A DNA stretch of 58,329 nucleotides, from assembly GCF_001424045.1 (NCBI RefSeq), contig NZ_LMQB01000029.1, forward strand, positions 177,295-235,623. The letters run 5' to 3'. Source of the DNA: Rhizobium sp. Leaf371. GTDB taxonomy: Bacteria; Pseudomonadota; Alphaproteobacteria; Rhizobiales; Rhizobiaceae. The translations under genes and the position numbers were made by a program. This document shows positions 1 to 58,329 of the stretch, one piece after another. The notes under the pieces were generated by a model. That model ran no database searches. It had not been told where the DNA came from and worked only from the letters and a program-made list of their open reading frames with translations. The first letter of the stretch is position 1. Every line of letters starts with the position of its first letter.

Positions 1-126
1 CACTGCCACATCCTGGAAACAGGAAACGACAGCTTTCGCTTCAAGAACAGCTCAGCTCATGAGCCCAAAACCGCAAAGGAAAAACGTAGGAAATTGACCA
101 CCACGACCAACACGAACGATACCTAA
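1..126 (+). CDS. istB: IstB-like ATP-binding protein, C-terminal fragment
   Basis: Frame 1 gives the C-terminus of the IS21-family helper ATPase IstB, beginning HCHILETGNDSFRF and ending at TAA 124-126. The CHILETGNDSFRF block is the usual end of IstB proteins, followed here by a threonine-rich tail. The start, Walker motifs and istA lie outside the window. IstB works with the IstA transposase as a AAA+ target-selection factor. A second copy of this tail is on the minus strand at 58284-58329. Confidence 0.88.
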   Translation, partial: HCHILETGNDSFRFKNSSAHEPKTAKEKRRKLTTTTNTNDT

Positions 127-179
127 GGCGGGTCACTTCTCGGTGGAAATGCCGGGTCAGCTCTCAGTGGAAATCAACA
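1..179 (+). mobile_element. IS21-family element, istB-side end (partial)
   Basis: This is the right end of an IS21-family insertion sequence, continuing out of the window on the left. It holds the last codons of istB and then the terminal region. Two direct repeats with a 24-bp period, each GGGTCA followed by GTGGAAAT, lie at 130-150 and 154-174, as is typical of IS21-family ends where the transposase binds. The element ends with CA at 178-179. The same end occurs in inverted orientation at 58231-58329, with point differences, so the two are separate copies. Confidence 0.88.
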
Positions 180-219
180 CAGGCCCTTTCCGTGATGATC
201 GAAGTTCGGGGGCGGTGCA

Positions 220-571
220 ATGTTCCGGCTGGCTGACGATCTTCGCGTCTATCTTCACCGGGACCCGACCGACTTTCGTGCAGGGATCACGGGCTGGCGA
301 TCATGGTCGAGCAGTCGATGGTCCTGAGGCCGTTCAAACGTGCCGTCTTCGTTTTTTGCAACCGCCGACGCACCCGGATGAAGCTTCTGTTCTTCGAGCG
401 GTCAGGGTTCGTGCTTGTCTTGAAAGCCTTATCGGAAGACCGGTTCGCTGGCCCCGCCGCGAGGCGCCGGTCGTGACGCTCGATACCGAACAGTTGCGCT
501 GGCTGCTTGACGGCACCGATCTCGACGCGATCGTGCGCCACCCTGTTCGGCAGTATGAGTTCGTCGGCTGA
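220..571 (+). pseudogene. tnpB: IS66-family TnpB (Orf2), frameshifted
   Basis: The ATG at 220 opens a reading that gives MFRLADDLRVYLHRDPTDFRAG, the normal start of IS66 Orf2. One frameshift follows at about 270, after which the LLFFERSGFVLVLKALSEDRF core can be read. A second shift leads to the C-terminus with WPRREAPVV, LRWLLDGTDLDAI and VRHPVRQYEFVG, ending at the TGA at 569-571. Total length fits the usual 115-120 residue TnpB, but at least two frameshifts make it non-functional. TnpB is an accessory protein of IS66 transposition with an unclear role. Confidence 0.85.
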
Positions 572-648
572 AGGCTATTGACGGAGCGGGGCGGCTCAGA
601 TTCAAAGCTACGATGATACGAGCCGGCACCCCGACGGTTGCGTAACTT

Positions 649-2130
649 ATGGCGCTTTCGGCGGTGAATGCAGCCGAGAACGCTACGCTGCGGGCTCAGA
701 GAGATGCCCTTGAGCAGCGTGTCTTCAAGCTTGAGGAAGAACCGGCGCTTGCGCAACTGCATCGTTTTGCGCCGCGCAGCGAAAAGCATATGACCGCGTC
801 TTCAATGAAGCCGAGAAGGCCGCTCTTGAGGCCGTTGCTGATGAGGCTAGGCCGACTGTGACGAGACCTATGCCACTGAGCTTCCAACACGGGATTGCCA
901 GAGGTGGCCAAGACCGAAGGACGCAAGCGCGGACGTGAACCTCTTCCGGTAAATTTGCCCCGCCAACGCGTTGAATACGACCTTGCCGACGATCAGAAGA
1001 CCTGCCCGTGCTGCCACGATACGTTGCATAGGATTGGCGAACTCTTCACCGGCAGTTGCATATCGAGGTGAAGGCCACGGTGCTGCAGAACGCCCGGGCT
1101 AAGTATGCTTGCCGCAACTGCGAGCGCACCGATATCAGCACTCCGATTATCATCGCGCCGATGCCCGCACATCCCTGCCGGGCATGCCACGGCCTCGACG
1201 CTGGCCTTTGCTCTTATTCATAAATATGTCGACGGCACACCGCTCTATCGCGTGGCGCAGGCCTTCGAGCGCGCTGGCGTCCCTGTCTGCCGTGGCGCTC
1301 TTGGCCATTGGGTGATCGGCTCCAGCGAAAAGCACCTCGTTCGCATCTGTGACGCGCTGAAGGAGCGACTGACGAGTCCTACATCTGGGCCTATCGCAGC
1401 GGCCGGGACAGCGTCGAGCCGATTGTGCTGTTCGATTACCAGCCCGGTCGTGGGCAGGTGCATCCGCAGACTTTCCTTGACGACTACCGTCGGAATTCTG
1501 ATGAGAGACGGGTATCAGGCTTGTCGCACCTTGACAGGCGCAACGCATGTAGGTTGCATGGCTCACGCCCGGCGACGCTTCGTCAACGCTTTCAAGGCGG
1601 GGAAGAAACAAAGCGGCCTGCCGGCGCAGGCGTTGAAGTTGCTCGACCAGCTCTACCGGATTGAAAGGCAGGTGTGGGACGAAAAGCAGGAGGAAGGCGA
1701 AACGCAGGCCGGCTGCATCCGGCGCTTGCGCCAGAAGCACAGCGTTCCAGTCCTTGATGCCCTGAAAAATGGCTCGACAGGATAGCCCCCAAGGTCGTGC
1801 CTGACACTAAGCTCGGCGACGCGATCTCCTATACGCTCAACCAATGGGAATGTCTGACGCGCTACACCGAAGACGGCAGGATGCCGATCGACAACAATTT
1901 GCTGGAACGGGACATCAGAGTTTTTGCAACCGGCAGAAAATCCTGACTGTTCAGCGACACCGTGGATGGAGCCAGAGCCGGCGCTTCGTCTGTAGCCCGA
2001 CGCTGACCTGCCGCGCCTGCGGCATCGCGCCCTTGGCCTACCTTCGCCACGTGCTAGCCGAATTACACGCTGCGGGCGGCAAAATCCACTGCGCCAACAC
2101 CCAGCGAAATGAACACTTACAATTAAGGCT
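649..2130 (+). pseudogene. tnpC: IS66-family transposase TnpC, multiply broken
   Basis: The DDE transposase gene of the IS66 remnant. From ATG 649 the N-terminal coiled coil is readable (LRAQRDALEQRVFKLEEE, HRFAPRSEKH). Then the frame is lost and pieces recur in other frames: a zinc-finger-like CPCCHDT around 1005, KYVDGTPLYRVAQAFERAGVP at 1225-1285, GCMAHARRRF near 1555, YTEDGRMPIDNN near 1865-1895 and the CRACGI tail near 2010. The segment with the first catalytic Asp (HGDET region, expected near 1370) is deleted. It is clearly dead. Confidence 0.85.
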
Positions 2131-2228
2131 TTAGGTACGCCTGAAGTTCACCTCGTCCCCAGTGAGAGCGTGGTTGCCGTTGGTGGTACACCGAATGTAG
2201 CAGAGGGGGCGGACCGCAGAGAAGTCTC

Positions 2229-2366
2229 TCAGACCAGCTCAGCAAGCCCGCCGGAACTAAATCCTTTAAGCCCGGCCGTATCGCTCTGGCGCACCTTGTT
2301 TGCCCAGTCCGGATTGCTGATCATCGCGCGCTTAACGGCGATAAAGTCGAACTCATTGCGAGCCAT
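2229..2366 (-). pseudogene. NADH:flavin oxidoreductase (OYE-like), C-terminal fragment
   Basis: The minus strand reads FDFIAVKRAMISNPDWANKVR, then LKGFSSGGLAELV and a stop (written here in two pieces: DFIAVKRAM, then NPDWANKVR). This matches the end of old-yellow-enzyme-type flavin oxidoreductases, where a VAVGRAL-DPDW-NKVR segment closes the barrel. Only about 45 residues remain and the upstream side joins the MFS remnant at about 2360, so this is a deletion scar and not a gene. Family assignment rests on the short C-terminal motif alone. Confidence 0.55.
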
Positions 2367-2640
2367 AGAACGGCTTCCCCAGCAGACGTGAGAGCCCCGC
2401 AGTAGTTGCAGTCATGATCGAAAAGGCCATCGCAATGCCGGCGGCCCCCGAGAGCGGCTGGATCGTGTTCATGATCGCGCTGCCATGCGGTAAAAGATGC
2501 TTGTTGAGAGCACCGAGCGAGGCTGCGTATGTCGGTGTCCAAAGAAATGCCCGCCCAAAGATGATGAACATGTAGGTGGCAAGGAAAAGCCAGATAAGCG
2601 TGCCGGGTTCGAGCGTTGAGAGGAACAAGAGGCCAACAGC
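2353..2640 (-). pseudogene. DHA2-type MFS transporter, internal/C-terminal fragment
   Basis: The minus strand encodes about 95 residues with hydrophobic helices and a TPTYAASLGALNKHL-PHGSAIMNTIQ segment followed by SGAAGIAMAFSIM. This is the conserved region before helix 13 in EmrB/QacA-type drug:proton antiporters. There is no N-terminal part: upstream, in the same frame and after a stop, it abuts the IS3 orfA remnant at about 2645. Downstream it runs straight into the OYE-like remnant. It is a relic of a larger deletion. Confidence 0.7.
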
Positions 2641-2644
2641 CCTT

Positions 2645-2799
2645 CAAACCCCCGTATCGGAACGCCACCGTTAGTATGTAACTTTCGCAAATCCTGTAGA
2701 CCGGATCGCCTCCGCTATCGAATTTCCCTGCGCATTCAGCACGTCAACCGAACGAAGCTTCATGACAATCTTTTCTGCCTTGTGTCGCTTCGCTGGCAT
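2645..2799 (-). pseudogene. IS3-family OrfA, N-terminal remnant
   Basis: Reading the minus strand from the ATG at 2799-2797 gives MPAKRHKAEKIVMKLRSVDV, then AEAIRSTGFAKVTY followed by a stop where a tyrosine is expected, and RWR. This is the helix-turn-helix N-terminus of an IS3-family OrfA (typical form MPKKRHKPEEIVAKLRQVDVL...VTYYRWR). It is cut after about 45 codons where it joins the MFS remnant in the same frame. An internal stop and the truncation make it a fossil. Confidence 0.75.
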
Positions 2800-2925
2800 T
2801 TCAATGTCCTTCTGAGGCTCATAAGACATACCTCATGAAGGATCACTTTGCATGGGCAGAGCAATGTTCTTGCCCGGTCGTTCCCGATCGGAAAGCATTT
2901 AGGTTCGGGCGTCTTGTGAGTGAGC

Positions 2926-2946
2926 GTGATAATATCAGGTTATACC
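2926..2946. promoter_or_regulatory. Regulon box 1 (GTGATAA-N7-TTATACC)
   Basis: A copy of the recurring dyad GGTATAA-N7-TTATACC with a perfect right half and a left half of GTGATAA. It lies 125 bp upstream of the YCII-domain gene at 3072. The spacing (T-N11-A across the core) is the same as in the other boxes of this window. It is the outermost copy on the left and marks the border between the IS graveyard and the metabolic island. Confidence 0.6.
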
Positions 2947-3071
2947 CGGAACCCGGTGATCGTTGCAGCTTGTCGATGTGACGGATACTTTGACCACGGG
3001 ATAGTCGGCCGCGTTCGAGCCTATGTGTGCATGATAATCCTCATCTTATCATGGTCAGCAAGGAGGCACAG

Positions 3072-3371
3072 ATGGCCTATGCGATAACGTTTACAGATGA
3101 CATGGGCGTTCTGGAACGAAAGAAAGAAATCAGGCAGACGCATATCGACTACGTCATGCAGAACGCGCACCGCATCATCGCAAGCGGAGGCTTTTTTCCT
3201 GATGAAGACGATTTTCCCAACGGTGGCCTGATCTTGCTGGATACTGACGTTCGTCAGGAAGCCATCGATTACATTGAAAACGACCCCTTCTTTCGCGAGG
3301 CCATTTTCACAAAATATACGATCCGCCGCTGGAAGAAGTTCGTCTTCGACCATAAGCACGTGCCAGCCTAA
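3072..3371 (+). CDS. YCII-domain (YciI-like) protein
   Basis: A 99-residue protein of the YCII family, a small ferredoxin-like fold often found as stand-alone domains in catabolic clusters, with no single established reaction. Visible family features are a His in THIDY near residue 24 and the ENDPFF block (Asp71-Pro-Phe) near the end. The start at 3072 is chosen because AAGGAGG sits about 6 bases upstream; an in-frame ATG at 3027 has no such site. It is transcribed alone, with regulon box 1 upstream and a hairpin downstream. Related proteins include muconolactone-isomerase-like and dehalogenase-like folds, so a role in an acid-sugar route is only suggested by context. Confidence 0.8.
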   Translation: MAYAITFTDDMGVLERKKEIRQTHIDYVMQNAHRIIASGGFFPDEDDFPNGGLILLDTDVRQEAIDYIENDPFFREAIFTKYTIRRWKKFVFDHKHVPA

Positions 3372-3388
3372 CAAGCTCGGCGAGCCAG

Positions 3389-3423
3389 CCACAGCATCTT
3401 GATTTCAACTCAAGAAGCTGTGG
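3389..3423. terminator. Hairpin after yciI-like gene
   Basis: A 14-bp stem with one mismatch (CCACAGCATCTTGA paired with TCAAGAAGCTGTGG) and a 7-base loop. It begins 17 bases after the stop of the YCII gene. No T-run follows on either strand, so termination is likely but not certain. Confidence 0.5.
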
Positions 3424-3551
3424 CGAGCTCCATTGCATATATGGCGGTTAGCAATACAAAAGCCAGCCAGCAGGCTCTTGTCTAAGCGAAGAGCCTTGAA
3501 AGGCCGACAGAGCAACGGCGTTCCTCCGTTTAATACGCCGGTCACCAGTCG

Positions 3552-4307
3552 TCAGTGGAACGTTCTGCCGCCGTCCACAGCGAGCGTTGCGCCTGTCACG
3601 TAAGATGACTCCGACGACGTTAGGAACAGCATGGCGCGCGCGATCTCCAGGGGGTCCGCGATCCTTTTCAAGGCATAGTTCCCGACATTGGCACGGAATC
3701 CATCGGCCATGGGCGTATCGACCATGCCCGGGCACACGCAGTTGACGCGAATGTTCGGAGCGAGATCCGCAGCCAGCGCCTTCGTGAGAGCGATGATGCC
3801 GCCTTTCGAAGCAGCATAGGCCGCAAGTCCTGGGACATTTGGCAGAAGTCCTGCTCCTGAGGCAACATTGACGATCGTTGCGCTATCGTTGCGCGTCAGC
3901 CACGGGAGGCAGTTCTGAACAACTAGAAAGCTCCCGGTGAGATTAACCTCGATGACCTGACGCCAAGTCTGGGACGACAACTCGGCGGTTGGGCCGGTCA
4001 TCATGATGCCGGCCGCATTGATCACTCCGTCGATCCCGCCAGTGATCTCTGCTGCATCAGCAATCGCTTCCGCAAGTTCATTCTCGCTGGTGATGTCGAC
4101 GCCGGTGAGAACGGCGTGACGACCTTCATGTGCCGCTTTCAGAGCATCGGCGTTTCGATCAAGGAGAATGACACTCGCGCCTTCCTCCATGAACAAGGTC
4201 GCCGTCCTCAGCCCGATTCCCGAAGCCGCTCCCGTGATGACGATCTTCCGACCGACAAGACGAAGGTTATGCGAAGGTTTCACGTCGTTCTCTGGCATGA
4301 TCGTCAT
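3552..4307 (-). CDS. SDR-family oxidoreductase (NAD-type)
   Basis: A 251-residue classical short-chain dehydrogenase, which interconverts a hydroxyl and a carbonyl on an unknown substrate. Visible: the cofactor loop GAASGIG at 26-32, an acidic Asp50 at the end of beta-2 favouring NAD over NADP, the NAAG motif at 97-100, Asn122, catalytic Ser150, Tyr164 and Lys168, and a C-terminal GATLAVDGG. Start taken at ATG 4307; ATG 4298 is equally possible and neither has a strong ribosome site. It is transcribed away from the ABC transporter operon and could share regulon box 2. Polyol or sugar dehydrogenation is the likely role from context. Confidence 0.85.
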   Translation of the reverse strand: MTIMPENDVKPSHNLRLVGRKIVITGAASGIGLRTATLFMEEGASVILLDRNADALKAAHEGRHAVLTGVDITSENELAEAIADAAEITGGIDGVINAAGIMMTGPTAELSSQTWRQVIEVNLTGSFLVVQNCLPWLTRNDSATIVNVASGAGLLPNVPGLAAYAASKGGIIALTKALAADLAPNIRVNCVCPGMVDTPMADGFRANVGNYALKRIADPLEIARAMLFLTSSESSYVTGATLAVDGGRTFH

Positions 4308-4959
4308 TCCGTTGGCTGGAGAGTTTGCGCATGTCGCTACGCAAAGCCGTATGATTGGACAGGAGACACTGCGGGGAACGGTGCCATCGCTTGTGAGAGG
4401 CTTAGGTCGTTTGCACCCTGCTAGACATCCATTGGAGCAGATGGGCATTCAAGAAGCGAGCCGAAATCCAAAGTCACGCCAGTGTTTATATAAGCGGAGA
4501 TTTTAACCTTCGCGCAATCGGCGGCTATGTTGGCGGAGCCGTCTTGACAAGAGAAGGACGACATTGCGCTTCGTCGCCAGACAGTTCGGGACGTGCTTGG
4601 GTGTCCTGACCAGATTGTGCCTGCACCCGGTCGCGTCATCGTGCTGACCGGCCCTCAACGCCATGCCGGTATTCCGAAGACGCGCCCATCCCGAGCGGGG
4701 TATAATTTTTAGTTATACCTTGTCTCCTTTAGTATAGTTCTATTATGTTCTTGATAAACATAAATAATTCAGAATTTTTCAAAGATTGCGAACGTCTTCT
4801 TACGTTGTCTTGCCGATTTCGATCCGTTGACAAAAACGTGCTCACTACGAATACCCTTGGCCTGTGAGCGGCGGATGCTCGCACGACTCTTCGTGGTCGC
4901 AAGACCCGTCGCAGGAGCGGATAGGCAGGTTGGCGCAAGCGCCGTCGGTGGAGGAATTG
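4308..4959. other. Divergent intergenic region with box 2
   Basis: This 650-bp stretch separates the two divergent SDR genes. It contains the perfect regulon box at 4699-4719 and an AT-rich tract at about 4705-4800. A possible sigma-70 promoter follows, TTGACA at 4827-4832 with a 17-base spacer and a weak AATACC at 4850. I recognise no gene between 4440 and 4690, where short open frames have no family features. Confidence 0.5.
4699..4719. promoter_or_regulatory. Regulon box 2, perfect palindrome
   Basis: GGTATAA-TTTTTAG-TTATACC: both 7-base arms are exact complements, making this the archetype of the series. It lies 240 bp upstream of the SDR-ABC operon starting at 4960 and 391 bp from the divergent SDR start. 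The T-N11-A spacing agrees with LysR-type operator geometry. Confidence 0.72.
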
Positions 4960-5715
4960 ATGAAGAGATTTGAAGGTCGCGCGGTGATGGTGACCGGTGC
5001 GGGAAGCGGTATCGGTGCTGCCTGCGTTCGCCGCCTGCATTCCGAGGGTGCGGATGTGGTTGCCATTGATGTCACAGAGCACGCGGTTGACAAGATCGTC
5101 TCTGAGTTTGACGGTAGCCCGCGTGTCAAAGGCGCCGTGCTCGACGTCTGCGACCAGCGGGCAGCTTTAGCGCTGGCTGAGGAAACCCGCACTCGGCTCG
5201 GCCGGCTGAACGGTCTTGTTAACTGTGCAGGCATTACCGGCGTGGCCAATATTCTCGATGTTGAGCCTGAAAAGCTCGAGCGTGTTCTGGCGGTCAATTT
5301 CGGAGGCACGGTGAATATGTGCCAGGCCTTCGTCCGGGCCGTTCAGCACGACAAGACACCCCGCGCCATCGTCAATATCTCTTCCGGCGCCGGCGTCATG
5401 GGGGTTGCGAACCGGCTTCCTTATGTTGCTTCGAAATTCGCGGTTTCGGGCATCACCAAATCCATGTCGCCCGAACTCGGCCCGCTCGGTATCCGTGTCA
5501 ATGCCGTGGCCCCCGGCATGACCAATACACCGCTGGTCGAATACATGCTGAAGGATCCGGCCGCCGTAGCGCGCATCAACGCGGCGCATCCAATCGGACG
5601 CATGGGCGAACCGGAGGAGATCGCGGCCGTTATCGTCTTCCTTCTGACCGACGACGCGAGCTTTATGACGGGCGCTGTCGTCTCGGTCGATGGCGGCCAG
5701 ACGGCCTGCCTTTAA
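4960..5715 (+). CDS. SDR-family oxidoreductase
   Basis: A 251-residue classical short-chain dehydrogenase at the head of a sugar ABC transporter operon. Visible: GAGSGIG at 13-19, Asp37 (NAD preference), NCAG at 88-91, Asn113, catalytic Ser142, Tyr155 and Lys159, and C-terminal GAVVSVDGG. The start at ATG 4960 is preceded by GGAGG about 7 bases away, whereas upstream in-frame starts lack this. The next gene begins 143 bp downstream. A lactonase lies further along the same strand, so a likely role is oxidation of an imported sugar to its lactone; the substrate is not evident from sequence. Confidence 0.87.
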   Translation: MKRFEGRAVMVTGAGSGIGAACVRRLHSEGADVVAIDVTEHAVDKIVSEFDGSPRVKGAVLDVCDQRAALALAEETRTRLGRLNGLVNCAGITGVANILDVEPEKLERVLAVNFGGTVNMCQAFVRAVQHDKTPRAIVNISSGAGVMGVANRLPYVASKFAVSGITKSMSPELGPLGIRVNAVAPGMTNTPLVEYMLKDPAAVARINAAHPIGRMGEPEEIAAVIVFLLTDDASFMTGAVVSVDGGQTACL

Positions 5716-5858
5716 GCGCGCTGGCCTCGGTGTTAAGCGGGCGGCTCGAGGAAATCGCCCGCATCCTTCGGTGAATGGCCGGAGGTGCGAACAGTGGCAA
5801 TCCGGATCGAATGAACCGGGGTCCGCACTTTGCAGAGTATCTTCGGGAGGAGGATAGG

Positions 5859-8369
5859 GTGAGAGACGATCCATCAGGCGCGCGACAGGATAAGGCCGCC
5901 TTCATTTCTGTCCGTGACCTTTCACGGAGCTTCGGCGCCAGCACGGTTGTGCGCGACGTTACGCTCGACATCCGCGCCGGAGAAATCCTGGTGCTTCTCG
6001 GGCCGAACGGCGCGGGGAAATCGACCCTTCTCAACATGATCGGCGGTACCTTACAGCCGAGCGCGGGTACCATGGCGCTCGATGGCCAGGCGGTCGATTT
6101 CGACAGCTACATCGCAGGATCAGCGCGCTCGCGGGGCATCCAGAGGGTATTTCAGGAGCTTTCGACCTTTCCGAACCTCACGGTCGGTGAGAATCTGGCT
6201 CTTACATCTCGGCAAAAGGCAGGATCGTCGCGCCGCGAGATGATGCGCCGCGCACGGGAGCGCTTGCAGGTCTTCCCCGGCAATTGCATCGACGTTTGTG
6301 CGGAGGTTTCGCAGCTTTCGGTGGCCGAGCGGCAGATGGTCGAGATCGCGCGGGCCATGACGGAACCCGGCACGCACCTCGTCATTCTCGACGAGCCGAC
6401 GTCGGCATTGTCGTTGCAGGAAGCCGATCAGCTCGCCGATCTGGTCAGCCGGAAAGCCGCCGAGGGCGTTGCGATCATCTACGTGACGCACAAACTGGAA
6501 GAGGCGCTGCGGCTTGCCGACCGCGTTGTCGTCCTTCGCGATGGCAGGCTGCATTTCGACGGCGATGGGCGCACCCTGACACACGATCGGCTTCTGACAT
6601 TGCTGGGAGCGACGGCAGAGCCGACGATGCCCGCCTCGGCGCAGGTGACGGACGCCGCGCAGCGCGAGCTCCTGACAGTCCGCGGCCTGTCGGCGCCACG
6701 ATTGCACGACGTCGGCATTCATGTCTGCGAGGGTGAGATCGTCGGCATTGCCGGGCTCGAAGGGGCAGGGCAGCGGGAGTTGCTCCAGGCGGTCTTCGAC
6801 GCGCGGCGCAGCACGATCGGGGCCATCGTCTCGCAGAGCGACATGGCTTATGTCAGCGGCGATCGCAAGCGCGAGGGTCTGTTGCCGCTCTGGACCGTCG
6901 AGGACAACGTGGCGATCTCGGCGGCGCCTAGGTTCTCGCGGTTCGGTTTCGTCAATTTTGCCGCACTCAAGGCGACCGCGGGGGACTGGCTGGCTGAACT
7001 CGGTCTCTCGCACCGCGCCAATTCCCCAATCGTCAGCCTCAGCGGCGGCAACCAGCAGCGGGCTTTGCTCGGCCGGGCTCTGGCCAGCGAGGCACAGCTT
7101 CTGCTTCTGGACGATCCGACTCGCGGCGTCGATGCCAGCGCCAAGGCCTCGATCTATTCCATCCTCGACAAGGTAAAGGAGAAGGGCCGCAGCGCAATCC
7201 TGTATTCGACCGAGGTGGCCGAGTTTCAGAAATGCGACCGGGTCTACGTTATGGCGCGCGGTCATGTCGTTGCCGAATTCTCCGGTGCCGAGGCAACCGA
7301 GGAGCGGATCGTGCAGGCGTCCTTCATGCAGCCCTCTTCGCTGCAGGGGAGAGGGCAGGTTTCGAACGGCACATCGCCGCCGAAGACCGTCAAGGTCGAA
7401 CCTGCCGCCGCTGCATCCGCACAGCCCCTCTCCGGACAGGCGTCATTCGGCCATCTCCTGTCGTGGCGATCCCTGCCGGCGGCCCTCCTGATGGTGGCTA
7501 TGTTTGCCTTGGCCTTCTGGCTGCAGCCGAACGCGCTTAGCACCTTCGGGCTTGAACTGCTGCTGCAGGCCTCGATGCCGCTGGCTTTTGCCGTCCTGGC
7601 ACAGATGCTGTTCCTTCTCGGCGGCGATATCGATCTCGGGCTCGGCTTTGCCATTGGCCTCGCCAATGTGCTTGCCGCCACCTATCTCGTCGATGCCCCG
7701 GCGATTGCGATGATCGCAATGCTGGGCATCGTCATGGGTTATGTCCTGCTGGCTTTCATTGTCGAGATCCTTGGGGTCTCCTCGGTTGTGGCGACGCTCG
7801 GTGCTTCTTTCGTCTGGCTGGGGCTGGGACTCATGGTTCGGGAGACGCCGGGAGGACAATCGCCCGAGTGGCTTGCCGCTCTGACCCGTTTCAAGCTCTG
7901 GCCACTCCCGCTGGCCTGTTACGTGCTCCTCGCACTCGCCCTGCTGGGCCTGTGGATCTGTCAGGGATGGGGTTACAGCATCCGCCTGCGCGCCCTCGGC
8001 CATAACCGGCGGACCTACGTGTCGCTCGGCTTTTCGGCCTTGGCGGGTCGGATCACGCTCTATGCGCTGGCGGGAGTGTTCGCCGTTCTGTCGGGTCTCG
8101 TTCTGACCGCTGCCACAGGAGCCGGTAATGCCCACGTCGCCTCGAACTTCACCCTGGCCACCATTGCCGCGGTGGTCGTCGGTGGCGCGAGTTTTGCTGG
8201 CGGGCTCGTGTCCCCGATTGGCGCGGTGATGGCCGTGGTCGGGATTTCCCTGATCACCACCAATCTTGGCTTCCTCGGAATCAGCTCGGAATATTCGACC
8301 GCGATCGGCGGGCTTGCGCTGATCACGGCGCTGAGCTTCCGCTCCCTCTCCAGGTCCACCGCGTCATGA
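5859..8369 (+). CDS. Fused ribose-type ABC transporter ATPase-permease
   Basis: An 836-residue fusion of an RbsA/MglA-type double ATPase and an RbsC-type permease. The first nucleotide-binding domain has Walker A GPNGAGKST at 48-56, signature LSVAERQ near 151 and Walker B VILDEPTSA near 174. The second has a degenerate P-loop (GLEGAGQREL), signature LSGGNQQ near 394 and LLLLDDPTRG near 415. A linker of about 60 residues leads to a permease domain from about 534 with about eight membrane helices. A GTG start at 5859 is chosen because GGGAGGAGGATAGG lies just upstream; ATG 5775 is an alternative. ATPase and permease are usually separate proteins in this family. The stop overlaps the next permease by 4 bp. 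Confidence 0.9.
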   Translation: MRDDPSGARQDKAAFISVRDLSRSFGASTVVRDVTLDIRAGEILVLLGPNGAGKSTLLNMIGGTLQPSAGTMALDGQAVDFDSYIAGSARSRGIQRVFQELSTFPNLTVGENLALTSRQKAGSSRREMMRRARERLQVFPGNCIDVCAEVSQLSVAERQMVEIARAMTEPGTHLVILDEPTSALSLQEADQLADLVSRKAAEGVAIIYVTHKLEEALRLADRVVVLRDGRLHFDGDGRTLTHDRLLTLLGATAEPTMPASAQVTDAAQRELLTVRGLSAPRLHDVGIHVCEGEIVGIAGLEGAGQRELLQAVFDARRSTIGAIVSQSDMAYVSGDRKREGLLPLWTVEDNVAISAAPRFSRFGFVNFAALKATAGDWLAELGLSHRANSPIVSLSGGNQQRALLGRALASEAQLLLLDDPTRGVDASAKASIYSILDKVKEKGRSAILYSTEVAEFQKCDRVYVMARGHVVAEFSGAEATEERIVQASFMQPSSLQGRGQVSNGTSPPKTVKVEPAAAASAQPLSGQASFGHLLSWRSLPAALLMVAMFALAFWLQPNALSTFGLELLLQASMPLAFAVLAQMLFLLGGDIDLGLGFAIGLANVLAATYLVDAPAIAMIAMLGIVMGYVLLAFIVEILGVSSVVATLGASFVWLGLGLMVRETPGGQSPEWLAALTRFKLWPLPLACYVLLALALLGLWICQGWGYSIRLRALGHNRRTYVSLGFSALAGRITLYALAGVFAVLSGLVLTAATGAGNAHVASNFTLATIAAVVVGGASFAGGLVSPIGAVMAVVGISLITTNLGFLGISSEYSTAIGGLALITALSFRSLSRSTAS

Positions 8370-9364
8370 ACCAAACCACCAGCATCATCGATCGTCCCGC
8401 ACCCCTTCCGGAAGCGCCGGTCGGCCTCTGGCGCCGTCTTCTGCGGCAGTCGTGGATCGGGGCACTCGCTGCAGCCCTTTTCCTCTGGCTTCTTGCCGGA
8501 GTGGTCACCGGCTCCCTGTCGCTGTCTTTCCTGCTGGCCAACGCGACCATTGCCGGTTTCCTTGCCTTGGCCGGAACGGCACAGATGGTCGTGATCGCCA
8601 GCAAACCGGGCAATTTCGATCTCTCGCTCCCGTATGTGATCACCTTCGGCGCATATATCATGTCCGCAGGCCTTCTCGGGCAGGGCAATATTGCCGGTTC
8701 CCTGGCGCTGACGGTGCTGGCCGGCGGTCTCGCCGGCGCCCTGAACGCCCTTCTGATCGTCCGGCTTCGCATTCCGGCCATCGTCGCGACCCTGGCATCG
8801 GGCTACATCATCTACAGCCTCATCGTTGCCATCCAGGGCGGTGGTTTCACCCGGGTGGGCGGGCTGTTCGAGGCGGCGCTGCGCTTGCGGATCGCCGGCG
8901 TCTCGGGGGCGTTGGCGGCAACGATCGCGACGCTGGCGCTGGTCGCCATTCTGCTGTCGCGCACCGTCTTCGGCCTGCAGCTGCACGCAATGGGGCAAAA
9001 CGGAGAGGCAGCCCGGCTGGCCGGTGTCCGGCGCGGCTGGTTGACGCTCGGCACATTCGTATTGTCGGGAGTCCTCGCCGCGTGGCTGGGCGCGCTGCTT
9101 GCCACCTACCAGGGTGGCGTGTCCGCCGATCTCGGCCGCAGTTATCTTCTGGGTTCCGTCGCCGCCGTGGTCGTCGGTGGCACCCGCATCACCGGGGGCA
9201 TCACGTCGGTCCTCGGAACGGCGATCGGTGCCCTGGTGCTGACCCTCGCCCAGTCGGACCTGATCCTGCTGCAACTGAGCATCGGAGCCCAATACGTCAT
9301 CCAGGGACTGATCGTCCTCGGAACGGTCTGCCTCGTGGCAGCCCGCTCATCGAACCGCGGCTAG
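8366..9364 (+). CDS. Ribose-type ABC transporter permease
   Basis: A 332-residue inner-membrane permease of the RbsC/BPD_transp_2 family with about eight to ten hydrophobic helices. The family block GLQLHAMGQNGEAARLAGV in the middle is the cytoplasmic loop contacting the ATPase, and the C-terminal region carries VVVGGTRITGG. The start overlaps the end of the fusion gene (ATGA at 8366-8369), so the two are translationally coupled. With the permease half of the fusion it would form a heterodimeric pore. The periplasmic binding protein follows 50 bp downstream. Confidence 0.9.
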   Translation: MNQTTSIIDRPAPLPEAPVGLWRRLLRQSWIGALAAALFLWLLAGVVTGSLSLSFLLANATIAGFLALAGTAQMVVIASKPGNFDLSLPYVITFGAYIMSAGLLGQGNIAGSLALTVLAGGLAGALNALLIVRLRIPAIVATLASGYIIYSLIVAIQGGGFTRVGGLFEAALRLRIAGVSGALAATIATLALVAILLSRTVFGLQLHAMGQNGEAARLAGVRRGWLTLGTFVLSGVLAAWLGALLATYQGGVSADLGRSYLLGSVAAVVVGGTRITGGITSVLGTAIGALVLTLAQSDLILLQLSIGAQYVIQGLIVLGTVCLVAARSSNRG

Positions 9365-9414
9365 CCCGCGATGCGGGAACATCACGTCACAATCACAACA
9401 AGGAGGAGGAACAC

Positions 9415-10446
9415 ATGACAAGAACGTTCGCAAAACACTGGATACTCACGGGAACGCTGATGGTCGCAGCGGCCCTGGGGGCTGGCTCCGCGCAGGCCGC
9501 CGGCGAAAAAATCACCATCGGCATCGCCATGCCCTTCCAGGGCAATGGCTGGCAGAAGGGTTTTCTCGCCGCGGCGCAATGGGCTGCCAGCGAAATTACG
9601 GCCAAGGGCGACAAAACGGTCGAACTGACCGTTGTTGATGCGGCAGGCGATACGCAAACGCAGATCCAGCAAATCAACAACATGACGCTGCAAGGCGTGG
9701 ATTTCATCATTCTCGAACCGCTTTCGGACACAGCGCTCAACGGTGCGATCGACAATGCGGTCGGCGCCGGTATCCCGGTTCTCACAACGGCGCTCGGCTC
9801 GGTCACCAACCAGAAGGCGATCGACCTGCAGTTCGACTACAACGAATTTAGCGAGAAGTATGTCAGCTACGTCGCCGAACGGACGGGCGGCAAAGGCAAT
9901 GCCCTGAACATTCGCGGTCTGGCCGGAAACGCGGCGGAACAAGCCATCCAGGATGCGTATGTCAAGGCACTCGCGAAATATCCCGATATCAAGCTTGTGG
10001 CGGAGGTCTATGGCGACTGGAACCAATCGGTCGCCCAGCAGCGGGTCTCCGCCATTCTGCCGACCCTGCCCCAGATCGACATCATCTTCTCGCAGGGTGT
10101 TGCGGCATTCGGCGCGGCGCAAGCCTTCATGGCTGCGGGACGTGACGTACCCCTCCAGGTCTACGGTTTCGACGGGGTCGACACGAACCTGCTCCTCGAA
10201 CTCAATGCGAAATCGGGCTATCAGTCGGTAGCGATCAACACCGATCCCGGTATCGGCGGTGTCGCCGTGAATGTGGCCGTCGCCAAGCTCGGCGGCGTGG
10301 ACGTACCCATGAAGATGATCTTGCCGGTCCCGACCATCACCATGGAAGACCTTAGGACGACCTACAAGGGCATGGCCGACAGCGATATCGCCTGGCTGAA
10401 GTACACCTACGACTGGACGATGTCGAATATGATTAAAGCCAAATAG
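9415..10446 (+). CDS. Periplasmic sugar-binding protein of ABC transporter
   Basis: A 343-residue type I periplasmic binding protein of the ribose/galactose group (Peripla_BP_4). A signal peptide is visible (basic start MTRTFAKH, hydrophobic core, cleavage after AQA near 28), then the first strand ITIGIAMPFQGNGWQKGF and a VDFIILEPLS segment typical of the family. Start ATG 9415 has AAGGAGGAGG 5-10 bases upstream, the strongest ribosome site of the operon, fitting the high level needed for a binding protein. Ligand is unknown; neighbouring SDR and lactonase suggest a pentose, tetrose or branched sugar. Confidence 0.9.
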   Translation: MTRTFAKHWILTGTLMVAAALGAGSAQAAGEKITIGIAMPFQGNGWQKGFLAAAQWAASEITAKGDKTVELTVVDAAGDTQTQIQQINNMTLQGVDFIILEPLSDTALNGAIDNAVGAGIPVLTTALGSVTNQKAIDLQFDYNEFSEKYVSYVAERTGGKGNALNIRGLAGNAAEQAIQDAYVKALAKYPDIKLVAEVYGDWNQSVAQQRVSAILPTLPQIDIIFSQGVAAFGAAQAFMAAGRDVPLQVYGFDGVDTNLLLELNAKSGYQSVAINTDPGIGGVAVNVAVAKLGGVDVPMKMILPVPTITMEDLRTTYKGMADSDIAWLKYTYDWTMSNMIKAK

Positions 10447-10491
10447 CGCCGGGCGTCGTCAGTCTGCCCAGTTCGGAAGGCTTTCCGAAAA

Positions 10492-10523
10492 CGTGCCGGC
10501 CCCGTGCGATTGGAGCCGGCACG
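10492..10523 (+). terminator. Hairpin after binding-protein gene
   Basis: A 9-bp GC-rich stem (CGTGCCGGC with GCCGGCACG) around a 14-base loop, 46 bp after the binding-protein stop. There is no clear T-run. It may stabilise the upstream mRNA or reduce read-through to the lactonase gene. Confidence 0.45.
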
Positions 10524-10634
10524 CATGACCTTTAAACGGGTTCGCAGCCGTTGCCGGTCCATGTTCATGGGAATGCCGGTATTGTTGGAAGCCACATCCC
10601 AGGGGTCTGAAAAACCGGTAGGGAAGCAGGGAAA

Positions 10635-11543
10635 ATGTCAGAACATTACGAGATCGTCGACAAGCGGTTCCAGGACAAGGTAGCGCCGCTTCTTCCGCCG
10701 GAAGAGCTGTTCAGCGCAGGTCTGTTCACGGAGGGGCCGGCCTATTTTCCGGCCGGCCGCTACCTGCTTTTCACGGATATCCCCAATGACAGGATTTTGC
10801 GCCTGGACGAGACAGACGGGTCGATCAGCGTGTTTCGGCAGGAGTGCGGGCATCCGAATGGCCAGACGGTCGATTTGCAGGGCCGCCTGCTGAGCTGCGA
10901 ACATCGTTATCGTCGCGTCAGCCGAACCGAGCACGACGGCAGCATCGTCACGATCGCCGACCGCTGGCAGGGCAAGCGCCTGAACTCGCCCAACGATGTC
11001 GTCGTAACCTCCGACGGAGCCGTCTGGTTCACCGACCCGCCCTATGGCATTTTTCATGATCTCGATGGCATCAAGGCCGAGTCGGAAATTGGCGGTTGCA
11101 ATGTTTACCGCGTCGATCCCGGCACCGGAATTGCAGAGGCCAAGATCACCGACATGGTCATGCCGAACGGACTGGCCTTCTCGAAGGACGAATCCATTCT
11201 CTATGTCGTGGACAGTGGCAAAAGCCATCATGAGGATGGGCCGGCGCATCTGCGTTCCTTCACGGTCGATAGCAACAACGGTGTCACCAGCCGTGGCGTG
11301 TTCGCGGAGTGCCCCATCGGCATCTACGATGGCCTGAGGCTGGACAGCGACGATCATCTGTGGGTCACCGCCGGCGATGGCGTCTATTGCTACGAGCCAG
11401 GGGGTGCGCTGCTGGGCAAGATCAAGCTCGGAAAGATTGCAGGCAACCTGACCTTCGCCGGACCCCGGCGCAACATCATGTATGTATGCGCGACAAATTC
11501 GCTCTATCGGATCCGGCTCAAGGTAAACGGACGCGTCCGCTAA
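10635..11543 (+). CDS. SMP-30/gluconolactonase-family lactonase
   Basis: A 302-residue six-bladed beta-propeller of the SMP-30/gluconolaconase/LRE family, which hydrolyses aldonolactones to aldonates with a divalent metal. Metal-ligand positions are recognisable: Glu33 in LFTEGPAYF, Asn in RLNSPNDVVV (about 118), Asn in MPNGLAF (about 175) and Asp in YDGLRLD (about 235). No signal peptide, so it is cytoplasmic. ATG 10635 follows AAGCAGGGAAA. It is the last gene on this strand of the SDR-ABC unit and fits hydrolysis of the lactone made by the upstream SDR. Substrate chain length cannot be read from sequence. Confidence 0.85.
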   Translation: MSEHYEIVDKRFQDKVAPLLPPEELFSAGLFTEGPAYFPAGRYLLFTDIPNDRILRLDETDGSISVFRQECGHPNGQTVDLQGRLLSCEHRYRRVSRTEHDGSIVTIADRWQGKRLNSPNDVVVTSDGAVWFTDPPYGIFHDLDGIKAESEIGGCNVYRVDPGTGIAEAKITDMVMPNGLAFSKDESILYVVDSGKSHHEDGPAHLRSFTVDSNNGVTSRGVFAECPIGIYDGLRLDSDDHLWVTAGDGVYCYEPGGALLGKIKLGKIAGNLTFAGPRRNIMYVCATNSLYRIRLKVNGRVR

Positions 11544-11638
11544 GGCGTTCGTCCGGATGACGCACAACGGCCTCGAAGCCACGCGGCTTCGCCAGTCGAG
11601 GCTTGATGATGATAATGCCTGCTTCTTGACGGGTATCG

Positions 11639-11663
11639 CCTGTCGCCATCGAGCGACGACAGG
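11639..11663. terminator. Convergent hairpin between lactonase and TctC
   Basis: CCTGTCG pairs with CGACAGG around an 11-base loop. A second compound hairpin (GCCTCGA with TCGAGGC, enclosing AAGCC with GGCTT) sits at 11570-11602. Together they separate the convergent lactonase and tctC-like genes. T-runs are poor. Confidence 0.45.
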
Positions 11664-11677
11664 CACATCTGTTCTTC

Positions 11678-12655
11678 CTACAGCGAGATCCCGAGGTCGC
11701 GGATCAGGGGCTGAAGGACCGCCTTGTCGTCATGCCAGCGCTTCATGAAAGACTGGGGATCGCTCGCCGGCATGCCCAGTCCAAGCTCCGCATAGCGCGC
11801 CTTGACGTTTTCATCCTTCAGGGCAAAGCCCAGCGCATCGCTGAGGCGATTGACGACGGCGTCGGGCGTCTCGTGAGGCACGATCATGCCTTGCCACGCG
11901 CCGGCGCTGAAACCGGGAATGGCTTCTTCTCCGAACGTCGGGACATCCGGGAGCGCCGCAATCCGCGACGCGGAAAAGGTGGCGAGCGGCCGCACGTCGC
12001 CGGACTTGATCACTTCGCGCGCCGTGCCATAGTCGATGACGATGGCCGGGACGACGCCGGCAAGAACGTCATTCAGCGCGGGCGCCATGCCGCGATAGCT
12101 GATATGCTCGAGCTTCAGTCCGGCTTCGCGCCCCAGCCGCTCCATGGCCAGATGCAAAGGGCTCCCGACGCCGGGGCTTGCAAAGGCGATCGGCTCGGAC
12201 GTGGTCTTCGCCGTCTCGATGAAGTCTTTGACCGTCTTGTAGGGCTGATTCTTTGAAACGGCGAGTAGGATGTTGATATTCGCATAGATTCCGACCGGCC
12301 GGAAATCCTTGTCGGGATCATATTGCAGGTTCTTGTAGGCAACCGGGTTGATGATCAGCGTGCCGTTGTCGGCGGCCCCGACCGTCAGGCCGTTCGCTCG
12401 CGCATGGGCCAGTGCCGTTGCACCGATCGAGCTGCCGGCGCCCGGCCGATTGTCGATGATGATCGTCTGCCCCAATGTCTGTGACATGGGCGCACTGAGT
12501 AGCCGGGCGATAAGGTCGGTCGATCCGCCGGGCGGATATCCGACGATCCATTTGATCACATCGGCCGCGGAGGCCCGGCCACCGAGACCGCCCAGCGCAC
12601 CCAATGCGAGGCCGCCCGCCAGCACGTTTCGTCTCGTCAGAGTGCTCGTTAGCAT
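11678..12655 (-). CDS. Orphan TctC/Bug-family solute-binding protein
   Basis: A 325-residue tripartite tricarboxylate transporter (TTT) substrate-binding protein of the Bug family, which captures carboxylates in the periplasm. A Tat-like leader is visible (LTRRNVLAGG, then a hydrophobic stretch and an ASA cleavage site near 30), followed by VGYPPGGSTDLIARLL and IDNRPGAGSSIG, the two ligand-loop signatures of the family. No tctA or tctB is adjacent; the nearest pair is at 32110-34096 with its own TctC. It may share that membrane pair or act in sensing. It is transcribed alone, with regulon box 3 located 159 bp upstream. Confidence 0.88.
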   Translation of the reverse strand: MLTSTLTRRNVLAGGLALGALGGLGGRASAADVIKWIVGYPPGGSTDLIARLLSAPMSQTLGQTIIIDNRPGAGSSIGATALAHARANGLTVGAADNGTLIINPVAYKNLQYDPDKDFRPVGIYANINILLAVSKNQPYKTVKDFIETAKTTSEPIAFASPGVGSPLHLAMERLGREAGLKLEHISYRGMAPALNDVLAGVVPAIVIDYGTAREVIKSGDVRPLATFSASRIAALPDVPTFGEEAIPGFSAGAWQGMIVPHETPDAVVNRLSDALGFALKDENVKARYAELGLGMPASDPQSFMKRWHDDKAVLQPLIRDLGISL

Positions 12656-12814
12656 ATCCTTGCCCCTCCCAGGCTTTGACGCAGATCTCCAGCGGATGAT
12701 CCGCTGTCACGACGTCCTCCGCACGCGGGCACCAATCTCGATAGCAACCGCGTGGTTCTTCCTGGAAGACGATAGCTGTGGCCGGGAGGGATCCACAAGA
12801 GACATGCGGAACAA

Positions 12815-12835
12815 GGTATAATTTCATATTATATC
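12815..12835. promoter_or_regulatory. Regulon box 3 (GGTATAA-N7-TTATATC)
   Basis: A near-perfect copy of the dyad, with one change in the right arm, 159 bp upstream of the minus-strand TctC gene. Spacing is exactly 7. Confidence 0.68.
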
Positions 12836-12923
12836 TCACGGCCGCAGCCGCTCGAGTTTGGCGGTTACGGCCTGCGGGCGGCGCGGAGCCGATGGTTTGC
12901 CAGGGGCCAATGGCCTCTTCCGA

Positions 12924-12980
12924 GCATTTCCAGCCGAAGCGTCATCGCTTCGGCGTCGGATAATGCGGCAAAACAAACGA
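12924..12980 (+). repeat. Palindromic intergenic repeat, copy 1
   Basis: A roughly 55-bp element starting GCATTTCC, with a perfect hairpin CCGAAGCG-TCAT-CGCTTCGG at 12934-12953 and a tail CGTCGGATAATGCGGCAAAAC. An inverted copy with few differences is at 51021-51074. Such dispersed palindromes are common between genes in rhizobial genomes. Confidence 0.75.
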
Positions 12981-13036
12981 CCAAGGCATTCGGATTGTGA
13001 AAGGCTCTAGGCGAAGCTTAGCTTCTACCAGCGGCC

Positions 13037-13057
13037 GGAATAAGCCTGTATTATAGC
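13037..13057. promoter_or_regulatory. Regulon box 4 (GGAATAA-N7-TTATAGC)
   Basis: A copy of the dyad with one change in each arm, 356 bp upstream of the MFS gene at 13414 and 80 bp upstream of the Fur-like remnant. Its distance to the MFS gene is greater than for the other boxes, perhaps because sequence was inserted or lost in between. Confidence 0.5.
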
Positions 13058-13137
13058 GTGAAGGCCGCCCCGATAAAACAGCCTAGGGGAGGCGCGGGAA
13101 TTTGGTACAGTCCGGCACGATCATCTGGACCACTTTC

Positions 13138-13236
13138 ATGCCGCATCATCCGACACTGGTTGAGCGCCTGCGCAACGCGGGTTTTCGGCCAACCCAGCAG
13201 CGCATCGCCCTCGCGCGGAATGGATCCATTTTATAG
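13138..13236 (+). pseudogene. Fur/Irr-family regulator, N-terminal remnant
   Basis: A 32-codon open frame beginning MPHHPTLVERLRNAGFRPTQQ and RIALA, then diverging and stopping at TAG 13234-13236. The LRNAGFRPTQQRIALA block is the first helix region of Fur-superfamily repressors (Irr and related proteins have LRAAGLRPTRQR). Everything after about residue 26 is missing and I find no continuation in other frames up to 13413. It therefore looks like a truncated gene copy. A chance match is unlikely but a real short protein cannot be excluded. Confidence 0.5.
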
Positions 13237-13413
13237 GTCTGCGCCCTAATATCGAGGTCATCCTCCGTTTGCGGTCGGGCAGCCATCTTTAAAGCCTTTC
13301 CCGTGAGGTTTCGTTCACCGGAAACATTCATGTCGTCATGATTTTCGCCTCGTTCATCGGCAAAGCGTCCACGCCTTGTCCGGAATCCTCTCCTTCATTG
13401 TCTGGATCCTGTT

Positions 13414-14628
13414 GTGTCAGCGCCGGCATCGTCAACTTCGGGCAGTGATTTCGCCGTCTTCAAAAGCCTGGCGCCCAAAATGGCTGTCGTCTTCGTCGGC
13501 TTCCTCATCGCCGGCATGGCGCTGCCGGTCATCCCTTTGCACGTTCACAATGATCTCGACTTCGGAAACCTCGTGGTCGGCCTAGTTGCCGGCACCCAGT
13601 TTGGGGCATCCTTCCTGACCCGGCTATGGTCGGGAAATTTCGCCGACCGGCGGGGAGCCAAGCGGGCGGTCGTGCTGGGGCTTGGCACCGCCTTTGTTGC
13701 GGGTCTCTTTTATCTCACATCGACCTATTTCGCCGAGCAGCGCAATCTGTCCGCCGTCATCCTCCTGATCGGCCGGGCGCTGCTTGGCGGCGCGGAAAGC
13801 CTGCTCCTGACCGGCTCGGTCGCATGGGGGCTGGCAACGGCTGGCCCCGGCAACGCGGGCAAGGTCATCGCCTGGGTCGGCACGGCCATGTTCGGCGCAC
13901 TGGCGGCCGGTGCTCCGGTGGGCATGGCATTGTATGCCGCCATGGGCTTTTCTGGCATCGCACTGGCCACCATCATCCTGCCTGTTCTGACGGCGTTGAT
14001 CATAGCCCCGCTGCCGCCCGTGCCGGGGCGCCCGTCCACGTCCGGGTCGCGGTGGCGGGTCGTCGGCGCGGTCTGGCTTCCCGGTCTTGGCGCCGGATTG
14101 AGCAGCGTCGGCTATGCCGCCATCGTGACATTCTCTGTTCTGCTGTTTGCAAGCCGGAAATGGCCGGATCCGTGGCTTGCGGTTACCTGTTTCGCCGCCG
14201 CGCTGGTCGCGGCGCGCATTCTGCTCGGTCATCTGCCGGACAGGCTGGGAGGCGGACTGACGGCGCTCGTCTTCGTGCTCGTGGAGGTCGCCGGCCTGAT
14301 CGTCCTCTGGCTTGCACCGCTGCCGATCTTCGGCATGATCGGCACCGCCATGGTCGGCATCGGCTATTCGCTTGTCTTTCCAAGCTTCGGCATTGCCGTG
14401 GTGGGCGCGGCCCCACCTGAGAATCGCGGCATGGCCATGGGGCTCTACTCGGCCTGCCTCGACCTCACGCTCGCGACCAGTGGCCCGCTCCTCGGTCTCG
14501 TCGGAAACGCCGCCGGCCTGCCGGCGATCTTCCTCGTCAGTGCGCTGGTGGTTGTCTGCGCGTCGCCGATCGCGCTTTTGACCCTGCGTCGTGAGGGCGC
14601 GAAAGCCGCATGTCAGGCGGAGAGCTGA
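13414..14628 (+). CDS. MFS transporter
   Basis: A 404-residue major facilitator with 12 predicted membrane helices and no long extra domains, of the arabinose-efflux-like group. The loop between helices 2 and 3 reads GNFADRRGAKRAVVLG, the standard MFS signature, and a matching GHLPDRLGGG follows helix 8. Start is GTG 13414, the only good candidate ahead of the first helix (KMAVVFVGFLIAG). It is monocistronic, between the Fur-like remnant and a convergent operon, with a strong terminator after it. It may import or export an acid or sugar of the island; direction and substrate are not readable from sequence. Confidence 0.87.
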   Translation: MSAPASSTSGSDFAVFKSLAPKMAVVFVGFLIAGMALPVIPLHVHNDLDFGNLVVGLVAGTQFGASFLTRLWSGNFADRRGAKRAVVLGLGTAFVAGLFYLTSTYFAEQRNLSAVILLIGRALLGGAESLLLTGSVAWGLATAGPGNAGKVIAWVGTAMFGALAAGAPVGMALYAAMGFSGIALATIILPVLTALIIAPLPPVPGRPSTSGSRWRVVGAVWLPGLGAGLSSVGYAAIVTFSVLLFASRKWPDPWLAVTCFAAALVAARILLGHLPDRLGGGLTALVFVLVEVAGLIVLWLAPLPIFGMIGTAMVGIGYSLVFPSFGIAVVGAAPPENRGMAMGLYSACLDLTLATSGPLLGLVGNAAGLPAIFLVSALVVVCASPIALLTLRREGAKAACQAES

Positions 14629-14671
14629 GCCACCGTTCGCTTCGAGCCGACGTCTTCGCCACGCGAGAAAG

Positions 14672-14705
14672 CCGGAAGGGCCGCAAGACGGACCCTTCCG
14701 GTTTT
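14672..14705 (+). terminator. Rho-independent terminator
   Basis: A 9-bp stem CCGGAAGGG paired with CCCTTCCGG at 14693-14701, followed by TTTT. It lies 44 bp after the MFS stop and between convergent genes, so it could also act for the minus-strand operon ending at 14740. Confidence 0.75.
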
Positions 14706-14739
14706 CCTGCCTCAGGGCAAGATATGCGAGGTTCCTCGG

Positions 14740-15651
14740 TCAGGCGCCCTTGCGGACCTCTTCCTCCATGTCGACACCGTTCAATGCGCCGACAAGGTCG
14801 CTCAACATCGGCACGTAGTCATTCCCATGACCGGTGGCTTCGGCATGCGTGTAATATTGCACCGCCGCCGACGCCATGATGCTCATCATTTTTGCTTCGG
14901 CCGCCATGTTGTTGACGTAGCGCAAATCCTTGGCCGCAAACGAGATCGCAAACTTGTGCGCATCGCGATCGCGTTCCACGATATATTTCATGAACGTGTC
15001 GAAGAAGCCGCTGCCCATGCGGCTCGGCGCAATGACCTCCCGCAGGATCTGCGGCGAAATCCCGATCTTGGCGGCCAGCACCACGGCTTCGGCATAGAGA
15101 GAACCATAACTCATGCCGATGAAGTTCATCAGAAGCTTCATCTTGTGGCCATTGCCAACGGCGCCCACCCGAATGATTCGGCCTGCCCAGCAGTCGATAA
15201 CGGGCTTAACCTGCTCGAAAACCGCGTCGTCGCCGGCCACCATGGCGTCCAGTGTGCCTTCCTCGGCCTCCCTGGGCGTCCGTCCGAGGGACGCGTCGAT
15301 CATGCGCACGCCTTTGACATCCAGCTCGTCGACAAGCTTCAGTGTGGAGGACGGATCGGATGTCGAGGTGTCGATGACGATCAGTCCCGGTCGCGCGCCT
15401 GCGAGGATACCGTTCTCGCCGCGGATCACGCTTTCGACCTGACCGGAATTCTGCAGGCAGATGTGAATGATATCGCACCGTTCTGCCATGTCCCGCGCGC
15501 TGGCTGCCTCGTGAGCACCCAATGTCAGGAGGCTGTCGATAGGTTTGCGGTCGAGATACCAGAGCTCGTAGCCTTTGGTCAGGATGTTCTTTGCCATCCC
15601 GAGGCCCATCAGGCCGACGCCGATAAATCCGACAATGGGTTTGTCGCTCAT
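14740..15651 (-). CDS. Beta-hydroxyacid dehydrogenase (3-hydroxyisobutyrate dehydrogenase-like)
   Basis: A 303-residue NAD(P)-dependent beta-hydroxyacid dehydrogenase, the family of tartronate-semialdehyde reductase and threonate dehydrogenase. N-terminal Rossmann motif FIGVGLMGLGMAKN, catalytic lysine in GNGHKMKLLMNF near residue 170. The substrate-binding block reads DASLGRTPREAEEG where most members have DAPVSGG, so it belongs to a variant subgroup with a different substrate pocket. Start ATG 15651 has AGAGGAAC upstream. It is the last gene of an eight-gene operon running from 22812, 29 bp after otnI. Reduction of a semialdehyde from the HpcH aldolase is one plausible job. Confidence 0.88.
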   Translation of the reverse strand: MSDKPIVGFIGVGLMGLGMAKNILTKGYELWYLDRKPIDSLLTLGAHEAASARDMAERCDIIHICLQNSGQVESVIRGENGILAGARPGLIVIDTSTSDPSSTLKLVDELDVKGVRMIDASLGRTPREAEEGTLDAMVAGDDAVFEQVKPVIDCWAGRIIRVGAVGNGHKMKLLMNFIGMSYGSLYAEAVVLAAKIGISPQILREVIAPSRMGSGFFDTFMKYIVERDRDAHKFAISFAAKDLRYVNNMAAEAKMMSIMASAAVQYYTHAEATGHGNDYVPMLSDLVGALNGVDMEEEVRKGA

Positions 15652-15680
15652 TGCATGTTCCTCTCTTCCCGGTCTGGCGG

Positions 15681-16445
15681 TCACAGTGCCGCAAATTTGC
15701 TCAGCCATGAGGTGTTCAGGGTGGTCCCCGCCTCCGGCAGATATTCAGCTCCGACAGGCTTCTCCCAGCCAAGCCCGCGCAGTCTTTGCAAGACGAATGC
15801 ATAGTCGATCTCACCGTGATCTGGGGCTCCGCGATCCGGTACCGAGGCGATCTGCACATGCCCGATCAGCGGCAGCAGATCCTCGAGCCGCCGCGTGACA
15901 TCCCCCTCGATCCTCTGGATGTGGTAGACGTCGAACATCAGCTTCAGGTTGGGCCGGGCGACGTCGCGAATGATGCCGGCTGCCTGCTCGGTGCTGGCGA
16001 GAAAGTAGCCGGGGGCATTGTAGGCATTCAGCGGCTCGATCAGGATGGTCACGGCGTCTCCTGCCGTGTCGCATGCGTAGGCGAGGTTCTCACAGAATGT
16101 CCGTCTGGCACGCGGACCGCTGGTATTGCCGGCCATGACATGAACGGCCGTGGCGGGCAGGTCCGCGGCGTAGGCGATTGCCTCATCGATGGCGGCCTTG
16201 GCATCGTCTTCGCGTCCAGGGAGGGCGGAAAGGCCATTTTCTCCGATGGATGGATTGCCCCGGCTGGTGTTCAGCCCGAGCATCGTCAGCCCAGTTTCCT
16301 CCAGCGCCGCGCGCACCTCGGTCGCAGGCACGGCGTAGGGCCAATGGCATTCGACGGCATCGAACCCGGCTGCCCTGGCCGCGTGAATGGCGTCTGGAAG
16401 CTGGCGGTCCGCAAACAGAAAGCCGAGATTGGCGGAAAATTTCAT
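15681..16445 (-). CDS. otnI: 2-oxo-tetronate isomerase (OtnI-like)
   Basis: A 254-residue TIM-barrel protein of the hydroxypyruvate-isomerase family. In the threonate/erythronate route OtnI converts 2-oxo-tetronate to 3-oxo-tetronate. Visible metal or catalytic positions are Glu in ILIEPLNAYNAPGYFL (about 142), Asp and His in MFDVYHIQRIEGD (about 176), HVQIASVPDRGAPDHGEIDY and Glu in GAEYLPEAGT near the end. ATG 16445 follows GGGAGG and overlaps the otnC stop by 4 bp. Adjacent otnC, otnK and ltnD genes make OtnI a better name than hydroxypyruvate isomerase. Confidence 0.88.
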   Translation of the reverse strand: MKFSANLGFLFADRQLPDAIHAARAAGFDAVECHWPYAVPATEVRAALEETGLTMLGLNTSRGNPSIGENGLSALPGREDDAKAAIDEAIAYAADLPATAVHVMAGNTSGPRARRTFCENLAYACDTAGDAVTILIEPLNAYNAPGYFLASTEQAAGIIRDVARPNLKLMFDVYHIQRIEGDVTRRLEDLLPLIGHVQIASVPDRGAPDHGEIDYAFVLQRLRGLGWEKPVGAEYLPEAGTTLNTSWLSKFAAL

Positions 16446-17092
16446 GCCTCCCACTCCACGTTGAAACGCGTCACGATCCCGGCGACCTGCCCCTCGTTCA
16501 GCAGCCGCCGCTGACAGCCGCAGGTCAGGATCGCGAGACGCGCGGTCGCCTCCAGTTCCTCGATGGCATTGCAGGCCGCTTCGACATCCTTTCCGGCAAC
16601 GACCGGCCCATGATTGGCAAGCATCACCGCCGAGCGCTTCCCGGCCAGCCCCCGGACGGCATCGCCCATGGCTGGATCGCCTGGCATGTAAAAAGGCAGC
16701 AGCTTTACGCGCCCAAGCTGCATGATAGCGTAGGGCGTCAGGGGCGGAAGAAAATCATCCTCGTCGACATCGGGCATCAAGGACCACGCCACGGCATGGC
16801 ACGAGTGCAGGTGAACGACGGCGCCCGCCTGACTGCGTGTGTCGTAAAAGGCCTTGTGAAGGGGCATCTCTTTCGTCGGCAGGTCGCCGCCGATGTGCTG
16901 GCCTGAGCCATCAAAACGGCTGAGCCGTGCGGGATCGAGACGGCCGAAGCTCGATCCGGTCGGCGAGACAAGCAGCCCGCCATCGTCGGTTCGCGCGGAG
17001 ATATTGCCGGTCGAGCCATGCGTCAATCCGCGATCGAACAGGGATTTCGCAAGACTGCAGATCAGGTCACGAAGGCGGGTTTCTTCTGTCAT
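16442..17092 (-). CDS. otnC: 3-oxo-tetronate 4-phosphate decarboxylase (OtnC)
   Basis: A 216-residue class II aldolase/adducin-fold metalloenzyme. In this pathway it decarboxylates 3-oxo-tetronate 4-phosphate to dihydroxyacetone phosphate. Phosphate-loop residues GSTGNISAR (about 25) and SPTGSSFG (about 41), catalytic Glu in PTKEMPLHKAFY (about 73), metal ligands in VVHLHSCHA (about 92) and the third histidine in MLANHGPVV (about 152) are all present. Start ATG 17092 overlaps the otnK stop (ATGA). Fuculose- or ribulose-phosphate aldolases share the fold, but the gene order argues for OtnC. Confidence 0.9.
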   Translation of the reverse strand: MTEETRLRDLICSLAKSLFDRGLTHGSTGNISARTDDGGLLVSPTGSSFGRLDPARLSRFDGSGQHIGGDLPTKEMPLHKAFYDTRSQAGAVVHLHSCHAVAWSLMPDVDEDDFLPPLTPYAIMQLGRVKLLPFYMPGDPAMGDAVRGLAGKRSAVMLANHGPVVAGKDVEAACNAIEELEATARLAILTCGCQRRLLNEGQVAGIVTRFNVEWEA

Positions 17093-18360
17093 GCGTCGAG
17101 TACCTTCAAGGCCTTTGCGAAAAAGTCGGCGCTCCCGAAGTTTCCCGACTTGAGCGTGAGAGCGATGTCGCAGTGTCCGCTCCGCGCAAAGCACCATGGA
17201 ACACCGGGAGCGATCTCGGATCCGATATCGAGGCGCGTCACGTCAAGGCTTCTGGTGACGGCGCCCGACGTCTCTCCTCCGGCGACCACGAAACGACGCA
17301 CGCCCAGATCTCTGGCCCGGACGGCGCAGACGGCAAGCGCAGCCTCCACCAGCGCACCGGCACGGTCGGCGCCCAGTGTCGTCTGGGCCTTGCGAACCGC
17401 ATCGGGCGCGGCCGTGGCATAGAGAATGGGCGTCCTGCCCAAGTCCTGGTGAGACAGCCAGTCCAGGGCCGCCGTCGCGCCATATTCGGCCAGATCCAGC
17501 GGGTCCAGCTTGAAGCGGGGCCGGTCTGCGTCTTCGAGAAAAGCCGCGACCTGCCGGTTGGTCATGGCCGAGCAACTGCCGGAGAGAACGATCGAAGGAC
17601 CGTCCTCGAAACGATGGGCTCCGTCATCGTTGCGGTGCTGCACCAAGCCCTTTTCCAGCCAGAGCCTCGGCAGAGGCATTGCGACCGCACTTCCGCCCGT
17701 CAGCAATGGCAGATCCTGGAAAGCATCGGCGATGATCGACAGGTCTTCATCTGCAACCGCATCGACGACGACATGCGCCACGCCCTCCGCCTTCAGTGCC
17801 GCAAGCCTTTCGCGAAGCGCATTCGCGCCCTTGGCAACCACATGACGGTTGGCGAGACCGACCGGCAAGGTCACCTGTGGCTCCAGCAAGCGCATGAGAT
17901 TGGAATCGCGCATCGGCGTCAGCGGATGATCCTTCATCGGGCTTTCGGCCAGCGGCAGATCGCCGACGAACAGGTTCCCCATGAAGATCGAACGACCGTT
18001 CTCCGGAAAGGCCGGACAATAGATCGTCTGGTCGGTGCCGAGCGCCTGCATGAGCGCTTCGGCGACGGGTCCGATATTACCGCGGGGCGTCGAATCGAAG
18101 GTGGAGCAATATTTCCAGAAGAAGCGCCTAGCGCCCGCCTTGCGAAGCCAGTCGAGAGCAGCCTGGGTCTCGCTTACCGCCTCGTCGACGGGTGACGTCC
18201 GGCATTTCAAGGCAATGATCTCAAGCGGGGACGTCTCGACCGGCGGATGGTCCGGCACGCCGATGCGCAACGACACCTCGACGCCGGAACGCGCAAGGAG
18301 CCCAGCAAGATCGGTTGCGCCTGTAAAATCGTCTGCAATGGCGCCGAAATACGTCGTCAT
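17089..18360 (-). CDS. otnK: 3-oxo-tetronate kinase (OtnK, four-carbon acid sugar kinase)
   Basis: A 423-residue DUF1537-family kinase. OtnK phosphorylates 3-oxo-tetronate at C4 using ATP. The N-terminal substrate domain shows GAIADDFTGATDLAGLL and the hydrophilic loop FWKYCSTFDSTPRGNIGP. The C-terminal nucleotide domain carries VVAGGETSGAVTRSL. Length matches the family (about 420). It starts 37 bp after ltnD and is coupled to otnC by a 4-bp overlap. Related DUF1537 kinases act on other acid sugars such as oxo-isoapionate, but the OtnC/OtnI/LtnD neighbours support the tetronate assignment. Confidence 0.93.
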   Translation of the reverse strand: MTTYFGAIADDFTGATDLAGLLARSGVEVSLRIGVPDHPPVETSPLEIIALKCRTSPVDEAVSETQAALDWLRKAGARRFFWKYCSTFDSTPRGNIGPVAEALMQALGTDQTIYCPAFPENGRSIFMGNLFVGDLPLAESPMKDHPLTPMRDSNLMRLLEPQVTLPVGLANRHVVAKGANALRERLAALKAEGVAHVVVDAVADEDLSIIADAFQDLPLLTGGSAVAMPLPRLWLEKGLVQHRNDDGAHRFEDGPSIVLSGSCSAMTNRQVAAFLEDADRPRFKLDPLDLAEYGATAALDWLSHQDLGRTPILYATAAPDAVRKAQTTLGADRAGALVEAALAVCAVRARDLGVRRFVVAGGETSGAVTRSLDVTRLDIGSEIAPGVPWCFARSGHCDIALTLKSGNFGSADFFAKALKVLDA

Positions 18361-18397
18361 ATGGGCATCCCGTCTTATGCTCTCCGCCGAGGGCAGA

Positions 18398-19291
18398 TCA
18401 GTTCCCTGTTCCCGGCAATGTCAGCCCGGCATTGCGCGCATAGACCTTGACCAAGGCTGCATCGTCCTCGCGTCCCAATCCCATTCCGGAGGCTGCGATG
18501 AATTGCTGGAGAGCTGCGGCCGTCACCGGCGCGGCGAATTTCGCGGCGCGGGCGGCATCGAGAACGATGCCGAGATCCTTCGGCCAGATATCGATGGCGG
18601 AATGCGGCGTGAAATCACCTGATACCACATGCGGGGCACGATTTTCGAGCATCCAGCTGGTTCCCGCACAACGGAGAATGACCTTGAGGAACGTCTCGGG
18701 ATCGATCCCCTGCGTCATGCCGAACGTGATCGCTTCGGCCATCGCCGCGATATGAACGCCCGCAAGCATCTGGTTGACGGCCTTCATCGCCGATCCGGCC
18801 CCAGCCGTATCGCCCAGTTCGAAAACAGTCTCGGCCATTGCGTCGAGCGCAGGCCGGGCTCTGGCGAAGGCTTCGGGCGTTCCGGAGGCCATGATGGAGA
18901 GCTTGCCCTGCGCGGCCTTCATCGATCCGCCGGAGATCGGAGCGTCGAGAAAATGAAGGTCGTTCTCTCCACATCGCTGCGCGGCACTGCGGGCAAAATC
19001 GGGCGCGACCGTCACGCACACCATGACGACGGCGCCTGCGGGCAGCCGGCCGGCCAGACCGTGCTTGCCGAACAGAACATCCTCGGCCTGAGCCGCATTA
19101 AGGACGACAACCACGAGAGCATCGAGCTGCGGCGCGGCGGCGGCAAGCTCTTCCTTCGCACCGCCTTCGGCACGGAGACGCCCGAGCGCATCGGCATTGA
19201 CGTCGGCGCCGAAAACCTCGTGGCCGGACCGAAGCAACGAGGCGGCGATCCCGTAGCCCATCGAGCCGAGCCCGACAACACCTATTTTCAT
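18398..19291 (-). CDS. ltnD: L-threonate dehydrogenase (LtnD-like)
   Basis: A 297-residue beta-hydroxyacid dehydrogenase. LtnD oxidises L-threonate at C2 to 2-oxo-tetronate with NAD. GVVGLGSMGYGIA at the N-terminus, substrate signature LDAPISGGSMKA near 120 and catalytic lysine in GAGSAMKAVNQML near 170 are all present. Start ATG 19291 is preceded by GGAGG. It follows the tartrate-dehydrogenase-like gene by 25 bp and leads into otnK. It differs from the paralogue at 14740, which lacks the GG pair in the substrate signature. A D-erythronate-type specificity is possible, as the stereochemistry cannot be judged here. Confidence 0.87.
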   Translation of the reverse strand: MKIGVVGLGSMGYGIAASLLRSGHEVFGADVNADALGRLRAEGGAKEELAAAAPQLDALVVVVLNAAQAEDVLFGKHGLAGRLPAGAVVMVCVTVAPDFARSAAQRCGENDLHFLDAPISGGSMKAAQGKLSIMASGTPEAFARARPALDAMAETVFELGDTAGAGSAMKAVNQMLAGVHIAAMAEAITFGMTQGIDPETFLKVILRCAGTSWMLENRAPHVVSGDFTPHSAIDIWPKDLGIVLDAARAAKFAAPVTAAALQQFIAASGMGLGREDDAALVKVYARNAGLTLPGTGN

Positions 19292-19316
19292 AAGAGATCC
19301 TCCTGTTCGCCGAACA

Positions 19317-20402
19317 TCATGCATTGGACGTGCGGATCGCTTGGATGACAGCGTCGGTCACGATCTGCGTCGTCGCCTGACCTCCGACGTCCGGTGTCAT
19401 CGTGCCGGACGCGCAGACATCTTCGATCGCTTTCATGAGACGCGCAGCGCTCTCGATCTCGCCCAGATGCTCCAGCATCTGACAGACGGTCCAGAATGTG
19501 GCGACGGGATTGGCAATGCCCTTGCCGGCGATATCGAAGGCAGACCCATGGATGGGTTCGAACATCGAAGGGAAGCGCCGTTCCGGATCTATGTTGGCGG
19601 TCGGCGCAACGCCGAGACTTCCTGCCAGTGCCCCCGCCAGATCGGAGAGAATGTCGGCATGCAGGTTCGTTGCGACGATCGTATCGAGGCTTTCGGGATA
19701 ACGCGTCATGCGGACTGTCATCGCATCGACAAGCATCTTGTCCCAGGTCACGTCTGGAAAGTCCTGCGCTACTTCGGCGGCGATTTCGTCCCACATCACC
19801 ATGCCATGACGCTGCGCGTTCGATTTCGTGACGACGGTCAGGAACTTGCGCGGCCGTGCCTGTGCCAGCCGAAACGCGTAGCGCATGATCCGGGTGACGC
19901 CCGTGCGCGTGAAGATGGCGACCTCGGTTGCCACTTCCTCGGGCAGGCCCCGATGCACGCGTCCCCCATGGCCGGAATATTCACCTTCCGAATTCTCGCG
20001 AACGATCACCCAGTCGAGGTCACCGACCCCCTTGCCGTGCAAGGGGGTCGGTATCCCCGGGAGGATCCGCGTCGGGCGGATATTGGCATATTGGTCGAAG
20101 CCCTGGCAGATCTGCAGCCGCAGTCCCCATAGCGTGATATGATCGGGTACGTCCTTCGATCCGACGGCGCCGAACAGGATCGCATCATGCGCCTTGAGCT
20201 GGTCCAGGCCGTCGGCCGGCATCATTTCGCCGTGGATCTTGTAATAATCCGATCCCCAGTCGTAATGCGTGATCTCGAACGAAAGGTCCTCGTCTCGCGC
20301 GGCCACGGCCTCCAGCACCCGAAGGCCGGCACCGACGACGTCCGGCCCGATCCCGTCGGCTGGAATGGCTGCAATCCTGTAGGAGCGCTTTTCGGCCCAC
20401 AT
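19317..20402 (-). CDS. Tartrate dehydrogenase/decarboxylase-like (TtuC family)
   Basis: A 361-residue member of the isocitrate/isopropylmalate dehydrogenase family, closest in features to tartrate dehydrogenases (TtuC/YeaU): NAD-dependent oxidation, with or without decarboxylation, of tartrate or malate-type diacids. Visible: PADGIGPDVVG at the start, VRENSEGEYSGHGGRVH in the middle, TKSNAQRHGMVMWDE, the metal-binding DAMTVRMTRYPESLDTIVATN and DILSDL, and MFEPIHGSAFDIAGKGIANP near the C-terminus. Its ATG shares a base with the ALDH stop (TGATG). A paralogue is at 40227. Inside a threonate operon it may process a diacid intermediate. Confidence 0.88.
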   Translation of the reverse strand: MWAEKRSYRIAAIPADGIGPDVVGAGLRVLEAVAARDEDLSFEITHYDWGSDYYKIHGEMMPADGLDQLKAHDAILFGAVGSKDVPDHITLWGLRLQICQGFDQYANIRPTRILPGIPTPLHGKGVGDLDWVIVRENSEGEYSGHGGRVHRGLPEEVATEVAIFTRTGVTRIMRYAFRLAQARPRKFLTVVTKSNAQRHGMVMWDEIAAEVAQDFPDVTWDKMLVDAMTVRMTRYPESLDTIVATNLHADILSDLAGALAGSLGVAPTANIDPERRFPSMFEPIHGSAFDIAGKGIANPVATFWTVCQMLEHLGEIESAARLMKAIEDVCASGTMTPDVGGQATTQIVTDAVIQAIRTSNA

Positions 20403-21880
20403 CAGACTGTGAACTCCGGGAGGTGGCTTGCTTCCTCTTCGAACCCGTACACGGATTTGATCTCGAGATACTCCTCCAGGCCGACGCTCCCCATCGAACG
20501 CCCGATACCGGATTGCTTGTATCCCCCCATCGGCGTCAGCGAATTCGTCGCTGCACCGTTGAAGCAGATCCGCCCGGCGCGAAGGCCGGATGCAAAAGCA
20601 TAGGCCTTCCTGCGGTCTCCCCCGAAGACATAGCCGCCCAATCCGTAGATGCTGTCATTGGCGATTTCGAGCGCCTGTTCCTCGGTCTTGTAAGGAATGA
20701 CCGCCAGGACCGGCCCGAAGATTTCTTCCCTGGCAATGGTCATGTCGGGCGATACGCCGGCAAAGACGGTCGGCTTGACGAAGAAGCCCTGGTTGCGCCC
20801 GTCCGGTTTTCCAGTGCCGCCACAGGCCAGCTGAGCACCCTCGTTGATACCGATCTGGATATGCCGCTGGATGCTGTCGAACTGGGCCTGATTGACGACA
20901 GGCCCCATCGTCGTCTCGGGATCTCTGGGGTCTCCGAGGCGATACCGGCCCACCTCGTCGACGAGATAGGGGACGACCTCGTCCATCTGGCTCTCATGGA
21001 CCAGCATGCGGCTCGGCGCGTGGCAGGATTGTCCGGTATTGAAGAAACAGCGCTGGATGTTCCAGCGGGCGGCCTTCTCGAGATCGGCATCCTCCAGAAC
21101 GATGTTCGCCGATTTCCCCCCAAGCTCCAGGGAGACCTTCTTGATCGTGCGGGCAGCCGCTTCTGCGACCTGTGCGCCGGCCTGTGTCGAACCGGTGAAC
21201 GACACCATGTCGACGTCCGGATGGCTTGCCATGGCGGCTCCCACCTCGCGTCCCCGGCCGATGATCAGGTTGAAAACGCCTTTGGGAACGCCGGCCTTCT
21301 CGAAGATCTCCGCCAGGATGACGGCACTGACGGGCGATGCGTCCGAAGGCTTCATGATGACCGTGCAGCCGGCTGCCAGTCCATAGATCGCCTTGATCAC
21401 CGGTGTCTGGACCGGCCAGTTCCAGGGCGAGATGAGCGCGCAAACGCCGATCGGCTCGCGCCGGACGATGGTGTCGGCCAGGTGCTTTTCGAAATGGTAC
21501 GTCTTCAGCAGATCGCGTGCGACCTTCATGTGGCCGATCGGGCCGGTCGTCTGCGCGCGTGCACTGACCGGAATGCCGACTTCCTGTGCAATGATATCGG
21601 CAATCTCGTCGGCGCGTTCCTCATAGGCCGCGATGATGCGGTCGATCAGCGCCACCCGTTCGTCGAGCGTCGTCTGCGAATATGTCCGGAATGCGCGGCG
21701 CGCGGCGCTGACGGCCCGGTTGACCTCATCGACCCCGCCACCCGTGACGACGCTGGCGAAACCGGTCTCCGTGAACGGGTTGATAAGAGACTTCCGGCCG
21801 GCATTGGCCGGTGCGACCCACATGCCGTCGATGTAGAGGTTGCCATAGTGTTTCACGGTGATTTCCTTCGCGAATTCCAT
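20402..21880 (-). CDS. Aldehyde dehydrogenase family protein
   Basis: A 492-residue NAD(P)-dependent aldehyde dehydrogenase of the classical superfamily, which oxidises an aldehyde to an acid. Visible: oxyanion Asn in SPWNWPVQTP near 155, catalytic Glu in SLELGGKSANIV near 252, catalytic Cys in NTGQSCHAPSR near 286 and EEIFGPVLAVIPY near 385. The second gene of the operon, 143 bp after the HpcH-type aldolase and translationally coupled to the TtuC-like gene. A probable substrate is the aldehyde product of that aldolase or glycolaldehyde. Two further ALDHs in the window (34290, 38751) are clearly different proteins. Confidence 0.9.
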   Translation of the reverse strand: MEFAKEITVKHYGNLYIDGMWVAPANAGRKSLINPFTETGFASVVTGGGVDEVNRAVSAARRAFRTYSQTTLDERVALIDRIIAAYEERADEIADIIAQEVGIPVSARAQTTGPIGHMKVARDLLKTYHFEKHLADTIVRREPIGVCALISPWNWPVQTPVIKAIYGLAAGCTVIMKPSDASPVSAVILAEIFEKAGVPKGVFNLIIGRGREVGAAMASHPDVDMVSFTGSTQAGAQVAEAAARTIKKVSLELGGKSANIVLEDADLEKAARWNIQRCFFNTGQSCHAPSRMLVHESQMDEVVPYLVDEVGRYRLGDPRDPETTMGPVVNQAQFDSIQRHIQIGINEGAQLACGGTGKPDGRNQGFFVKPTVFAGVSPDMTIAREEIFGPVLAVIPYKTEEQALEIANDSIYGLGGYVFGGDRRKAYAFASGLRAGRICFNGAATNSLTPMGGYKQSGIGRSMGSVGLEEYLEIKSVYGFEEEASHLPEFTV

Positions 21881-22023
21881 CAGAAGCTGTGTGGCGTAGC
21901 GGCCATTCGAGGCGATCGTTCGGCCTGTGTTTCAACGGAATGTGAGGCGGCTTCAATGTTCACGATCGACCCTCGGAGAAATTATGGCGCGGCCTGTCGC
22001 GCCCGACCGGGGAGGCTTGCGCG

Positions 22024-22812
22024 CTATCGATACGTTTGCGCTGTTGCATTTGCGGCGCTGGTCAGGAAGCCGATATCGCTGCCCGCGGAGACATAGCGGG
22101 CGCCGAGAGCAATCATGTCCTTTGCGAGGTCCGGACGTGTGTTCAGGCCGCCGATACCCAGATGCTTTCCTTTCGCCCGGCAGGCCGCAGCGACATGCTC
22201 ATAGGCTTCACGGACGCGAACATGGTCGAGCTGGCCCGGAAGACCGAGCGAATTGCAAAGGTCGTTCGTGCCGATCAGCAGCAGGTCCATGCCCGCGACC
22301 GAGGCGATGTCCTCGGCATTCTCGACGGCGCGAACGGATTCGATCATCCCCACGACCAGGGCTGACTCGTTCATCTTCGCCATGGTCTCCGCGGCCGGCC
22401 CGGCGCGAAACAGCGTGTGCGGATTGGCTCCCAGAAGCGAACGGTTTCCCATCGGCTGAAACTTTGCCGCATCGACGACGTCCTCTGCCTGCGCTCGCGT
22501 TTCGAGATGCGGGACGATGACGCCCTGCGCTCCCACCTCGAGCGTCCGGCTGATCTCGGCCTTGTCGTGTCCGGCGACCCGCACGAGGGGCGTCACGCCG
22601 AGCGCTGTGGCTGTCATGCTGATCTGGCTGACCGTCTCCAGCGAGAAGCTGCAATGCTCAAGGTCGATATACAGGCAGTCGAAACCGGCGTTCTTCGCAA
22701 TGGCCGCGATCTCGACGTTGCGCATCAGACGAACGATCATGCCGACGGCCAACTGGCCGTCGTCCATCTTTGCCTTCATCAGATTTCTCGTCGGAATGTC
22801 CAACTCGGTCAT
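22024..22812 (-). CDS. HpcH/HpaI-type aldolase
   Basis: A 262-residue class II pyruvate aldolase-like TIM barrel, cleaving or forming 2-keto-3-deoxy acids with a divalent metal. Family marks: FDCLYIDLEHCSFSLE near 42, VRVAGHDKAEI near 75, the metal-binding Glu in VVGMIESVRAVENAEDI near 150 and Asp in LLLIGTNDLCNSLGLPG near 177. Start ATG 22812 (MTELDIP) is taken as it fits the family length; longer in-frame starts to 22959 would run through the regulon box and are unlikely. It heads the operon 22812-14740, 122 bp from box 5. Products may be pyruvate plus an aldehyde handled by the next gene. Confidence 0.88.
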   Translation of the reverse strand: MTELDIPTRNLMKAKMDDGQLAVGMIVRLMRNVEIAAIAKNAGFDCLYIDLEHCSFSLETVSQISMTATALGVTPLVRVAGHDKAEISRTLEVGAQGVIVPHLETRAQAEDVVDAAKFQPMGNRSLLGANPHTLFRAGPAAETMAKMNESALVVGMIESVRAVENAEDIASVAGMDLLLIGTNDLCNSLGLPGQLDHVRVREAYEHVAAACRAKGKHLGIGGLNTRPDLAKDMIALGARYVSAGSDIGFLTSAANATAQTYR

Positions 22813-22934
22813 AGGGAATCCAGTTCTCGCGGAGCGATCAAGCATGGCATGGGTCGCGCTCGGTGATGTGTTCCCCTGTTTTTGCAGCCGATGTCCCATT
22901 GTCCGCAAGTCCGCATCTGGGGCACTGCAAAGTA

Positions 22935-22955
22935 GCGATAATATTATATTATAAC
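22935..22955. promoter_or_regulatory. Regulon box 5 (GCGATAA-N7-TTATAAC), divergent
   Basis: A copy between two divergent units, 122 bp from the start of the eight-gene operon and 92 bp from the cupin start. Flanking bases are AT-rich and also pair, extending the dyad. One bound site could control both directions. Confidence 0.62.
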
Positions 22956-23047
22956 TCAAAAATTTAGAGGATGTCGGCGCAGCCGAGTTTCCTATTATCT
23001 GCGCCTAGCCAAGTGAATTGGAAACGCGAGACACGAGAGGAGTGACA

Positions 23048-23887
23048 ATGCGTATCTCAGAAGCATCAACCGCAGAGGGCGGTGCCGTCGGTTCAATGCG
23101 GGATGGGAAGCTCGATCAGAAGTTCCTGCTGTACGGGGAAGACACGTCGCCGAACAACTATCTGCTCAATGTTGGCCTTACCGGAGGCGGTGGCTGGGGA
23201 ACGCCGCGCCATCGGCACAATTTCGATCAGATCCGCTATGTTCTGAAGGGCAAGTATCCTGCTTCGCCGCACAAGATCATGGATGAAGGCTCGGTCGCCT
23301 ATTTCCCGGAGAGCGTGCATTACGGCCCGCAGGACCGCCCGGAAGGCCTCGAAATGATGGTCATACAGTTCGGCGGAGCAAGTGGCGCAGGCTTTCTGAG
23401 CACACCGCGGCGCGAGGCTGCCAATGAGGCGCTGAAGGCCAAGGGCGAGTTCAAGAACGGCGTCTTCACATGGGTGGACGAGAAGGGCCAGGCACACAAC
23501 CAGGATGGTGCGACTGCCTGCTACGAAGAAGCCATGGGCAAAAAGATGGTGCTCGCCCAGCCGCGTTACGACGACATCATCATGATGGACCCCAAGGGCT
23601 ACGACTGGATCGAGAGCGGCCAGCCCGGTGTGTCGACCAAGCGCCTGGGGACGTTCACGGAGCGCAATATCAACATCGGTTTCGTCAAGGTCGATGCCGG
23701 CACCACGTTCAACACCGGCTCGCGCGATCAGATCGAAGTGCTCTTCATGAGCCAGGGCAACGTCACTATCGACGGCAAGACATACGGGGAAAAGACGGCG
23801 ATCGAGCTGCTTCCATCCGATGCTCCGGTCGACATCAAGGCCAGCGACGACGCGCTGTTCTTCACGGTGACGCTACCGAAGTTTTGA
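23048..23887 (+). CDS. Double-cupin protein
   Basis: A 279-residue soluble protein with two cupin-like halves. The first half has PRHRHNFDQIRYVLKGKY near 55-72, giving His, His and Gln metal ligands of cupin motif 1, then SVAYFPESVHYGPQ (motif 2) near 90. The second half (about 200-279) has a strand pattern GTTFNTGSRDQIEVLFMSQG without the histidines, so only one site probably binds metal. Start ATG 23048 follows GAGAGGAG. It is transcribed alone, divergent from the threonate operon and followed by a strong terminator. The function is unknown; an isomerase or dioxygenase acting on an acid-sugar intermediate is conceivable. Confidence 0.8.
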   Translation: MRISEASTAEGGAVGSMRDGKLDQKFLLYGEDTSPNNYLLNVGLTGGGGWGTPRHRHNFDQIRYVLKGKYPASPHKIMDEGSVAYFPESVHYGPQDRPEGLEMMVIQFGGASGAGFLSTPRREAANEALKAKGEFKNGVFTWVDEKGQAHNQDGATACYEEAMGKKMVLAQPRYDDIIMMDPKGYDWIESGQPGVSTKRLGTFTERNINIGFVKVDAGTTFNTGSRDQIEVLFMSQGNVTIDGKTYGEKTAIELLPSDAPVDIKASDDALFFTVTLPKF

Positions 23888-23893
23888 GCCCGA

Positions 23894-23925
23894 CTGCTGG
23901 CGCACATCCTTGCGCCAGCAGTTTT
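23894..23925 (+). terminator. Rho-independent terminator
   Basis: An 11-bp perfect stem (CTGCTGGCGCA with TGCGCCAGCAG) with a 6-base loop and a TTTT tail, 7 bp after the cupin stop and before the convergent lysR gene. Confidence 0.88.
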
Positions 23926-23971
23926 CCCTTCAGGAAATAACGATCATGGCGAGCCGAGGCAGCCATCACGT

Positions 23972-24901
23972 CTACCGATCGACATTCTTGTCATGGCAGA
24001 GCATGAGTCCGATCTCGTTGACGCAGGCGACCAGATCCCGGCGGGGCTGGTCCATCACGTAACCCTCGCGAAAGAACACGGCGATGTCGCGGTTGAGCGT
24101 CGGATCGTAGAAGGGCAGTGCGAAAAGACGCTGTTCGGCGACCTCTTCGCTGACGGCATGAGCGGGCAGAAGTGCAAGATGCTCTGTCTTCGTAACGAGA
24201 GACTTGAGCAGCGACACGGATCCGCAGACCGTGATCTGGGGCAGCGGCGCATCCATCGTCTGCATAATATGCTCGAGAACCGTATGGGTCCGCCGTGATG
24301 TTGGGCTAATCCACGGAAAGGCAACGAGATCCTTCCAAGTGAGCGTGTCATAGGCGCGGAGCGGGTGGCCTGGGCCGGCGATCACGCACAGAGTGTCGCG
24401 AAACAAGACCCGCTGTCGCAGCCCGTCCAGCATATCGAAGACCTTCGTGTAGCCGATGACGAAGTCGAAGTCGCGACGCAGAAGCCCCGTCAGAAGGTCA
24501 ACCTGCGCGTTCTCGACGATCTCCAGATGGCCATCCGTATGGGTTTCACGCCACTTGCTCAAGGCCATGGGCACGATCTTGCTCGCCAGACTCGGCAGGC
24601 TGCCGATCCGGATGGACTCGCTCCGCGTGTCGCTGGCATTGATGAGGTCACGTTCCGCGAGCTGGATCTCCTCGCGAATGAGCCTTGCATGGCAGTAGAG
24701 GATATCGCCACTGCGCGTGGCGACGATCCCCTTCGCGCTGCGCTCCAGCAGTTGAACCCCGACCTCGGCCTCCAGACGGGCCATCGATGTCGTCAGGGCC
24801 GGCTGTGAAACGCCCAGCAGCTTGGCTGCACGGTTCAGGCTGCCGTGCTCGATGATGGCGGCAAAGTAGAGAAGCTTTCTCGGATCGATTTCCATTGCCA
24901 T
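23972..24901 (-). CDS. LysR-family regulator A
   Basis: A 309-residue LysR-type regulator: winged helix-turn-helix at about 8-65 (LNRAAKLLGVSQPALTTSM, RLEAEVGVQLLERSAKGI), a linker helix and a ligand-binding domain from about 95 (SIRIGSLPSLASKIVPMALS). The start is ATG 24901, with ATG 24895 also possible. It is about half identical by eye to regulator B at 29565, sharing blocks such as IDPRKLLY, IGSLPSLAS, LLKSLVT and LPAHAV. It lies 155 bp after the D-2-hydroxyacid dehydrogenase gene on the same strand and may be co-transcribed with it from box 6. It is a prime candidate to bind the GGTATAA boxes. Confidence 0.9.
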   Translation of the reverse strand: MAMEIDPRKLLYFAAIIEHGSLNRAAKLLGVSQPALTTSMARLEAEVGVQLLERSAKGIVATRSGDILYCHARLIREEIQLAERDLINASDTRSESIRIGSLPSLASKIVPMALSKWRETHTDGHLEIVENAQVDLLTGLLRRDFDFVIGYTKVFDMLDGLRQRVLFRDTLCVIAGPGHPLRAYDTLTWKDLVAFPWISPTSRRTHTVLEHIMQTMDAPLPQITVCGSVSLLKSLVTKTEHLALLPAHAVSEEVAEQRLFALPFYDPTLNRDIAVFFREGYVMDQPRRDLVACVNEIGLMLCHDKNVDR

Positions 24902-25056
24902 GAGACGAACGCACTCCTCTTCGGCCCTGAGAGGAGGACAGGCACCTCAATGGCTTAGCCTAGACCTGGACACCTCGCCGGGCAATGGTCTTGCAGAGCC
25001 CCGCAAGACCCGATCGATGTCATGGAAACCCAGTGTTTTCAGGCCGGATTTCGCCC

Positions 25057-25989
25057 TCAAGCGGCCCAGACGTTCCGTGCCTTCAGAAAGGCGATCACTT
25101 CGTCCTCGGCGATCCTTGCAGCGCGCGCGCGATGGCCCCAGGTCTGGCCGCCGATATGCGGGGTAAGGACGAGGTTCGGCAAGGCTGCCAGCCTGTCGGG
25201 AACCACAGGTTCGGTATCGAGGACGTCCAGCGCCGCACCGGCGATCGTGCCGTTTTCGAGGGCGTCGATCAGAGCGCCGGTATCGACGAGAGTTCCACGG
25301 CCGACATTGACGAGGCGGCCTTTCGGTCCGAGCGCTGCAAGCTCCGGAGCACCGATGACATGTTTGAGATCGGCGCTTCCCGGTACGGCCAGCACGAGCA
25401 CATCGCTTGCCTGCGCCAATGCCTGCCAGCCGTCGTAAAGCGAGGCGTCAAGGCCCTCGTTCGAGCTGCGGGCAAGGCTGGCGATTTTCATGCGCGACGC
25501 CCTGGCCCGTGTCGCGATCGCCTGGCCGATCCGGCCGCTCAGGCCCGCTATCCCCATCGTCATCCCGACCAGACTGTCGCCGACCTCGAAGCGGCCCTTT
25601 TGCCAAGCACCGCTACGCGCGAAGGCATCGGCCCGGACGAGGCCCCGGGAAATCATGTGCGTCAGCGCCATTGCGAGGTCGGCGACATCGTCGGTCAGCG
25701 CTTCGCCAACGCACCGGACCTGGATACCCCGCTGCCGCAGTGCCGTTACATCGATCCGATCGTTGCCTGCCCCTTGCGAGATAACCAGTCCAAGGTTCGG
25801 CAGCGCGGCGGCGATCTCGTCTGTACATCCGCGCGTCGCGCTCGTCATGACCACGTGCACTGCCGCCCGGTCCGCCTCGGGCAGCCCCGGAATATCCTTC
25901 AGATCCGGTAGGATGCGCATCAGGACGCGCTCCTCCAGTTGGGGATAAGTCATGCCCGCCAATGCGGGAAAGGCGATGATCGGCTGCAT
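25057..25989 (-). CDS. D-isomer 2-hydroxyacid dehydrogenase
   Basis: A 310-residue NAD(P)-dependent D-2-hydroxyacid dehydrogenase, a family that includes glyoxylate/hydroxypyruvate reductases. The Rossmann motif reads GIAGLSGRIGQAIA (about 145-158), with Ser in place of the second glycine-flanked residue. The catalytic triad is intact: Arg in GRGTLVD (about 233), Glu in LDTEPVVP (about 262) and His in LTPHIGGQ (about 281). It is transcribed from the intergenic region with boxes 6 and 7 and lies ahead of lysR A. It may reduce hydroxypyruvate or glyoxylate made by the tartrate dehydrogenases. Confidence 0.88.
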   Translation of the reverse strand: MQPIIAFPALAGMTYPQLEERVLMRILPDLKDIPGLPEADRAAVHVVMTSATRGCTDEIAAALPNLGLVISQGAGNDRIDVTALRQRGIQVRCVGEALTDDVADLAMALTHMISRGLVRADAFARSGAWQKGRFEVGDSLVGMTMGIAGLSGRIGQAIATRARASRMKIASLARSSNEGLDASLYDGWQALAQASDVLVLAVPGSADLKHVIGAPELAALGPKGRLVNVGRGTLVDTGALIDALENGTIAGAALDVLDTEPVVPDRLAALPNLVLTPHIGGQTWGHRARAARIAEDEVIAFLKARNVWAA

Positions 25990-26074
25990 GTCGGTACCTG
26001 TTCTTCGTTAACTGTGCGGACGCTATCGACGCATCTCGTCTGTATCAACCATCCAGAAGGACATGCTGAATGGT

Positions 26075-26095
26075 GATATAACATTTTATTATAGA
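26075..26095. promoter_or_regulatory. Regulon box 6 (GATATAA-N7-TTATAGA)
   Basis: A copy 85 bp upstream of the D-2-hydroxyacid dehydrogenase start on the minus strand. The core ATAA-N7-TTAT is intact. Confidence 0.6.
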
Positions 26096-26171
26096 ATGCT
26101 CCTGCGCTGGCGTGTGGGACACTGAGCTACGGCTCTGCCGAGGGTCCGGAGCATTGGCAGAGCATGGTAGC

Positions 26172-26192
26172 GCTATAATTTCCGTCTATACG
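26172..26192. promoter_or_regulatory. Regulon box 7 (GCTATAA-N7-CTATACG)
   Basis: A copy 236 bp upstream of pntA with one change in the core of the right arm. It is separate from box 6, as though each of the two divergent genes carries its own site. Confidence 0.55.
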
Positions 26193-26428
26193 GATGACGT
26201 GATTTGCGCGCTGTTATCGCCCAGAGCCATTGTGCGTGACGTTGCGATTTGTCACGAGCCTTGACCACGACTGTGAGGCCTACGATGTCGCGTGACTTTC
26301 AACGAGCCCATACGTCCTGGAGATCGAATCGCCATAGAGAGGCCAGCCGCGCCTTGCATCGGGCAGGGAGGGTCAGCACCGGATATCGGTGGCGATCGGA
26401 AGCAAGCACGCCGGAGGGGGGCGTCGTC

Positions 26429-28000
26429 ATGAAAATTGGAGCACTTCGAGAAATCGCGCGTCAGGAGGCACGGGTTGCACTGACACCGGACAGCGCCTTG
26501 CAGCTACACAAGCTCGGCCATGAATGTCTCATCGAAAGCGGCGCCGGCCATGAGGCCGGATTTAGCGATCAGGCCTATGAGCGTGCGGGCGTTACCGTTC
26601 TCGGAAGTGCCGGGGCTGTCTGTTCCCTATCGAATGTAATCGTCAAGGTCCGTCCGCCGGAACCGGTCGACATCGAGAGATTGACCGCAGGGCAGACCCT
26701 GATCTCGTTTTTCTATCCAGCCCAGAACACGCCCCTGCTCGAACAGGCGCAACAGGCAGGGGCCACCGTCATCGCCATGGACATGGTGCCGCGGATCTCG
26801 CGGGCGCAGAAGATGGATGCGCTGTCATCCATGGCCAATATCGCCGGTTATCGCGCCGTCGTCGAAGCCGCGAACCAGTTCGGGCGCTTCTTTACCGGGC
26901 AGGTGACCGCCGCAGGCAAGGTGCCTCCCGCCAGGGTTCTCGTCATCGGCGCTGGCGTTGCCGGGCTTGCAGCCATCGGCACGGCAACCTCTCTGGGTGC
27001 GATAACCTACGCGTTCGACGTGCGGCCCGAAACGGCCGAGCAGATCGAATCCATGGGTGCGGAGTTCGTTTTCCTGGCGTTCGGGGAAAACCAGGATGGT
27101 GCCGCCAGTGGCGGCTATGCCGCGCCCTCGTCGCCGCAGTTCCGGGAGGCGCAGCTGGCGAAGTTCAGGGAACTCGCGCCGTCGATGGACATCGTCATCT
27201 CGACTGCCCTGATCCCTGGCCGCGATGCGCCGAAGCTCTGGCTGGCCGATATGGTGGCGGCGATGAAGCCCGGCTCTGTCATCGTCGATCTTGCGGCCGA
27301 ACGTGGCGGCAATTGCGAGCTGACCAAGGCAGACCAGCGGATTGTCTCCGACAACGGCGTTATCGTCATCGGCTATACCGATTTCCCGAGCCGCATGGCG
27401 GCCCAGGCGTCGATGCTCTACGCAAACAATATCCGCCATATGATAGCGGATCTGACGCCGGGCAAGGACGGTCATATCGTCCACAATATGAACGATGACG
27501 TCATCCGTGGCGCGACCATTACCCATGCCGGAAAGGTCACCTTCCCGCCGCCGCCGCCGAAGGTCAGGGCGATTGCCGCCCAGAAGCCAAAGGAGAGGGT
27601 CAAGGAACTCTCGCCCGATGAAAAGCGCGTCCGGGAGGCCGCAACCTTCAGGACGCAGACGAGGAACCAGGGTCTTCTTCTCGCCGGTGGAACGGCCCTT
27701 CTGCTGGTGGTCGGCGCTTTTGCCCCTGCGAGCTTCATGAGCCACTTCGTGGTCTTCACGCTGGCCTGTTTCATCGGCTTCCAGGTGATCTGGTCCGTCT
27801 CGCATGCGCTTCACACACCTTTGATGGCGGTCACGAATGCTGTTTCCGGCATCGTCATTCTCGGCGCTCTGGCGCAGATCGGCTCTGGAAGCTGGGTGGT
27901 GGTCGCGCTTTCCGCACTGTCTGTGCTCATGGCCACCATCAATATTGTCGGCGGCTTTCTGGTGACACGGCGCATGCTCGCCATGTTCCAGAAGTCCTGA
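26429..28000 (+). CDS. pntA: NAD(P) transhydrogenase subunit alpha
   Basis: A 523-residue single-chain PntA of the proton-translocating nicotinamide nucleotide transhydrogenase, which transfers hydride between NAD(H) and NADP(H) using the proton gradient. The NAD-binding domain I shows VRPPEPVD near 80, [21 protein letters not shown] (about 110-130), [15 protein letters not shown] near 175 and [14 protein letters not shown] near 315. Four membrane helices occupy about 410-515. Start ATG 26429 follows GGAGGGGGG. Alpha is one polypeptide, as in E. coli, whereas many alphaproteobacteria split it into PntAA and PntAB. It precedes pntB by 16 bp. Confidence 0.94.
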
Positions 28001-28016
28001 TCGAAAGAGATCTATC

Positions 28017-29450
28017 ATGACGATTGGTATCGTTTCTGCGGCCTACATCGCTGCGGCCGTCCTGTTTATTCTGTCGCTCGGCGGCTTGTCCGGGCAGGAG
28101 AGTGCCAAGCGAGCGGTGTGGTCCGGGATTGTCGGTATGGCGCTGGCAATCATCGCGACAGTCTTCGGCCCGGGCATCGGCAACGGAGTCGTCGTCGCCT
28201 GCATGATCGCCGGGGGTTCCGTTCTCGGCTACGTCGTGGCGAGCCGCGTGCAGATGACGGAAATGCCGCAACTGGTGGCAGCCCTTCATTCCTTCGTCGG
28301 ACTGGCTGCCGTGTTCATCGGCTTCAATACGGATTTCGAAGCGGCGCGTATTGCCGCCATGGACGAGGCCGCGCGCGCCACGTTGACGGGCTTCGCAAAC
28401 CTCCTTGCCCACAAGGGATCCGTCGAACTTGCGATCATGCAGGTCGAGGTTTTCCTCGGCGTCTTCATCGGCGCGATCACGTTTACCGGATCCGTTGTCG
28501 CGTTCGGGAAGCTCGCGGGCAAAATCGACGGCACGGTCAAAAAGCTGCCGGGCGGGCATTTTCTCAACGCCGGAGCGGCGATCCTGTCGCTTCTCCTGTT
28601 GCTGATGTATGTCAACGACAAGGGTGTCTGGACACTGTTTCTGATGACCGTCATCGCGCTGTTCATCGGTTACAATCTGATCATGGGCATCGGTGGTGCC
28701 GACATGCCCGTCGTCGTCTCGATGCTGAACAGCTATTCGGGTTGGGCCGCCGCGGCGATCGGCTTCACCCTCGGCAACGATCTTCTGATCATCACGGGCG
28801 CGCTGGTCGGATCTTCCGGTGCAATTCTGTCCTATATCATGTGCAAGGCCATGAACCGGTCGTTCGTCTCGGTCATTCTCGGTGGTTTCGGAACCGTGAC
28901 GGGACCCGCGATGGACATCGTCGGAGAGCAGGTGGCCATCGATTCGGATGGGGTGGCTGCCGCACTGGACGACGCCGACAGCATCATCATCGTCCCCGGA
29001 TATGGCATGGCCGTCGCCCAGGCCCAGCAATCTGTTTCAGAACTGACACGGAAGCTTCGGGCCGCCGGCAAGAAAGTCCGCTTTGCCATCCATCCCGTCG
29101 CAGGCCGGTTGCCGGGGCATATGAACGTCCTGCTCGCCGAGGCGAAGGTTCCCTACGATATCGTTCTGGAAATGGACGAGATCAACGAGGACTTTGCCAA
29201 CACGGACGTCGTCATCGTCATCGGCTCGAACGATATCGTCAATCCGGCAGCTCTGGAAGATCCGAACTCCCCGATTGCCGGCATGCCCGTCCTGGAGGTG
29301 TGGAAGGCCAAGCACGTGTTCGTATCGAAGCGCGGCCAGGGGACGGGCTATTCGGGCATCGACAACCCGCTGTTCTACAAGGACAACACGCGAATGTATT
29401 ATGGCGATGCGAAAAAATCCCTCGATAGCCTGATACCGCTGATGGCCTAG
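28017..29450 (+). CDS. pntB: NAD(P) transhydrogenase subunit beta
   Basis: A 477-residue PntB: about nine membrane helices in the first 280 residues (domain II) and the NADP-binding domain III at the C-terminus. Domain III has the conserved [14 protein letters not shown] near 325, [18 protein letters not shown] near 360 and [12 protein letters not shown] near 402. Length matches the family (about 460). ATG 28017 overlaps no gene and follows AAAGAGATC. With PntA it forms a complete enzyme, giving this catabolic island its own means of balancing NADH from its many dehydrogenases against NADPH. Confidence 0.94.
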
Positions 29451-29501
29451 CGCCATGCCCCCGCCTCCGACCTGACGGTGCCTTACGTTGACCACGCATG
29501 G

Positions 29502-29522
29502 GGTATAATCTATTCAATATCC
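29502..29522. promoter_or_regulatory. Regulon box 8 (GGTATAA-N7-AATATCC)
   Basis: A perfect left arm and imperfect right arm, only 42 bp upstream of the regulator B start. This is the position expected for an autoregulatory LysR site. Confidence 0.55.
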
Positions 29523-29564
29523 CTTGCTTACGCACGCGCCCATCGGAGTGTTCAAGGATCGAGA

Positions 29565-30599
29565 ATGAACCGGACAATGAGCGGCAGCAATCTGAACATC
29601 GATCCGAGAAAGCTCCTCTATCTCGCGTCCGTCATCGAGAGCGGGAGCTTGAAGAGTGCGGCCAGGGCGATGAGTTTGTCTCAACCCGCTCTATCGACCT
29701 CCATGAGCAGGCTGGAGGCGGAACTGGGCATGCAGGTTCTCGTTCGGGGGCCGACGGGCGTGGTGCCGACGGCCATCGGCGAGGTGCTTTACTGCCATGC
29801 GCGCCTTATCCGCGACGCGATCGAACTGGCCGAACGCGCCCTGTTGAACGTAAAGGGCGAGCATCCCCTGTCCATTCGCATCGGCAGCCTGCCGAGCCTT
29901 GCCAGCACCGTCATGCCGATGGCGCTCAGCCGTTGGCGGGAAACCCATCCCGAACGCGACCTTCAGGTTGTCGAGGCGCCCCAGATAGATCTTCTGATCG
30001 GCTTGCTGCGGGGCGAATTCGACTTCGTCTTCGGCTTTACCGAATGTTACGACCTGGAAGACGGGTTACGGCAGCGGGTGCTTTTTCGCGACAAGCTTCT
30101 GGTCATCGCTCGATCCAAACATCCATTGGTCGCGGCCAGCGATTTGAATTGGAAAACGCTCGTGCGTTACCCCTGGGTAGCCCCCACGGCGCGCCGGGCT
30201 CACTCCATTCTTGCCGCTGCGCTGAAGATTGCGAAATTGCCGCCACCCGAACGTATGACGGTTTGCGGCTCGGTTACCTTGTTGAAATCACTGGTCACCG
30301 ACAGCGATCACCTCGCCGTATTGCCTGCCCATGCCGTGCGTCAGGAACTGGCGGACGGTCGGCTCTGCAGCCTGGCCATCAGCGATGCGGCGCTGGATCG
30401 CAATATCGCCGTGTTCTTCCGCGACGGGTATCATCTGGATGAACCGAGCCGCGATCTCGTGAAACTGGTGGAGTCCGTAGGCCAGGACCTTTGCAAGCGG
30501 CCGGACGCCATCCTTCGAGAGCAGGCCCTCGACGACCTGACGGGGTCGCCCGGACAAAGGTCGGCGGACCTGCAGCCAGCATCGTTGTCGGCGCGATAG
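29565..30599 (+). CDS. LysR-family regulator B
   Basis: A 344-residue LysR-type regulator, paralogous to regulator A at 23972. Helix-turn-helix at about 14-72 (LKSAARAMSLSQPALSTSM, RLEAELGMQVLVRGPTGV), ligand domain from about 100 (SIRIGSLPSLASTVMPMALS). It has a 12-residue N-terminal extension and about 30 extra C-terminal residues rich in polar amino acids. Start ATG 29565 is preceded by AAGGATCGAG. The box only 42 bp upstream suggests autoregulation. With regulator A it may respond to different intermediates through the same operator, or the two may antagonise each other. Confidence 0.9.
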   Translation: MNRTMSGSNLNIDPRKLLYLASVIESGSLKSAARAMSLSQPALSTSMSRLEAELGMQVLVRGPTGVVPTAIGEVLYCHARLIRDAIELAERALLNVKGEHPLSIRIGSLPSLASTVMPMALSRWRETHPERDLQVVEAPQIDLLIGLLRGEFDFVFGFTECYDLEDGLRQRVLFRDKLLVIARSKHPLVAASDLNWKTLVRYPWVAPTARRAHSILAAALKIAKLPPPERMTVCGSVTLLKSLVTDSDHLAVLPAHAVRQELADGRLCSLAISDAALDRNIAVFFRDGYHLDEPSRDLVKLVESVGQDLCKRPDAILREQALDDLTGSPGQRSADLQPASLSAR

Positions 30600-30912
30600 G
30601 TCGCGCCGCTGCGGCAGCTGAGGGTCTCGGTCTTTTCAGGACGCGAAGCTTCGATAGCTGCACGCTCCCGTTGGTATAATCTACAGTTATCTCCGGTTGC
30701 GACACAGGTGTTCTCTCGGTTGATTCCTCGAGAACCGCGCCGCATGGTCATGTCGGTTTCAAAGCTGCCGCACGGCGTGCGGCAACAGTTGAAAGATCTC
30801 CGATCATCCGTGGCACGCAGTTGTGTCACCCCGGGTTCGTCGCAATTCAACACATGAAGCCGAGTGGCATGGCATATGCCGCCGCCTGTTTTCGACATTA
30901 AGAGGACAACAA
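30600..30912. other. Intergenic region upstream of SDR with box 9
   Basis: A 313-bp gap between regulator B and the next SDR. Box 9 is at 30673-30693. I see no other gene; the open frame extending the SDR upstream to 30823 lacks conserved residues. Confidence 0.5.
30673..30693. promoter_or_regulatory. Regulon box 9 (GGTATAA-N7-TTATCTC)
   Basis: A perfect left arm and core, with two outer changes on the right, 219 bp upstream of the SDR start at 30913. Confidence 0.6.
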
Positions 30913-31737
30913 GTGACCGAACATATCAAAGTCCAAGCCCCTCAGGATTCCGGGGTTCCCGCCTGGGCTCGCGATTTCAGCCTGACGGATCGGGTTGTTT
31001 TGATCACGGGTGCGGGGCAAGGCATTGGCCGGGAGCTTGCCCGACAATTTGCCGCTGCGGGCGCGATCCCAATCATCGCCGATCTCAATATCGATAATGC
31101 CGAACGGGTCAGGATGGAAATCCTCGAAAGCGGCGGCCGGGCCAGCGCAGCGCGCGTCGATATTGCCGACGCGGAGTCCGTCGGAACGCTCGTGAAGGCG
31201 ATTGTCGACGAGCATGGGCGCCTTGACGTCCTGATCAACAATGCCGCTATCTTTGCAACGCTGGACAAGCGCAAGTTCGAGCAGATTCCGCTCGATGAGT
31301 GGGACCGCGTCATGCGCGTCAACATCACAGGGCCGTTCCTGTGTGCCCGTGCGGTGGCCCCGATCATGCGTGCTGCCAAATGGGGCCGCATCATCAACAT
31401 CTCGTCGGACGCGGTGACCAAGGGCGTGATGAACTACATGCATTACGTCGCCTCGAAATCGGCGATGATCGGCATGACCAACGCCATGGCGCGCGAACTC
31501 GGCGAAGACGGCATCAATGTCAATTGCATCCGGCCTGGCGCTGTCTCGACCGAGGTGGACCGCGCCGTCAATCCGACGGTGGAACTGCGGCAGAGCCAAT
31601 TGATGCAGCAGTGCCTCAAGCGCAGCATGCTGCCCACCGATCTTGTGGGGATCATGATGTTCCTGTGCACGCCGGCTTCGGCCTTCATCACCGGACAGAC
31701 CATCGCCTGCGACGGTGGTTATACCCATAGCAGCTGA
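30913..31737 (+). CDS. SDR-family oxidoreductase
   Basis: A 274-residue classical short-chain dehydrogenase with an N-terminal extension of about 20 residues before the Rossmann fold. GAGQGIG at 33-39, Asp57 at the end of beta-2 (NAD preference), NNAA motif in place of NNAG, then NISSDAV, YVASK catalytic Tyr and Lys, and a C-terminal GQTIACDGGY. A GTG start at 30913 is chosen for the AAGAGGAC site just upstream; ATG 30823 is a longer alternative. It is monocistronic with its own regulon box and terminator. Substrate unknown; it is not a close copy of the SDRs at 3552 or 4960. Confidence 0.86.
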   Translation: MTEHIKVQAPQDSGVPAWARDFSLTDRVVLITGAGQGIGRELARQFAAAGAIPIIADLNIDNAERVRMEILESGGRASAARVDIADAESVGTLVKAIVDEHGRLDVLINNAAIFATLDKRKFEQIPLDEWDRVMRVNITGPFLCARAVAPIMRAAKWGRIINISSDAVTKGVMNYMHYVASKSAMIGMTNAMARELGEDGINVNCIRPGAVSTEVDRAVNPTVELRQSQLMQQCLKRSMLPTDLVGIMMFLCTPASAFITGQTIACDGGYTHSS

Positions 31738-31903
31738 GCGTTCGCTCGGCCCAGCCGGCCGACCAAGGCCCTGCGATTCCCAGGCAAGTCCTCTCGCCTT
31801 GTCTGGGGACAGTGTTGTGTTGACGAGGCTGAAATCTGGGGGGCGGTGCCGACGCGGCCGCCGGGAGTTCACGGCGCTATCCCATATGACGCAGACGAAA
31901 GCC

Positions 31904-31932
31904 CGCCGCCGCATGGCGGCGTTTCGTTTTCT
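31904..31932 (+). terminator. Rho-independent terminator for SDR
   Basis: A 7-bp GC stem (CGCCGCC with GGCGGCG, loop GCAT) followed by TTTCGTTTT, 166 bp after the SDR stop. Confidence 0.6.
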
Positions 31933-32047
31933 GCGCGGCCCCATGTAAAACATGGCTGCAGAGACTGCGGCGGCCGTGCGTGGCTGGTGAGCCACCGGAC
32001 AGGAAGGCGGCTCCGCTTCATTGCGACAATGCTGCCACCCTCCTGAA

Positions 32048-32087
32048 AGAACCCGACCGGAGCTACGACGAGCCCCGGTCGGGTTCT
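32048..32087 (-). terminator. Terminator of tctC-ALDH-tctB-tctA operon
   Basis: A 13-bp perfect stem (AGAACCCGACCGG with CCGGTCGGGTTCT) around a 14-base loop, just beyond the tctA stop at 32110. On the minus strand the stem is followed by TTCAGG after a TTCT, a modest T-run. Confidence 0.75.
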
Positions 32088-32109
32088 GCATCCTTCGCTG
32101 CTTTCCGTC

Positions 32110-33603
32110 TCATTCCTCGAGCGCTTCATCCTTCTTCCGCCGGATCGCTGGCAAAAGCATCGTGAGGAGAGCAAGGGCTGCGATGGCCAGCAGGACGGCG
32201 CTGACAGGGCGCTCGATGAATACCATCGGATCGCCCCGCGAGACGACCATCGTCCGGCGAAGATATTCCTCAAGCATCGGCCCGAGAACGAAGCCGATCA
32301 GGAGCGGCGCCGGCTCACACCGCAGCTTGAAGAGCAGGTATCCGACCAGTCCGAAAAGCACCGTCTCGAAGACGTTGAACGTGGAGTAGTTCACCGAGTA
32401 GACGCCAATCGCGCAGAAAACGAGGATGGTAGGATAAAGGTAGCGATAGGGCAGTCTCAGGAGAGAGACCCAGACGCCGATCAGTGGCAGGTTGATGACG
32501 AGCAGCATCAGATTGCCGATCCACATGCTGGCAATCAGACCCCAGAACAGTTCCGGTTGTGCCTGAATGACGCCGGGACCGGGCTGGATGCCGTGAATCA
32601 TCAGGCCGCCGATGATCAGGGCCATCACAGCATTGGCGGGAATGCCGAGGGTCAGCATGGGAATGAAGGAGGTCTGCGACGCGGCGTTGTTTGCGCTTTC
32701 CGGCCCAGCGACGCCTTCGATGGCGCCGGTTCCGAATTCATGCCCGTATTTCGAGACGCGCCGTTCGAGGATGTAGGACGCGAAGGTCGAGAGAGCCAGA
32801 CCACCGCCTGGCAGAATGCCAAGGACAGAGCCGACGACGGTCCCGCGGAGAACAGAGGGTGCTGCCCGCCTGAACTCTTCCTTCGTCAACATCAGGCTTC
32901 CGACCTTGGAAATGGTCACGTTGCGATTTTCGGGATTCTCCAGGTTTCGAACGATCTCGGCGATGCCGAAGATGCCCATGGCGACGGCGACGAAGTCGAT
33001 ACCTTCGAACAGTTCGAAAAAGCCAAGCGAGAACCGCACCTCGCCGCTCTGAATATCGGTTCCCACAAGCCCGAGGGCGAGGCCGAGCGCCAGCATGGCG
33101 ATGGATTTCAGAATGCTGCCCTGTGCCAGAACCGTTGCAATGATCAGCCCGAGGAGGATGAGCGAGAAATATTCGGCCGGACCGAAGGAGAGAGCGAACG
33201 AGGTCAGGACAGGGCCGGACGCGGCCACCACCAGCGTTGCGACGGTTCCGGCGAAGAACGAACCGAGTGCGGAGACGGCCAGTGCGGCGCCGGCCCGCCC
33301 CTTGAGGGCCATTTTGTGACCTTCGAGCGTCGTCACCACCGCCGTGACTTCACCGGGCAGGTTCAGCAGAATAGCGGATGTCGAGCCACCGTACTGCGCG
33401 CCATAGTAGATGCCCGATAGCATGATCACGGCCGTGACGGGATCCAGGGTGAACGTCAGGGGCAGCAGAAGAGCGATCGTCGCCAGAGGTCCGATCCCCG
33501 GCAGTACGCCGATCGCCGTGCCGATCAGACAGCCCATGAAGGCGAAGCCGAGGTTGTGGAACGTCATTGCGACCGAAAGACCAAGCGCGAGATTATCGAT
33601 CAT
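32110..33603 (-). CDS. tctA: Tripartite tricarboxylate transporter, large membrane subunit
   Basis: A 497-residue TctA with about 12 hydrophobic helices. The family signature runs GVLPGIGPLATIALLLPL, then SGIYYGAQYGGSTSAILL and NLPGE in the first 90 residues; a matching GILPGGGLALSTFASY and GVAGPESANNAA lie near 260-300. TctA is the transmembrane pump of secondary TTT carriers, driven by an ion gradient and fed by a periplasmic TctC. It starts 7 bp after tctB. Substrates of this family are carboxylates such as citrate, tartrate or aromatic acids; here a hydroxydiacid fits the two tartrate-type dehydrogenases. Confidence 0.93.
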   Translation of the reverse strand: MIDNLALGLSVAMTFHNLGFAFMGCLIGTAIGVLPGIGPLATIALLLPLTFTLDPVTAVIMLSGIYYGAQYGGSTSAILLNLPGEVTAVVTTLEGHKMALKGRAGAALAVSALGSFFAGTVATLVVAASGPVLTSFALSFGPAEYFSLILLGLIIATVLAQGSILKSIAMLALGLALGLVGTDIQSGEVRFSLGFFELFEGIDFVAVAMGIFGIAEIVRNLENPENRNVTISKVGSLMLTKEEFRRAAPSVLRGTVVGSVLGILPGGGLALSTFASYILERRVSKYGHEFGTGAIEGVAGPESANNAASQTSFIPMLTLGIPANAVMALIIGGLMIHGIQPGPGVIQAQPELFWGLIASMWIGNLMLLVINLPLIGVWVSLLRLPYRYLYPTILVFCAIGVYSVNYSTFNVFETVLFGLVGYLLFKLRCEPAPLLIGFVLGPMLEEYLRRTMVVSRGDPMVFIERPVSAVLLAIAALALLTMLLPAIRRKKDEALEE

Positions 33604-33610
33604 GTCTGGC

Positions 33611-34096
33611 TCACAGTTCGGTCAGGGCGGGGGGCAGGAACGAAACGTTCAGATTCAGGCCGAGGATAAACACCAGCCAGCAGATGGCGACGAGAGCGAT
33701 CGTCAATCCTGCCACGCTGCGAAGCGAATGCGAACGATCGGCAAGCGTGCTGATGATGACAACGGTGGCAACCGACAAGGCGAGCCCGAGCCGCTCGATC
33801 AGCACGCCGAATGCGGCCATTGCGCCAAGGATCAGAACGAGTTCCTTCAACGCCCATCTTTCGAGGGGATCGGGACCGTTGCGCAACCCGCCCACGATCA
33901 CTGCGACGCCTAGGATGGCCAGCAGCGAGAAAATGAGCATCGGCATGTATCCGGGGCCCATCTGTGCGGCGGTGCCCTGCTGGTTCTCCAGATTGAGGAA
34001 GAAGCCGAAAGCCGCGATGGCGATCAGAAACACGCCGGTTGCAATGTCCTTGGCGTTCATCCTGCCAGATGAGGTTTCGACGGGGTCTTGTTGCAT
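33611..34096 (-). CDS. tctB: Tripartite tricarboxylate transporter, small membrane subunit
   Basis: A 161-residue TctB with four predicted helices: DIATGVFLIAIAAFGFFLN, then a GPGYMPMLIFSLLAILGVAVIVGG segment typical of the family, WALKELVLILGAMAAFGVL and a C-terminal helix pair. It pairs with TctA in the membrane. Start ATG 34096 lies 193 bp after the ALDH stop, an interval with no recognisable gene. TctB proteins are poorly conserved, so the call rests on size, helix pattern, GPGYMP and adjacency to tctA. Confidence 0.88.
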   Translation of the reverse strand: MQQDPVETSSGRMNAKDIATGVFLIAIAAFGFFLNLENQQGTAAQMGPGYMPMLIFSLLAILGVAVIVGGLRNGPDPLERWALKELVLILGAMAAFGVLIERLGLALSVATVVIISTLADRSHSLRSVAGLTIALVAICWLVFILGLNLNVSFLPPALTEL

Positions 34097-34289
34097 TTCG
34101 AGATGTTCCCTCGATGGTGTTGGGCGTCAGTTAGTCTGTGGCGGCGCGTCAGCGGCCCGATCACGCGGACAAGGTTGTGATGACGCATGTGCAGGGCTCT
34201 GAAAGAGGAGCCGGTGAACCCTCGCGCTGAGACGCGCAAGGCGCTGTCGGCGATCCAATCCCGTCGCGGGAGCCCTGGCCGGACAACGA

Positions 34290-35771
34290 CTAGCGCATGA
34301 TGAACGGATTGGTTGGCCCCTCGTCGGCGGTCGACATGAACACGCTCTTGGTCTCCAGATATTCGTTGATCGCCTCGATACCGCCTTCGCGTCCGAGCCC
34401 GGACTTCTTCATGCCACCGAATGGCATCATGTAGCTATAGGCGCGGTAGGTGTTCACCCACACGGTGCCGACCTTCAAGGCTTTGGTCATGCGCATCGCG
34501 CGGCCGATATTCTGGGTCCAGACACCGGCAACCAAGCCGTAGGCGATGTCGTTGCCAATCTCTATCGCCTCGTCCTCGGTATCGAACGTGATGATCGAAA
34601 GGATGGGACCGAAGACCTCTTCCTGAGCGATGCGCATCGTGTTTGTGACATCGGCGAAGATCGTGGGCTCCACGAACTGGCCGCCTGTCAGTCCCTCGCC
34701 GGTGGCAGTGTGTCCACCCAGGATCAGGCGCGCACCGTCCGCGCGTGCTATATCTAGGTAATCCATAACTTTTTTGAACTGCGGCGGTGTGGAGATGGGG
34801 CCGACATTCGTGTTGGGGTCCATCGGATCGCCCATCCTGATATGACGAGCCAGTTCCAACAATTTTTCGGTAAAAGCCTCCTTGATCGAGCGATGCACGA
34901 GAAGGCGTGAGCCGGCGGTGCACATCTGGCCGGACGCTCCGAAGATTCCCGACACGACGCCCGCAGCGGCGAGTTCCAGATTGGCATCCTCGAAAACGAT
35001 ATTCGGCGACTTTCCACCCAGTTCGAGCGAGACGCGCTTCATGTGTCTTGCGGCTGTCTCATAGATCCGGGCGCCCGTCGCATCCGAACCGGTAAAGCTG
35101 ATCTTCGTCACATCGGGGTGTTCGACCAGTGCCGCACCGGCTTCGTGTCCAAAGCCGGTGACGACGTTGAAGACGCCGTCGGGCATGCCGGCTTCCTTGA
35201 CGAGCGCGGCAAGTTCGAGCGTGCTTGCCGATGCAAACTCGGATGGCTTGACGACGACGCTGCATCCAGCGGCAAGTGCCGGGGCACATTTAACGGTCGC
35301 AAACCAGATCGGCGAATTCCAGGCGGTCAACGCAGCGACCACCCCGATTGGCTCGCGAATGGTAAAGGCCAGCGTGTCGGGCTTTTCGATCGGAATCGAC
35401 GAGCCCTCGATCTTGTCGGCCAAACCACTGAAATAGTACCAGCACTCCGCCACGCCATTGAGCTGACCGCGAACTTCCGCCAGGAGTTTGCCGTTGTCAC
35501 GCGACTCGATCCTTGCGATCCTGTCGGCATTGCTGACAACAAGATCGCCGATTTTCCTCAAGATCTTGCCGCGTGCGCTGGCCGTCATCTTGCTCCAGGG
35601 GCCGCTTTCCATGGCGCGAAGTGCCGACGCGACAGCACGATCGACGTCGCCGCTGGTCGCGCGGGCGATCTCGGCCCAGGCCCTGCCGTGATACGGATCG
35701 TCAGTCTCGATCCATTCGCCGCCTTCCGCGTCGCTAAATGCTCCGTCGATGAAAAGCTGATACCTGTGCAT
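34290..35771 (-). CDS. Aldehyde dehydrogenase family protein
   Basis: A 493-residue ALDH-superfamily enzyme. TAWNSPIWFATVKCAPAL (oxyanion Asn) near 150, catalytic Glu in SLELGGKSPNIVFED near 250, catalytic Cys in GASGQMCTAGSRL near 285, and EEVFGPILSIITFDTEDEA near 385 are intact. ATG 35771 follows AGGAGTC. It is inserted between the tctC and tctB genes of one operon, which links its substrate to the solute carried by TctABC. The C-terminal block GGMKKSGLGREGGIEAINEYLETKS resembles betaine/hydroxymuconic-type ALDHs. The exact aldehyde is not evident. Confidence 0.9.
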   Translation of the reverse strand: MHRYQLFIDGAFSDAEGGEWIETDDPYHGRAWAEIARATSGDVDRAVASALRAMESGPWSKMTASARGKILRKIGDLVVSNADRIARIESRDNGKLLAEVRGQLNGVAECWYYFSGLADKIEGSSIPIEKPDTLAFTIREPIGVVAALTAWNSPIWFATVKCAPALAAGCSVVVKPSEFASASTLELAALVKEAGMPDGVFNVVTGFGHEAGAALVEHPDVTKISFTGSDATGARIYETAARHMKRVSLELGGKSPNIVFEDANLELAAAGVVSGIFGASGQMCTAGSRLLVHRSIKEAFTEKLLELARHIRMGDPMDPNTNVGPISTPPQFKKVMDYLDIARADGARLILGGHTATGEGLTGGQFVEPTIFADVTNTMRIAQEEVFGPILSIITFDTEDEAIEIGNDIAYGLVAGVWTQNIGRAMRMTKALKVGTVWVNTYRAYSYMMPFGGMKKSGLGREGGIEAINEYLETKSVFMSTADEGPTNPFIMR

Positions 35772-35824
35772 GCTGACTCCTGGACTGCGTCTTGAGGGGC
35801 TTTCGGGTACATTGCGGCGTGGCA

Positions 35825-35855
35825 GCTCACGCCTGCGTCAAACGCAGGCGTGAGC
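35825..35855 (-). other. Strong hairpin between tctC and ALDH genes
   Basis: A perfect 14-bp stem (GCTCACGCCTGCGT with ACGCAGGCGTGAGC) with only a 3-base loop, in the 117-bp gap between tctC and the downstream ALDH. No T-run follows on the minus strand. A structure like this can protect the tctC part of the mRNA or limit read-through, giving more binding protein than membrane subunits. Confidence 0.7.
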
Positions 35856-35888
35856 ATCATCTCATCCGCGGCACGTTGGCCGAAGCCG

Positions 35889-36866
35889 CTATTTATTCAG
35901 TTTGATGTCGTTCTCAGTGATGATCTTGCGAAATCGGTTCTGCTCGCTGACAAGAAACGCCTTGAAGTCGTCACCGGTCTTGAGATCCGTCTGGAATGAC
36001 AGAGGGCCGAACCGCTCCTGGAACTTCGGAGTCTGAACGCCCTTGACGACCGCCGCAGAAAACCGGCTGGCGACGTCCGCGGGAATACCCGCGGGGGCGA
36101 GATAGCCGTACCAGACGCGACCGTCGATCTGCGGGTAGCCGAGTTCGGCTGTCGTGGGAACGTCCGGGAGATTGCTTGTGCGGGCCGGCGATGTCACCGC
36201 AAGCACGGTCACATTTTCGTCGTTCTTGAGGATGGCCCCCTCGCGTGCCGACACGAACATCATCTGGGTAAAGCCGCCGGCCACTCCCTGAATGCCGTCC
36301 GGGTTGTTCTTATAGGAAACGTTGATCCCTTTGCCCTTGGCTTCGCGGATGAACGTCGTGCCTGTCAGGTGCGCGATGGTGCCGACACCGGCCGTTGCGT
36401 AGGTCACGCCTTCAGGAGAGTGAATGGCGGCCATAAGGTCATCGATCGTATTGATCCCGGCTTTCTTCGATGCAATGAGCGCCAGAGGATAACCGCCGAT
36501 TCCGACAATCGGCGTAAAGCTGTCGAGCGTGTAGGGTAGCCTGTCGCGCAGGACCGTCTGGACAAGACCAGAGGTCGGCAAACACAGGATACTGTATCCA
36601 TCGGGTTTCGCAGAGGACGCTGCGGTCACGCCGATGGTCGTTGATCCGCCTCCACGGTTCTCGATGACCACGGCCTGCCCGAGCTCCGATGTCAGCGTTT
36701 CCGCAAGGAAGCGGCTCAGTGTGTCGTCGTCTCCACCCGGCGCATTGGCGATGGTGATCGTGATAGGACGAGCAGGCCATTCCGCTTGCGCCTTGGCCAC
36801 GCTCGACATCAATGCCATGGAGCCGACCGTGCCGGCGCCAATCAATACGTTTCTTCTCGAAATCAT
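35889..36866 (-). CDS. tctC: Tripartite tricarboxylate transporter, substrate-binding protein
   Basis: A 325-residue Bug/TctC protein with a Tat-type leader (MISRRNVLIGAG, hydrophobic stretch, AKA cleavage near 26). The ligand loops read ITIANAPGGDDDTLSRFL and IENRGGGSTTIGV; the first loop has an APGGDDD acidic run in place of the usual YPPGGSTD, hinting at an unusual ligand. First gene of the operon tctC-ALDH-tctB-tctA, with regulon box 10 located 178 bp upstream. It is clearly distinct from the orphan TctC at 11678. Confidence 0.9.
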   Translation of the reverse strand: MISRRNVLIGAGTVGSMALMSSVAKAQAEWPARPITITIANAPGGDDDTLSRFLAETLTSELGQAVVIENRGGGSTTIGVTAASSAKPDGYSILCLPTSGLVQTVLRDRLPYTLDSFTPIVGIGGYPLALIASKKAGINTIDDLMAAIHSPEGVTYATAGVGTIAHLTGTTFIREAKGKGINVSYKNNPDGIQGVAGGFTQMMFVSAREGAILKNDENVTVLAVTSPARTSNLPDVPTTAELGYPQIDGRVWYGYLAPAGIPADVASRFSAAVVKGVQTPKFQERFGPLSFQTDLKTGDDFKAFLVSEQNRFRKIITENDIKLNK

Positions 36867-37242
36867 ATAGTCCTCCCGAATTCCGGCATTTTTGCCAAGC
36901 GCACAGATCGAATTCCGGCGTTTTCCAAACGCTCTGACCTCCCAGCGCGTCCATCCTCAAGGCCGTATGACGGCTTTGATGCGAGGGCCAATCGACCTCG
37001 TTCGACCGTTCATGTAAAGCGGAAAGCCGGATTTCCGGTCCTCTATTATAATGCAAAGTTATAGCTTGCGGGGTGCCGGCAAGAGAAAAGGCATGCGCCA
37101 AATGACCGGAGGAGGCCATTGAAAATCATCCATGTTGTCACAGACGACACGGCTGTTTCTCTAACGTTACGGATCGTTATGACGGCTGCCGCGTGCCTTC
37201 GGAAGGCAAGACACGCTCTGCCGCCACCTGCGCTCAGCGTCT
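36867..37242. other. Intergenic region upstream of tctC with box 10
   Basis: A 376-bp gap containing box 10 at 37045-37065. I see no gene in it. The 3' end of the cyclase gene lies on the right side, and no clear terminator for that gene is seen. Confidence 0.45.
37045..37065. promoter_or_regulatory. Regulon box 10 (ATTATAA-N7-TTATAGC)
   Basis: Core TATAA-N7-TTATA intact with changes only in the outer bases, 178 bp upstream of the minus-strand tctC operon. Confidence 0.6.
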
Positions 37243-38586
37243 CTAAGCTCCACTTGCGTCCGCCATCGTCGCCGCTTTAGCCGGCGTGAACACCTCGATC
37301 GAGCCGAAGCGGTTTCGGATCTGAACCTGACCGAGGCTCCGGAGCGATGGATGAGCGTCAGCCTTTGCAACCGTCATACCGCAGACGAGACAGTTCGTGC
37401 CCATTTCCTTGTTCAGTTCCTGGAGTCTCTGCGCGAGATTGACGGCGTCGCCATAGACCGTATAGGTCTGGCGCTCTCCCGTTCCCACCGTTCCCGCAGA
37501 AATGAAGCCCGTTGCCACGCCGATGCGAACGCGCAGAGATCTCCTGTCGAAGAGCCGGCTCTCAGACATCGCAAGAATGTCTTCGGCGGCCGTCAGCGCC
37601 CGGTCGGCATGACCTTCGATCGGAAGCGGGGCATTGAAGGAAATGAGTACCGCATCGCCGATATAGTTGATGACGACCCCTCCATTTCGATCGACGATAT
37701 CGGTAATGGCCGTAAAGAACGCGTTGAGCATCTCAACGAGCTCTGCAGGTTTCATGCCCTGTGACAGGCGGGTGAACCCTTTGATATCTGCGAACATCAG
37801 CGTCGCAAGCCGTGTTTGGGGCGCTAGCTGCCCTTCATCGATCAGTTTTCGAACGATCGGCGCAGGAACGTAACGCCCGAACAGGGTTCGAACGCGGCGA
37901 GCGCGGGCTTCCGACTTGGCCTGATCCTTCACGACCCTGCGGGCCTGATGGACGGCGAGGGCCGCGATGGCGGTGACCAGCGAGATAATCAGAGCTTCCT
38001 GCAGCCGCGACGCAATGCCGAGAAAGTTCGGATCGAGAACCGTCTGTATGTAGATGTCTCTGGATGGTGAGATCGGCAATGCATTGTAGCTGACCACATG
38101 ATCCATGCCGGACATGATCCACCATGTCGCAAAAAGCAGCCCACCAGCAGCCCATAAGCCGGTCCACAGGACGAGCGGCGGTGAGAGCGTCAGAACGGCC
38201 GCGGCAACGACGAGATAATAGTGCTGGACGGAACTCGTCATGAACACGAGGTTCTGTGGAATATCTCCGCCGCTGCTCAGAGGCACGAATGCCAGCAAGA
38301 TCGTGACGGCCGACGCATCGAATGCGAACAACACGAAACGCGCCGCTTTTTCGAACCGCGTGCCGATAGCGGCAAGGGCGGTGAGGCCCCCGACGGCGAC
38401 AATCGCCGTAATGGCGAAAATCGCGATATTGATTGGAAAGTAGTAGCTGAGGAGATAGGCGACGGCGATCATCATGACGGCCGCCGTTCGACCGATCACA
38501 GCCATCTTGAAGCCCCTGCGTTCCGCCCGGCTCAACGCCAATGCCGTCGCATCCGGCAAACTGGCGGATAGGTGCTTCAGTGCCAT
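37243..38586 (-). CDS. Membrane-anchored class III adenylate/guanylate cyclase
   Basis: A 447-residue protein with about six membrane helices (residues about 30-220) joined by a coiled linker to a class III nucleotidyl cyclase domain (about 245-435). Both metal-binding aspartates are visible in LMFADIKGFTRLSQ and NYIGDAVLISFN. The transition-state Asn and Arg occur in YGDAVNLAQRLQE, where the preceding Asp is typical of adenylate cyclases. Start ATG 38586 has AAGGAG just upstream. It follows an ALDH gene by 164 bp on the same strand and may be the last gene of that unit. It would make cAMP as a signal tied to the state of the membrane or the catabolic pathway. Confidence 0.88.
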   Translation of the reverse strand: MALKHLSASLPDATALALSRAERRGFKMAVIGRTAAVMMIAVAYLLSYYFPINIAIFAITAIVAVGGLTALAAIGTRFEKAARFVLFAFDASAVTILLAFVPLSSGGDIPQNLVFMTSSVQHYYLVVAAAVLTLSPPLVLWTGLWAAGGLLFATWWIMSGMDHVVSYNALPISPSRDIYIQTVLDPNFLGIASRLQEALIISLVTAIAALAVHQARRVVKDQAKSEARARRVRTLFGRYVPAPIVRKLIDEGQLAPQTRLATLMFADIKGFTRLSQGMKPAELVEMLNAFFTAITDIVDRNGGVVINYIGDAVLISFNAPLPIEGHADRALTAAEDILAMSESRLFDRRSLRVRIGVATGFISAGTVGTGERQTYTVYGDAVNLAQRLQELNKEMGTNCLVCGMTVAKADAHPSLRSLGQVQIRNRFGSIEVFTPAKAATMADASGA

Positions 38587-38750
38587 TGCACTCCTTGTCA
38601 CATCGCGTTCGTCACCCCGGCATCCTCAATCCTATACCGAAACGCGGACTCCCGCCACCTCGCGCCGATCAGCATATCGTGAAGCGCCGTCCTTGGGAGC
38701 GTTTGCGCGGAGGTCTGCCAAAACCGTGGTGAACCGGAGGGCTGGACCGT

Positions 38751-40208
38751 TCACCCAAGGCCGCCGATGTGGAAACTTTTCATCTCCAGATACTCTTCGA
38801 TACCGCATTGCGATCCCTCGCGTCCGAGGCCGGATTGCTTGACGCCGCCAAAGGGCGCGACCTCGGTCGATACGGAGCCTGTGTTAAGGCCGACCATTCC
38901 GAATTCCAGCGCTTCAGCAACACGCCAGGAGCGCTTCAGGCTCTCGGTATAGAAATAAGAGGCGAGACCGAAGGGTGTGTCATTGGCGATCGCAATCGCT
39001 TGCTCCTCCGTTTCGAACCGGAAGAGCGGCGCGACCGGCCCGAAGGTCTCCTCGTTTGCAAGCAGCATATCCGTCGTCGCCTCTCCGAGGACCACGGGTA
39101 CGGCGTATTGCGAACCTTCGGGCATCTCCGGCGGAGCCGACAGCACGCGCGCGCCCTTTGACAGCGCATCCTCGAGATGCCGATTGATCTTGTCGATGGC
39201 CGCGGCATTGATCATCGGTCCGATATCGACGGGCGAGCCGGCACCTGGGCCAACCTTCAGGGCAGACACGCGTGCGCAGAGCTTTTCGGCGAATGTATCA
39301 TAGACGCCCGCCTGGACGAGAATGCGGTTCGAACAGACGCAGGTCTGGCCTCCGTTGCGAAATTTGGAGACGATCGTGCCCTCGACGGCAAGGTCGATAT
39401 CGGCATCATCGAACACGATGAGAGGCGCATTTCCCCCGAGTTCGAGGCTCAACCGCTTGATGCTGTCGGCCGCGCCGCGCATCAGAAGGGATCCGACGCG
39501 TGTCGAGCCGGTGAAGGAAATCTTGCGGACCGCTTCATTGGCCATCAGCTCGTTGCCAATGTCGGACGGCATGCCCGTGACGATGTTGATCACGCCCGGC
39601 GGAATGCCTGCGCGCTCGGCCAGAACGCCGAGCGCCAGAGCAGAGAAGGGGGTGAACTCGGAGGGCTTTACGACCACGGTGCAGCCAGCGGCAAGAGCAG
39701 GCGCAACCTTGCGCGTGATCATGGCGTTCGGAAAATTCCACGGCGTGATGATCGCACAGACGCCAACCGGCTCCTTGAGAACGATGATGCGGCGGTCCGG
39801 CGTGGGCGAGGGAATGGTGTTCCCGCCGATCCGGCGGGCTTCTTCCGCGAACCATTTGACGAAGGAAGCGCCGTAGCGGATCTCGCCGTGGGCTTCCGCT
39901 AGCGGTTTCCCCTGCTCGATCGTGAGCATCATCGCGAGATCATCCTCGTGCTCGACGATGAGGCGGTGCCATGCCTCGAGGAGGAGGGCGCGTTCCGCAT
40001 GGGTCTTTGCTTTCCAGGGGCCTAATGCCGTCTGCGCGGCGGTGATCGCCTGGCGTGTTTCCTCGCCACTGACATCCGGAACGTGGCCGATCACATCCTG
40101 CGTGGCAGGGTTCGTCACCGGAACGGCAGCAGCCGACGCGGCACTGATCCATACGCCGTCGATCAGGCATTGTTGCCGGAATAAACTCTGGTCCTTCAGG
40201 GCCTGCAT
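38751..40208 (-). CDS. Aldehyde dehydrogenase (succinate-semialdehyde type)
   Basis: A 485-residue ALDH resembling GabD-type semialdehyde dehydrogenases: TPWNFPNAMITRKVAPALAAG near 155, SLELGGNAPLIVFDDAD with catalytic Glu near 255, NGGQTCVCSNRILVQ with catalytic Cys near 290, and FGGVKQSGLGREGSQCGIEEYLE at the end (given here as landmarks: FGGVKQSGLGREGS, then GIEEYLEMK). ATG 40208 is preferred to ATG 40217 because the AAAAGG site leaves proper spacing only for the former. It lies 18 bp after the tartrate-dehydrogenase-like gene and both probably act on the same C4 chain. Confidence 0.89.
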   Translation of the reverse strand: MQALKDQSLFRQQCLIDGVWISAASAAAVPVTNPATQDVIGHVPDVSGEETRQAITAAQTALGPWKAKTHAERALLLEAWHRLIVEHEDDLAMMLTIEQGKPLAEAHGEIRYGASFVKWFAEEARRIGGNTIPSPTPDRRIIVLKEPVGVCAIITPWNFPNAMITRKVAPALAAGCTVVVKPSEFTPFSALALGVLAERAGIPPGVINIVTGMPSDIGNELMANEAVRKISFTGSTRVGSLLMRGAADSIKRLSLELGGNAPLIVFDDADIDLAVEGTIVSKFRNGGQTCVCSNRILVQAGVYDTFAEKLCARVSALKVGPGAGSPVDIGPMINAAAIDKINRHLEDALSKGARVLSAPPEMPEGSQYAVPVVLGEATTDMLLANEETFGPVAPLFRFETEEQAIAIANDTPFGLASYFYTESLKRSWRVAEALEFGMVGLNTGSVSTEVAPFGGVKQSGLGREGSQCGIEEYLEMKSFHIGGLG

Positions 40209-40226
40209 CTCGATCATCCTTTTCTA

Positions 40227-41270
40227 TCAGACAAGCGCGGCCAGAACGGCAGCCGTTATCTTATCCGTCTTGTCTTTGCCGGGCTCGGTGCCGATACCGC
40301 CGGAGGTCGCCGTCTCGATGGCCCGGATGATGTCGGCAGCCGCCGCAGCTTCACCCAGGTGATCCAGCATCATTGCTGCCGACCAGATGGCGGCGATCGG
40401 ATTGGCGATGCCGAGGTGAGCGATATCCGGCGCGGATCCGTGCACCGGTTCGAACATGGAAGGCGCGCTTCTGTCGGGGTTTATGTTGGCGGATGCCGCA
40501 TATCCCAGACCGCCCTGGATAGCTGCGCCGAGGTCGGTCAGAATGTCACCGAAAAGATTGGACGCAACGACAACGTCGAGGCTTTCAGGCATCATGACCA
40601 TGCGGGCCGCCATGGCATCGATGTGATAGGTCTTGGCCTCGACATCGGGATACTCGGCCGCCAGTTTCTCCGTCATTTCGTCCCAGAAGACCATGGAGTA
40701 CTTCTGGGCATTGGATTTCGTCACCGATGCCAGCTTCTTGCGGCGCAGACGGGCCTGCTCGAAGCCGAACCGCAAGATGCGCTCCACGCCCTTTCGTGTG
40801 AAAATGGAGGTCTCGACCGCCACTTCGTCCTGCGTGCCGACATGCACGCGGCCGCCGGCGCCGGAATATTCCCCTTCGGTATTCTCGCGGATGCAAAGGA
40901 TATCGAACCCACCGGATTTCAGGGGGCCATTGACGCCGGGAAGCAGGCGGTGAGGCCGGATATTGGCGTATTGGACGAAGGCCTTGCGGATCGGCAGCAA
41001 CAGACCGTGCAGCGAAACCGAATCCGGCACTTCCGCCGGCCACCCCACCGCACCCAGCAGGATTGCGTCGTGAGCGCGCAAAGTTTCAAGCCCGTCCGAC
41101 GGCATCATCGCCCCGGTTTCTCTATAAAACGCGCAAGACCAGGGAAATGTCGTCGCCTGCAGGTGAAAATCCGATCGCTCGGCGGCGCGTTCAAGCACCC
41201 GCCAGGCAGCGTTCGTCACTGCCGCACCGATGCCGTCTCCCGGGATGAGAGCAATCGAATACGTCTTCAT
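40227..41270 (-). CDS. Tartrate dehydrogenase-like (TtuC family), second copy
   Basis: A 347-residue isocitrate/isopropylmalate dehydrogenase-family enzyme, paralogous to the gene at 19317. PGDGIGAAVTNAAWRVLE at the start, CIRENTEGEYSGAGGRVHVG in the middle, TKSNAQKYSMVFWDEM, then DAMAARMVMMPESLDVVVASN, DILTDLGAA and MFEPVHGSAPDIAHLGIANP. Start ATG 41270 follows AAGGAG. It heads a unit with the ALDH at 38751. NAD-dependent oxidation of tartrate, malate or a related hydroxydiacid is likely; the differing sequence from the first copy suggests a different isomer. Confidence 0.87.
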   Translation of the reverse strand: MKTYSIALIPGDGIGAAVTNAAWRVLERAAERSDFHLQATTFPWSCAFYRETGAMMPSDGLETLRAHDAILLGAVGWPAEVPDSVSLHGLLLPIRKAFVQYANIRPHRLLPGVNGPLKSGGFDILCIRENTEGEYSGAGGRVHVGTQDEVAVETSIFTRKGVERILRFGFEQARLRRKKLASVTKSNAQKYSMVFWDEMTEKLAAEYPDVEAKTYHIDAMAARMVMMPESLDVVVASNLFGDILTDLGAAIQGGLGYAASANINPDRSAPSMFEPVHGSAPDIAHLGIANPIAAIWSAAMMLDHLGEAAAAADIIRAIETATSGGIGTEPGKDKTDKITAAVLAALV

Positions 41271-41439
41271 TTCGTCTCCTTGGATCGGCCAGCGCATTTT
41301 CAGATTGGACAGTTTGACGACCCATAGGCAGCCAACGCCTCCTGATATCGACGAAGCTGTCGCAAGGAGGTTGGAAGCCCAGGATGTTGTCATTCATATC
41401 GCACTTCGAGATCTTGCGGTGAAGGAGGGGAGCGCAAGG

Positions 41440-41460
41440 CGGCAAACATGATGTTATACC
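41440..41460. promoter_or_regulatory. Possible regulon box 11, right arm only
   Basis: A perfect right arm TTATACC with the left arm degenerate (CGGCAAA) at the standard spacing, 169 bp upstream of the TtuC-like gene. Its position fits the pattern, but the match is weak. Confidence 0.3.
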
Positions 41461-41630
41461 CCTCCCCAATCCTGCCTGAGCGTGGTCACGAGCGAGAATC
41501 TTCCGTTTTAGCTCTACTCAGGCGTGCACTGCTGCATGTGGCAGGCCATTTGCGGCGGAGGACCGTCAATCGCGACCCTGCCTCCGGCAATCGCTAATAT
41601 CTGATGAAGTTCTAACGTTCTTTCATTCAA

Positions 41631-41651
41631 GATATAACATTCATCTATAAC
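41631..41651. promoter_or_regulatory. Regulon box 12 (GATATAA-N7-CTATAAC)
   Basis: Arms nearly complementary, with one core change, 184 bp upstream of the chemoreceptor gene. It is the rightmost copy of the series. Confidence 0.58.
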
Positions 41652-41663
41652 CAGGGTGCAGTG

Positions 41664-41804
41664 ATGTCTTCAAATGAACGAGATGAGAAATTTGGTAAGT
41701 TTATTAGTGTCATCGTAAGAAAGCATGTCCGGCGAATGATCTGGCGGGCGCGCTCACTGGTCATGCCGACACAGTTGGACGGAAATCATTTCCACGAATT
41801 CTAG
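41664..41804 (+). CDS. Possible small basic protein (46 aa)
   Basis: An open frame from ATG 41664 to TAG 41804 directly downstream of box 12, ahead of the chemoreceptor. The predicted 46 residues start MSSNERDEKFGKFISVIV and contain a basic stretch RKHVRRMIWRARS. The upstream AGGGTG is a weak ribosome site. I do not recognise the sequence. It could be a leader peptide, a small protein or chance. Confidence 0.22.
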   Translation: MSSNERDEKFGKFISVIVRKHVRRMIWRARSLVMPTQLDGNHFHEF

Positions 41805-41835
41805 ATCTGATATTCGATGATATGGCGGACGCCAA

Positions 41836-43671
41836 ATGCCTCATTTTACAATAAGCCGCATGCTTCTCGTGTTTGCAATCATTGTCACGGCCGGCTTGGT
41901 GACCGCATTGGGAATCCAGACCTATGCTATCAAGCGTGTGCAGGTCGAGGGGCCTCTTTATGACCAGATCCGCGTTCAGCGCGATCTTCTGGCGGATCTT
42001 ATGCCCCCGCCTCTTTTCGCGGTCGAGGCTTATGCAGCGGTCTATGAGGCAAACTTTCACGCAGACCGGCGCTCACGTGCCATCGCGAGAATTCACGAGC
42101 TGAAGATCAGTTATGACACCCGCAAGGCGTTGTGGGAGGCTGCTGATCTGCCCGCTGCGGAAGTCGAAATTCTCAAGAAGAGGCTCATCCCTGCCTCAGA
42201 TCGTTTCTGGTTCGTCACGCTTGAACAGTTCGTTCCGGCCGTAGGAACGAATTTTGAAACGATGATGGCGATCATGGACGACCTTGCCGTAGCTTACGAG
42301 AACCAGCGTCAGGCTATTGCCGAACTCAGCATAGTGGCGTTGCAAATGAATGCCGAAAGCGAAGGCTCCGCCGTCAGTGAAGCAAGCTGGCTGGGGTCTA
42401 CTGCTCTCATCGGCGGGCTGTCGGCTGTTCTCGTGTTCCTCGTCGGCGTTTTCTGCATCAACCGTCGCGCCATAGCGCCTCTGGGTACGATCACTCGATT
42501 CATGGAGCGACTTGCCGTCGGCGAGAATGGGCATGTCGTGCCCTATAAGGATCGATCCGATGAAATCGGCCTGATCGCAAGAGCACTTGAAGTGTTTCGT
42601 CTGACTGGGATCGAAAAGCAGAACCTCGAAGCCAGGGCCGAAGCGGCGAGCGTCAGAAGCGCTCAGGAACAGAAGGCGCGCGAGGAGGACGCTCAGAACC
42701 GCGCCGATGAAGTAAAGACCGTCGTGGAGCAACTCGGCGCGGCCTTGCGGGGTCTTGCCGATAGCAATCTGCAGGTCCAGATCGACAACACGTTCGGTAC
42801 GGAGTTCGACCAGATCCGGCAGGATTTCAACAGCTCCATCGAAACCCTGCAATCGACACTGGAACGCGTCCTGGACGGCACCGAGAATGTGCGTCGCGCC
42901 AGCAGCGAGTTGAGTTCCGGCGCTGATCATATGTCGCGCCGCTCCGAGCAGCAGGCTGCCGCTCTCGAAGAGGCGTCCGCTGCTCTCGAAGAAATCACGG
43001 CGACCATCGAGCACCTGAATCAGAACACTCAGGATACCCGCCAGCTTGTCATCAAGGCCCGGACTCGCGCGGAAGATTCCACCGGCGTGATGAAGAATGC
43101 CGTCGATGCGATGCAGCGGATCCAGAAATCGGCCGACGAGATCGGCAATATCATCAGCGTCATCGACGAGATCGCCTTCCAGACAAACCTTCTTGCTCTA
43201 AATGCCGGCGTCGAAGCGGCCCGTGCGGGTGAAAGCGGCAAGGGTTTTGCCGTTGTCGCGAGCGAAGTGCGCGAACTGGCCCAACGCTCGGCCAGCGCCG
43301 CAAAGCAGATCAAGGTGCTGATCGGTAATTCGGCAAAAGAGGTCAACCAAGGTGTCAAGCACGTCGGGGAAACGGGCAGGGCGCTGACCGAAATCACGGC
43401 TTTCGTCGCATCCATCGACGTGAAGATCGATGGCATCGTCACCGGCATTCAGGAGCAATCCACCGGCCTTCGCGAGACCTCGGCGGCAATCCATGCCCTC
43501 GACAGCACGACACAGCAGAATGCCGCCATGGCGGAGGAAACGGCGGCAATGAGCGGTACCTTGACTGAGCAGGCCATTGCCCTTTCCGAAGAAGTCGAAA
43601 AGTTCCAGCTCAACAGGCGATCGGCGTCCGGGCGAAGCCAATATGGCAACAACAGACGCTACGCCGCCTGA
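41836..43671 (+). CDS. Methyl-accepting chemotaxis protein
   Basis: A 611-residue chemoreceptor. Membrane helix 1 at about 8-28 (MLLVFAIIVTAGLVTALGI), a helical periplasmic domain of about 160 residues, helix 2 at about 190-212, HAMP at about 213-265 and a cytoplasmic signalling domain with the hairpin tip IDEIAFQTNLLALNAGVEAA near 437-456. Methylation helices flank it. The C-terminus (NNRRYAA) lacks the NWETF-type CheR tether. The binding-protein gene follows after 35 bp, so the receptor probably senses that ligand-bound protein. Start ATG 41836 is taken for the position of helix 1; its ribosome site is weak. Confidence 0.92.
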   Translation: MPHFTISRMLLVFAIIVTAGLVTALGIQTYAIKRVQVEGPLYDQIRVQRDLLADLMPPPLFAVEAYAAVYEANFHADRRSRAIARIHELKISYDTRKALWEAADLPAAEVEILKKRLIPASDRFWFVTLEQFVPAVGTNFETMMAIMDDLAVAYENQRQAIAELSIVALQMNAESEGSAVSEASWLGSTALIGGLSAVLVFLVGVFCINRRAIAPLGTITRFMERLAVGENGHVVPYKDRSDEIGLIARALEVFRLTGIEKQNLEARAEAASVRSAQEQKAREEDAQNRADEVKTVVEQLGAALRGLADSNLQVQIDNTFGTEFDQIRQDFNSSIETLQSTLERVLDGTENVRRASSELSSGADHMSRRSEQQAAALEEASAALEEITATIEHLNQNTQDTRQLVIKARTRAEDSTGVMKNAVDAMQRIQKSADEIGNIISVIDEIAFQTNLLALNAGVEAARAGESGKGFAVVASEVRELAQRSASAAKQIKVLIGNSAKEVNQGVKHVGETGRALTEITAFVASIDVKIDGIVTGIQEQSTGLRETSAAIHALDSTTQQNAAMAEETAAMSGTLTEQAIALSEEVEKFQLNRRSASGRSQYGNNRRYAA

Positions 43672-43706
43672 CCGTCTCCGAAGAACCCGATCCAAAGGCA
43701 TAGGCT

Positions 43707-44681
43707 ATGAACGGACTTAAAAAAATCCTCGGACGATCTGCTGCGGCGCTTATGATGACCGCGATGATGGCCCCGCATTCGAACGCCGAGGCGATAACCC
43801 TCGGTTATGTCGTCGCCAGCATGAAAATTCCCTACAATGTCGCGACCCGTAACGGCTTCGAAGCAGCTGCCAGGGAAGCGGGCGTGACGACGATCGTGCT
43901 CGACCCGGACGGCAGCGTTGAAAAGCAGGCGGCGGCCGTCGATGAGCTTCTTGCAAAAGGCGTGGACGGCATCGGCTTTCTCCCGATGGACTCGATGATG
44001 GGTCAGGCGTGGTCGGAAAAGAGCGCCGCCATGAACATACCCAACGTTTCGATTGCGGTGCAGATTGGCGATAGCAAGACGCGCGATCTTCGCGACGTGT
44101 ATCCGACCCTTTCGGCACTGGTCACCACGGACGATGTGGCGACCGGTTTTCGTGCCGGCGAGCTTTCGGTGCGCTTGTTGCCGCCAGGCCGCGTGGCAAA
44201 AATTGCGATCGTCGAAGGTGCGGCGGGTTACTCGGCGGTCACGCAGAGAACGAAGGGCTTTATCCAGGCGCTCGAGAAAGCCGGGGCAAATTATGAAATC
44301 GTCGAGGCATTGCCGTCCGACTGGACACCGGAGTCCGGTATGAAGCTCTGCAAGGACATGATCGCCAAAACTCCTGATCTCGATCTTATCTTCAGCCAGG
44401 CCGACGACATGGCGCTCGGCTGCGCCCGCTCGATACAGGCATCCGGCTCGAAGGTGAAGCTGATGTCCACGGGCGGCGGCTCGACCGCCGGCAATGACGC
44501 CGTCGCCAAAGGGGAGTTCGACGGCTCCGTCTGCACACGCCCGGCGCTTCTCGGTCGCCTGATGTTCAAGGTTTTGTTTGAAGGGGCAACCAACCCGAAG
44601 GCGCAGAAAGCCCAGTTCATCACATATGACAGCGTTCCGATTACCAAGGATACACTGCAGAATTGCCCGCCTGAATGGTAA
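43707..44681 (+). CDS. Periplasmic sugar-binding protein paired with chemoreceptor
   Basis: A 324-residue type I periplasmic binding protein (Peripla_BP_4, ribose/autoinducer group). Signal peptide visible: KKILGRSAAALMMTAMMAP, cleavage after NAEA near 29; then ITLGYVVASMKIPYNVATRNG, a LLAKGVDGIGFLPMDS segment near 90 and LIFSQADDMALG near 230. Two ligand-binding-type cysteine residues also occur (KLCKDMI, DGSVC). No ATPase or permease gene is adjacent. Location 35 bp after the chemoreceptor suggests it serves taxis, with transport either absent or shared with the ABC system at 5859-9364. It is distinct from the binding protein at 9415. Confidence 0.89.
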   Translation: MNGLKKILGRSAAALMMTAMMAPHSNAEAITLGYVVASMKIPYNVATRNGFEAAAREAGVTTIVLDPDGSVEKQAAAVDELLAKGVDGIGFLPMDSMMGQAWSEKSAAMNIPNVSIAVQIGDSKTRDLRDVYPTLSALVTTDDVATGFRAGELSVRLLPPGRVAKIAIVEGAAGYSAVTQRTKGFIQALEKAGANYEIVEALPSDWTPESGMKLCKDMIAKTPDLDLIFSQADDMALGCARSIQASGSKVKLMSTGGGSTAGNDAVAKGEFDGSVCTRPALLGRLMFKVLFEGATNPKAQKAQFITYDSVPITKDTLQNCPPEW

Positions 44682-45015
44682 GTTTCGTCGTCAAGGACCT
44701 TGCCGACGCGACCGAAGTGCCGCCACCTCGTTGAAAAGATACGGAGAGAGCAGCCTCACTCAAGCGCTCTCCGACGCTTCAAACCCTGATGGACAAGAAG
44801 GCGTGGTGTTATAGTTGTTGACGATGATCGTAAGCCCGTTGTCGGGGCATTTAACATTAGAAACGACACATGAAATAAATTTTGCTATGATTCATGTTCA
44901 GGGTCGATAAGTCCTTGCGGAAATTAGGGGGTAATCCATTCAAGGAAGGGTCACTAACTTAGTGTTGCGCTGCCGGTCGTAGCGCCTGACGTCCGTTTTT
45001 GGATTGGAGCTGGCC
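44682..45015. other. Intergenic region, nothing firm
   Basis: This 334-bp gap separates the island from the molybdenum-enzyme operon. A weak hairpin (CGGAGAG at 44742 with CTCTCCG at 44767) may end the chemoreceptor unit. A lone TTATAG at 44809 has no matching left arm. I recognise no gene or promoter. Confidence 0.4.
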
Positions 45016-45654
45016 ATGCTAAACCCGACGCAACTAGAAATATCCCGACGAAATCTGCTGATCACCTCGGCCGCAGCGGCTGCGGCAACGAGTGCCTTGC
45101 CGCTGTCGGCGGCAGCACAGACATCGCCGACGGAAACCAAACTCATAAGTACGGTCGCATTTGCCGTCAACGGTGAAAGGCGAGAGCTGAACGTCGATAA
45201 CCGCACGACGCTTCTAGACGCGCTTCGCGAGCACCTGCATCTGACAGGCACAAAAAAGGGCTGTGACCACGGGCAGTGCGGAGCGTGCACTGTCATGGTG
45301 GACGGGCGCCGCATAAACGCCTGTCTAACGCTTGCCGTTATGCACGAGGGTGACGAGATCACCACAATCGAGGGCCTGGGGCAACCCGGCAATCTCCATC
45401 CAATGCAGGCGGCCTTCGTCAAGCATGACGGCTTTCAGTGCGGTTACTGCACGCCGGGACAGATCTGTTCCTCCGTCGCCGTGCTCGAAGAGATCAAGGC
45501 GAACATTCCGAGCCACGTGACGACCAACCTCACCGCACCAGCCGCGGCGAGTGCAGAAGAAATCCGCGAACGCATGAGCGGAAATATCTGTCGGTGCGGC
45601 GCCTATTCCAACATCGTGGATGCCATCACGGACGTCGCGGGGACACGCGCATGA
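45016..45654 (+). CDS. paoA: Aldehyde oxidoreductase 2Fe-2S subunit
   Basis: A 212-residue iron-sulfur subunit of a xanthine-oxidase-family aldehyde oxidoreductase, similar to E. coli PaoA (YagT). A Tat leader ([19 protein letters not shown]) shows export of the folded complex to the periplasm. The plant-type cluster is bound by [23 protein letters not shown], written here as [11 protein letters not shown] with a later Cys. The second cluster has QCGYCTPGQ and GNICRCGAY. Start ATG 45016 follows GGAG; the TTG at 45004 is an alternative. ATGA overlap with paoB. Confidence 0.92.
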
Positions 45655-46601
45655 GAGCCTTTACGTATGAACGCGCCTCGACGATCGAGACCGCAGCCGC
45701 ATCGGCTGCTTCCCATCCATCCACACGGTTCATTGCCGGCGGCACCAACCTCCTGGACCTGATGAAGCTCGAGATCGAGGTGCCGACACATCTGATCGAC
45801 GTCAACGGTCTCGGCCTCGATACGATCGAGAAGACGCCGGACGGTGGCCTTCGCATCGGTGCCCTGGTGCGCAACACCGATCTGGCGGCAGACGAGACCG
45901 TGCGCCGCGACTACGGCCTGCTCTCTCGGGCGCTTCTCGCCGGGGCCTCCGGCCAGCTTCGCAACAAGGCGACGACGGCCGGCAATCTTCTGCAGCGGAC
46001 GCGCTGTCCTTATTTCTACGATACCAACCAGCCCTGCAACAAGCGCCAGCCGGGCAGCGGCTGTTCCGCCATCGAGGGCTTCAGCCGCCAGCTCGGCATC
46101 GTCGGCGTCAGCGATGCCTGTATCGCGACACATCCGAGCGACATGGCCATTGCCTTGCGGGCTCTCGATGCCGTCGTCGAAACCATCAAGCCGGATGGAC
46201 GGCGTCACGCGGTGCCGATCGCCGAGTTCCACCGTCTGCCGGGCAATACCCCGCATATCGAAACCGTTCTGGAGCAGGGCGAATTCATTACGGGTGTCGT
46301 CCTGCCCGCGCCGCTCGGCGGCCGCCACATCTACCGCAAGGTCCGCGACCGTGCGTCCTATGCGTTTGCGCTCATTTCCGTGGGTGCGGTGATCCAGTCC
46401 GACGGGACCGGCCGCATCGCGGTCGGCGGCGTCGCTCACAAGCCATGGCGGGTCGAGGCGGCAGACGTTGCGCTGCCGCAAGGGGCAAGGCCCGCAACGG
46501 CTGTTCTTCTCGCAGATGCGCGGCCGACGGAACACAACCGGTTTAAGATCGATCTGGTCGAGCGCACGCTCGGGGCGGTCATTGCAGAAGCAAAGGGTTG
46601 A
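45651..46601 (+). CDS. paoB: Aldehyde oxidoreductase FAD subunit
   Basis: A 316-residue FAD-binding medium subunit of the CO-dehydrogenase flavoprotein family. FAD contacts: [16 protein letters not shown] near 26-41 and [16 protein letters not shown] near 105-120. A cysteine-rich insert ([20 protein letters not shown] then C) matches the extra segment that binds a 4Fe-4S cluster in PaoB, which ordinary xanthine dehydrogenases lack. ATG 45651 overlaps the paoA stop by 4 bp. It passes electrons from the molybdenum and Fe-S sites to the acceptor. Confidence 0.93.
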
Positions 46602-46604
46602 GCC

Positions 46605-48803
46605 ATGAAGTTCGACACACCAGCCACAACCAATCCGATTGACCAGATGAAAGTCGTGGGAAAGCCGATCCCGCGCATCGATGGAGACCTCAAGGTCACC
46701 GGCCGGGCGAAGTATGCCTATGAGTGGCATGACGCCTCCACGCCCTACGCCTACGGATATCCTGTCGGCGCCTCGATCGCGCGGGGCCGGATTAGATCGA
46801 TGGACATTGCCGCAGCCGAAAAAGCGCCTGGCGTTCTGGCCGTCGTGACGACGCTCGCCGTCGGGGAGCGCAAGAAGGGCAAGTTCAATACGGCAAAGCT
46901 CTTCGGCGGCGACGAGGTGCAGCACTACCACCAGGCGATTGCCGTCGTGGTGGCCGAGAACTTCGAGCAGGCCCGCGCGGCGGCGGCTCTGGTGAAGGTC
47001 GATTATGCGGAAGAAAAGGGGGCTTTCGACCTGAAAGAAGCGATGAAGACGGCGGAGAAGCCGGCGGATTCGCAGCAGCCCGATACCTCCGTCGGCGATT
47101 TCGACGCCACCTTCGGCAGCGCCGCCATCACGCTGGACGAGGCCTACTCGACGCCCGACCAGTCCCACGCGATGATGGAGCCGAACGCCTCCATCGCTGC
47201 CTGGGACGGTGACAACGTGACTGTCTGGACGTCGAGCCAGATGATCGACTGGTGGCGGGCCGATCTGGCGACGACGCTCGACATCGACAAGGAGAAGATC
47301 CACTTGATGTCGCCTTTCATCGGTGGCGGCTTCGGCGGCAAGCTCTTCCTGCGCTCGGATGCGGTTCTTGCGGTTCTCGGGGCACAGGCGGCCAAGCGGC
47401 CGGTCAAAGTTGCCCTGCCGCGGCCCTTCATGATCAACAACACCACCCACCGTCCGGCAACCATCCAGCGTATCCGGATCGGAGCAGAGCGCGACGGGAA
47501 AATCACGGCGATTGCCCATGAAAGCTGGTCCGGCGACCAGCCGGGTGGCCAGTTGGAGGCGGCTGTCGCGCAGACCCGTCTGCTCTATGCCGGTGCAAAC
47601 CGCATGACGGCCATGCGGCTGGCGACGCTGAATCTGCCGGAGGGCAATGCGATGCGCGCGCCGGGAGAGGCGCCCGGCCTGATGGCACTTGAAATCGCCA
47701 TGGATGAGATGGCTGAAAAGCTGGGCCTCGATCCGATCGAGTTCAGGATCCTCAACGATACGCAGGTGGATCCCGAGAAGCCGGAGAGGCCGTTCTCGCA
47801 CCGCAACCTTATCGGTTGTCTCAAGCTGGGTGCCGAGACGTTCGGCTGGAGCAGCCGGGGCAAGCCTGGCGCGCGTCGCGAAGGAAACTGGCTGATCGGG
47901 CAAGGTGTCGCGGTCGCCTTCAGAAACAACATGATGCTGCCATCCGGCGCGCGTGTGCGGCTGGACAGGCAAGGGATTGCCACCGTCGAGACGGATATGA
48001 CCGACATCGGCACCGGCAGCTACACGATCATCGCACAGACGGCCGCCGAGATGCTGGGCCTGCCGATGGACAGGGTCGCCGTGCAGCTGGGCGATTCCCG
48101 CTTCCCGGTTTCGGCCGGCTCGGGCGGGCAGTTCGGCGCGAACTCCTCCACGTCGGGCGTTTATGCCGCCTGCGTGAAGTTGCGGGAAGCCGTTGCGGCA
48201 AAGCTCGGCTTCAACTCCGACGACGTCGTCTTCGAGAATGGCGAGGTCCGCTCCGGCAATCGCTCGGTTCCCCTGACCGAGGCTGTGGGAGACGAGGGCC
48301 TCGTCGGAGAAGACACGATGACATGGGGCGATCTGACCCAGACACATCAGCAATCGACGTTCGGCGCTCACTTCGTCGAAGTCGGCGTGGATGTCGCAAC
48401 GGGAGAAAGCCGTGTCCGCCGCATGCTGGCCGTCTGCGCCGCCGGTCGAATCCTCAACCCGATCACCGCGCGCAGCCAGGTCATCGGCGCCATGACAATG
48501 GGGGTCGGCGGGGCGCTTTCGGAGGAACTCGCGGTCGATACGCGTCGCGGCTTCTTCGTCAATCACGACCTTGCGGGCTACGAGGTGGCGGTCCATGCCG
48601 ACATCCCGCACCAAGACGTCATCTTTATGGACGAAACGGACCCGATGTCGTCGCCGATGAAGGCCAAGGGCGTGGGCGAACTCGGTCTCTGCGGTGTCTC
48701 GGCGGCGATTGCCAATGCCATCTATAATGCTTCAGGGGTTCGCGTGCGACACTACCCGCTGACGCTCGACAAGCTGATCGGTAACCTTCCCGACGTCGCA
48801 TGA
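46605..48803 (+). CDS. paoC: Aldehyde oxidoreductase molybdenum-cofactor subunit
   Basis: A 732-residue catalytic subunit of the xanthine oxidase family. Visible: PIPRIDGDLKVTGRAKYAYE at the start (aldehyde oxidase hammerhead domain), MSPFIGGGFGGKLFLRSD near 241 (molybdenum cofactor), AMRAPGEAPGLMALE near 347, SAGSGGQFGANSS near 505 and the catalytic Glu in AKGVGELGLCGVSAA near 690. It starts 3 bp after paoB. With PaoAB it would oxidise aldehydes, often aromatic, to acids in the periplasm. No paoD-type chaperone gene follows; the next feature is a terminator. Confidence 0.94.
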   Translation: MKFDTPATTNPIDQMKVVGKPIPRIDGDLKVTGRAKYAYEWHDASTPYAYGYPVGASIARGRIRSMDIAAAEKAPGVLAVVTTLAVGERKKGKFNTAKLFGGDEVQHYHQAIAVVVAENFEQARAAAALVKVDYAEEKGAFDLKEAMKTAEKPADSQQPDTSVGDFDATFGSAAITLDEAYSTPDQSHAMMEPNASIAAWDGDNVTVWTSSQMIDWWRADLATTLDIDKEKIHLMSPFIGGGFGGKLFLRSDAVLAVLGAQAAKRPVKVALPRPFMINNTTHRPATIQRIRIGAERDGKITAIAHESWSGDQPGGQLEAAVAQTRLLYAGANRMTAMRLATLNLPEGNAMRAPGEAPGLMALEIAMDEMAEKLGLDPIEFRILNDTQVDPEKPERPFSHRNLIGCLKLGAETFGWSSRGKPGARREGNWLIGQGVAVAFRNNMMLPSGARVRLDRQGIATVETDMTDIGTGSYTIIAQTAAEMLGLPMDRVAVQLGDSRFPVSAGSGGQFGANSSTSGVYAACVKLREAVAAKLGFNSDDVVFENGEVRSGNRSVPLTEAVGDEGLVGEDTMTWGDLTQTHQQSTFGAHFVEVGVDVATGESRVRRMLAVCAAGRILNPITARSQVIGAMTMGVGGALSEELAVDTRRGFFVNHDLAGYEVAVHADIPHQDVIFMDETDPMSSPMKAKGVGELGLCGVSAAIANAIYNASGVRVRHYPLTLDKLIGNLPDVA

Positions 48804-48810
48804 TCGCAAG

Positions 48811-48839
48811 GGGCGGCGGCTGGTGTTCAGCCGCCGCCC
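48811..48839 (+). terminator. Terminator of paoABC
   Basis: A 12-bp perfect GC-rich stem (GGGCGGCGGCTG with CAGCCGCCGCCC) and 5-base loop, 8 bp after the paoC stop. The T-run is weak. Confidence 0.75.
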
Positions 48840-48931
48840 GACAGGTCATTTCCGTTGCCCGGTCAAAGGCAGAGTGATGGACGTCGGCGGGACACATCCA
48901 TGCCCAGCGCCACCAACACAGGAAGAATTCC

Positions 48932-49327
48932 ATGAAAATCGACAGGAATGGATCTCAGCCGTCCGCAAAGGGCCCGGAAGACTGGTTCACCGGAACAGTC
49001 CGGATCGATCCGCTTTTCGCTGCCAACGACGCCCGTCGGGGAGCCTCCGCCCTCGTCACGTTCGAACCCGGCGCACGCACGGCATGGCATACGCACCCTC
49101 TCGGCCAGACGCTGATCGTCACTGCGGGTTCCGGGCTCGTTCAGCGCGAAGGAGGTCCGATCGAGGCCATTCGTCCGGGTGATGTCGTCTGGTTCGAACC
49201 GGGCGAAAAGCACTGGCATGGCGCATCTCCAACGACAGCCATGACGCATATTGCGATCCAGGAGCACCTCGACGGCAAGGTCGTCGACTGGCTCGAACAC
49301 GTGACCGACGCGCAATACAAGCCCTGA
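48932..49327 (+). CDS. Small cupin-domain protein
   Basis: A 131-residue single cupin without a signal peptide. Motif 1 [18 protein letters not shown] near 50-67 gives two His and one Gln ligands; motif 2 [18 protein letters not shown] near 84-101 supplies the third His. It ends [13 protein letters not shown], closely similar to the end of the secreted cupin at 49401 ([13 protein letters not shown]). Start ATG 48932 follows AGGAAG. Cupins of this type often accompany carboxymuconolactone-decarboxylase proteins, as here. Reaction unknown. Confidence 0.85.
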
Positions 49328-49350
49328 CCGCGTAAGCCGGCATCGCGGTG

Positions 49351-49375
49351 CCGGGCGACACGTTCCATCGCCCGG
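49351..49375. terminator. Hairpin between convergent cupin genes
   Basis: CCGGGCGA pairs with TCGCCCGG around a 9-base loop, midway between the two convergent cupin stops. No T-run on either side. Confidence 0.5.
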
Positions 49376-49400
49376 CCAGCGGATGAACCGGGATGGCGGA

Positions 49401-49880
49401 TCAGTCGAGATACTGCTCGTCGGTGACCTTCTCCATCCAGTCGACGGCTTTGCCGTCTTTCACGTTGGAGACAGCGATATGGCTCATGCCATTCTTGTCG
49501 GTTGCCCCGTGCCAATGCTTCGTGCCCGGTGGCGTCCAGATCACGTCGCCCGGGCGGATCCGGCGCTTTTCGCCGCCTTCTTCCTGTACCCAGCCGGCGC
49601 CGGATGTCACGATCAGAATCTGTCCTGCGGGATGCGTGTGCCACGCCGATCGCGCCCCCGGCTCGAATGTCACGAGCGCCCCTGAATTGGTCGTATGCGC
49701 GTTGTTCCGGTAAAGCATATCGACGACGACCGAACCGGTAAAGTTGGCCTTAGGACCCCGGGCGCTCGCGCGTGAGCCAGCCGGAAAGATCTCGGTGGCC
49801 TGAGAGATTTCGGGGGATTGAGCGAACGCTCCTGCAAATGAGGTGCAGGCTATCATGGCAGTCGTGGCGAAGAGTTTCAT
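49401..49880 (-). CDS. Secreted cupin-domain protein
   Basis: A 159-residue cupin with a Sec signal peptide ([21 protein letters not shown], cleavage after AFA near 20; shown as landmark [13 protein letters not shown]). Motif 1 [18 protein letters not shown] near 89-106 and motif 2 [18 protein letters not shown] near 122-139 hold the metal ligands. It shares about half its residues by eye with the cytoplasmic cupin at 48932, suggesting duplication with gain of export. ATG 49880 or 49883 follow AAGGAC. Divergent from the LysR gene at 50083, which probably controls it. Confidence 0.86.
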
Positions 49881-50082
49881 CATATCGTCCTTCTGTCGGT
49901 TTCGCGGGTTCGTTCCAGGCGCTTGCCGGCCGGTGCCGGCGTTGCGCCTGTGCGGGAGATGGTGATGTGCGGCCCTCGGGATTAGCGGGCAGAACGTGAA
50001 GAGAGATATGGGTGTCATTCATAAGCGAACTGCTCCCATGCCGGCGGGTCGCCTGCAAGGATTTGATGAAGGAGGTGCGGGC

Positions 50083-50976
50083 ATGCTGAGGGAAAACGTG
50101 ACGGACCTCATGGCATTCGTGGTCGTTGCGCGCGAACGCAGCTTTACGCGGGCTGCGGCCCAGCTCGGCCTTTCGCAGTCCGGAGTCAGCCACTCGATCC
50201 GCGGGCTCGAGGAGCGTCTCGGCGTTCGTCTTCTCACGAGAACCACGCGAAGCGTCTCGCCCACGCCCGAAGGCGAGCGGCTTCTGGCAACGATGGCGCC
50301 GCGCTTTCTGGAGATCGAGCAGGAGCTCTTCGCGTTGAGCGATCTCAGGGAGAAGCCGGCGGGAATGATCCGCATCACGGCAGATGACTTTGCGATCGAC
50401 ACTGTCTTGTGGCCGAAGCTGCAAAAGGTTCTGTGCAACTATCCGGAAATCAAGGTCGAGCTCGTCGTCGATTATGGCCTGACCGACATCGTCGCCGAGC
50501 GTTTCGACGCCGGCGTTCGGCTCGGCGAGATCATCTCTCAGGGAATGATCGCGGCAAGGATAAGCGGCAACCAGCGGATGGTGGCGGTCGGCGCGCCCGC
50601 CTACTTTGCGGATAGGTCCGAACCGATTGTGCCGCAGGATCTGACCGGCCACAACTGCATCAACCTCCGGCTTCCGACGAAGGGAGGCCTCTACGCCTGG
50701 GAGTTCGAAAAGGACGGTCAGGACTTCAAGGTGCGCGTGAACGGTCAGCTGACGTCGAACGGGGTCAGGCAGATCCTGCAGATGGCATGCGATGGCTACG
50801 GGATCGCGTTCATTCCCGAGGGCCTCGCCCTTCCCGATCTTCAAGCGGGCCGGCTCGTGCAGGTGCTGGGCGACTTTTGCCCGTACTATCCGGGCTATCA
50901 TCTCTACTACCCGTCGAGACGGCAGCCCTCGGCCGCCTTCTCGATTGTCCTCGACGTATTGCGCGAACGCGGCTAG
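50083..50976 (+). CDS. LysR-family regulator C
   Basis: A 297-residue LysR-type regulator: helix-turn-helix at about 6-65 (FTRAAAQLGLSQSGVSHSI, RLLTRTTRSVSPTPEGE), ligand domain from about 90 (GMIRITADDFAIDTVLWPKL). The GLYAWEFEKDG block near 205 and YYPSRRQPSAAF near the C-terminus recur in regulator D at 56324, showing recent common origin. Start ATG 50083 has AAGGAGG upstream. It is transcribed divergently from the secreted cupin gene, the usual arrangement for control of a neighbour. It is unrelated in detail to regulators A and B. Confidence 0.92.
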   Translation: MLRENVTDLMAFVVVARERSFTRAAAQLGLSQSGVSHSIRGLEERLGVRLLTRTTRSVSPTPEGERLLATMAPRFLEIEQELFALSDLREKPAGMIRITADDFAIDTVLWPKLQKVLCNYPEIKVELVVDYGLTDIVAERFDAGVRLGEIISQGMIAARISGNQRMVAVGAPAYFADRSEPIVPQDLTGHNCINLRLPTKGGLYAWEFEKDGQDFKVRVNGQLTSNGVRQILQMACDGYGIAFIPEGLALPDLQAGRLVQVLGDFCPYYPGYHLYYPSRRQPSAAFSIVLDVLRERG

Positions 50977-51074
50977 GGCATTTCCGGTGAGCCCGTGTCC
51001 AGCGGGAATGCCCTAGCCTTTCGTTTTATCGCAATTATCCGACGCCGAAGCGATGACGTTTCGGCTGGAAATGC
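50973..51074. repeat. Palindromic intergenic repeat, copy 2, with terminator arm
   Basis: A compound element. The first part is a hairpin CTAGGGCATTTCC with GGGAATGCCCTAG (50973-51016) followed by CCTTTCGTTTT, likely the terminator of regulator C. The second part, 51021-51074, is the inverted copy of the repeat at 12924-12980, with hairpin CCGAAGCG-ATGA-CGTTTCGG at 51045-51064 and end GGAAATGC. Confidence 0.75.
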
Positions 51075-51106
51075 TGTAGACTGATTTCCCAGACCGGGCG
51101 CGCCGA

Positions 51107-51898
51107 TCAGGAGGCACGCTTCGCAATGACGTCTTTCACCACGGGCACTGCGGAGAAGAGGTTCGGCCAACCCGCATAAAAGGCGAGTTGTGTCAGAAAT
51201 TCGGATGTCTCTTCCGTTTTCAGGCCGTTATCCATCGCGCGATTGAGGTGGTAGGGCACCTGAGCGACCTGCCCGTTGGCGATCAACGATGTTACCGTGA
51301 TCAGGCTTCTGTCGCGCGGGCTCAGACCGGGCCGAAGCCAGACGTCCTTGAACAGAAGATCATTTGTGTACTCGGCCAGGTCGGGAGACGTCGGACTGAC
51401 GGTCTGTTCGACGGTCGCCCGCCGGGATGCATCCTTCTCTGCATCGAGAGGCATCAGGGCTGGCTTTGCCGGGGAAAGCTGATCCGGGCCAATGCCCCGC
51501 GCGGCAAACACATCCTTTGCCACGCCCACGGCTGCCGTTGCATTTGCCCAACCGGAATAGAACGCCAGATGCGTGATGATCTCTGAGAGTTCTTCCGGCT
51601 TGACCCCGTTGTCGAGCGCGAGACTGAAATGGTACGCGAATTCGGCAGGCTGGTTTCTGGCAATCAGAGCGGCGACCGTAATCACGCTTCGATCGCGCGG
51701 CGCCAGTCCCGGGCGCTTCCATAAATCGCCGATGGCTGAGGTCGCGGTATAGTCCGCCAAAGCCGGCGATACCGCTTTCATGTCCTCCAGCGTCACCGGC
51801 GGCGTCGCGAGCGGGTGTTTCCGATCCTCAGCAAGGGCCGGCGCGGCGGTCAGGGAGAGGGAGAGGGAGAGTGCCGTAGCGGCGAGATGCTGCTTCAT
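51107..51898 (-). CDS. Secreted tandem carboxymuconolactone-decarboxylase-like protein
   Basis: A 263-residue protein with a Sec signal peptide (hydrophobic ALSLSLSLTAAPALA, cleavage near 23) and two carboxymuconolactone-decarboxylase-like repeats. Repeat 1 (about 38-125) has WKRPGLAPRDRSVITVAALIA and EIITHLAFYSGWANA; repeat 2 (about 160-250) has WLRPGLSPRDRSLITVTSLIA and EFLTQLAFYAGWPN. Neither has the CxxC of AhpD peroxidases. The second repeat lacks the His seen in THLAFY (TQLAFY). Export is unusual for this family. ATG 51898 follows AAAGGATC. It lies among cupin and hydrolase genes; the reaction is unknown. Confidence 0.86.
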   Translation of the reverse strand: MKQHLAATALSLSLSLTAAPALAEDRKHPLATPPVTLEDMKAVSPALADYTATSAIGDLWKRPGLAPRDRSVITVAALIARNQPAEFAYHFSLALDNGVKPEELSEIITHLAFYSGWANATAAVGVAKDVFAARGIGPDQLSPAKPALMPLDAEKDASRRATVEQTVSPTSPDLAEYTNDLLFKDVWLRPGLSPRDRSLITVTSLIANGQVAQVPYHLNRAMDNGLKTEETSEFLTQLAFYAGWPNLFSAVPVVKDVIAKRAS

Positions 51899-52059
51899 GG
51901 GAAGATCCTTTCGTTTGCGGCGGACACGAGCGCGTCCCCTCAACGATATGGCGGCGGGATCCTTCCGGATCAGATACCGGCGCCTGATAGGACTTATGAG
52001 CCGAGCCCATGAAAGCCGGTTGCAGAAGCTCTGCCTCCCGCTCTCCCCCCGGGAGACCC

Positions 52060-52479
52060 TCAGCGCGCGCTATCGACCTTGACGGTGACTTTGCCGGGCC
52101 GGTCGAAGATGGAGACGTCGCCCTTGACCTGACCGAGAATGACAATGCCGGGCGCTGGAACCTCTCCGTCACGATAGTAGATGACGAAATCGCCGGAGCT
52201 CCACAGGCCCAGCGTCCCCGCGGAGAACGCACGCTGGCGCGGCGCGGAGGGCAGCGCGGAGGGCAGGTTGCCGGTCTTTTCCTGACGAAGATGGTCGTCC
52301 ATCTCGATCGTCAGCGGCAACATGCCGGCGAGGGCGCGGGCGGCCGCGTTTTCGGCGAGTTCAGCGGTCACATCGCCCCATTCGGACGAAATGCGGATAC
52401 GATCTTGGGTCAAGGCGGTCCCTCCCATGAACAGCATGAGTAAAGCTGCGGAGAATGTCGTTCGTACGAACTGTTTCAT
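52060..52479 (-). CDS. Secreted cyclophilin-like fold protein
   Basis: A 139-residue protein with a Sec signal peptide (FVRTTFSAALLMLFMGGTA, cleavage near 24) and a cyclophilin-like domain of the small bacterial type: IRISSEWGDVTAELAENAAARA, then LGLWSSGDFVIYYRDGEVP and PGIVILGQVKGDVSIF. True cyclophilin active-site residues are not evident, so isomerase activity is doubtful. ATG 52479 overlaps the stop of the upstream membrane protein gene by 4 bp. Last gene of a three-gene unit with the proteins at 52476 and 53193. Confidence 0.8.
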   Translation of the reverse strand: MKQFVRTTFSAALLMLFMGGTALTQDRIRISSEWGDVTAELAENAAARALAGMLPLTIEMDDHLRQEKTGNLPSALPSAPRQRAFSAGTLGLWSSGDFVIYYRDGEVPAPGIVILGQVKGDVSIFDRPGKVTVKVDSAR

Positions 52480-53174
52480 ATCTGGTCTCTCGTTGCTGGA
52501 CGTGAAGTCTGGCGGTGTGCCCTGATGGATACCATGGCGTAATGCGAAAGAACGGCCGCCCCTGCCATGACGGCCGTCCAGTGGGCGAAAAACGGCGTCA
52601 CGGAACTGGTGAAGTCCCAGAAGGCGATGCTGTACCCAAGTGTCAGCTTGGTCGATACGTCGAGCACGGCAAAGCTCCATGCGCCGAAGCCGAGAAGGAG
52701 AAAGGCTGCAAGACGCCCCATGCCTGTCCGGATGCGGGACGGTGAGAGCCTGAAAGCCGTTCGCGCCGTGGTCATCACGCGTGTCCAGTGACTGCCTGCA
52801 TGAACGGCCACGATCAACACCACCCAATAGGCCGAGAACCAGTGAAGCTCGACAATGCCCACCTCGTCCGTCAGAGGCGGCATGCCGGGCAGGGACCGTG
52901 AGATCAGCAGGCTGGTACAGACCAGCACCGTTATGAGGATGGCGAGCCATGCGTGTACGAGCGTCACCGCCCAGCGTTGCAGGTCGTAACGCCCCGTTCC
53001 GAGCCTCATAAACCACCGCCGGTTCACGGTCAGGTGCCAGGCCAGAAGAGTGAACATCGCAGCCCCGAAAAGCTCATGCGGTCCGTTGTCGAGCCACCAG
53101 TAGGCGAGCGAGAGCATGAGCAACGCGGCCATGCTCGCTGGAAGAAGAATGCGGTGGGTCCACAAGCGAAACAT
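52476..53174 (-). CDS. DUF4405/cytochrome b-like membrane protein
   Basis: A 232-residue membrane protein with six or seven helices and several histidines placed within or beside them (LLAWHLTVNRRW near 45, LVHAWLAIL near 74, LHWFSAYW near 109, VHAGSHWTRV near 124, FAHWTAV near 197). The pattern resembles the DUF4405 group and small cytochrome b561-type proteins, so haem binding is likely. It lies 18 bp after a haem-motif protein gene and is coupled to the cyclophilin-like gene. Probable role: membrane electron transfer for an unknown partner. Confidence 0.72.
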   Translation of the reverse strand: MFRLWTHRILLPASMAALLMLSLAYWWLDNGPHELFGAAMFTLLAWHLTVNRRWFMRLGTGRYDLQRWAVTLVHAWLAILITVLVCTSLLISRSLPGMPPLTDEVGIVELHWFSAYWVVLIVAVHAGSHWTRVMTTARTAFRLSPSRIRTGMGRLAAFLLLGFGAWSFAVLDVSTKLTLGYSIAFWDFTSSVTPFFAHWTAVMAGAAVLSHYAMVSIRAHRQTSRPATRDQI

Positions 53175-53192
53175 GACGGCAGCCTGCAGGCG

Positions 53193-53675
53193 TCAGAGTG
53201 TGTCATCATCGGCAAGAGCGCCGCTGAGGGTGAACAGGAACTGCTCGGCTCTGCGCGAACGGTGACAGGCATAGCATTGAGCGACATTCTCGTCCGCTTT
53301 GACGGTTCGGTCAGGCCAGAACCATTGATATTCCCATTGATCTGCGCCAGCGCCGATCTTCTGCGCGACGAGGTAGCGCGTAAGAACGTCACTTTGATAA
53401 TCGACAAGAACCATGTGCGTCCCCGTTGGAACCGGTTCGCCCGCCTTGAGGGCTGCAAGCGCTGCAGCGCTCGTCAGCATGTGCTCGCGGGTGATCCCCC
53501 GTCGAACGGTCGTATAATGCTTAAGCTCATCGAGCGGCGGAAACGTGACCTCATTGGGAGCCGCAAGCGCCGGTGTCGGCGACACATCGGCTTCTGCGAA
53601 AAAGGCGCCCGTCAGGACGATCGCGAACGGCACGGAGAGCAAGCCGGACCAACGGGAAACATTCATTGCTTTCAT
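53193..53675 (-). CDS. Secreted cytochrome P460-like haem protein
   Basis: A 160-residue exported protein (signal peptide MNVSRWSGLLSVPFAIVLTG, cleavage near 27) with a single C-type haem motif CYACH near 136-140 and the segment VTFPPLDELKHYTTVRRGIT near 43, which fits the P460/haem-binding-domain group. The region EYQWFWPDRTVKADENVAQCYACH (landmarks WFWPDRTVK and AQCYACH) is typical of that family. ATG 53675 opens the three-gene unit ending at 52060. It probably passes electrons to the membrane protein encoded next. Confidence 0.75.
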   Translation of the reverse strand: MKAMNVSRWSGLLSVPFAIVLTGAFFAEADVSPTPALAAPNEVTFPPLDELKHYTTVRRGITREHMLTSAAALAALKAGEPVPTGTHMVLVDYQSDVLTRYLVAQKIGAGADQWEYQWFWPDRTVKADENVAQCYACHRSRRAEQFLFTLSGALADDDTL

Positions 53676-53815
53676 CTTTCAAAGCTGGGCAGGCAAAAGC
53701 CTTTAGCCGGTGACTTGTCAGACCACTTGCTGGTATCCCGGCCGGATGTCGCGCAGACACCGGCCGAGAGGAGAAGCATGAAAATGGGACGACATCGTCG
53801 GCCGATTTACAGGCT

Positions 53816-54925
53816 TTATGCGAGGTGCTGGTCGAAGAAGCCTTTCAGCTTATCGAAGGGGATTAAATCCACACGGTCGTAGAGATCGACATGGCCGGCG
53901 CCCTTTACCCAGACGAGTTCCTTCGGCTCCGATGCCTTGTTGTAGGCCTTCTGGCTAAACTCCTTCGAGTGGGCCTGGTCGCCCGAGATGAACAGCATCG
54001 GGCGGGGGGAGATGGTCTCGATATCGTTGAACGGGTAGAAGTTCATGAACTTCACGCTGCTGCTCAGGCTCGGCTTCGTCGTCGTCTCCTGCGTCACGCC
54101 CACCGGTGTGAATTCACCACGCGGCGTGCGGTAGAAGTCGTAGAATTCGCGCTGGATCGGATCGGTATCTGCTGTCAGTTCCAGGGTGGTGCCGCCAATG
54201 TGCTGGATGCCGGCGCCATCTGCTTCTGCCCAGCGCTGTTCGGCTGCCGTGGCGATGAAGGCCTTGCGCTGCTCGACCGTCTGGGACTTGTTCAGCGCAT
54301 CGCGGAACGCGGCGCCCATGTCGTACATGCTGACCGTGGCGACGGCCTTGATGCGTGGATCGATCTTGGCGGCGCTAATGACGAAGCTGCCGCTACCGCA
54401 AACGCCGATTGCGCCGATATTCTGGCGATCCACGAAGGGCTGTGAGCCGAGGAAGTCCACGCCTGCGCTGAACGCTTCCGCGTAGGCTTCCGGCGACACC
54501 ACATTACGCGGCTGGCCTTCGCTCTCGCCCCAGAAGGGCAGGTCGATCGACATGGCGACGAAGCCCTGCTCGGCCATCTTGGTGGCGTAGAGATTGGCGC
54601 TCTGCTCTTTCACGGCACCCATCGGGTGGCCGACGATGATGGCAGGATTCTTGGCGGCCTGGTCCATATCCTTGGGAAGGAACAGGTTGCCGGCAACCGC
54701 GGTCTGGTGCTGGGTCTTGAACGTGACCTTCTGCGATGTCACCCGATCGCTGGTGTAGAAGTTGGAAGCACCGTTGGACATGTCTTGAGCCTTTGCAGTC
54801 ATCGTATCGAAAATGGAGATGGTGCCGAGAGCAGCGACGCCGGCACCCGTCATCTTGAGCAGGTTGCGACGATCGATGCCGGTCGTCGGAGTTTTCAGGT
54901 CGTCGAGGTAAGTTTCATCAGTCAT
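53816..54925 (-). CDS. Tat-exported alpha/beta hydrolase
   Basis: A 369-residue alpha/beta hydrolase with a Tat leader (GIDRRNLLKMTGAGVAALG, near 17-35). The nucleophile elbow reads IGVCGSGSFVIS near 178, so Cys is the likely nucleophile, as in dienelactone-hydrolase relatives. Asp in FISGDQAHSKEF near 305 and His in KGAGHVDLYDR near 342 complete the triad. Start ATG 54925 is taken because the Tat motif follows at the normal distance; longer frames upstream overlap the MFS gene. It follows the MFS gene by 55 bp and is probably controlled by regulator D. Substrate: an ester or lactone in the periplasm. Confidence 0.86.
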   Translation of the reverse strand: MTDETYLDDLKTPTTGIDRRNLLKMTGAGVAALGTISIFDTMTAKAQDMSNGASNFYTSDRVTSQKVTFKTQHQTAVAGNLFLPKDMDQAAKNPAIIVGHPMGAVKEQSANLYATKMAEQGFVAMSIDLPFWGESEGQPRNVVSPEAYAEAFSAGVDFLGSQPFVDRQNIGAIGVCGSGSFVISAAKIDPRIKAVATVSMYDMGAAFRDALNKSQTVEQRKAFIATAAEQRWAEADGAGIQHIGGTTLELTADTDPIQREFYDFYRTPRGEFTPVGVTQETTTKPSLSSSVKFMNFYPFNDIETISPRPMLFISGDQAHSKEFSQKAYNKASEPKELVWVKGAGHVDLYDRVDLIPFDKLKGFFDQHLA

Positions 54926-54980
54926 AACGGTGGATCCTTGGTTCAGCGGGCGATGGAAAATGATCGGGTGTCGCGGGATG

Positions 54981-56225
54981 TCAGCGAGATTGGGAACGCC
55001 AAGCCGCTGCGGCGAGAAGAGAAGAGCCGGCAAGAAGGACGGCTGCGAACAGGAAAGTCGTCCACCAGCCCGTCGCATCGAACAGCACGCCGCCTGTCGA
55101 GGCCCCGAGCGTGATGGCGAGCTGGATGGTTGCGACCTGCAGCCCGCCACCGGCTTCGGCGTCGTCGGGCATGGTTCGGCTCAGCCACGTGCCCCATCCC
55201 ACGGGTGCCGCCGTGCCGAGCAGGCCCCAGCCGACAAGCAGGACGGCGGTCGATGTGGCGGACGATCCCAAGGCGATCAGGCCCAGCGCGATCACGGCCA
55301 TGAGCAACGGTATCGTGATCAGGACGGGAAAGAGCCGGGTGCCCAGCATTTGGCTGACGACGTAGGTGCCCACGACACCCGCTAGTCCCATCAGGAGGAG
55401 GAGGAGCGACAGGGTCGAGATCGAAACGGAGGTAACCGTCTCAAGGAAAGGTCGAAGATAGGTGAACAATGCGAACTGCCCCATGAAGAGCAACAGGATC
55501 GACGCCATGCCGATGGCGACTTCCGGCCGAAGAAGAAGCCGGAACACGTTGGAAGACCTTATGCCGGACGTCGTCTCGGCGGAGCGCGGCGGTAGCGAAG
55601 GCATGCTGACCCACTGCCAGACGAGCGCGACAAGCGCCAGCGGAACGACGGCGAAAAAGGCGCCACGCCAGCCGATATAACTCCCGAGCAGGCTGCCGAG
55701 CGGTGCGGAAATCGTGGCGGCGATGGCGTTTCCGGCGTTCAGCATGGCCAAACCCTTGGGAACGGAATCTTCGGGAACGAGGCGCATGACGATCGAGGTG
55801 GACATCGACCAGAAGCCGCCGATCGCCACGCCCAGCAGGGCACGTCCGATCATCAGGACGAGATAACTCGGAGAGAACGTGACGATGGTTCCCGAAATCA
55901 CCAGCATCAGCGAAAAGGAGGCAAGCACCAGCCGCCTGTCCAGCCTGCGCGTCAGGCCGGACACAAAGAGGCTTGTGAGAACGGCAAAGACGCCGGAGAT
56001 CGAGATCGCCTGTCCAGCCCGGCCTTCCGTCACCCCCAGTTCGGTTGCGATAGGGGAGAGGAGGCTGACCGGCATGAATTCCGAGGCGATGAGGACGGCA
56101 ACGCAGAGCGCCATCGAGACAATCGCGCCCCAGGCGGCCTTCGGCACGGGCGAAGCGGGAACGACATGTTTTTCAAGGTCGGGACCGCTGGCGAGATGAG
56201 GGTGTTTCACAGCTTTCGATGTCAT
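54981..56225 (-). CDS. MFS transporter (DHA1-type exporter)
   Basis: A 414-residue major facilitator with 12 helices of the DHA1 group (NepI/YdhP-like). The signature loop GLTRRLDRRLVLASF follows helix 2, and IGRALLGVAIGGFWSMSTSIV is the helix-4 region typical of exporters for purines, arabinose or drugs. About 30 polar residues precede the first helix. It is divergent from regulator D with a 98-bp gap and co-directional with the alpha/beta hydrolase gene. Probable role: export of a compound that the hydrolase or a neighbouring enzyme acts on. Confidence 0.88.
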   Translation of the reverse strand: MTSKAVKHPHLASGPDLEKHVVPASPVPKAAWGAIVSMALCVAVLIASEFMPVSLLSPIATELGVTEGRAGQAISISGVFAVLTSLFVSGLTRRLDRRLVLASFSLMLVISGTIVTFSPSYLVLMIGRALLGVAIGGFWSMSTSIVMRLVPEDSVPKGLAMLNAGNAIAATISAPLGSLLGSYIGWRGAFFAVVPLALVALVWQWVSMPSLPPRSAETTSGIRSSNVFRLLLRPEVAIGMASILLLFMGQFALFTYLRPFLETVTSVSISTLSLLLLLMGLAGVVGTYVVSQMLGTRLFPVLITIPLLMAVIALGLIALGSSATSTAVLLVGWGLLGTAAPVGWGTWLSRTMPDDAEAGGGLQVATIQLAITLGASTGGVLFDATGWWTTFLFAAVLLAGSSLLAAAAWRSQSR

Positions 56226-56323
56226 GACCGCAACATAAGCTTAATCTGGACCGAAAATTACCCATTGCAATTCGCTTGAACTTATCGATGATCGACATCA
56301 ATGCAGGGGTGGTGCGGCCGGTC

Positions 56324-57211
56324 ATGAAGCGCGAAGATTTGAACGACATGCTCTGGTTTCTCGCCGTTGCGGAAGAGCGCAGCTTTACCAAAGCGGCGGC
56401 AAAGCTTGGTACGTCGCAATCAACCATCAGCCATACGATCAAGAAGCTGGAGGCTCGCATAGGGCTGCGTCTCTTGAGCCGCACGACGCGAAGCGTCGTT
56501 CCGACGGAGGCGGGAGAGCGCCTGATCCGCTCGCTTGCGCCGCGCATCGAGGAACTCGAAACCGAGATCGACGAGTTGATGGAGAGCCGCGACAAACCTG
56601 TCGGCTCGGTGCGGATCACGCTGTCGGACTATGCCCAGGAAAGTATCGTCTGGCCGAAACTTCGCCCGCTGCTACGTCAGTATCCCGATATCAAGGTCGA
56701 GTTGAACAGCGATAACGGCTTCCGCGATATCGTCGAGGAGAAGTTCGATGCGGGCGTGCGGCTGGGCGAAAGCGTGGACAAGGACATGATCGCGGTCCGC
56801 ATCGGCCCTGACTGGCGGCTGGTCGCGGTCGCATCGCCGGATTACTTGGGGACGTGTTCGACACCAAAGGCGCCCCAGGAACTGGTCGGCCACCCTTGCA
56901 TTAACCACCGGCAGGCGCGAGCCGGCGGTCTCTATGCCTGGGAGTTCGAAAAGGACGGCCGTGAGGTCAGGGTCCGTGTGGAAGGTCAGCTTACGTTCAA
57001 CACGTCCTACGCCATGATCGATGCGGCCGTCGCAGGCTATGGCATCGCCTATGTCCCGGAAAGCCTCGTCACCTCCGAGGTCGCCGCCGGCCGACTCGTC
57101 CAGATCCTCGACGACTGGTGCCCGCTGTTTCCCGGCTACTACCTCTACTACCCGAGCCGCCGCCAGAACTCCCCGGCGTTCAAGATCGTCGTTGATGCGT
57201 TGAGGGCCTAA
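56324..57211 (+). CDS. LysR-family regulator D
   Basis: A 295-residue LysR-type regulator, paralogue of regulator C. Helix-turn-helix at about 8-66 (FTKAAAKLGTSQSTISHTI, RLLSRTTRSVVPTEAGE), ligand domain from about 90 (GSVRITLSDYAQESIVWPKL), then GLYAWEFEKDGREVRV near 205 and YYPSRRQNSPAF near the end. ATG 56324 (MKREDLND) fits the family start; ATG 56288 and TTG 56276 are upstream alternatives. Divergent from the MFS exporter, which it likely regulates together with the hydrolase. Confidence 0.91.
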   Translation: MKREDLNDMLWFLAVAEERSFTKAAAKLGTSQSTISHTIKKLEARIGLRLLSRTTRSVVPTEAGERLIRSLAPRIEELETEIDELMESRDKPVGSVRITLSDYAQESIVWPKLRPLLRQYPDIKVELNSDNGFRDIVEEKFDAGVRLGESVDKDMIAVRIGPDWRLVAVASPDYLGTCSTPKAPQELVGHPCINHRQARAGGLYAWEFEKDGREVRVRVEGQLTFNTSYAMIDAAVAGYGIAYVPESLVTSEVAAGRLVQILDDWCPLFPGYYLYYPSRRQNSPAFKIVVDALRA

Positions 57212-57570
57212 TTGATGCGCCGCGCAGCACCGGAAAACGTCAAGAGGGCCACAGAAGGTTCCATTGCTCGATGCTCATGCCGGTCTGATGGACGTGTCTG
57301 TCTGCCGGAGAAGGATACAGCCTGACAATGGGATTACGCGTGGGCGGAAACGTTCCTGCACGGCACGCGCAGGACTGTGACGCTGAACCGCATTCTCGAG
57401 AACCTCTCCCGTAAAGGTGAGTTGACCGGGGAGGATTCTCGCGAATCCTGCGATACCGCAAGGCGGGGGCCGGAATGCGGAAACGACATCCATGGTTTCG
57501 CTCTCCGGTCCTTGAGAAAAAGACGTCACATCTCCCGTCAAGGTCGAGACATCAAAGGAAGAATTCGACG
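57212..57570. other. Intergenic region, nothing recognised
   Basis: A 359-bp stretch between regulator D and the DUF6152 remnant. Short open frames on both strands show no family features. There is no regulon box. Confidence 0.4.
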
Positions 57571-57939
57571 ATGCGTAAGATGCTGCACATGTCTCGGATA
57601 GCCTGGAATAGAGGGCGGCTGATCACCTTATGCCTGGCTACCTTGATCGCGCTGATGCCCGCCCTGTTTCCCGTGTCGCCGGCTTTCGCGCACCATGGGT
57701 GGCCGGGCTTTCAAACCAATCGCCTCATCTATCTTGAGTGAACGGTATCTTCGGATGGCGTCTGGGGCAACCCGCATTCCCTTTTCGATGTAACCCTGAG
57801 CAGCAATCTGCCTGCAAAAACTCCGGAACTTGCCATTCCGAAAGAGCTGCAGAATCCTGAGGACAGCACGCGCGTGAAGGCCGCTCTATCCTACAAGGGT
57901 CCTCACAAGGACCTGAAGATCATCATCGCAAGTCGATGA
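57571..57939 (+). pseudogene. DUF6152-family secreted protein, broken
   Basis: From ATG 57571 the frame encodes a signal peptide (LITLCLATLIALMPALF, cleavage after AFA) and HHGWPGFQTNRLIYLE, the start of DUF6152 proteins. It then meets a TGA at 57739-57741. The same frame continues with TVSSDGVWGNPHSLFDVTL and further family-like sequence to a stop at 57937-57939. The C-terminal part of the family is absent. An in-frame nonsense codon plus truncation indicates a pseudogene. An intact relative would be a periplasmic protein of unknown function. Confidence 0.7.
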
Positions 57940-58230
57940 ATTTTTTCTCATCTGCTTACAGGTTGGCGGTTCGAATCCTTTCAAGAGCAAGACAGTTGAG
58001 AAAGGCGAACCTAAATCTGCGAACGGACTGTGTTTCCGAGCGGGTGCAGGTCCCCGTGAAGTAGCGTGCCAACAAGGCTGCCGCCAAGACCGTTTTTTGC
58101 CCAGCTCCAGCCTCTAGTATCGCAAATTTTGCGAGCAACCATCGGTTTGTTCTGGTCCACAATCATCGGAGGGGTGAGCATGACGAGCCGGCTACCCTTG
58201 TCGTTGTCACACATCAGCATGAGGCCTGGG
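57940..58230. other. Unrecognised remnant next to IS21 end
   Basis: 291 bp with minus-strand open frames, one reading VARKICDTRGWSWAKNGLGG and LLHGDLHPLGNTVR, that I cannot assign. The minus-strand frame is cut by the IS21 end at 58231. Probably a decayed gene fragment. Confidence 0.35.
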
Positions 58231-58329
58231 TGTTGATTTCCACTGAGAGCTGACCCGGCATTTCCACCGAGAAGTGACCCGCCTTAGGTATCGTTTGTGT
58301 TGGTCGTAGTGGTCAAGTTCCTGCGTTTC
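58231..58329 (-). mobile_element. IS21-family element, istB-side end, inverted copy (partial)
   Basis: Minus-strand copy of the IS21 end seen at 1-179. It begins with TG at 58231 and shows the same two GTGGAAAT-type repeats and GGGTCA blocks. Several point differences show that it is a separate element copy. The bases just inside the two ends (CAGGCCC on the left, CCCAGGCC on the right in matching orientation) share a short similarity but are not an obvious target duplication. Confidence 0.87.
58284..58329 (-). CDS. istB: IstB-like ATP-binding protein, C-terminal end
   Basis: The last 14 codons of istB on the minus strand: KRRNLTTTTNTNDT and stop at 58286-58284. They match the left copy (KRRKLTTTTNTNDT) except for one residue. 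The rest of the gene lies outside the window to the right. Confidence 0.8.
   Translation of the reverse strand, partial: KRRNLTTTTNTNDT

Follow-up and report, generated by a model that had tools for sequence, protein, structure and literature searches.

A 21-bp interrupted dyad as the putative operator of two paralogous LysR-type regulators in a sugar-acid gene cluster of Rhizobium

Introduction

The T-N11-A geometry is that of LysR operators, in which the upstream site is typically located near -65 of the transcription start. Among regulons of this type, the PcaQ regulon acts on plant-derived acids. In Agrobacterium vitis, ttu was reportedly described by Crouzet and Otten in 1995 as a small operon with a tartrate dehydrogenase under a LysR-type regulator. 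The window analysed here, the whole 58,329-nt stretch of DNA, likewise combines tartrate dehydrogenase with LysR-type regulators, a likeness of gene types, and ttu is the smaller operon.

In PMC5002191, the operator of CynR of Escherichia coli was predicted as ATAA-n7-TTAT and the PcaQ site was given as a similar ATAacc...TAT. CynR has a single local operon (cynTSX), whereas the window has a cluster of about 13 operons. The PcaQ regulon of Sinorhizobium meliloti is likewise LysR-type with a similar core, and PcaQ was the best NCBIfam model for both window LysR proteins. Identity with PcaQ was rejected because the two proteins scored 131.8 and 138.8 bits on that model, below its cut-off of 303.8, and no pca (protocatechuate) genes were present among the genes scanned from 2.9 to 44.7 kb. 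GguR of Halomonas is described in PMC5507952 as a GntR-family factor for galactarate and glucarate, whose regulon, like the window, joins sugar-diacid catabolism and a TctABC-type transporter; identity with GguR was rejected because the window regulators are LysR-type. The VdtR erythronate/L-threonate pathway of Brucella also concerns four-carbon acid sugars, but its regulator is assigned to the DeoR family in PMC10580937. The literature search gave no publication recognised as describing the present regulon. The putative regulon would be new, and its box is CynR/PcaQ-like.

Gene content of the cluster

The genes and putative operator sites of the window are listed in Table 1. The sugar ABC transporter comprised an 864-aa ATP-binding protein, a permease and a binding protein. 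Tartrate dehydrogenase 1 (TDH1), LtnD (416 bits, cut-off 350), OtnK (537, cut-off 350) and OtnC (287, cut-off 250) scored above their NCBIfam cut-offs, while OtnI was a best hit only, with 253 bits below the cut-off of 325. LtnD, OtnI, OtnK and OtnC occur together, as is required of an L-threonate catabolic cluster. Fold matches of the bicupin showed two cupin barrels in one chain, and its profile gave two weak cupin matches among PDB sequences; the fold tied with many unrelated cupins and its function was therefore not read from it. A second copy of PntB was present in this genome, and the PntAB of the cluster is probably the second PntAB of the genome. An IS66 remnant was observed at the left edge of the window. 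Overall, the predicted targets of the regulon would include the L-threonate route, tartrate dehydrogenase, three transport systems and the unannotated bicupin; the substrate was read from annotation, which would take it as far as the L-threonate route and no further.

LysR1 matched PcaQ first and CynR third among NCBIfam models, both below cut-off. LysR1 and LysR2 were 58% identical with HTH segments that look alike, and the LysR tree showed two supported groups. The LysR1 group accompanied the bicupin, aldolase, OtnK/C/I and GlxR, and the LysR2 group SDRb-ABC-SMP30 and TctABC-ALDH2. The GlxR-LysR1 and PntAB-LysR2 operons diverge from one region with two boxes and each is closed by its regulator. 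The two paralogues are most likely the regulators of the putative operators.

Table 1. Genes and putative operator sites of the window.
Feature	Position	Strand	Context	Score or remark
Putative site	2926..2946		upstream of small ORF 3051-3371	24.8 bits, perfect core
SDRa oxidoreductase	3552..4307	-
Weaker putative site	4487..4507		upstream of SDRa (- strand)	TATATAAGCGGAGATTTTAAC, 10.5 bits
Perfect 21-bp putative site	4699..4719		upstream of SDRb-ABC-SMP30 operon	27.2 bits
SDRb, sugar ABC transporter, SMP-30 lactonase-type protein	4960..11543	+
TctC1, binding protein of tripartite tricarboxylate transporter	11678..12625	-
Putative site	12815..12835		upstream of TctC1 (-)	28.5 bits, top score in window
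Putative site	13037..13057		upstream of MFS arabinose-type transporter (+)	21.5 bits
MFS arabinose-type transporter	13480..14628	+		above NCBIfam cut-off
HpaI aldolase, ALDH1, tartrate dehydrogenase 1, LtnD, OtnK, OtnC, OtnI, second hydroxyacid dehydrogenase	14740..22812	-
Putative site	22935..22955		divergent aldolase (HpaI)/bicupin intergenic region	26.4 bits
Bicupin, 279 aa	23048..23887	+	divergent partner of aldolase gene	unannotated
LysR1, LysR-type regulator	23972..24901	-	downstream of GlxR
GlxR, glyoxylate-reductase-type 2-hydroxyacid dehydrogenase	25057..25989	-
Putative site	26075..26095		96 bp upstream of GlxR-LysR1 operon (-)	25.3 bits
Second putative site	26172..26192		GlxR-LysR1/PntAB-LysR2 divergent region	9.1 bits, core 7/8, motif 11/14
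PntA and PntB, proton-translocating transhydrogenase	26429..29450	+
Variant element	29502..29522		upstream of LysR2	intact first half; second half is ATAYCC, shifted inwards by one base
LysR2, LysR1 paralogue	29565..30599	+	starts 115 bp past last base of PntB
Putative site	30673..30693		upstream of SDRc (+)	21.9 bits
SDRc oxidoreductase	30913..31737	+
TctA, TctB, ALDH2, TctC2	32110..36845	-
Putative site	37045..37065		upstream of TctC2-ALDH2-TctB-TctA operon (-)	21.8 bits
Nucleotide cyclase-domain protein, SSADH-type dehydrogenase, tartrate dehydrogenase 2	37243..41297	-
Weak putative copy	41440..41460		upstream of TDH2-SSADH-cyclase operon (-)	8.7 bits, core 6/8
Putative site	41631..41651		upstream of chemoreceptor-SBP2 operon (+)	15.1 bits, core 7/8
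Methyl-accepting chemotaxis protein, sugar-type periplasmic binding protein SBP2	41860..44681	+
Perfect core	43791..43811		within SBP2 coding region	16.5 bits

Putative operator sites in the window

The dyad was found before most operons of the 42-kb sugar-acid gene cluster. The pattern GGTATAA-N7-TTATACC with at most three mismatches was matched 10 times in the window (0.20 expected), a count that 0 of 100 shuffles reached, and the perfect core ATAA-N7-TTAT occurred nine times against 0.08 expected. The core is an interrupted dyad that contains T-N11-A, and 7 was the preferred spacer, with nine cores at N7, one at N8 and none at N5, N6 or N9. Most sites of the original prediction were recovered, including the 4699 copy, which was perfect as claimed (0 mismatches to the pattern), and the 41440 copy, rightly described as weak (Table 1); position 29502 held no dyad copy and the site at 4487 had been overlooked. 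The ATAA-N7-TTAT core had been ascribed to every copy, but those at 26172 and 41631 have CTAT in place of TTAT, and 41440 is incomplete. The 7-base spacing claimed throughout held for the dyads, no other spacer exceeding one core, but not for the 29502 element. The predicted intergenic position upstream of gene starts applied to the assigned sites, whose centres lay 96-433 bp from the assigned start codons as called here (53 bp for the 29502 element), but not to the perfect core at 43791, which is probably codon-driven. The reported absence of dyads from 45 to 57 kb was confirmed, as no matrix match of at least 6 bits was found in 45-58 kb.

The DNA flanking the window sites was unrelated between sites, and the dyad itself was kept at orthologous promoters. 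The most widely conserved site of the window was 22935. In R. leguminosarum Ta6, an SDR gene is preceded by the equivalent of the 4487 site (CP090120, 768860), sites 30673 and 37045 were both conserved in Ta6 and G035, and the MFS gene was preceded by a site in L009, L010 and L013 as well. The TDH2 operon and the chemoreceptor operon, the chemoreceptor having been named as a member in the original prediction, do carry sites, but these (41440 and 41631) are weak and come from one genome; no chemoreceptor was found by tblastn in 24 related stretches.

Directly upstream of LysR2, a variant element and no standard dyad was present. It reads GGTATAATCTATTCAATATCC, is without the second TTAT half and scored -6.9 bits as a 7-spacer dyad. 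Both relatives examined carry a similar element before their LysR2 orthologue (GGTATAATATATTCAATACCC and GGTATAATATATCGAATACCC), with two mismatches in L009 and four in L006. These elements were missed by the automatic alignment and found by direct search, at other distances. With at most four mismatches, no copy was found in the 400-kb background. Since the element is kept in both relatives and absent from the background, it was regarded as a variant element and not as noise.

Genome-wide distribution

The window represents 1.15% of the 5.09-Mb genome and contains 9 of its 19 perfect cores. TATAA-N7-TTATA with at most one mismatch matched 20 times in the genome, 11 of them inside the window, including all four perfect ones. 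Looser patterns gave genome-wide totals of 20 and 30 against 28 and 63 in the backward-read control; as these totals are below the control, the signal is in the clustering and not in the number. An external matrix was built from 46 distinct sites, all of them in other genomes and none in L015 or L023, and scored against a 400,000-base sample of the same genome as background and 15 candidate stretches. At 14 bits or more it matched 10 times in the window, all within 2.9-44.7 kb, and 0 times in the 400-kb background, while the lower cut-offs gave 10 against 1 (12 bits) and 13 against 9 (6 bits). The possibility that a matrix would find equally many sites elsewhere was thus not borne out in this sample.

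Conservation in other genomes

The box was found beside relatives of both LysR genes in Rhizobiales, Rhodobacterales and a Cupriavidus plasmid. This agrees with the earlier suggestion that the T-N11-A in the core fits LysR-type regulators. A matrix from 10 window sites found 78 sites of at least 12 bits in 23 related loci (590,559 bases), with at least one in each, although the loci were chosen for a LysR relative and the linkage of box and LysR gene is partly due to this selection. As controls, Markov nulls yielded 3, 1 and 1 such sites, and 7-21 were obtained when the spacer was changed. Exact cores in the 23 loci numbered 49 for spacer 7 and 1, 3, 1 and 3 for spacers 5, 6, 8 and 9. These counts were made without L024 (same record as L010), L014 and L029 (overlapping L005-L007) and L023; the latter was used in the gene-content, bicupin-promoter and one-type consensus comparisons. 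L025, with two relatives in its genome, was outside the one-type group, and L001-L004 and L008 are not related loci.

At the bicupin promoter, the best match was located 82-118 bp before the start codon in 21 sequences and exceeded 9 bits in 19 of the 21, most of these loci belonging to the matrix training set. The dyad at the bicupin promoter of L012 and L015 had a 6-base spacer and scored -4.2 bits. In addition, the dyad was aligned upstream of GlxR in eight sequences.

The search for LysR relatives covered 20 genomes or records. In 10 genomes the only relative was one that falls outside the LysR2 group, and all loci fetched from these genomes carried sites of at least 12 bits. Sinorhizobium shofinae had LysR2-group members only and also a site of at least 12 bits. 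The consensus was GnTATAACnTnAnGTTATAnC in 10 loci without a LysR2-group gene (28 sites) and GGTATAACnTnAnGTTATACC in two loci with LysR2-group genes only (5 sites). This near-identical box in one-type genomes suggests that the LysR1 and LysR2 types share one putative operator. Counted genome-wide, the two-mismatch pattern was more frequent than its backward control in 9 of these 20, all LysR-bearing, and G073 (L030) had none of it; here too the signal is in the clustering. Finally, LysR1 was present in 2 of 247 family genomes. Both carried the one-mismatch motif, as did 23 of the 245 genomes without LysR1, a co-occurrence test of little power with LysR1 in so few genomes.

Discussion

The dyad is interpreted as the operator of the LysR1/LysR2 pair, marking an extensive regulon for the breakdown of plant-type sugar acids, with a probability of roughly 0.86 on the sequence comparisons made here. 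Because the dyad recurs before most operons and beside regulator relatives elsewhere, the operons it marks very probably form one nutrient-use system under joint control. Each regulator would bind the dyad as its upstream recognition site, which at the bicupin promoter may lie about 60 bp before the transcription start, judging from a conserved -10-like stretch. The bound tetramer would be shifted by an intermediate of the pathway, probably a sugar acid of C4 or related type, and would then activate RNA polymerase. Both LysR genes are in operons that diverge from the region with two putative operators, and LysR2 has its variant element; induction should thus raise both regulators, a positive feedback. 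The products of the regulon would import sugars and acids and then oxidise and cleave them, L-threonate would be routed to dihydroxyacetone phosphate, and the dedicated transhydrogenase would rebalance NADH and NADPH.

The closest competitor holds that there are two separate regulons, with LysR1 and LysR2 each controlling its own operons through lookalike boxes with slight cross-binding. This is possible, at somewhat less than an even chance, and is favoured by each group travelling with its own gene set; the nearly identical consensus of the two types and their similar HTH segments argue against it. The single regulon originally proposed stands in that a LysR-linked box is concentrated in the cluster, but is better described as two paralogous regulators with one common box. 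It is unlikely that the protein acting on the dyads is instead the product of a gene located elsewhere, be it a global factor or a further LysR protein resembling PcaQ or CynR. The core is not unique, given the CynR and PcaQ sites in PMC5002191, but the window-site matrix found at least one site in 23 of 23 loci around LysR relatives, and the 10 perfect cores in the rest of the genome scored 14.7 bits at most. It is even less probable that the sites are -10 boxes (TATAAT on both strands) of AT-rich divergent promoters rather than operators. TATAAT is frequent in the window copies and one sigma-70-like match overlaps 22935 (1 found, 1.2 expected, the promoter scan giving nothing above chance), but relatives prefer C (59%) over T (22%) after ATAA and keep the outer G and C at 79%, spacer 7 predominates among their exact cores, and a separate conserved -10-like stretch lies downstream of the dyad. 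Chance or a dispersed mobile repeat, for which the IS66 remnant might speak, can practically be dismissed given the shuffling expectation, the mutually unrelated flanks and the conservation at orthologous promoters, the cross-genome conservation already contradicting it.

Beyond the operator of the LysR1/LysR2 pair itself, a wider scenario can be put forward tentatively, with the odds somewhat against it: the LysR paralogues kept one operator while their gene sets spread separately, and catabolic modules that come to reside in the same genome form one regulon, which would define a sugar-acid pathway not described before and centred on a new bicupin enzyme. If true, the spread of both LysR types covers Rhizobiales, Rhodobacterales and beyond, and the window modules were also joined around one divergent double-operator region, with mutual positive feedback. 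The dyad is a 21-bp signature by which a catabolic system, until now annotated only as isolated dehydrogenases and transporters, can be searched for; it also indicates the likely regulators and flags the unannotated bicupin as a core member. It would further offer a natural example of paralogous regulators retaining the same operator, in which cross-regulation between acquired modules becomes testable.

Concentration of the dyad in the window

The window contains ten copies of the 21-bp dyad GGTATAA-N7-TTATACC with at most three mismatches, where shuffled sequence predicts 0.20, and nine of its perfect 15-bp core, ATAA-N7-TTAT, where 0.08 are expected. On direct reading, ten of the eleven main sites of the original prediction were good or fair, and only the one at 29502 was no copy of the dyad. 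The claim that the core never varies was untrue for the main sites 26172, 29502 and 41631 and for the admittedly weak copy at 41440. Eight sites scored 21.5 to 28.5 bits, and these eight best were all intergenic. The ninth-best, 43791, lies within the gene of SBP2, a sugar-type periplasmic binding protein, and its core is probably a codon accident.

The window (contig 29, 177295-235623) makes up 1.15% of the 5.09 Mb genome of 29 contigs. It held 9 of the 19 perfect cores, 11 of the 20 matches to TATAA-N7-TTATA with at most one mismatch (all four perfect ones included) and 10 of the 30 matches to the full 21-mer with at most three. Since the genome totals of the two looser patterns were below those of the same patterns read backwards (20 vs 28 and 30 vs 63, respectively), the evidence is the concentration of the sites and not their number. 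None of the ten perfect cores outside the window exceeded 14.7 bits when scored with their flanks; this scoring covered all perfect cores of the genome and was not exhaustive for imperfect ones.

For a symmetric matrix, the training set was 46 distinct sites at 22 loci, all in genomes other than this one. Because the training sites were picked by their core, the matrix presupposes the motif, although it owes nothing to the window. It scored ten window sites at 14 bits or more, all at 2.9-44.7 kb, and none in a 400,000-base background sampled from this genome's contigs 29, 1 and 23. The expected excess was thus borne out, no equal number of sites being found in that sample. Window and background gave 10 vs 1 sites at 12 bits and 13 vs 9 at 6 bits. 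In the reverse direction, a matrix from ten window sites was applied to 23 related loci totalling 590,559 bases. It found 78 sites of at least 12 bits, with every locus contributing at least one; Markov sequences gave 3, 1 and 1, and a longer or shorter spacer gave 7 to 21. Exact cores in these loci numbered 49 with the 7-base spacer and 1, 3, 1 and 3 with spacers of 5, 6, 8 and 9 bases.

Two paralogous LysR-type regulators

Two transcription regulators, LysR1 and LysR2, were among the genes identified at 2.9-44.7 kb, both of the LysR type and 58% identical to each other. Relatives turned up in 25 plasmid records (Rhizobium, Ensifer, Sinorhizobium and Cupriavidus) and at 19 loci in named genome records, among them Mesorhizobium, Microvirga, Gemmobacter, Rhodobacter, Limimaricola and Donghicola. 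In a tree of 30 relatives (window pair included) and two other window LysR proteins, the LysR1 group comprised 11 rows (support 99/97) and the LysR2 group 11 rows (support 99/99) plus a long-branched Cupriavidus row, with the Rhodobacterales rows branching off before both. The regulator occurred in just 2 of 247 sampled family genomes (E of 1e-70), so the cluster looks accessory and is probably mobile. It was absent from six same-genus genomes searched at E of 1e-60, which held 0 to 2 two-mismatch motif copies vs 6 here. R. leguminosarum Ta6 carries a third relative, 49% identical, close to sites like these.

For 20 loci, the search for LysR relatives extended to the whole genome or the whole plasmid record. 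Ten genomes had a single relative (E of 1e-60), never in the LysR2 group, and all ten loci had a site (28 sites of at least 12 bits, some weak). S. shofinae had two relatives, both of the LysR2 group, and a site; the Ensifer plasmid had a site too. The consensus of the 28 sites was nearly identical to that of the five from the S. shofinae and Ensifer loci. The simplest reading of these sequences would be an operator common to both regulator types. In the window, the region 25989-26429 is shared by two divergent operons, GlxR-LysR1 and PntAB-LysR2, and contains sites 26075 and 26172, through which both regulators may be autoinduced. The two regulators of Ta6 are about 16 kb apart, so this arrangement is not general.

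Coordinates of regulators, the variant element and neighbouring genes
Feature	Position	Strand
LysR1	window 23972-24901	-
LysR2	window 29565-30599	+
Asymmetric variant upstream of LysR2, window	29502-29522	
Asymmetric variant, related locus L009	32690-32710	
Asymmetric variant, related locus L006	8996-9016	
Third LysR relative, Ta6	CP090120.1 769095-770009	
IS66 transposase fragment	window 1105-1785	
Bicupin gene	window 23048-23887	
pntAB	window about 26249-29450	
Nucleotide cyclase-domain gene	window 37243-38586	
Chemoreceptor and SBP2 genes	window 41836-44681	
PaoC-type aldehyde oxidoreductase genes	window 45438-48803	

Conservation of promoters

In the divergent aldolase/bicupin region, all 21 sequences examined had their best-scoring site 82 to 118 bp ahead of the start of bicupin, and it exceeded 9 bits in 19 of them; most of these loci are in the training set, so the alignment and not the score is the evidence. 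In the two low-scoring promoters (Ensifer and S. shofinae; loci L012 and L015), the dyad at the otherwise conserved position had a 6-base spacer, one base short (GCGATAACATAAGTTATACC). In the alignment, a conserved TTAtCTg-type stretch follows the dyad centre by about 50 bp; taken as a putative -10 element, it would place the dyad near -60. The dyad was also found in aligned promoters of GlxR (8 sequences), SDRc (3) and TctC2 (3).

The 29502 element is a conserved asymmetric variant (GGTATAATATATTCAATACCC type) that keeps GGTATAA and whose second arm, ATACC-like, is one base nearer. It recurred upstream of LysR2 in Ta6 and the relative G035 with 2 and 4 mismatches, and had no copy with up to four mismatches in the 400-kb background. 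Its distance to the LysR2 start was quite different among loci (53 to over 200 bp). In Ta6, the genes downstream of sites 768860 and 788426 correspond in annotation and order to the window's SDRa (an oxidoreductase) and TctC1, and site 778892 falls at the beginning of the SDR gene preceding the ABC operon; the Ta6 regulon therefore appears to span about 768 to 843 kb.

Predicted targets

With operon limits inferred from strand and spacing, good sites preceded SDRb-ABC-SMP30, TctC1, MFS, bicupin, SDRc, GlxR-LysR1, TctC2-ALDH2-TctB-TctA (tricarboxylate transporter), a small ORF at 3051 and the eight-gene aldolase operon including LtnD, OtnI, OtnK and OtnC. Sites were weaker at SDRa, PntAB and MCP-SBP2, and doubtful at TDH2-SSADH-cyclase. 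The cyclase-domain gene lies directly downstream of the tartrate and semialdehyde dehydrogenase genes. The LtnD-OtnI-OtnK-OtnC set would convert L-threonate to dihydroxyacetone phosphate. PMC12540250 names L-threonate as a product of ascorbate degradation in plants, and according to PMC3333776 the R. leguminosarum tartrate genes RL0995/RL0996, which may lie outside this cluster, matter in the pea rhizosphere.

A second PntB copy on contig 5 was 82% identical, so the cluster brings its own transhydrogenase. Genes for pntAB were also within the clusters of Ta6, G035 and T136, and isolate R129_A had a more distant pair (43-51%). Bicupin (279 aa) matched no Pfam family above cut-off, was 61-95% identical in 18 relatives and, in the loci seen, had the gene of the regulator or the aldolase as its neighbour; it is probably an enzyme of the pathway. 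The chemoreceptor gene is followed directly by SBP2, and SBP2 was 41-61% identical to binding proteins of related clusters, which suggests binding-protein-mediated chemotaxis toward the same compound.

The IS66 fragment sits at the cluster's left edge. The PaoC-type genes adjoin the cluster and lack sites; the Ta6 version has paoA and related genes inside the cluster.

Relation to known systems

The core itself is already known: in PMC5002191, CynR is predicted to bind the same ATAA-n7-TTAT and PcaQ a similar site. Among curated models PcaQ was best and CynR third for both window proteins, but both were far under cut-off. No paper listed in searches of an open-access collection was recognised as describing this regulon, which is weak evidence of novelty as most subscription papers lie outside that search. 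Judged from sequence, the operator network is real, conserved and of the LysR type; the regulon is apparently new, its mechanism ordinary. What is unusual is the size of the network, the operator that two paralogues apparently share and an unannotated bicupin at the most conserved promoter.
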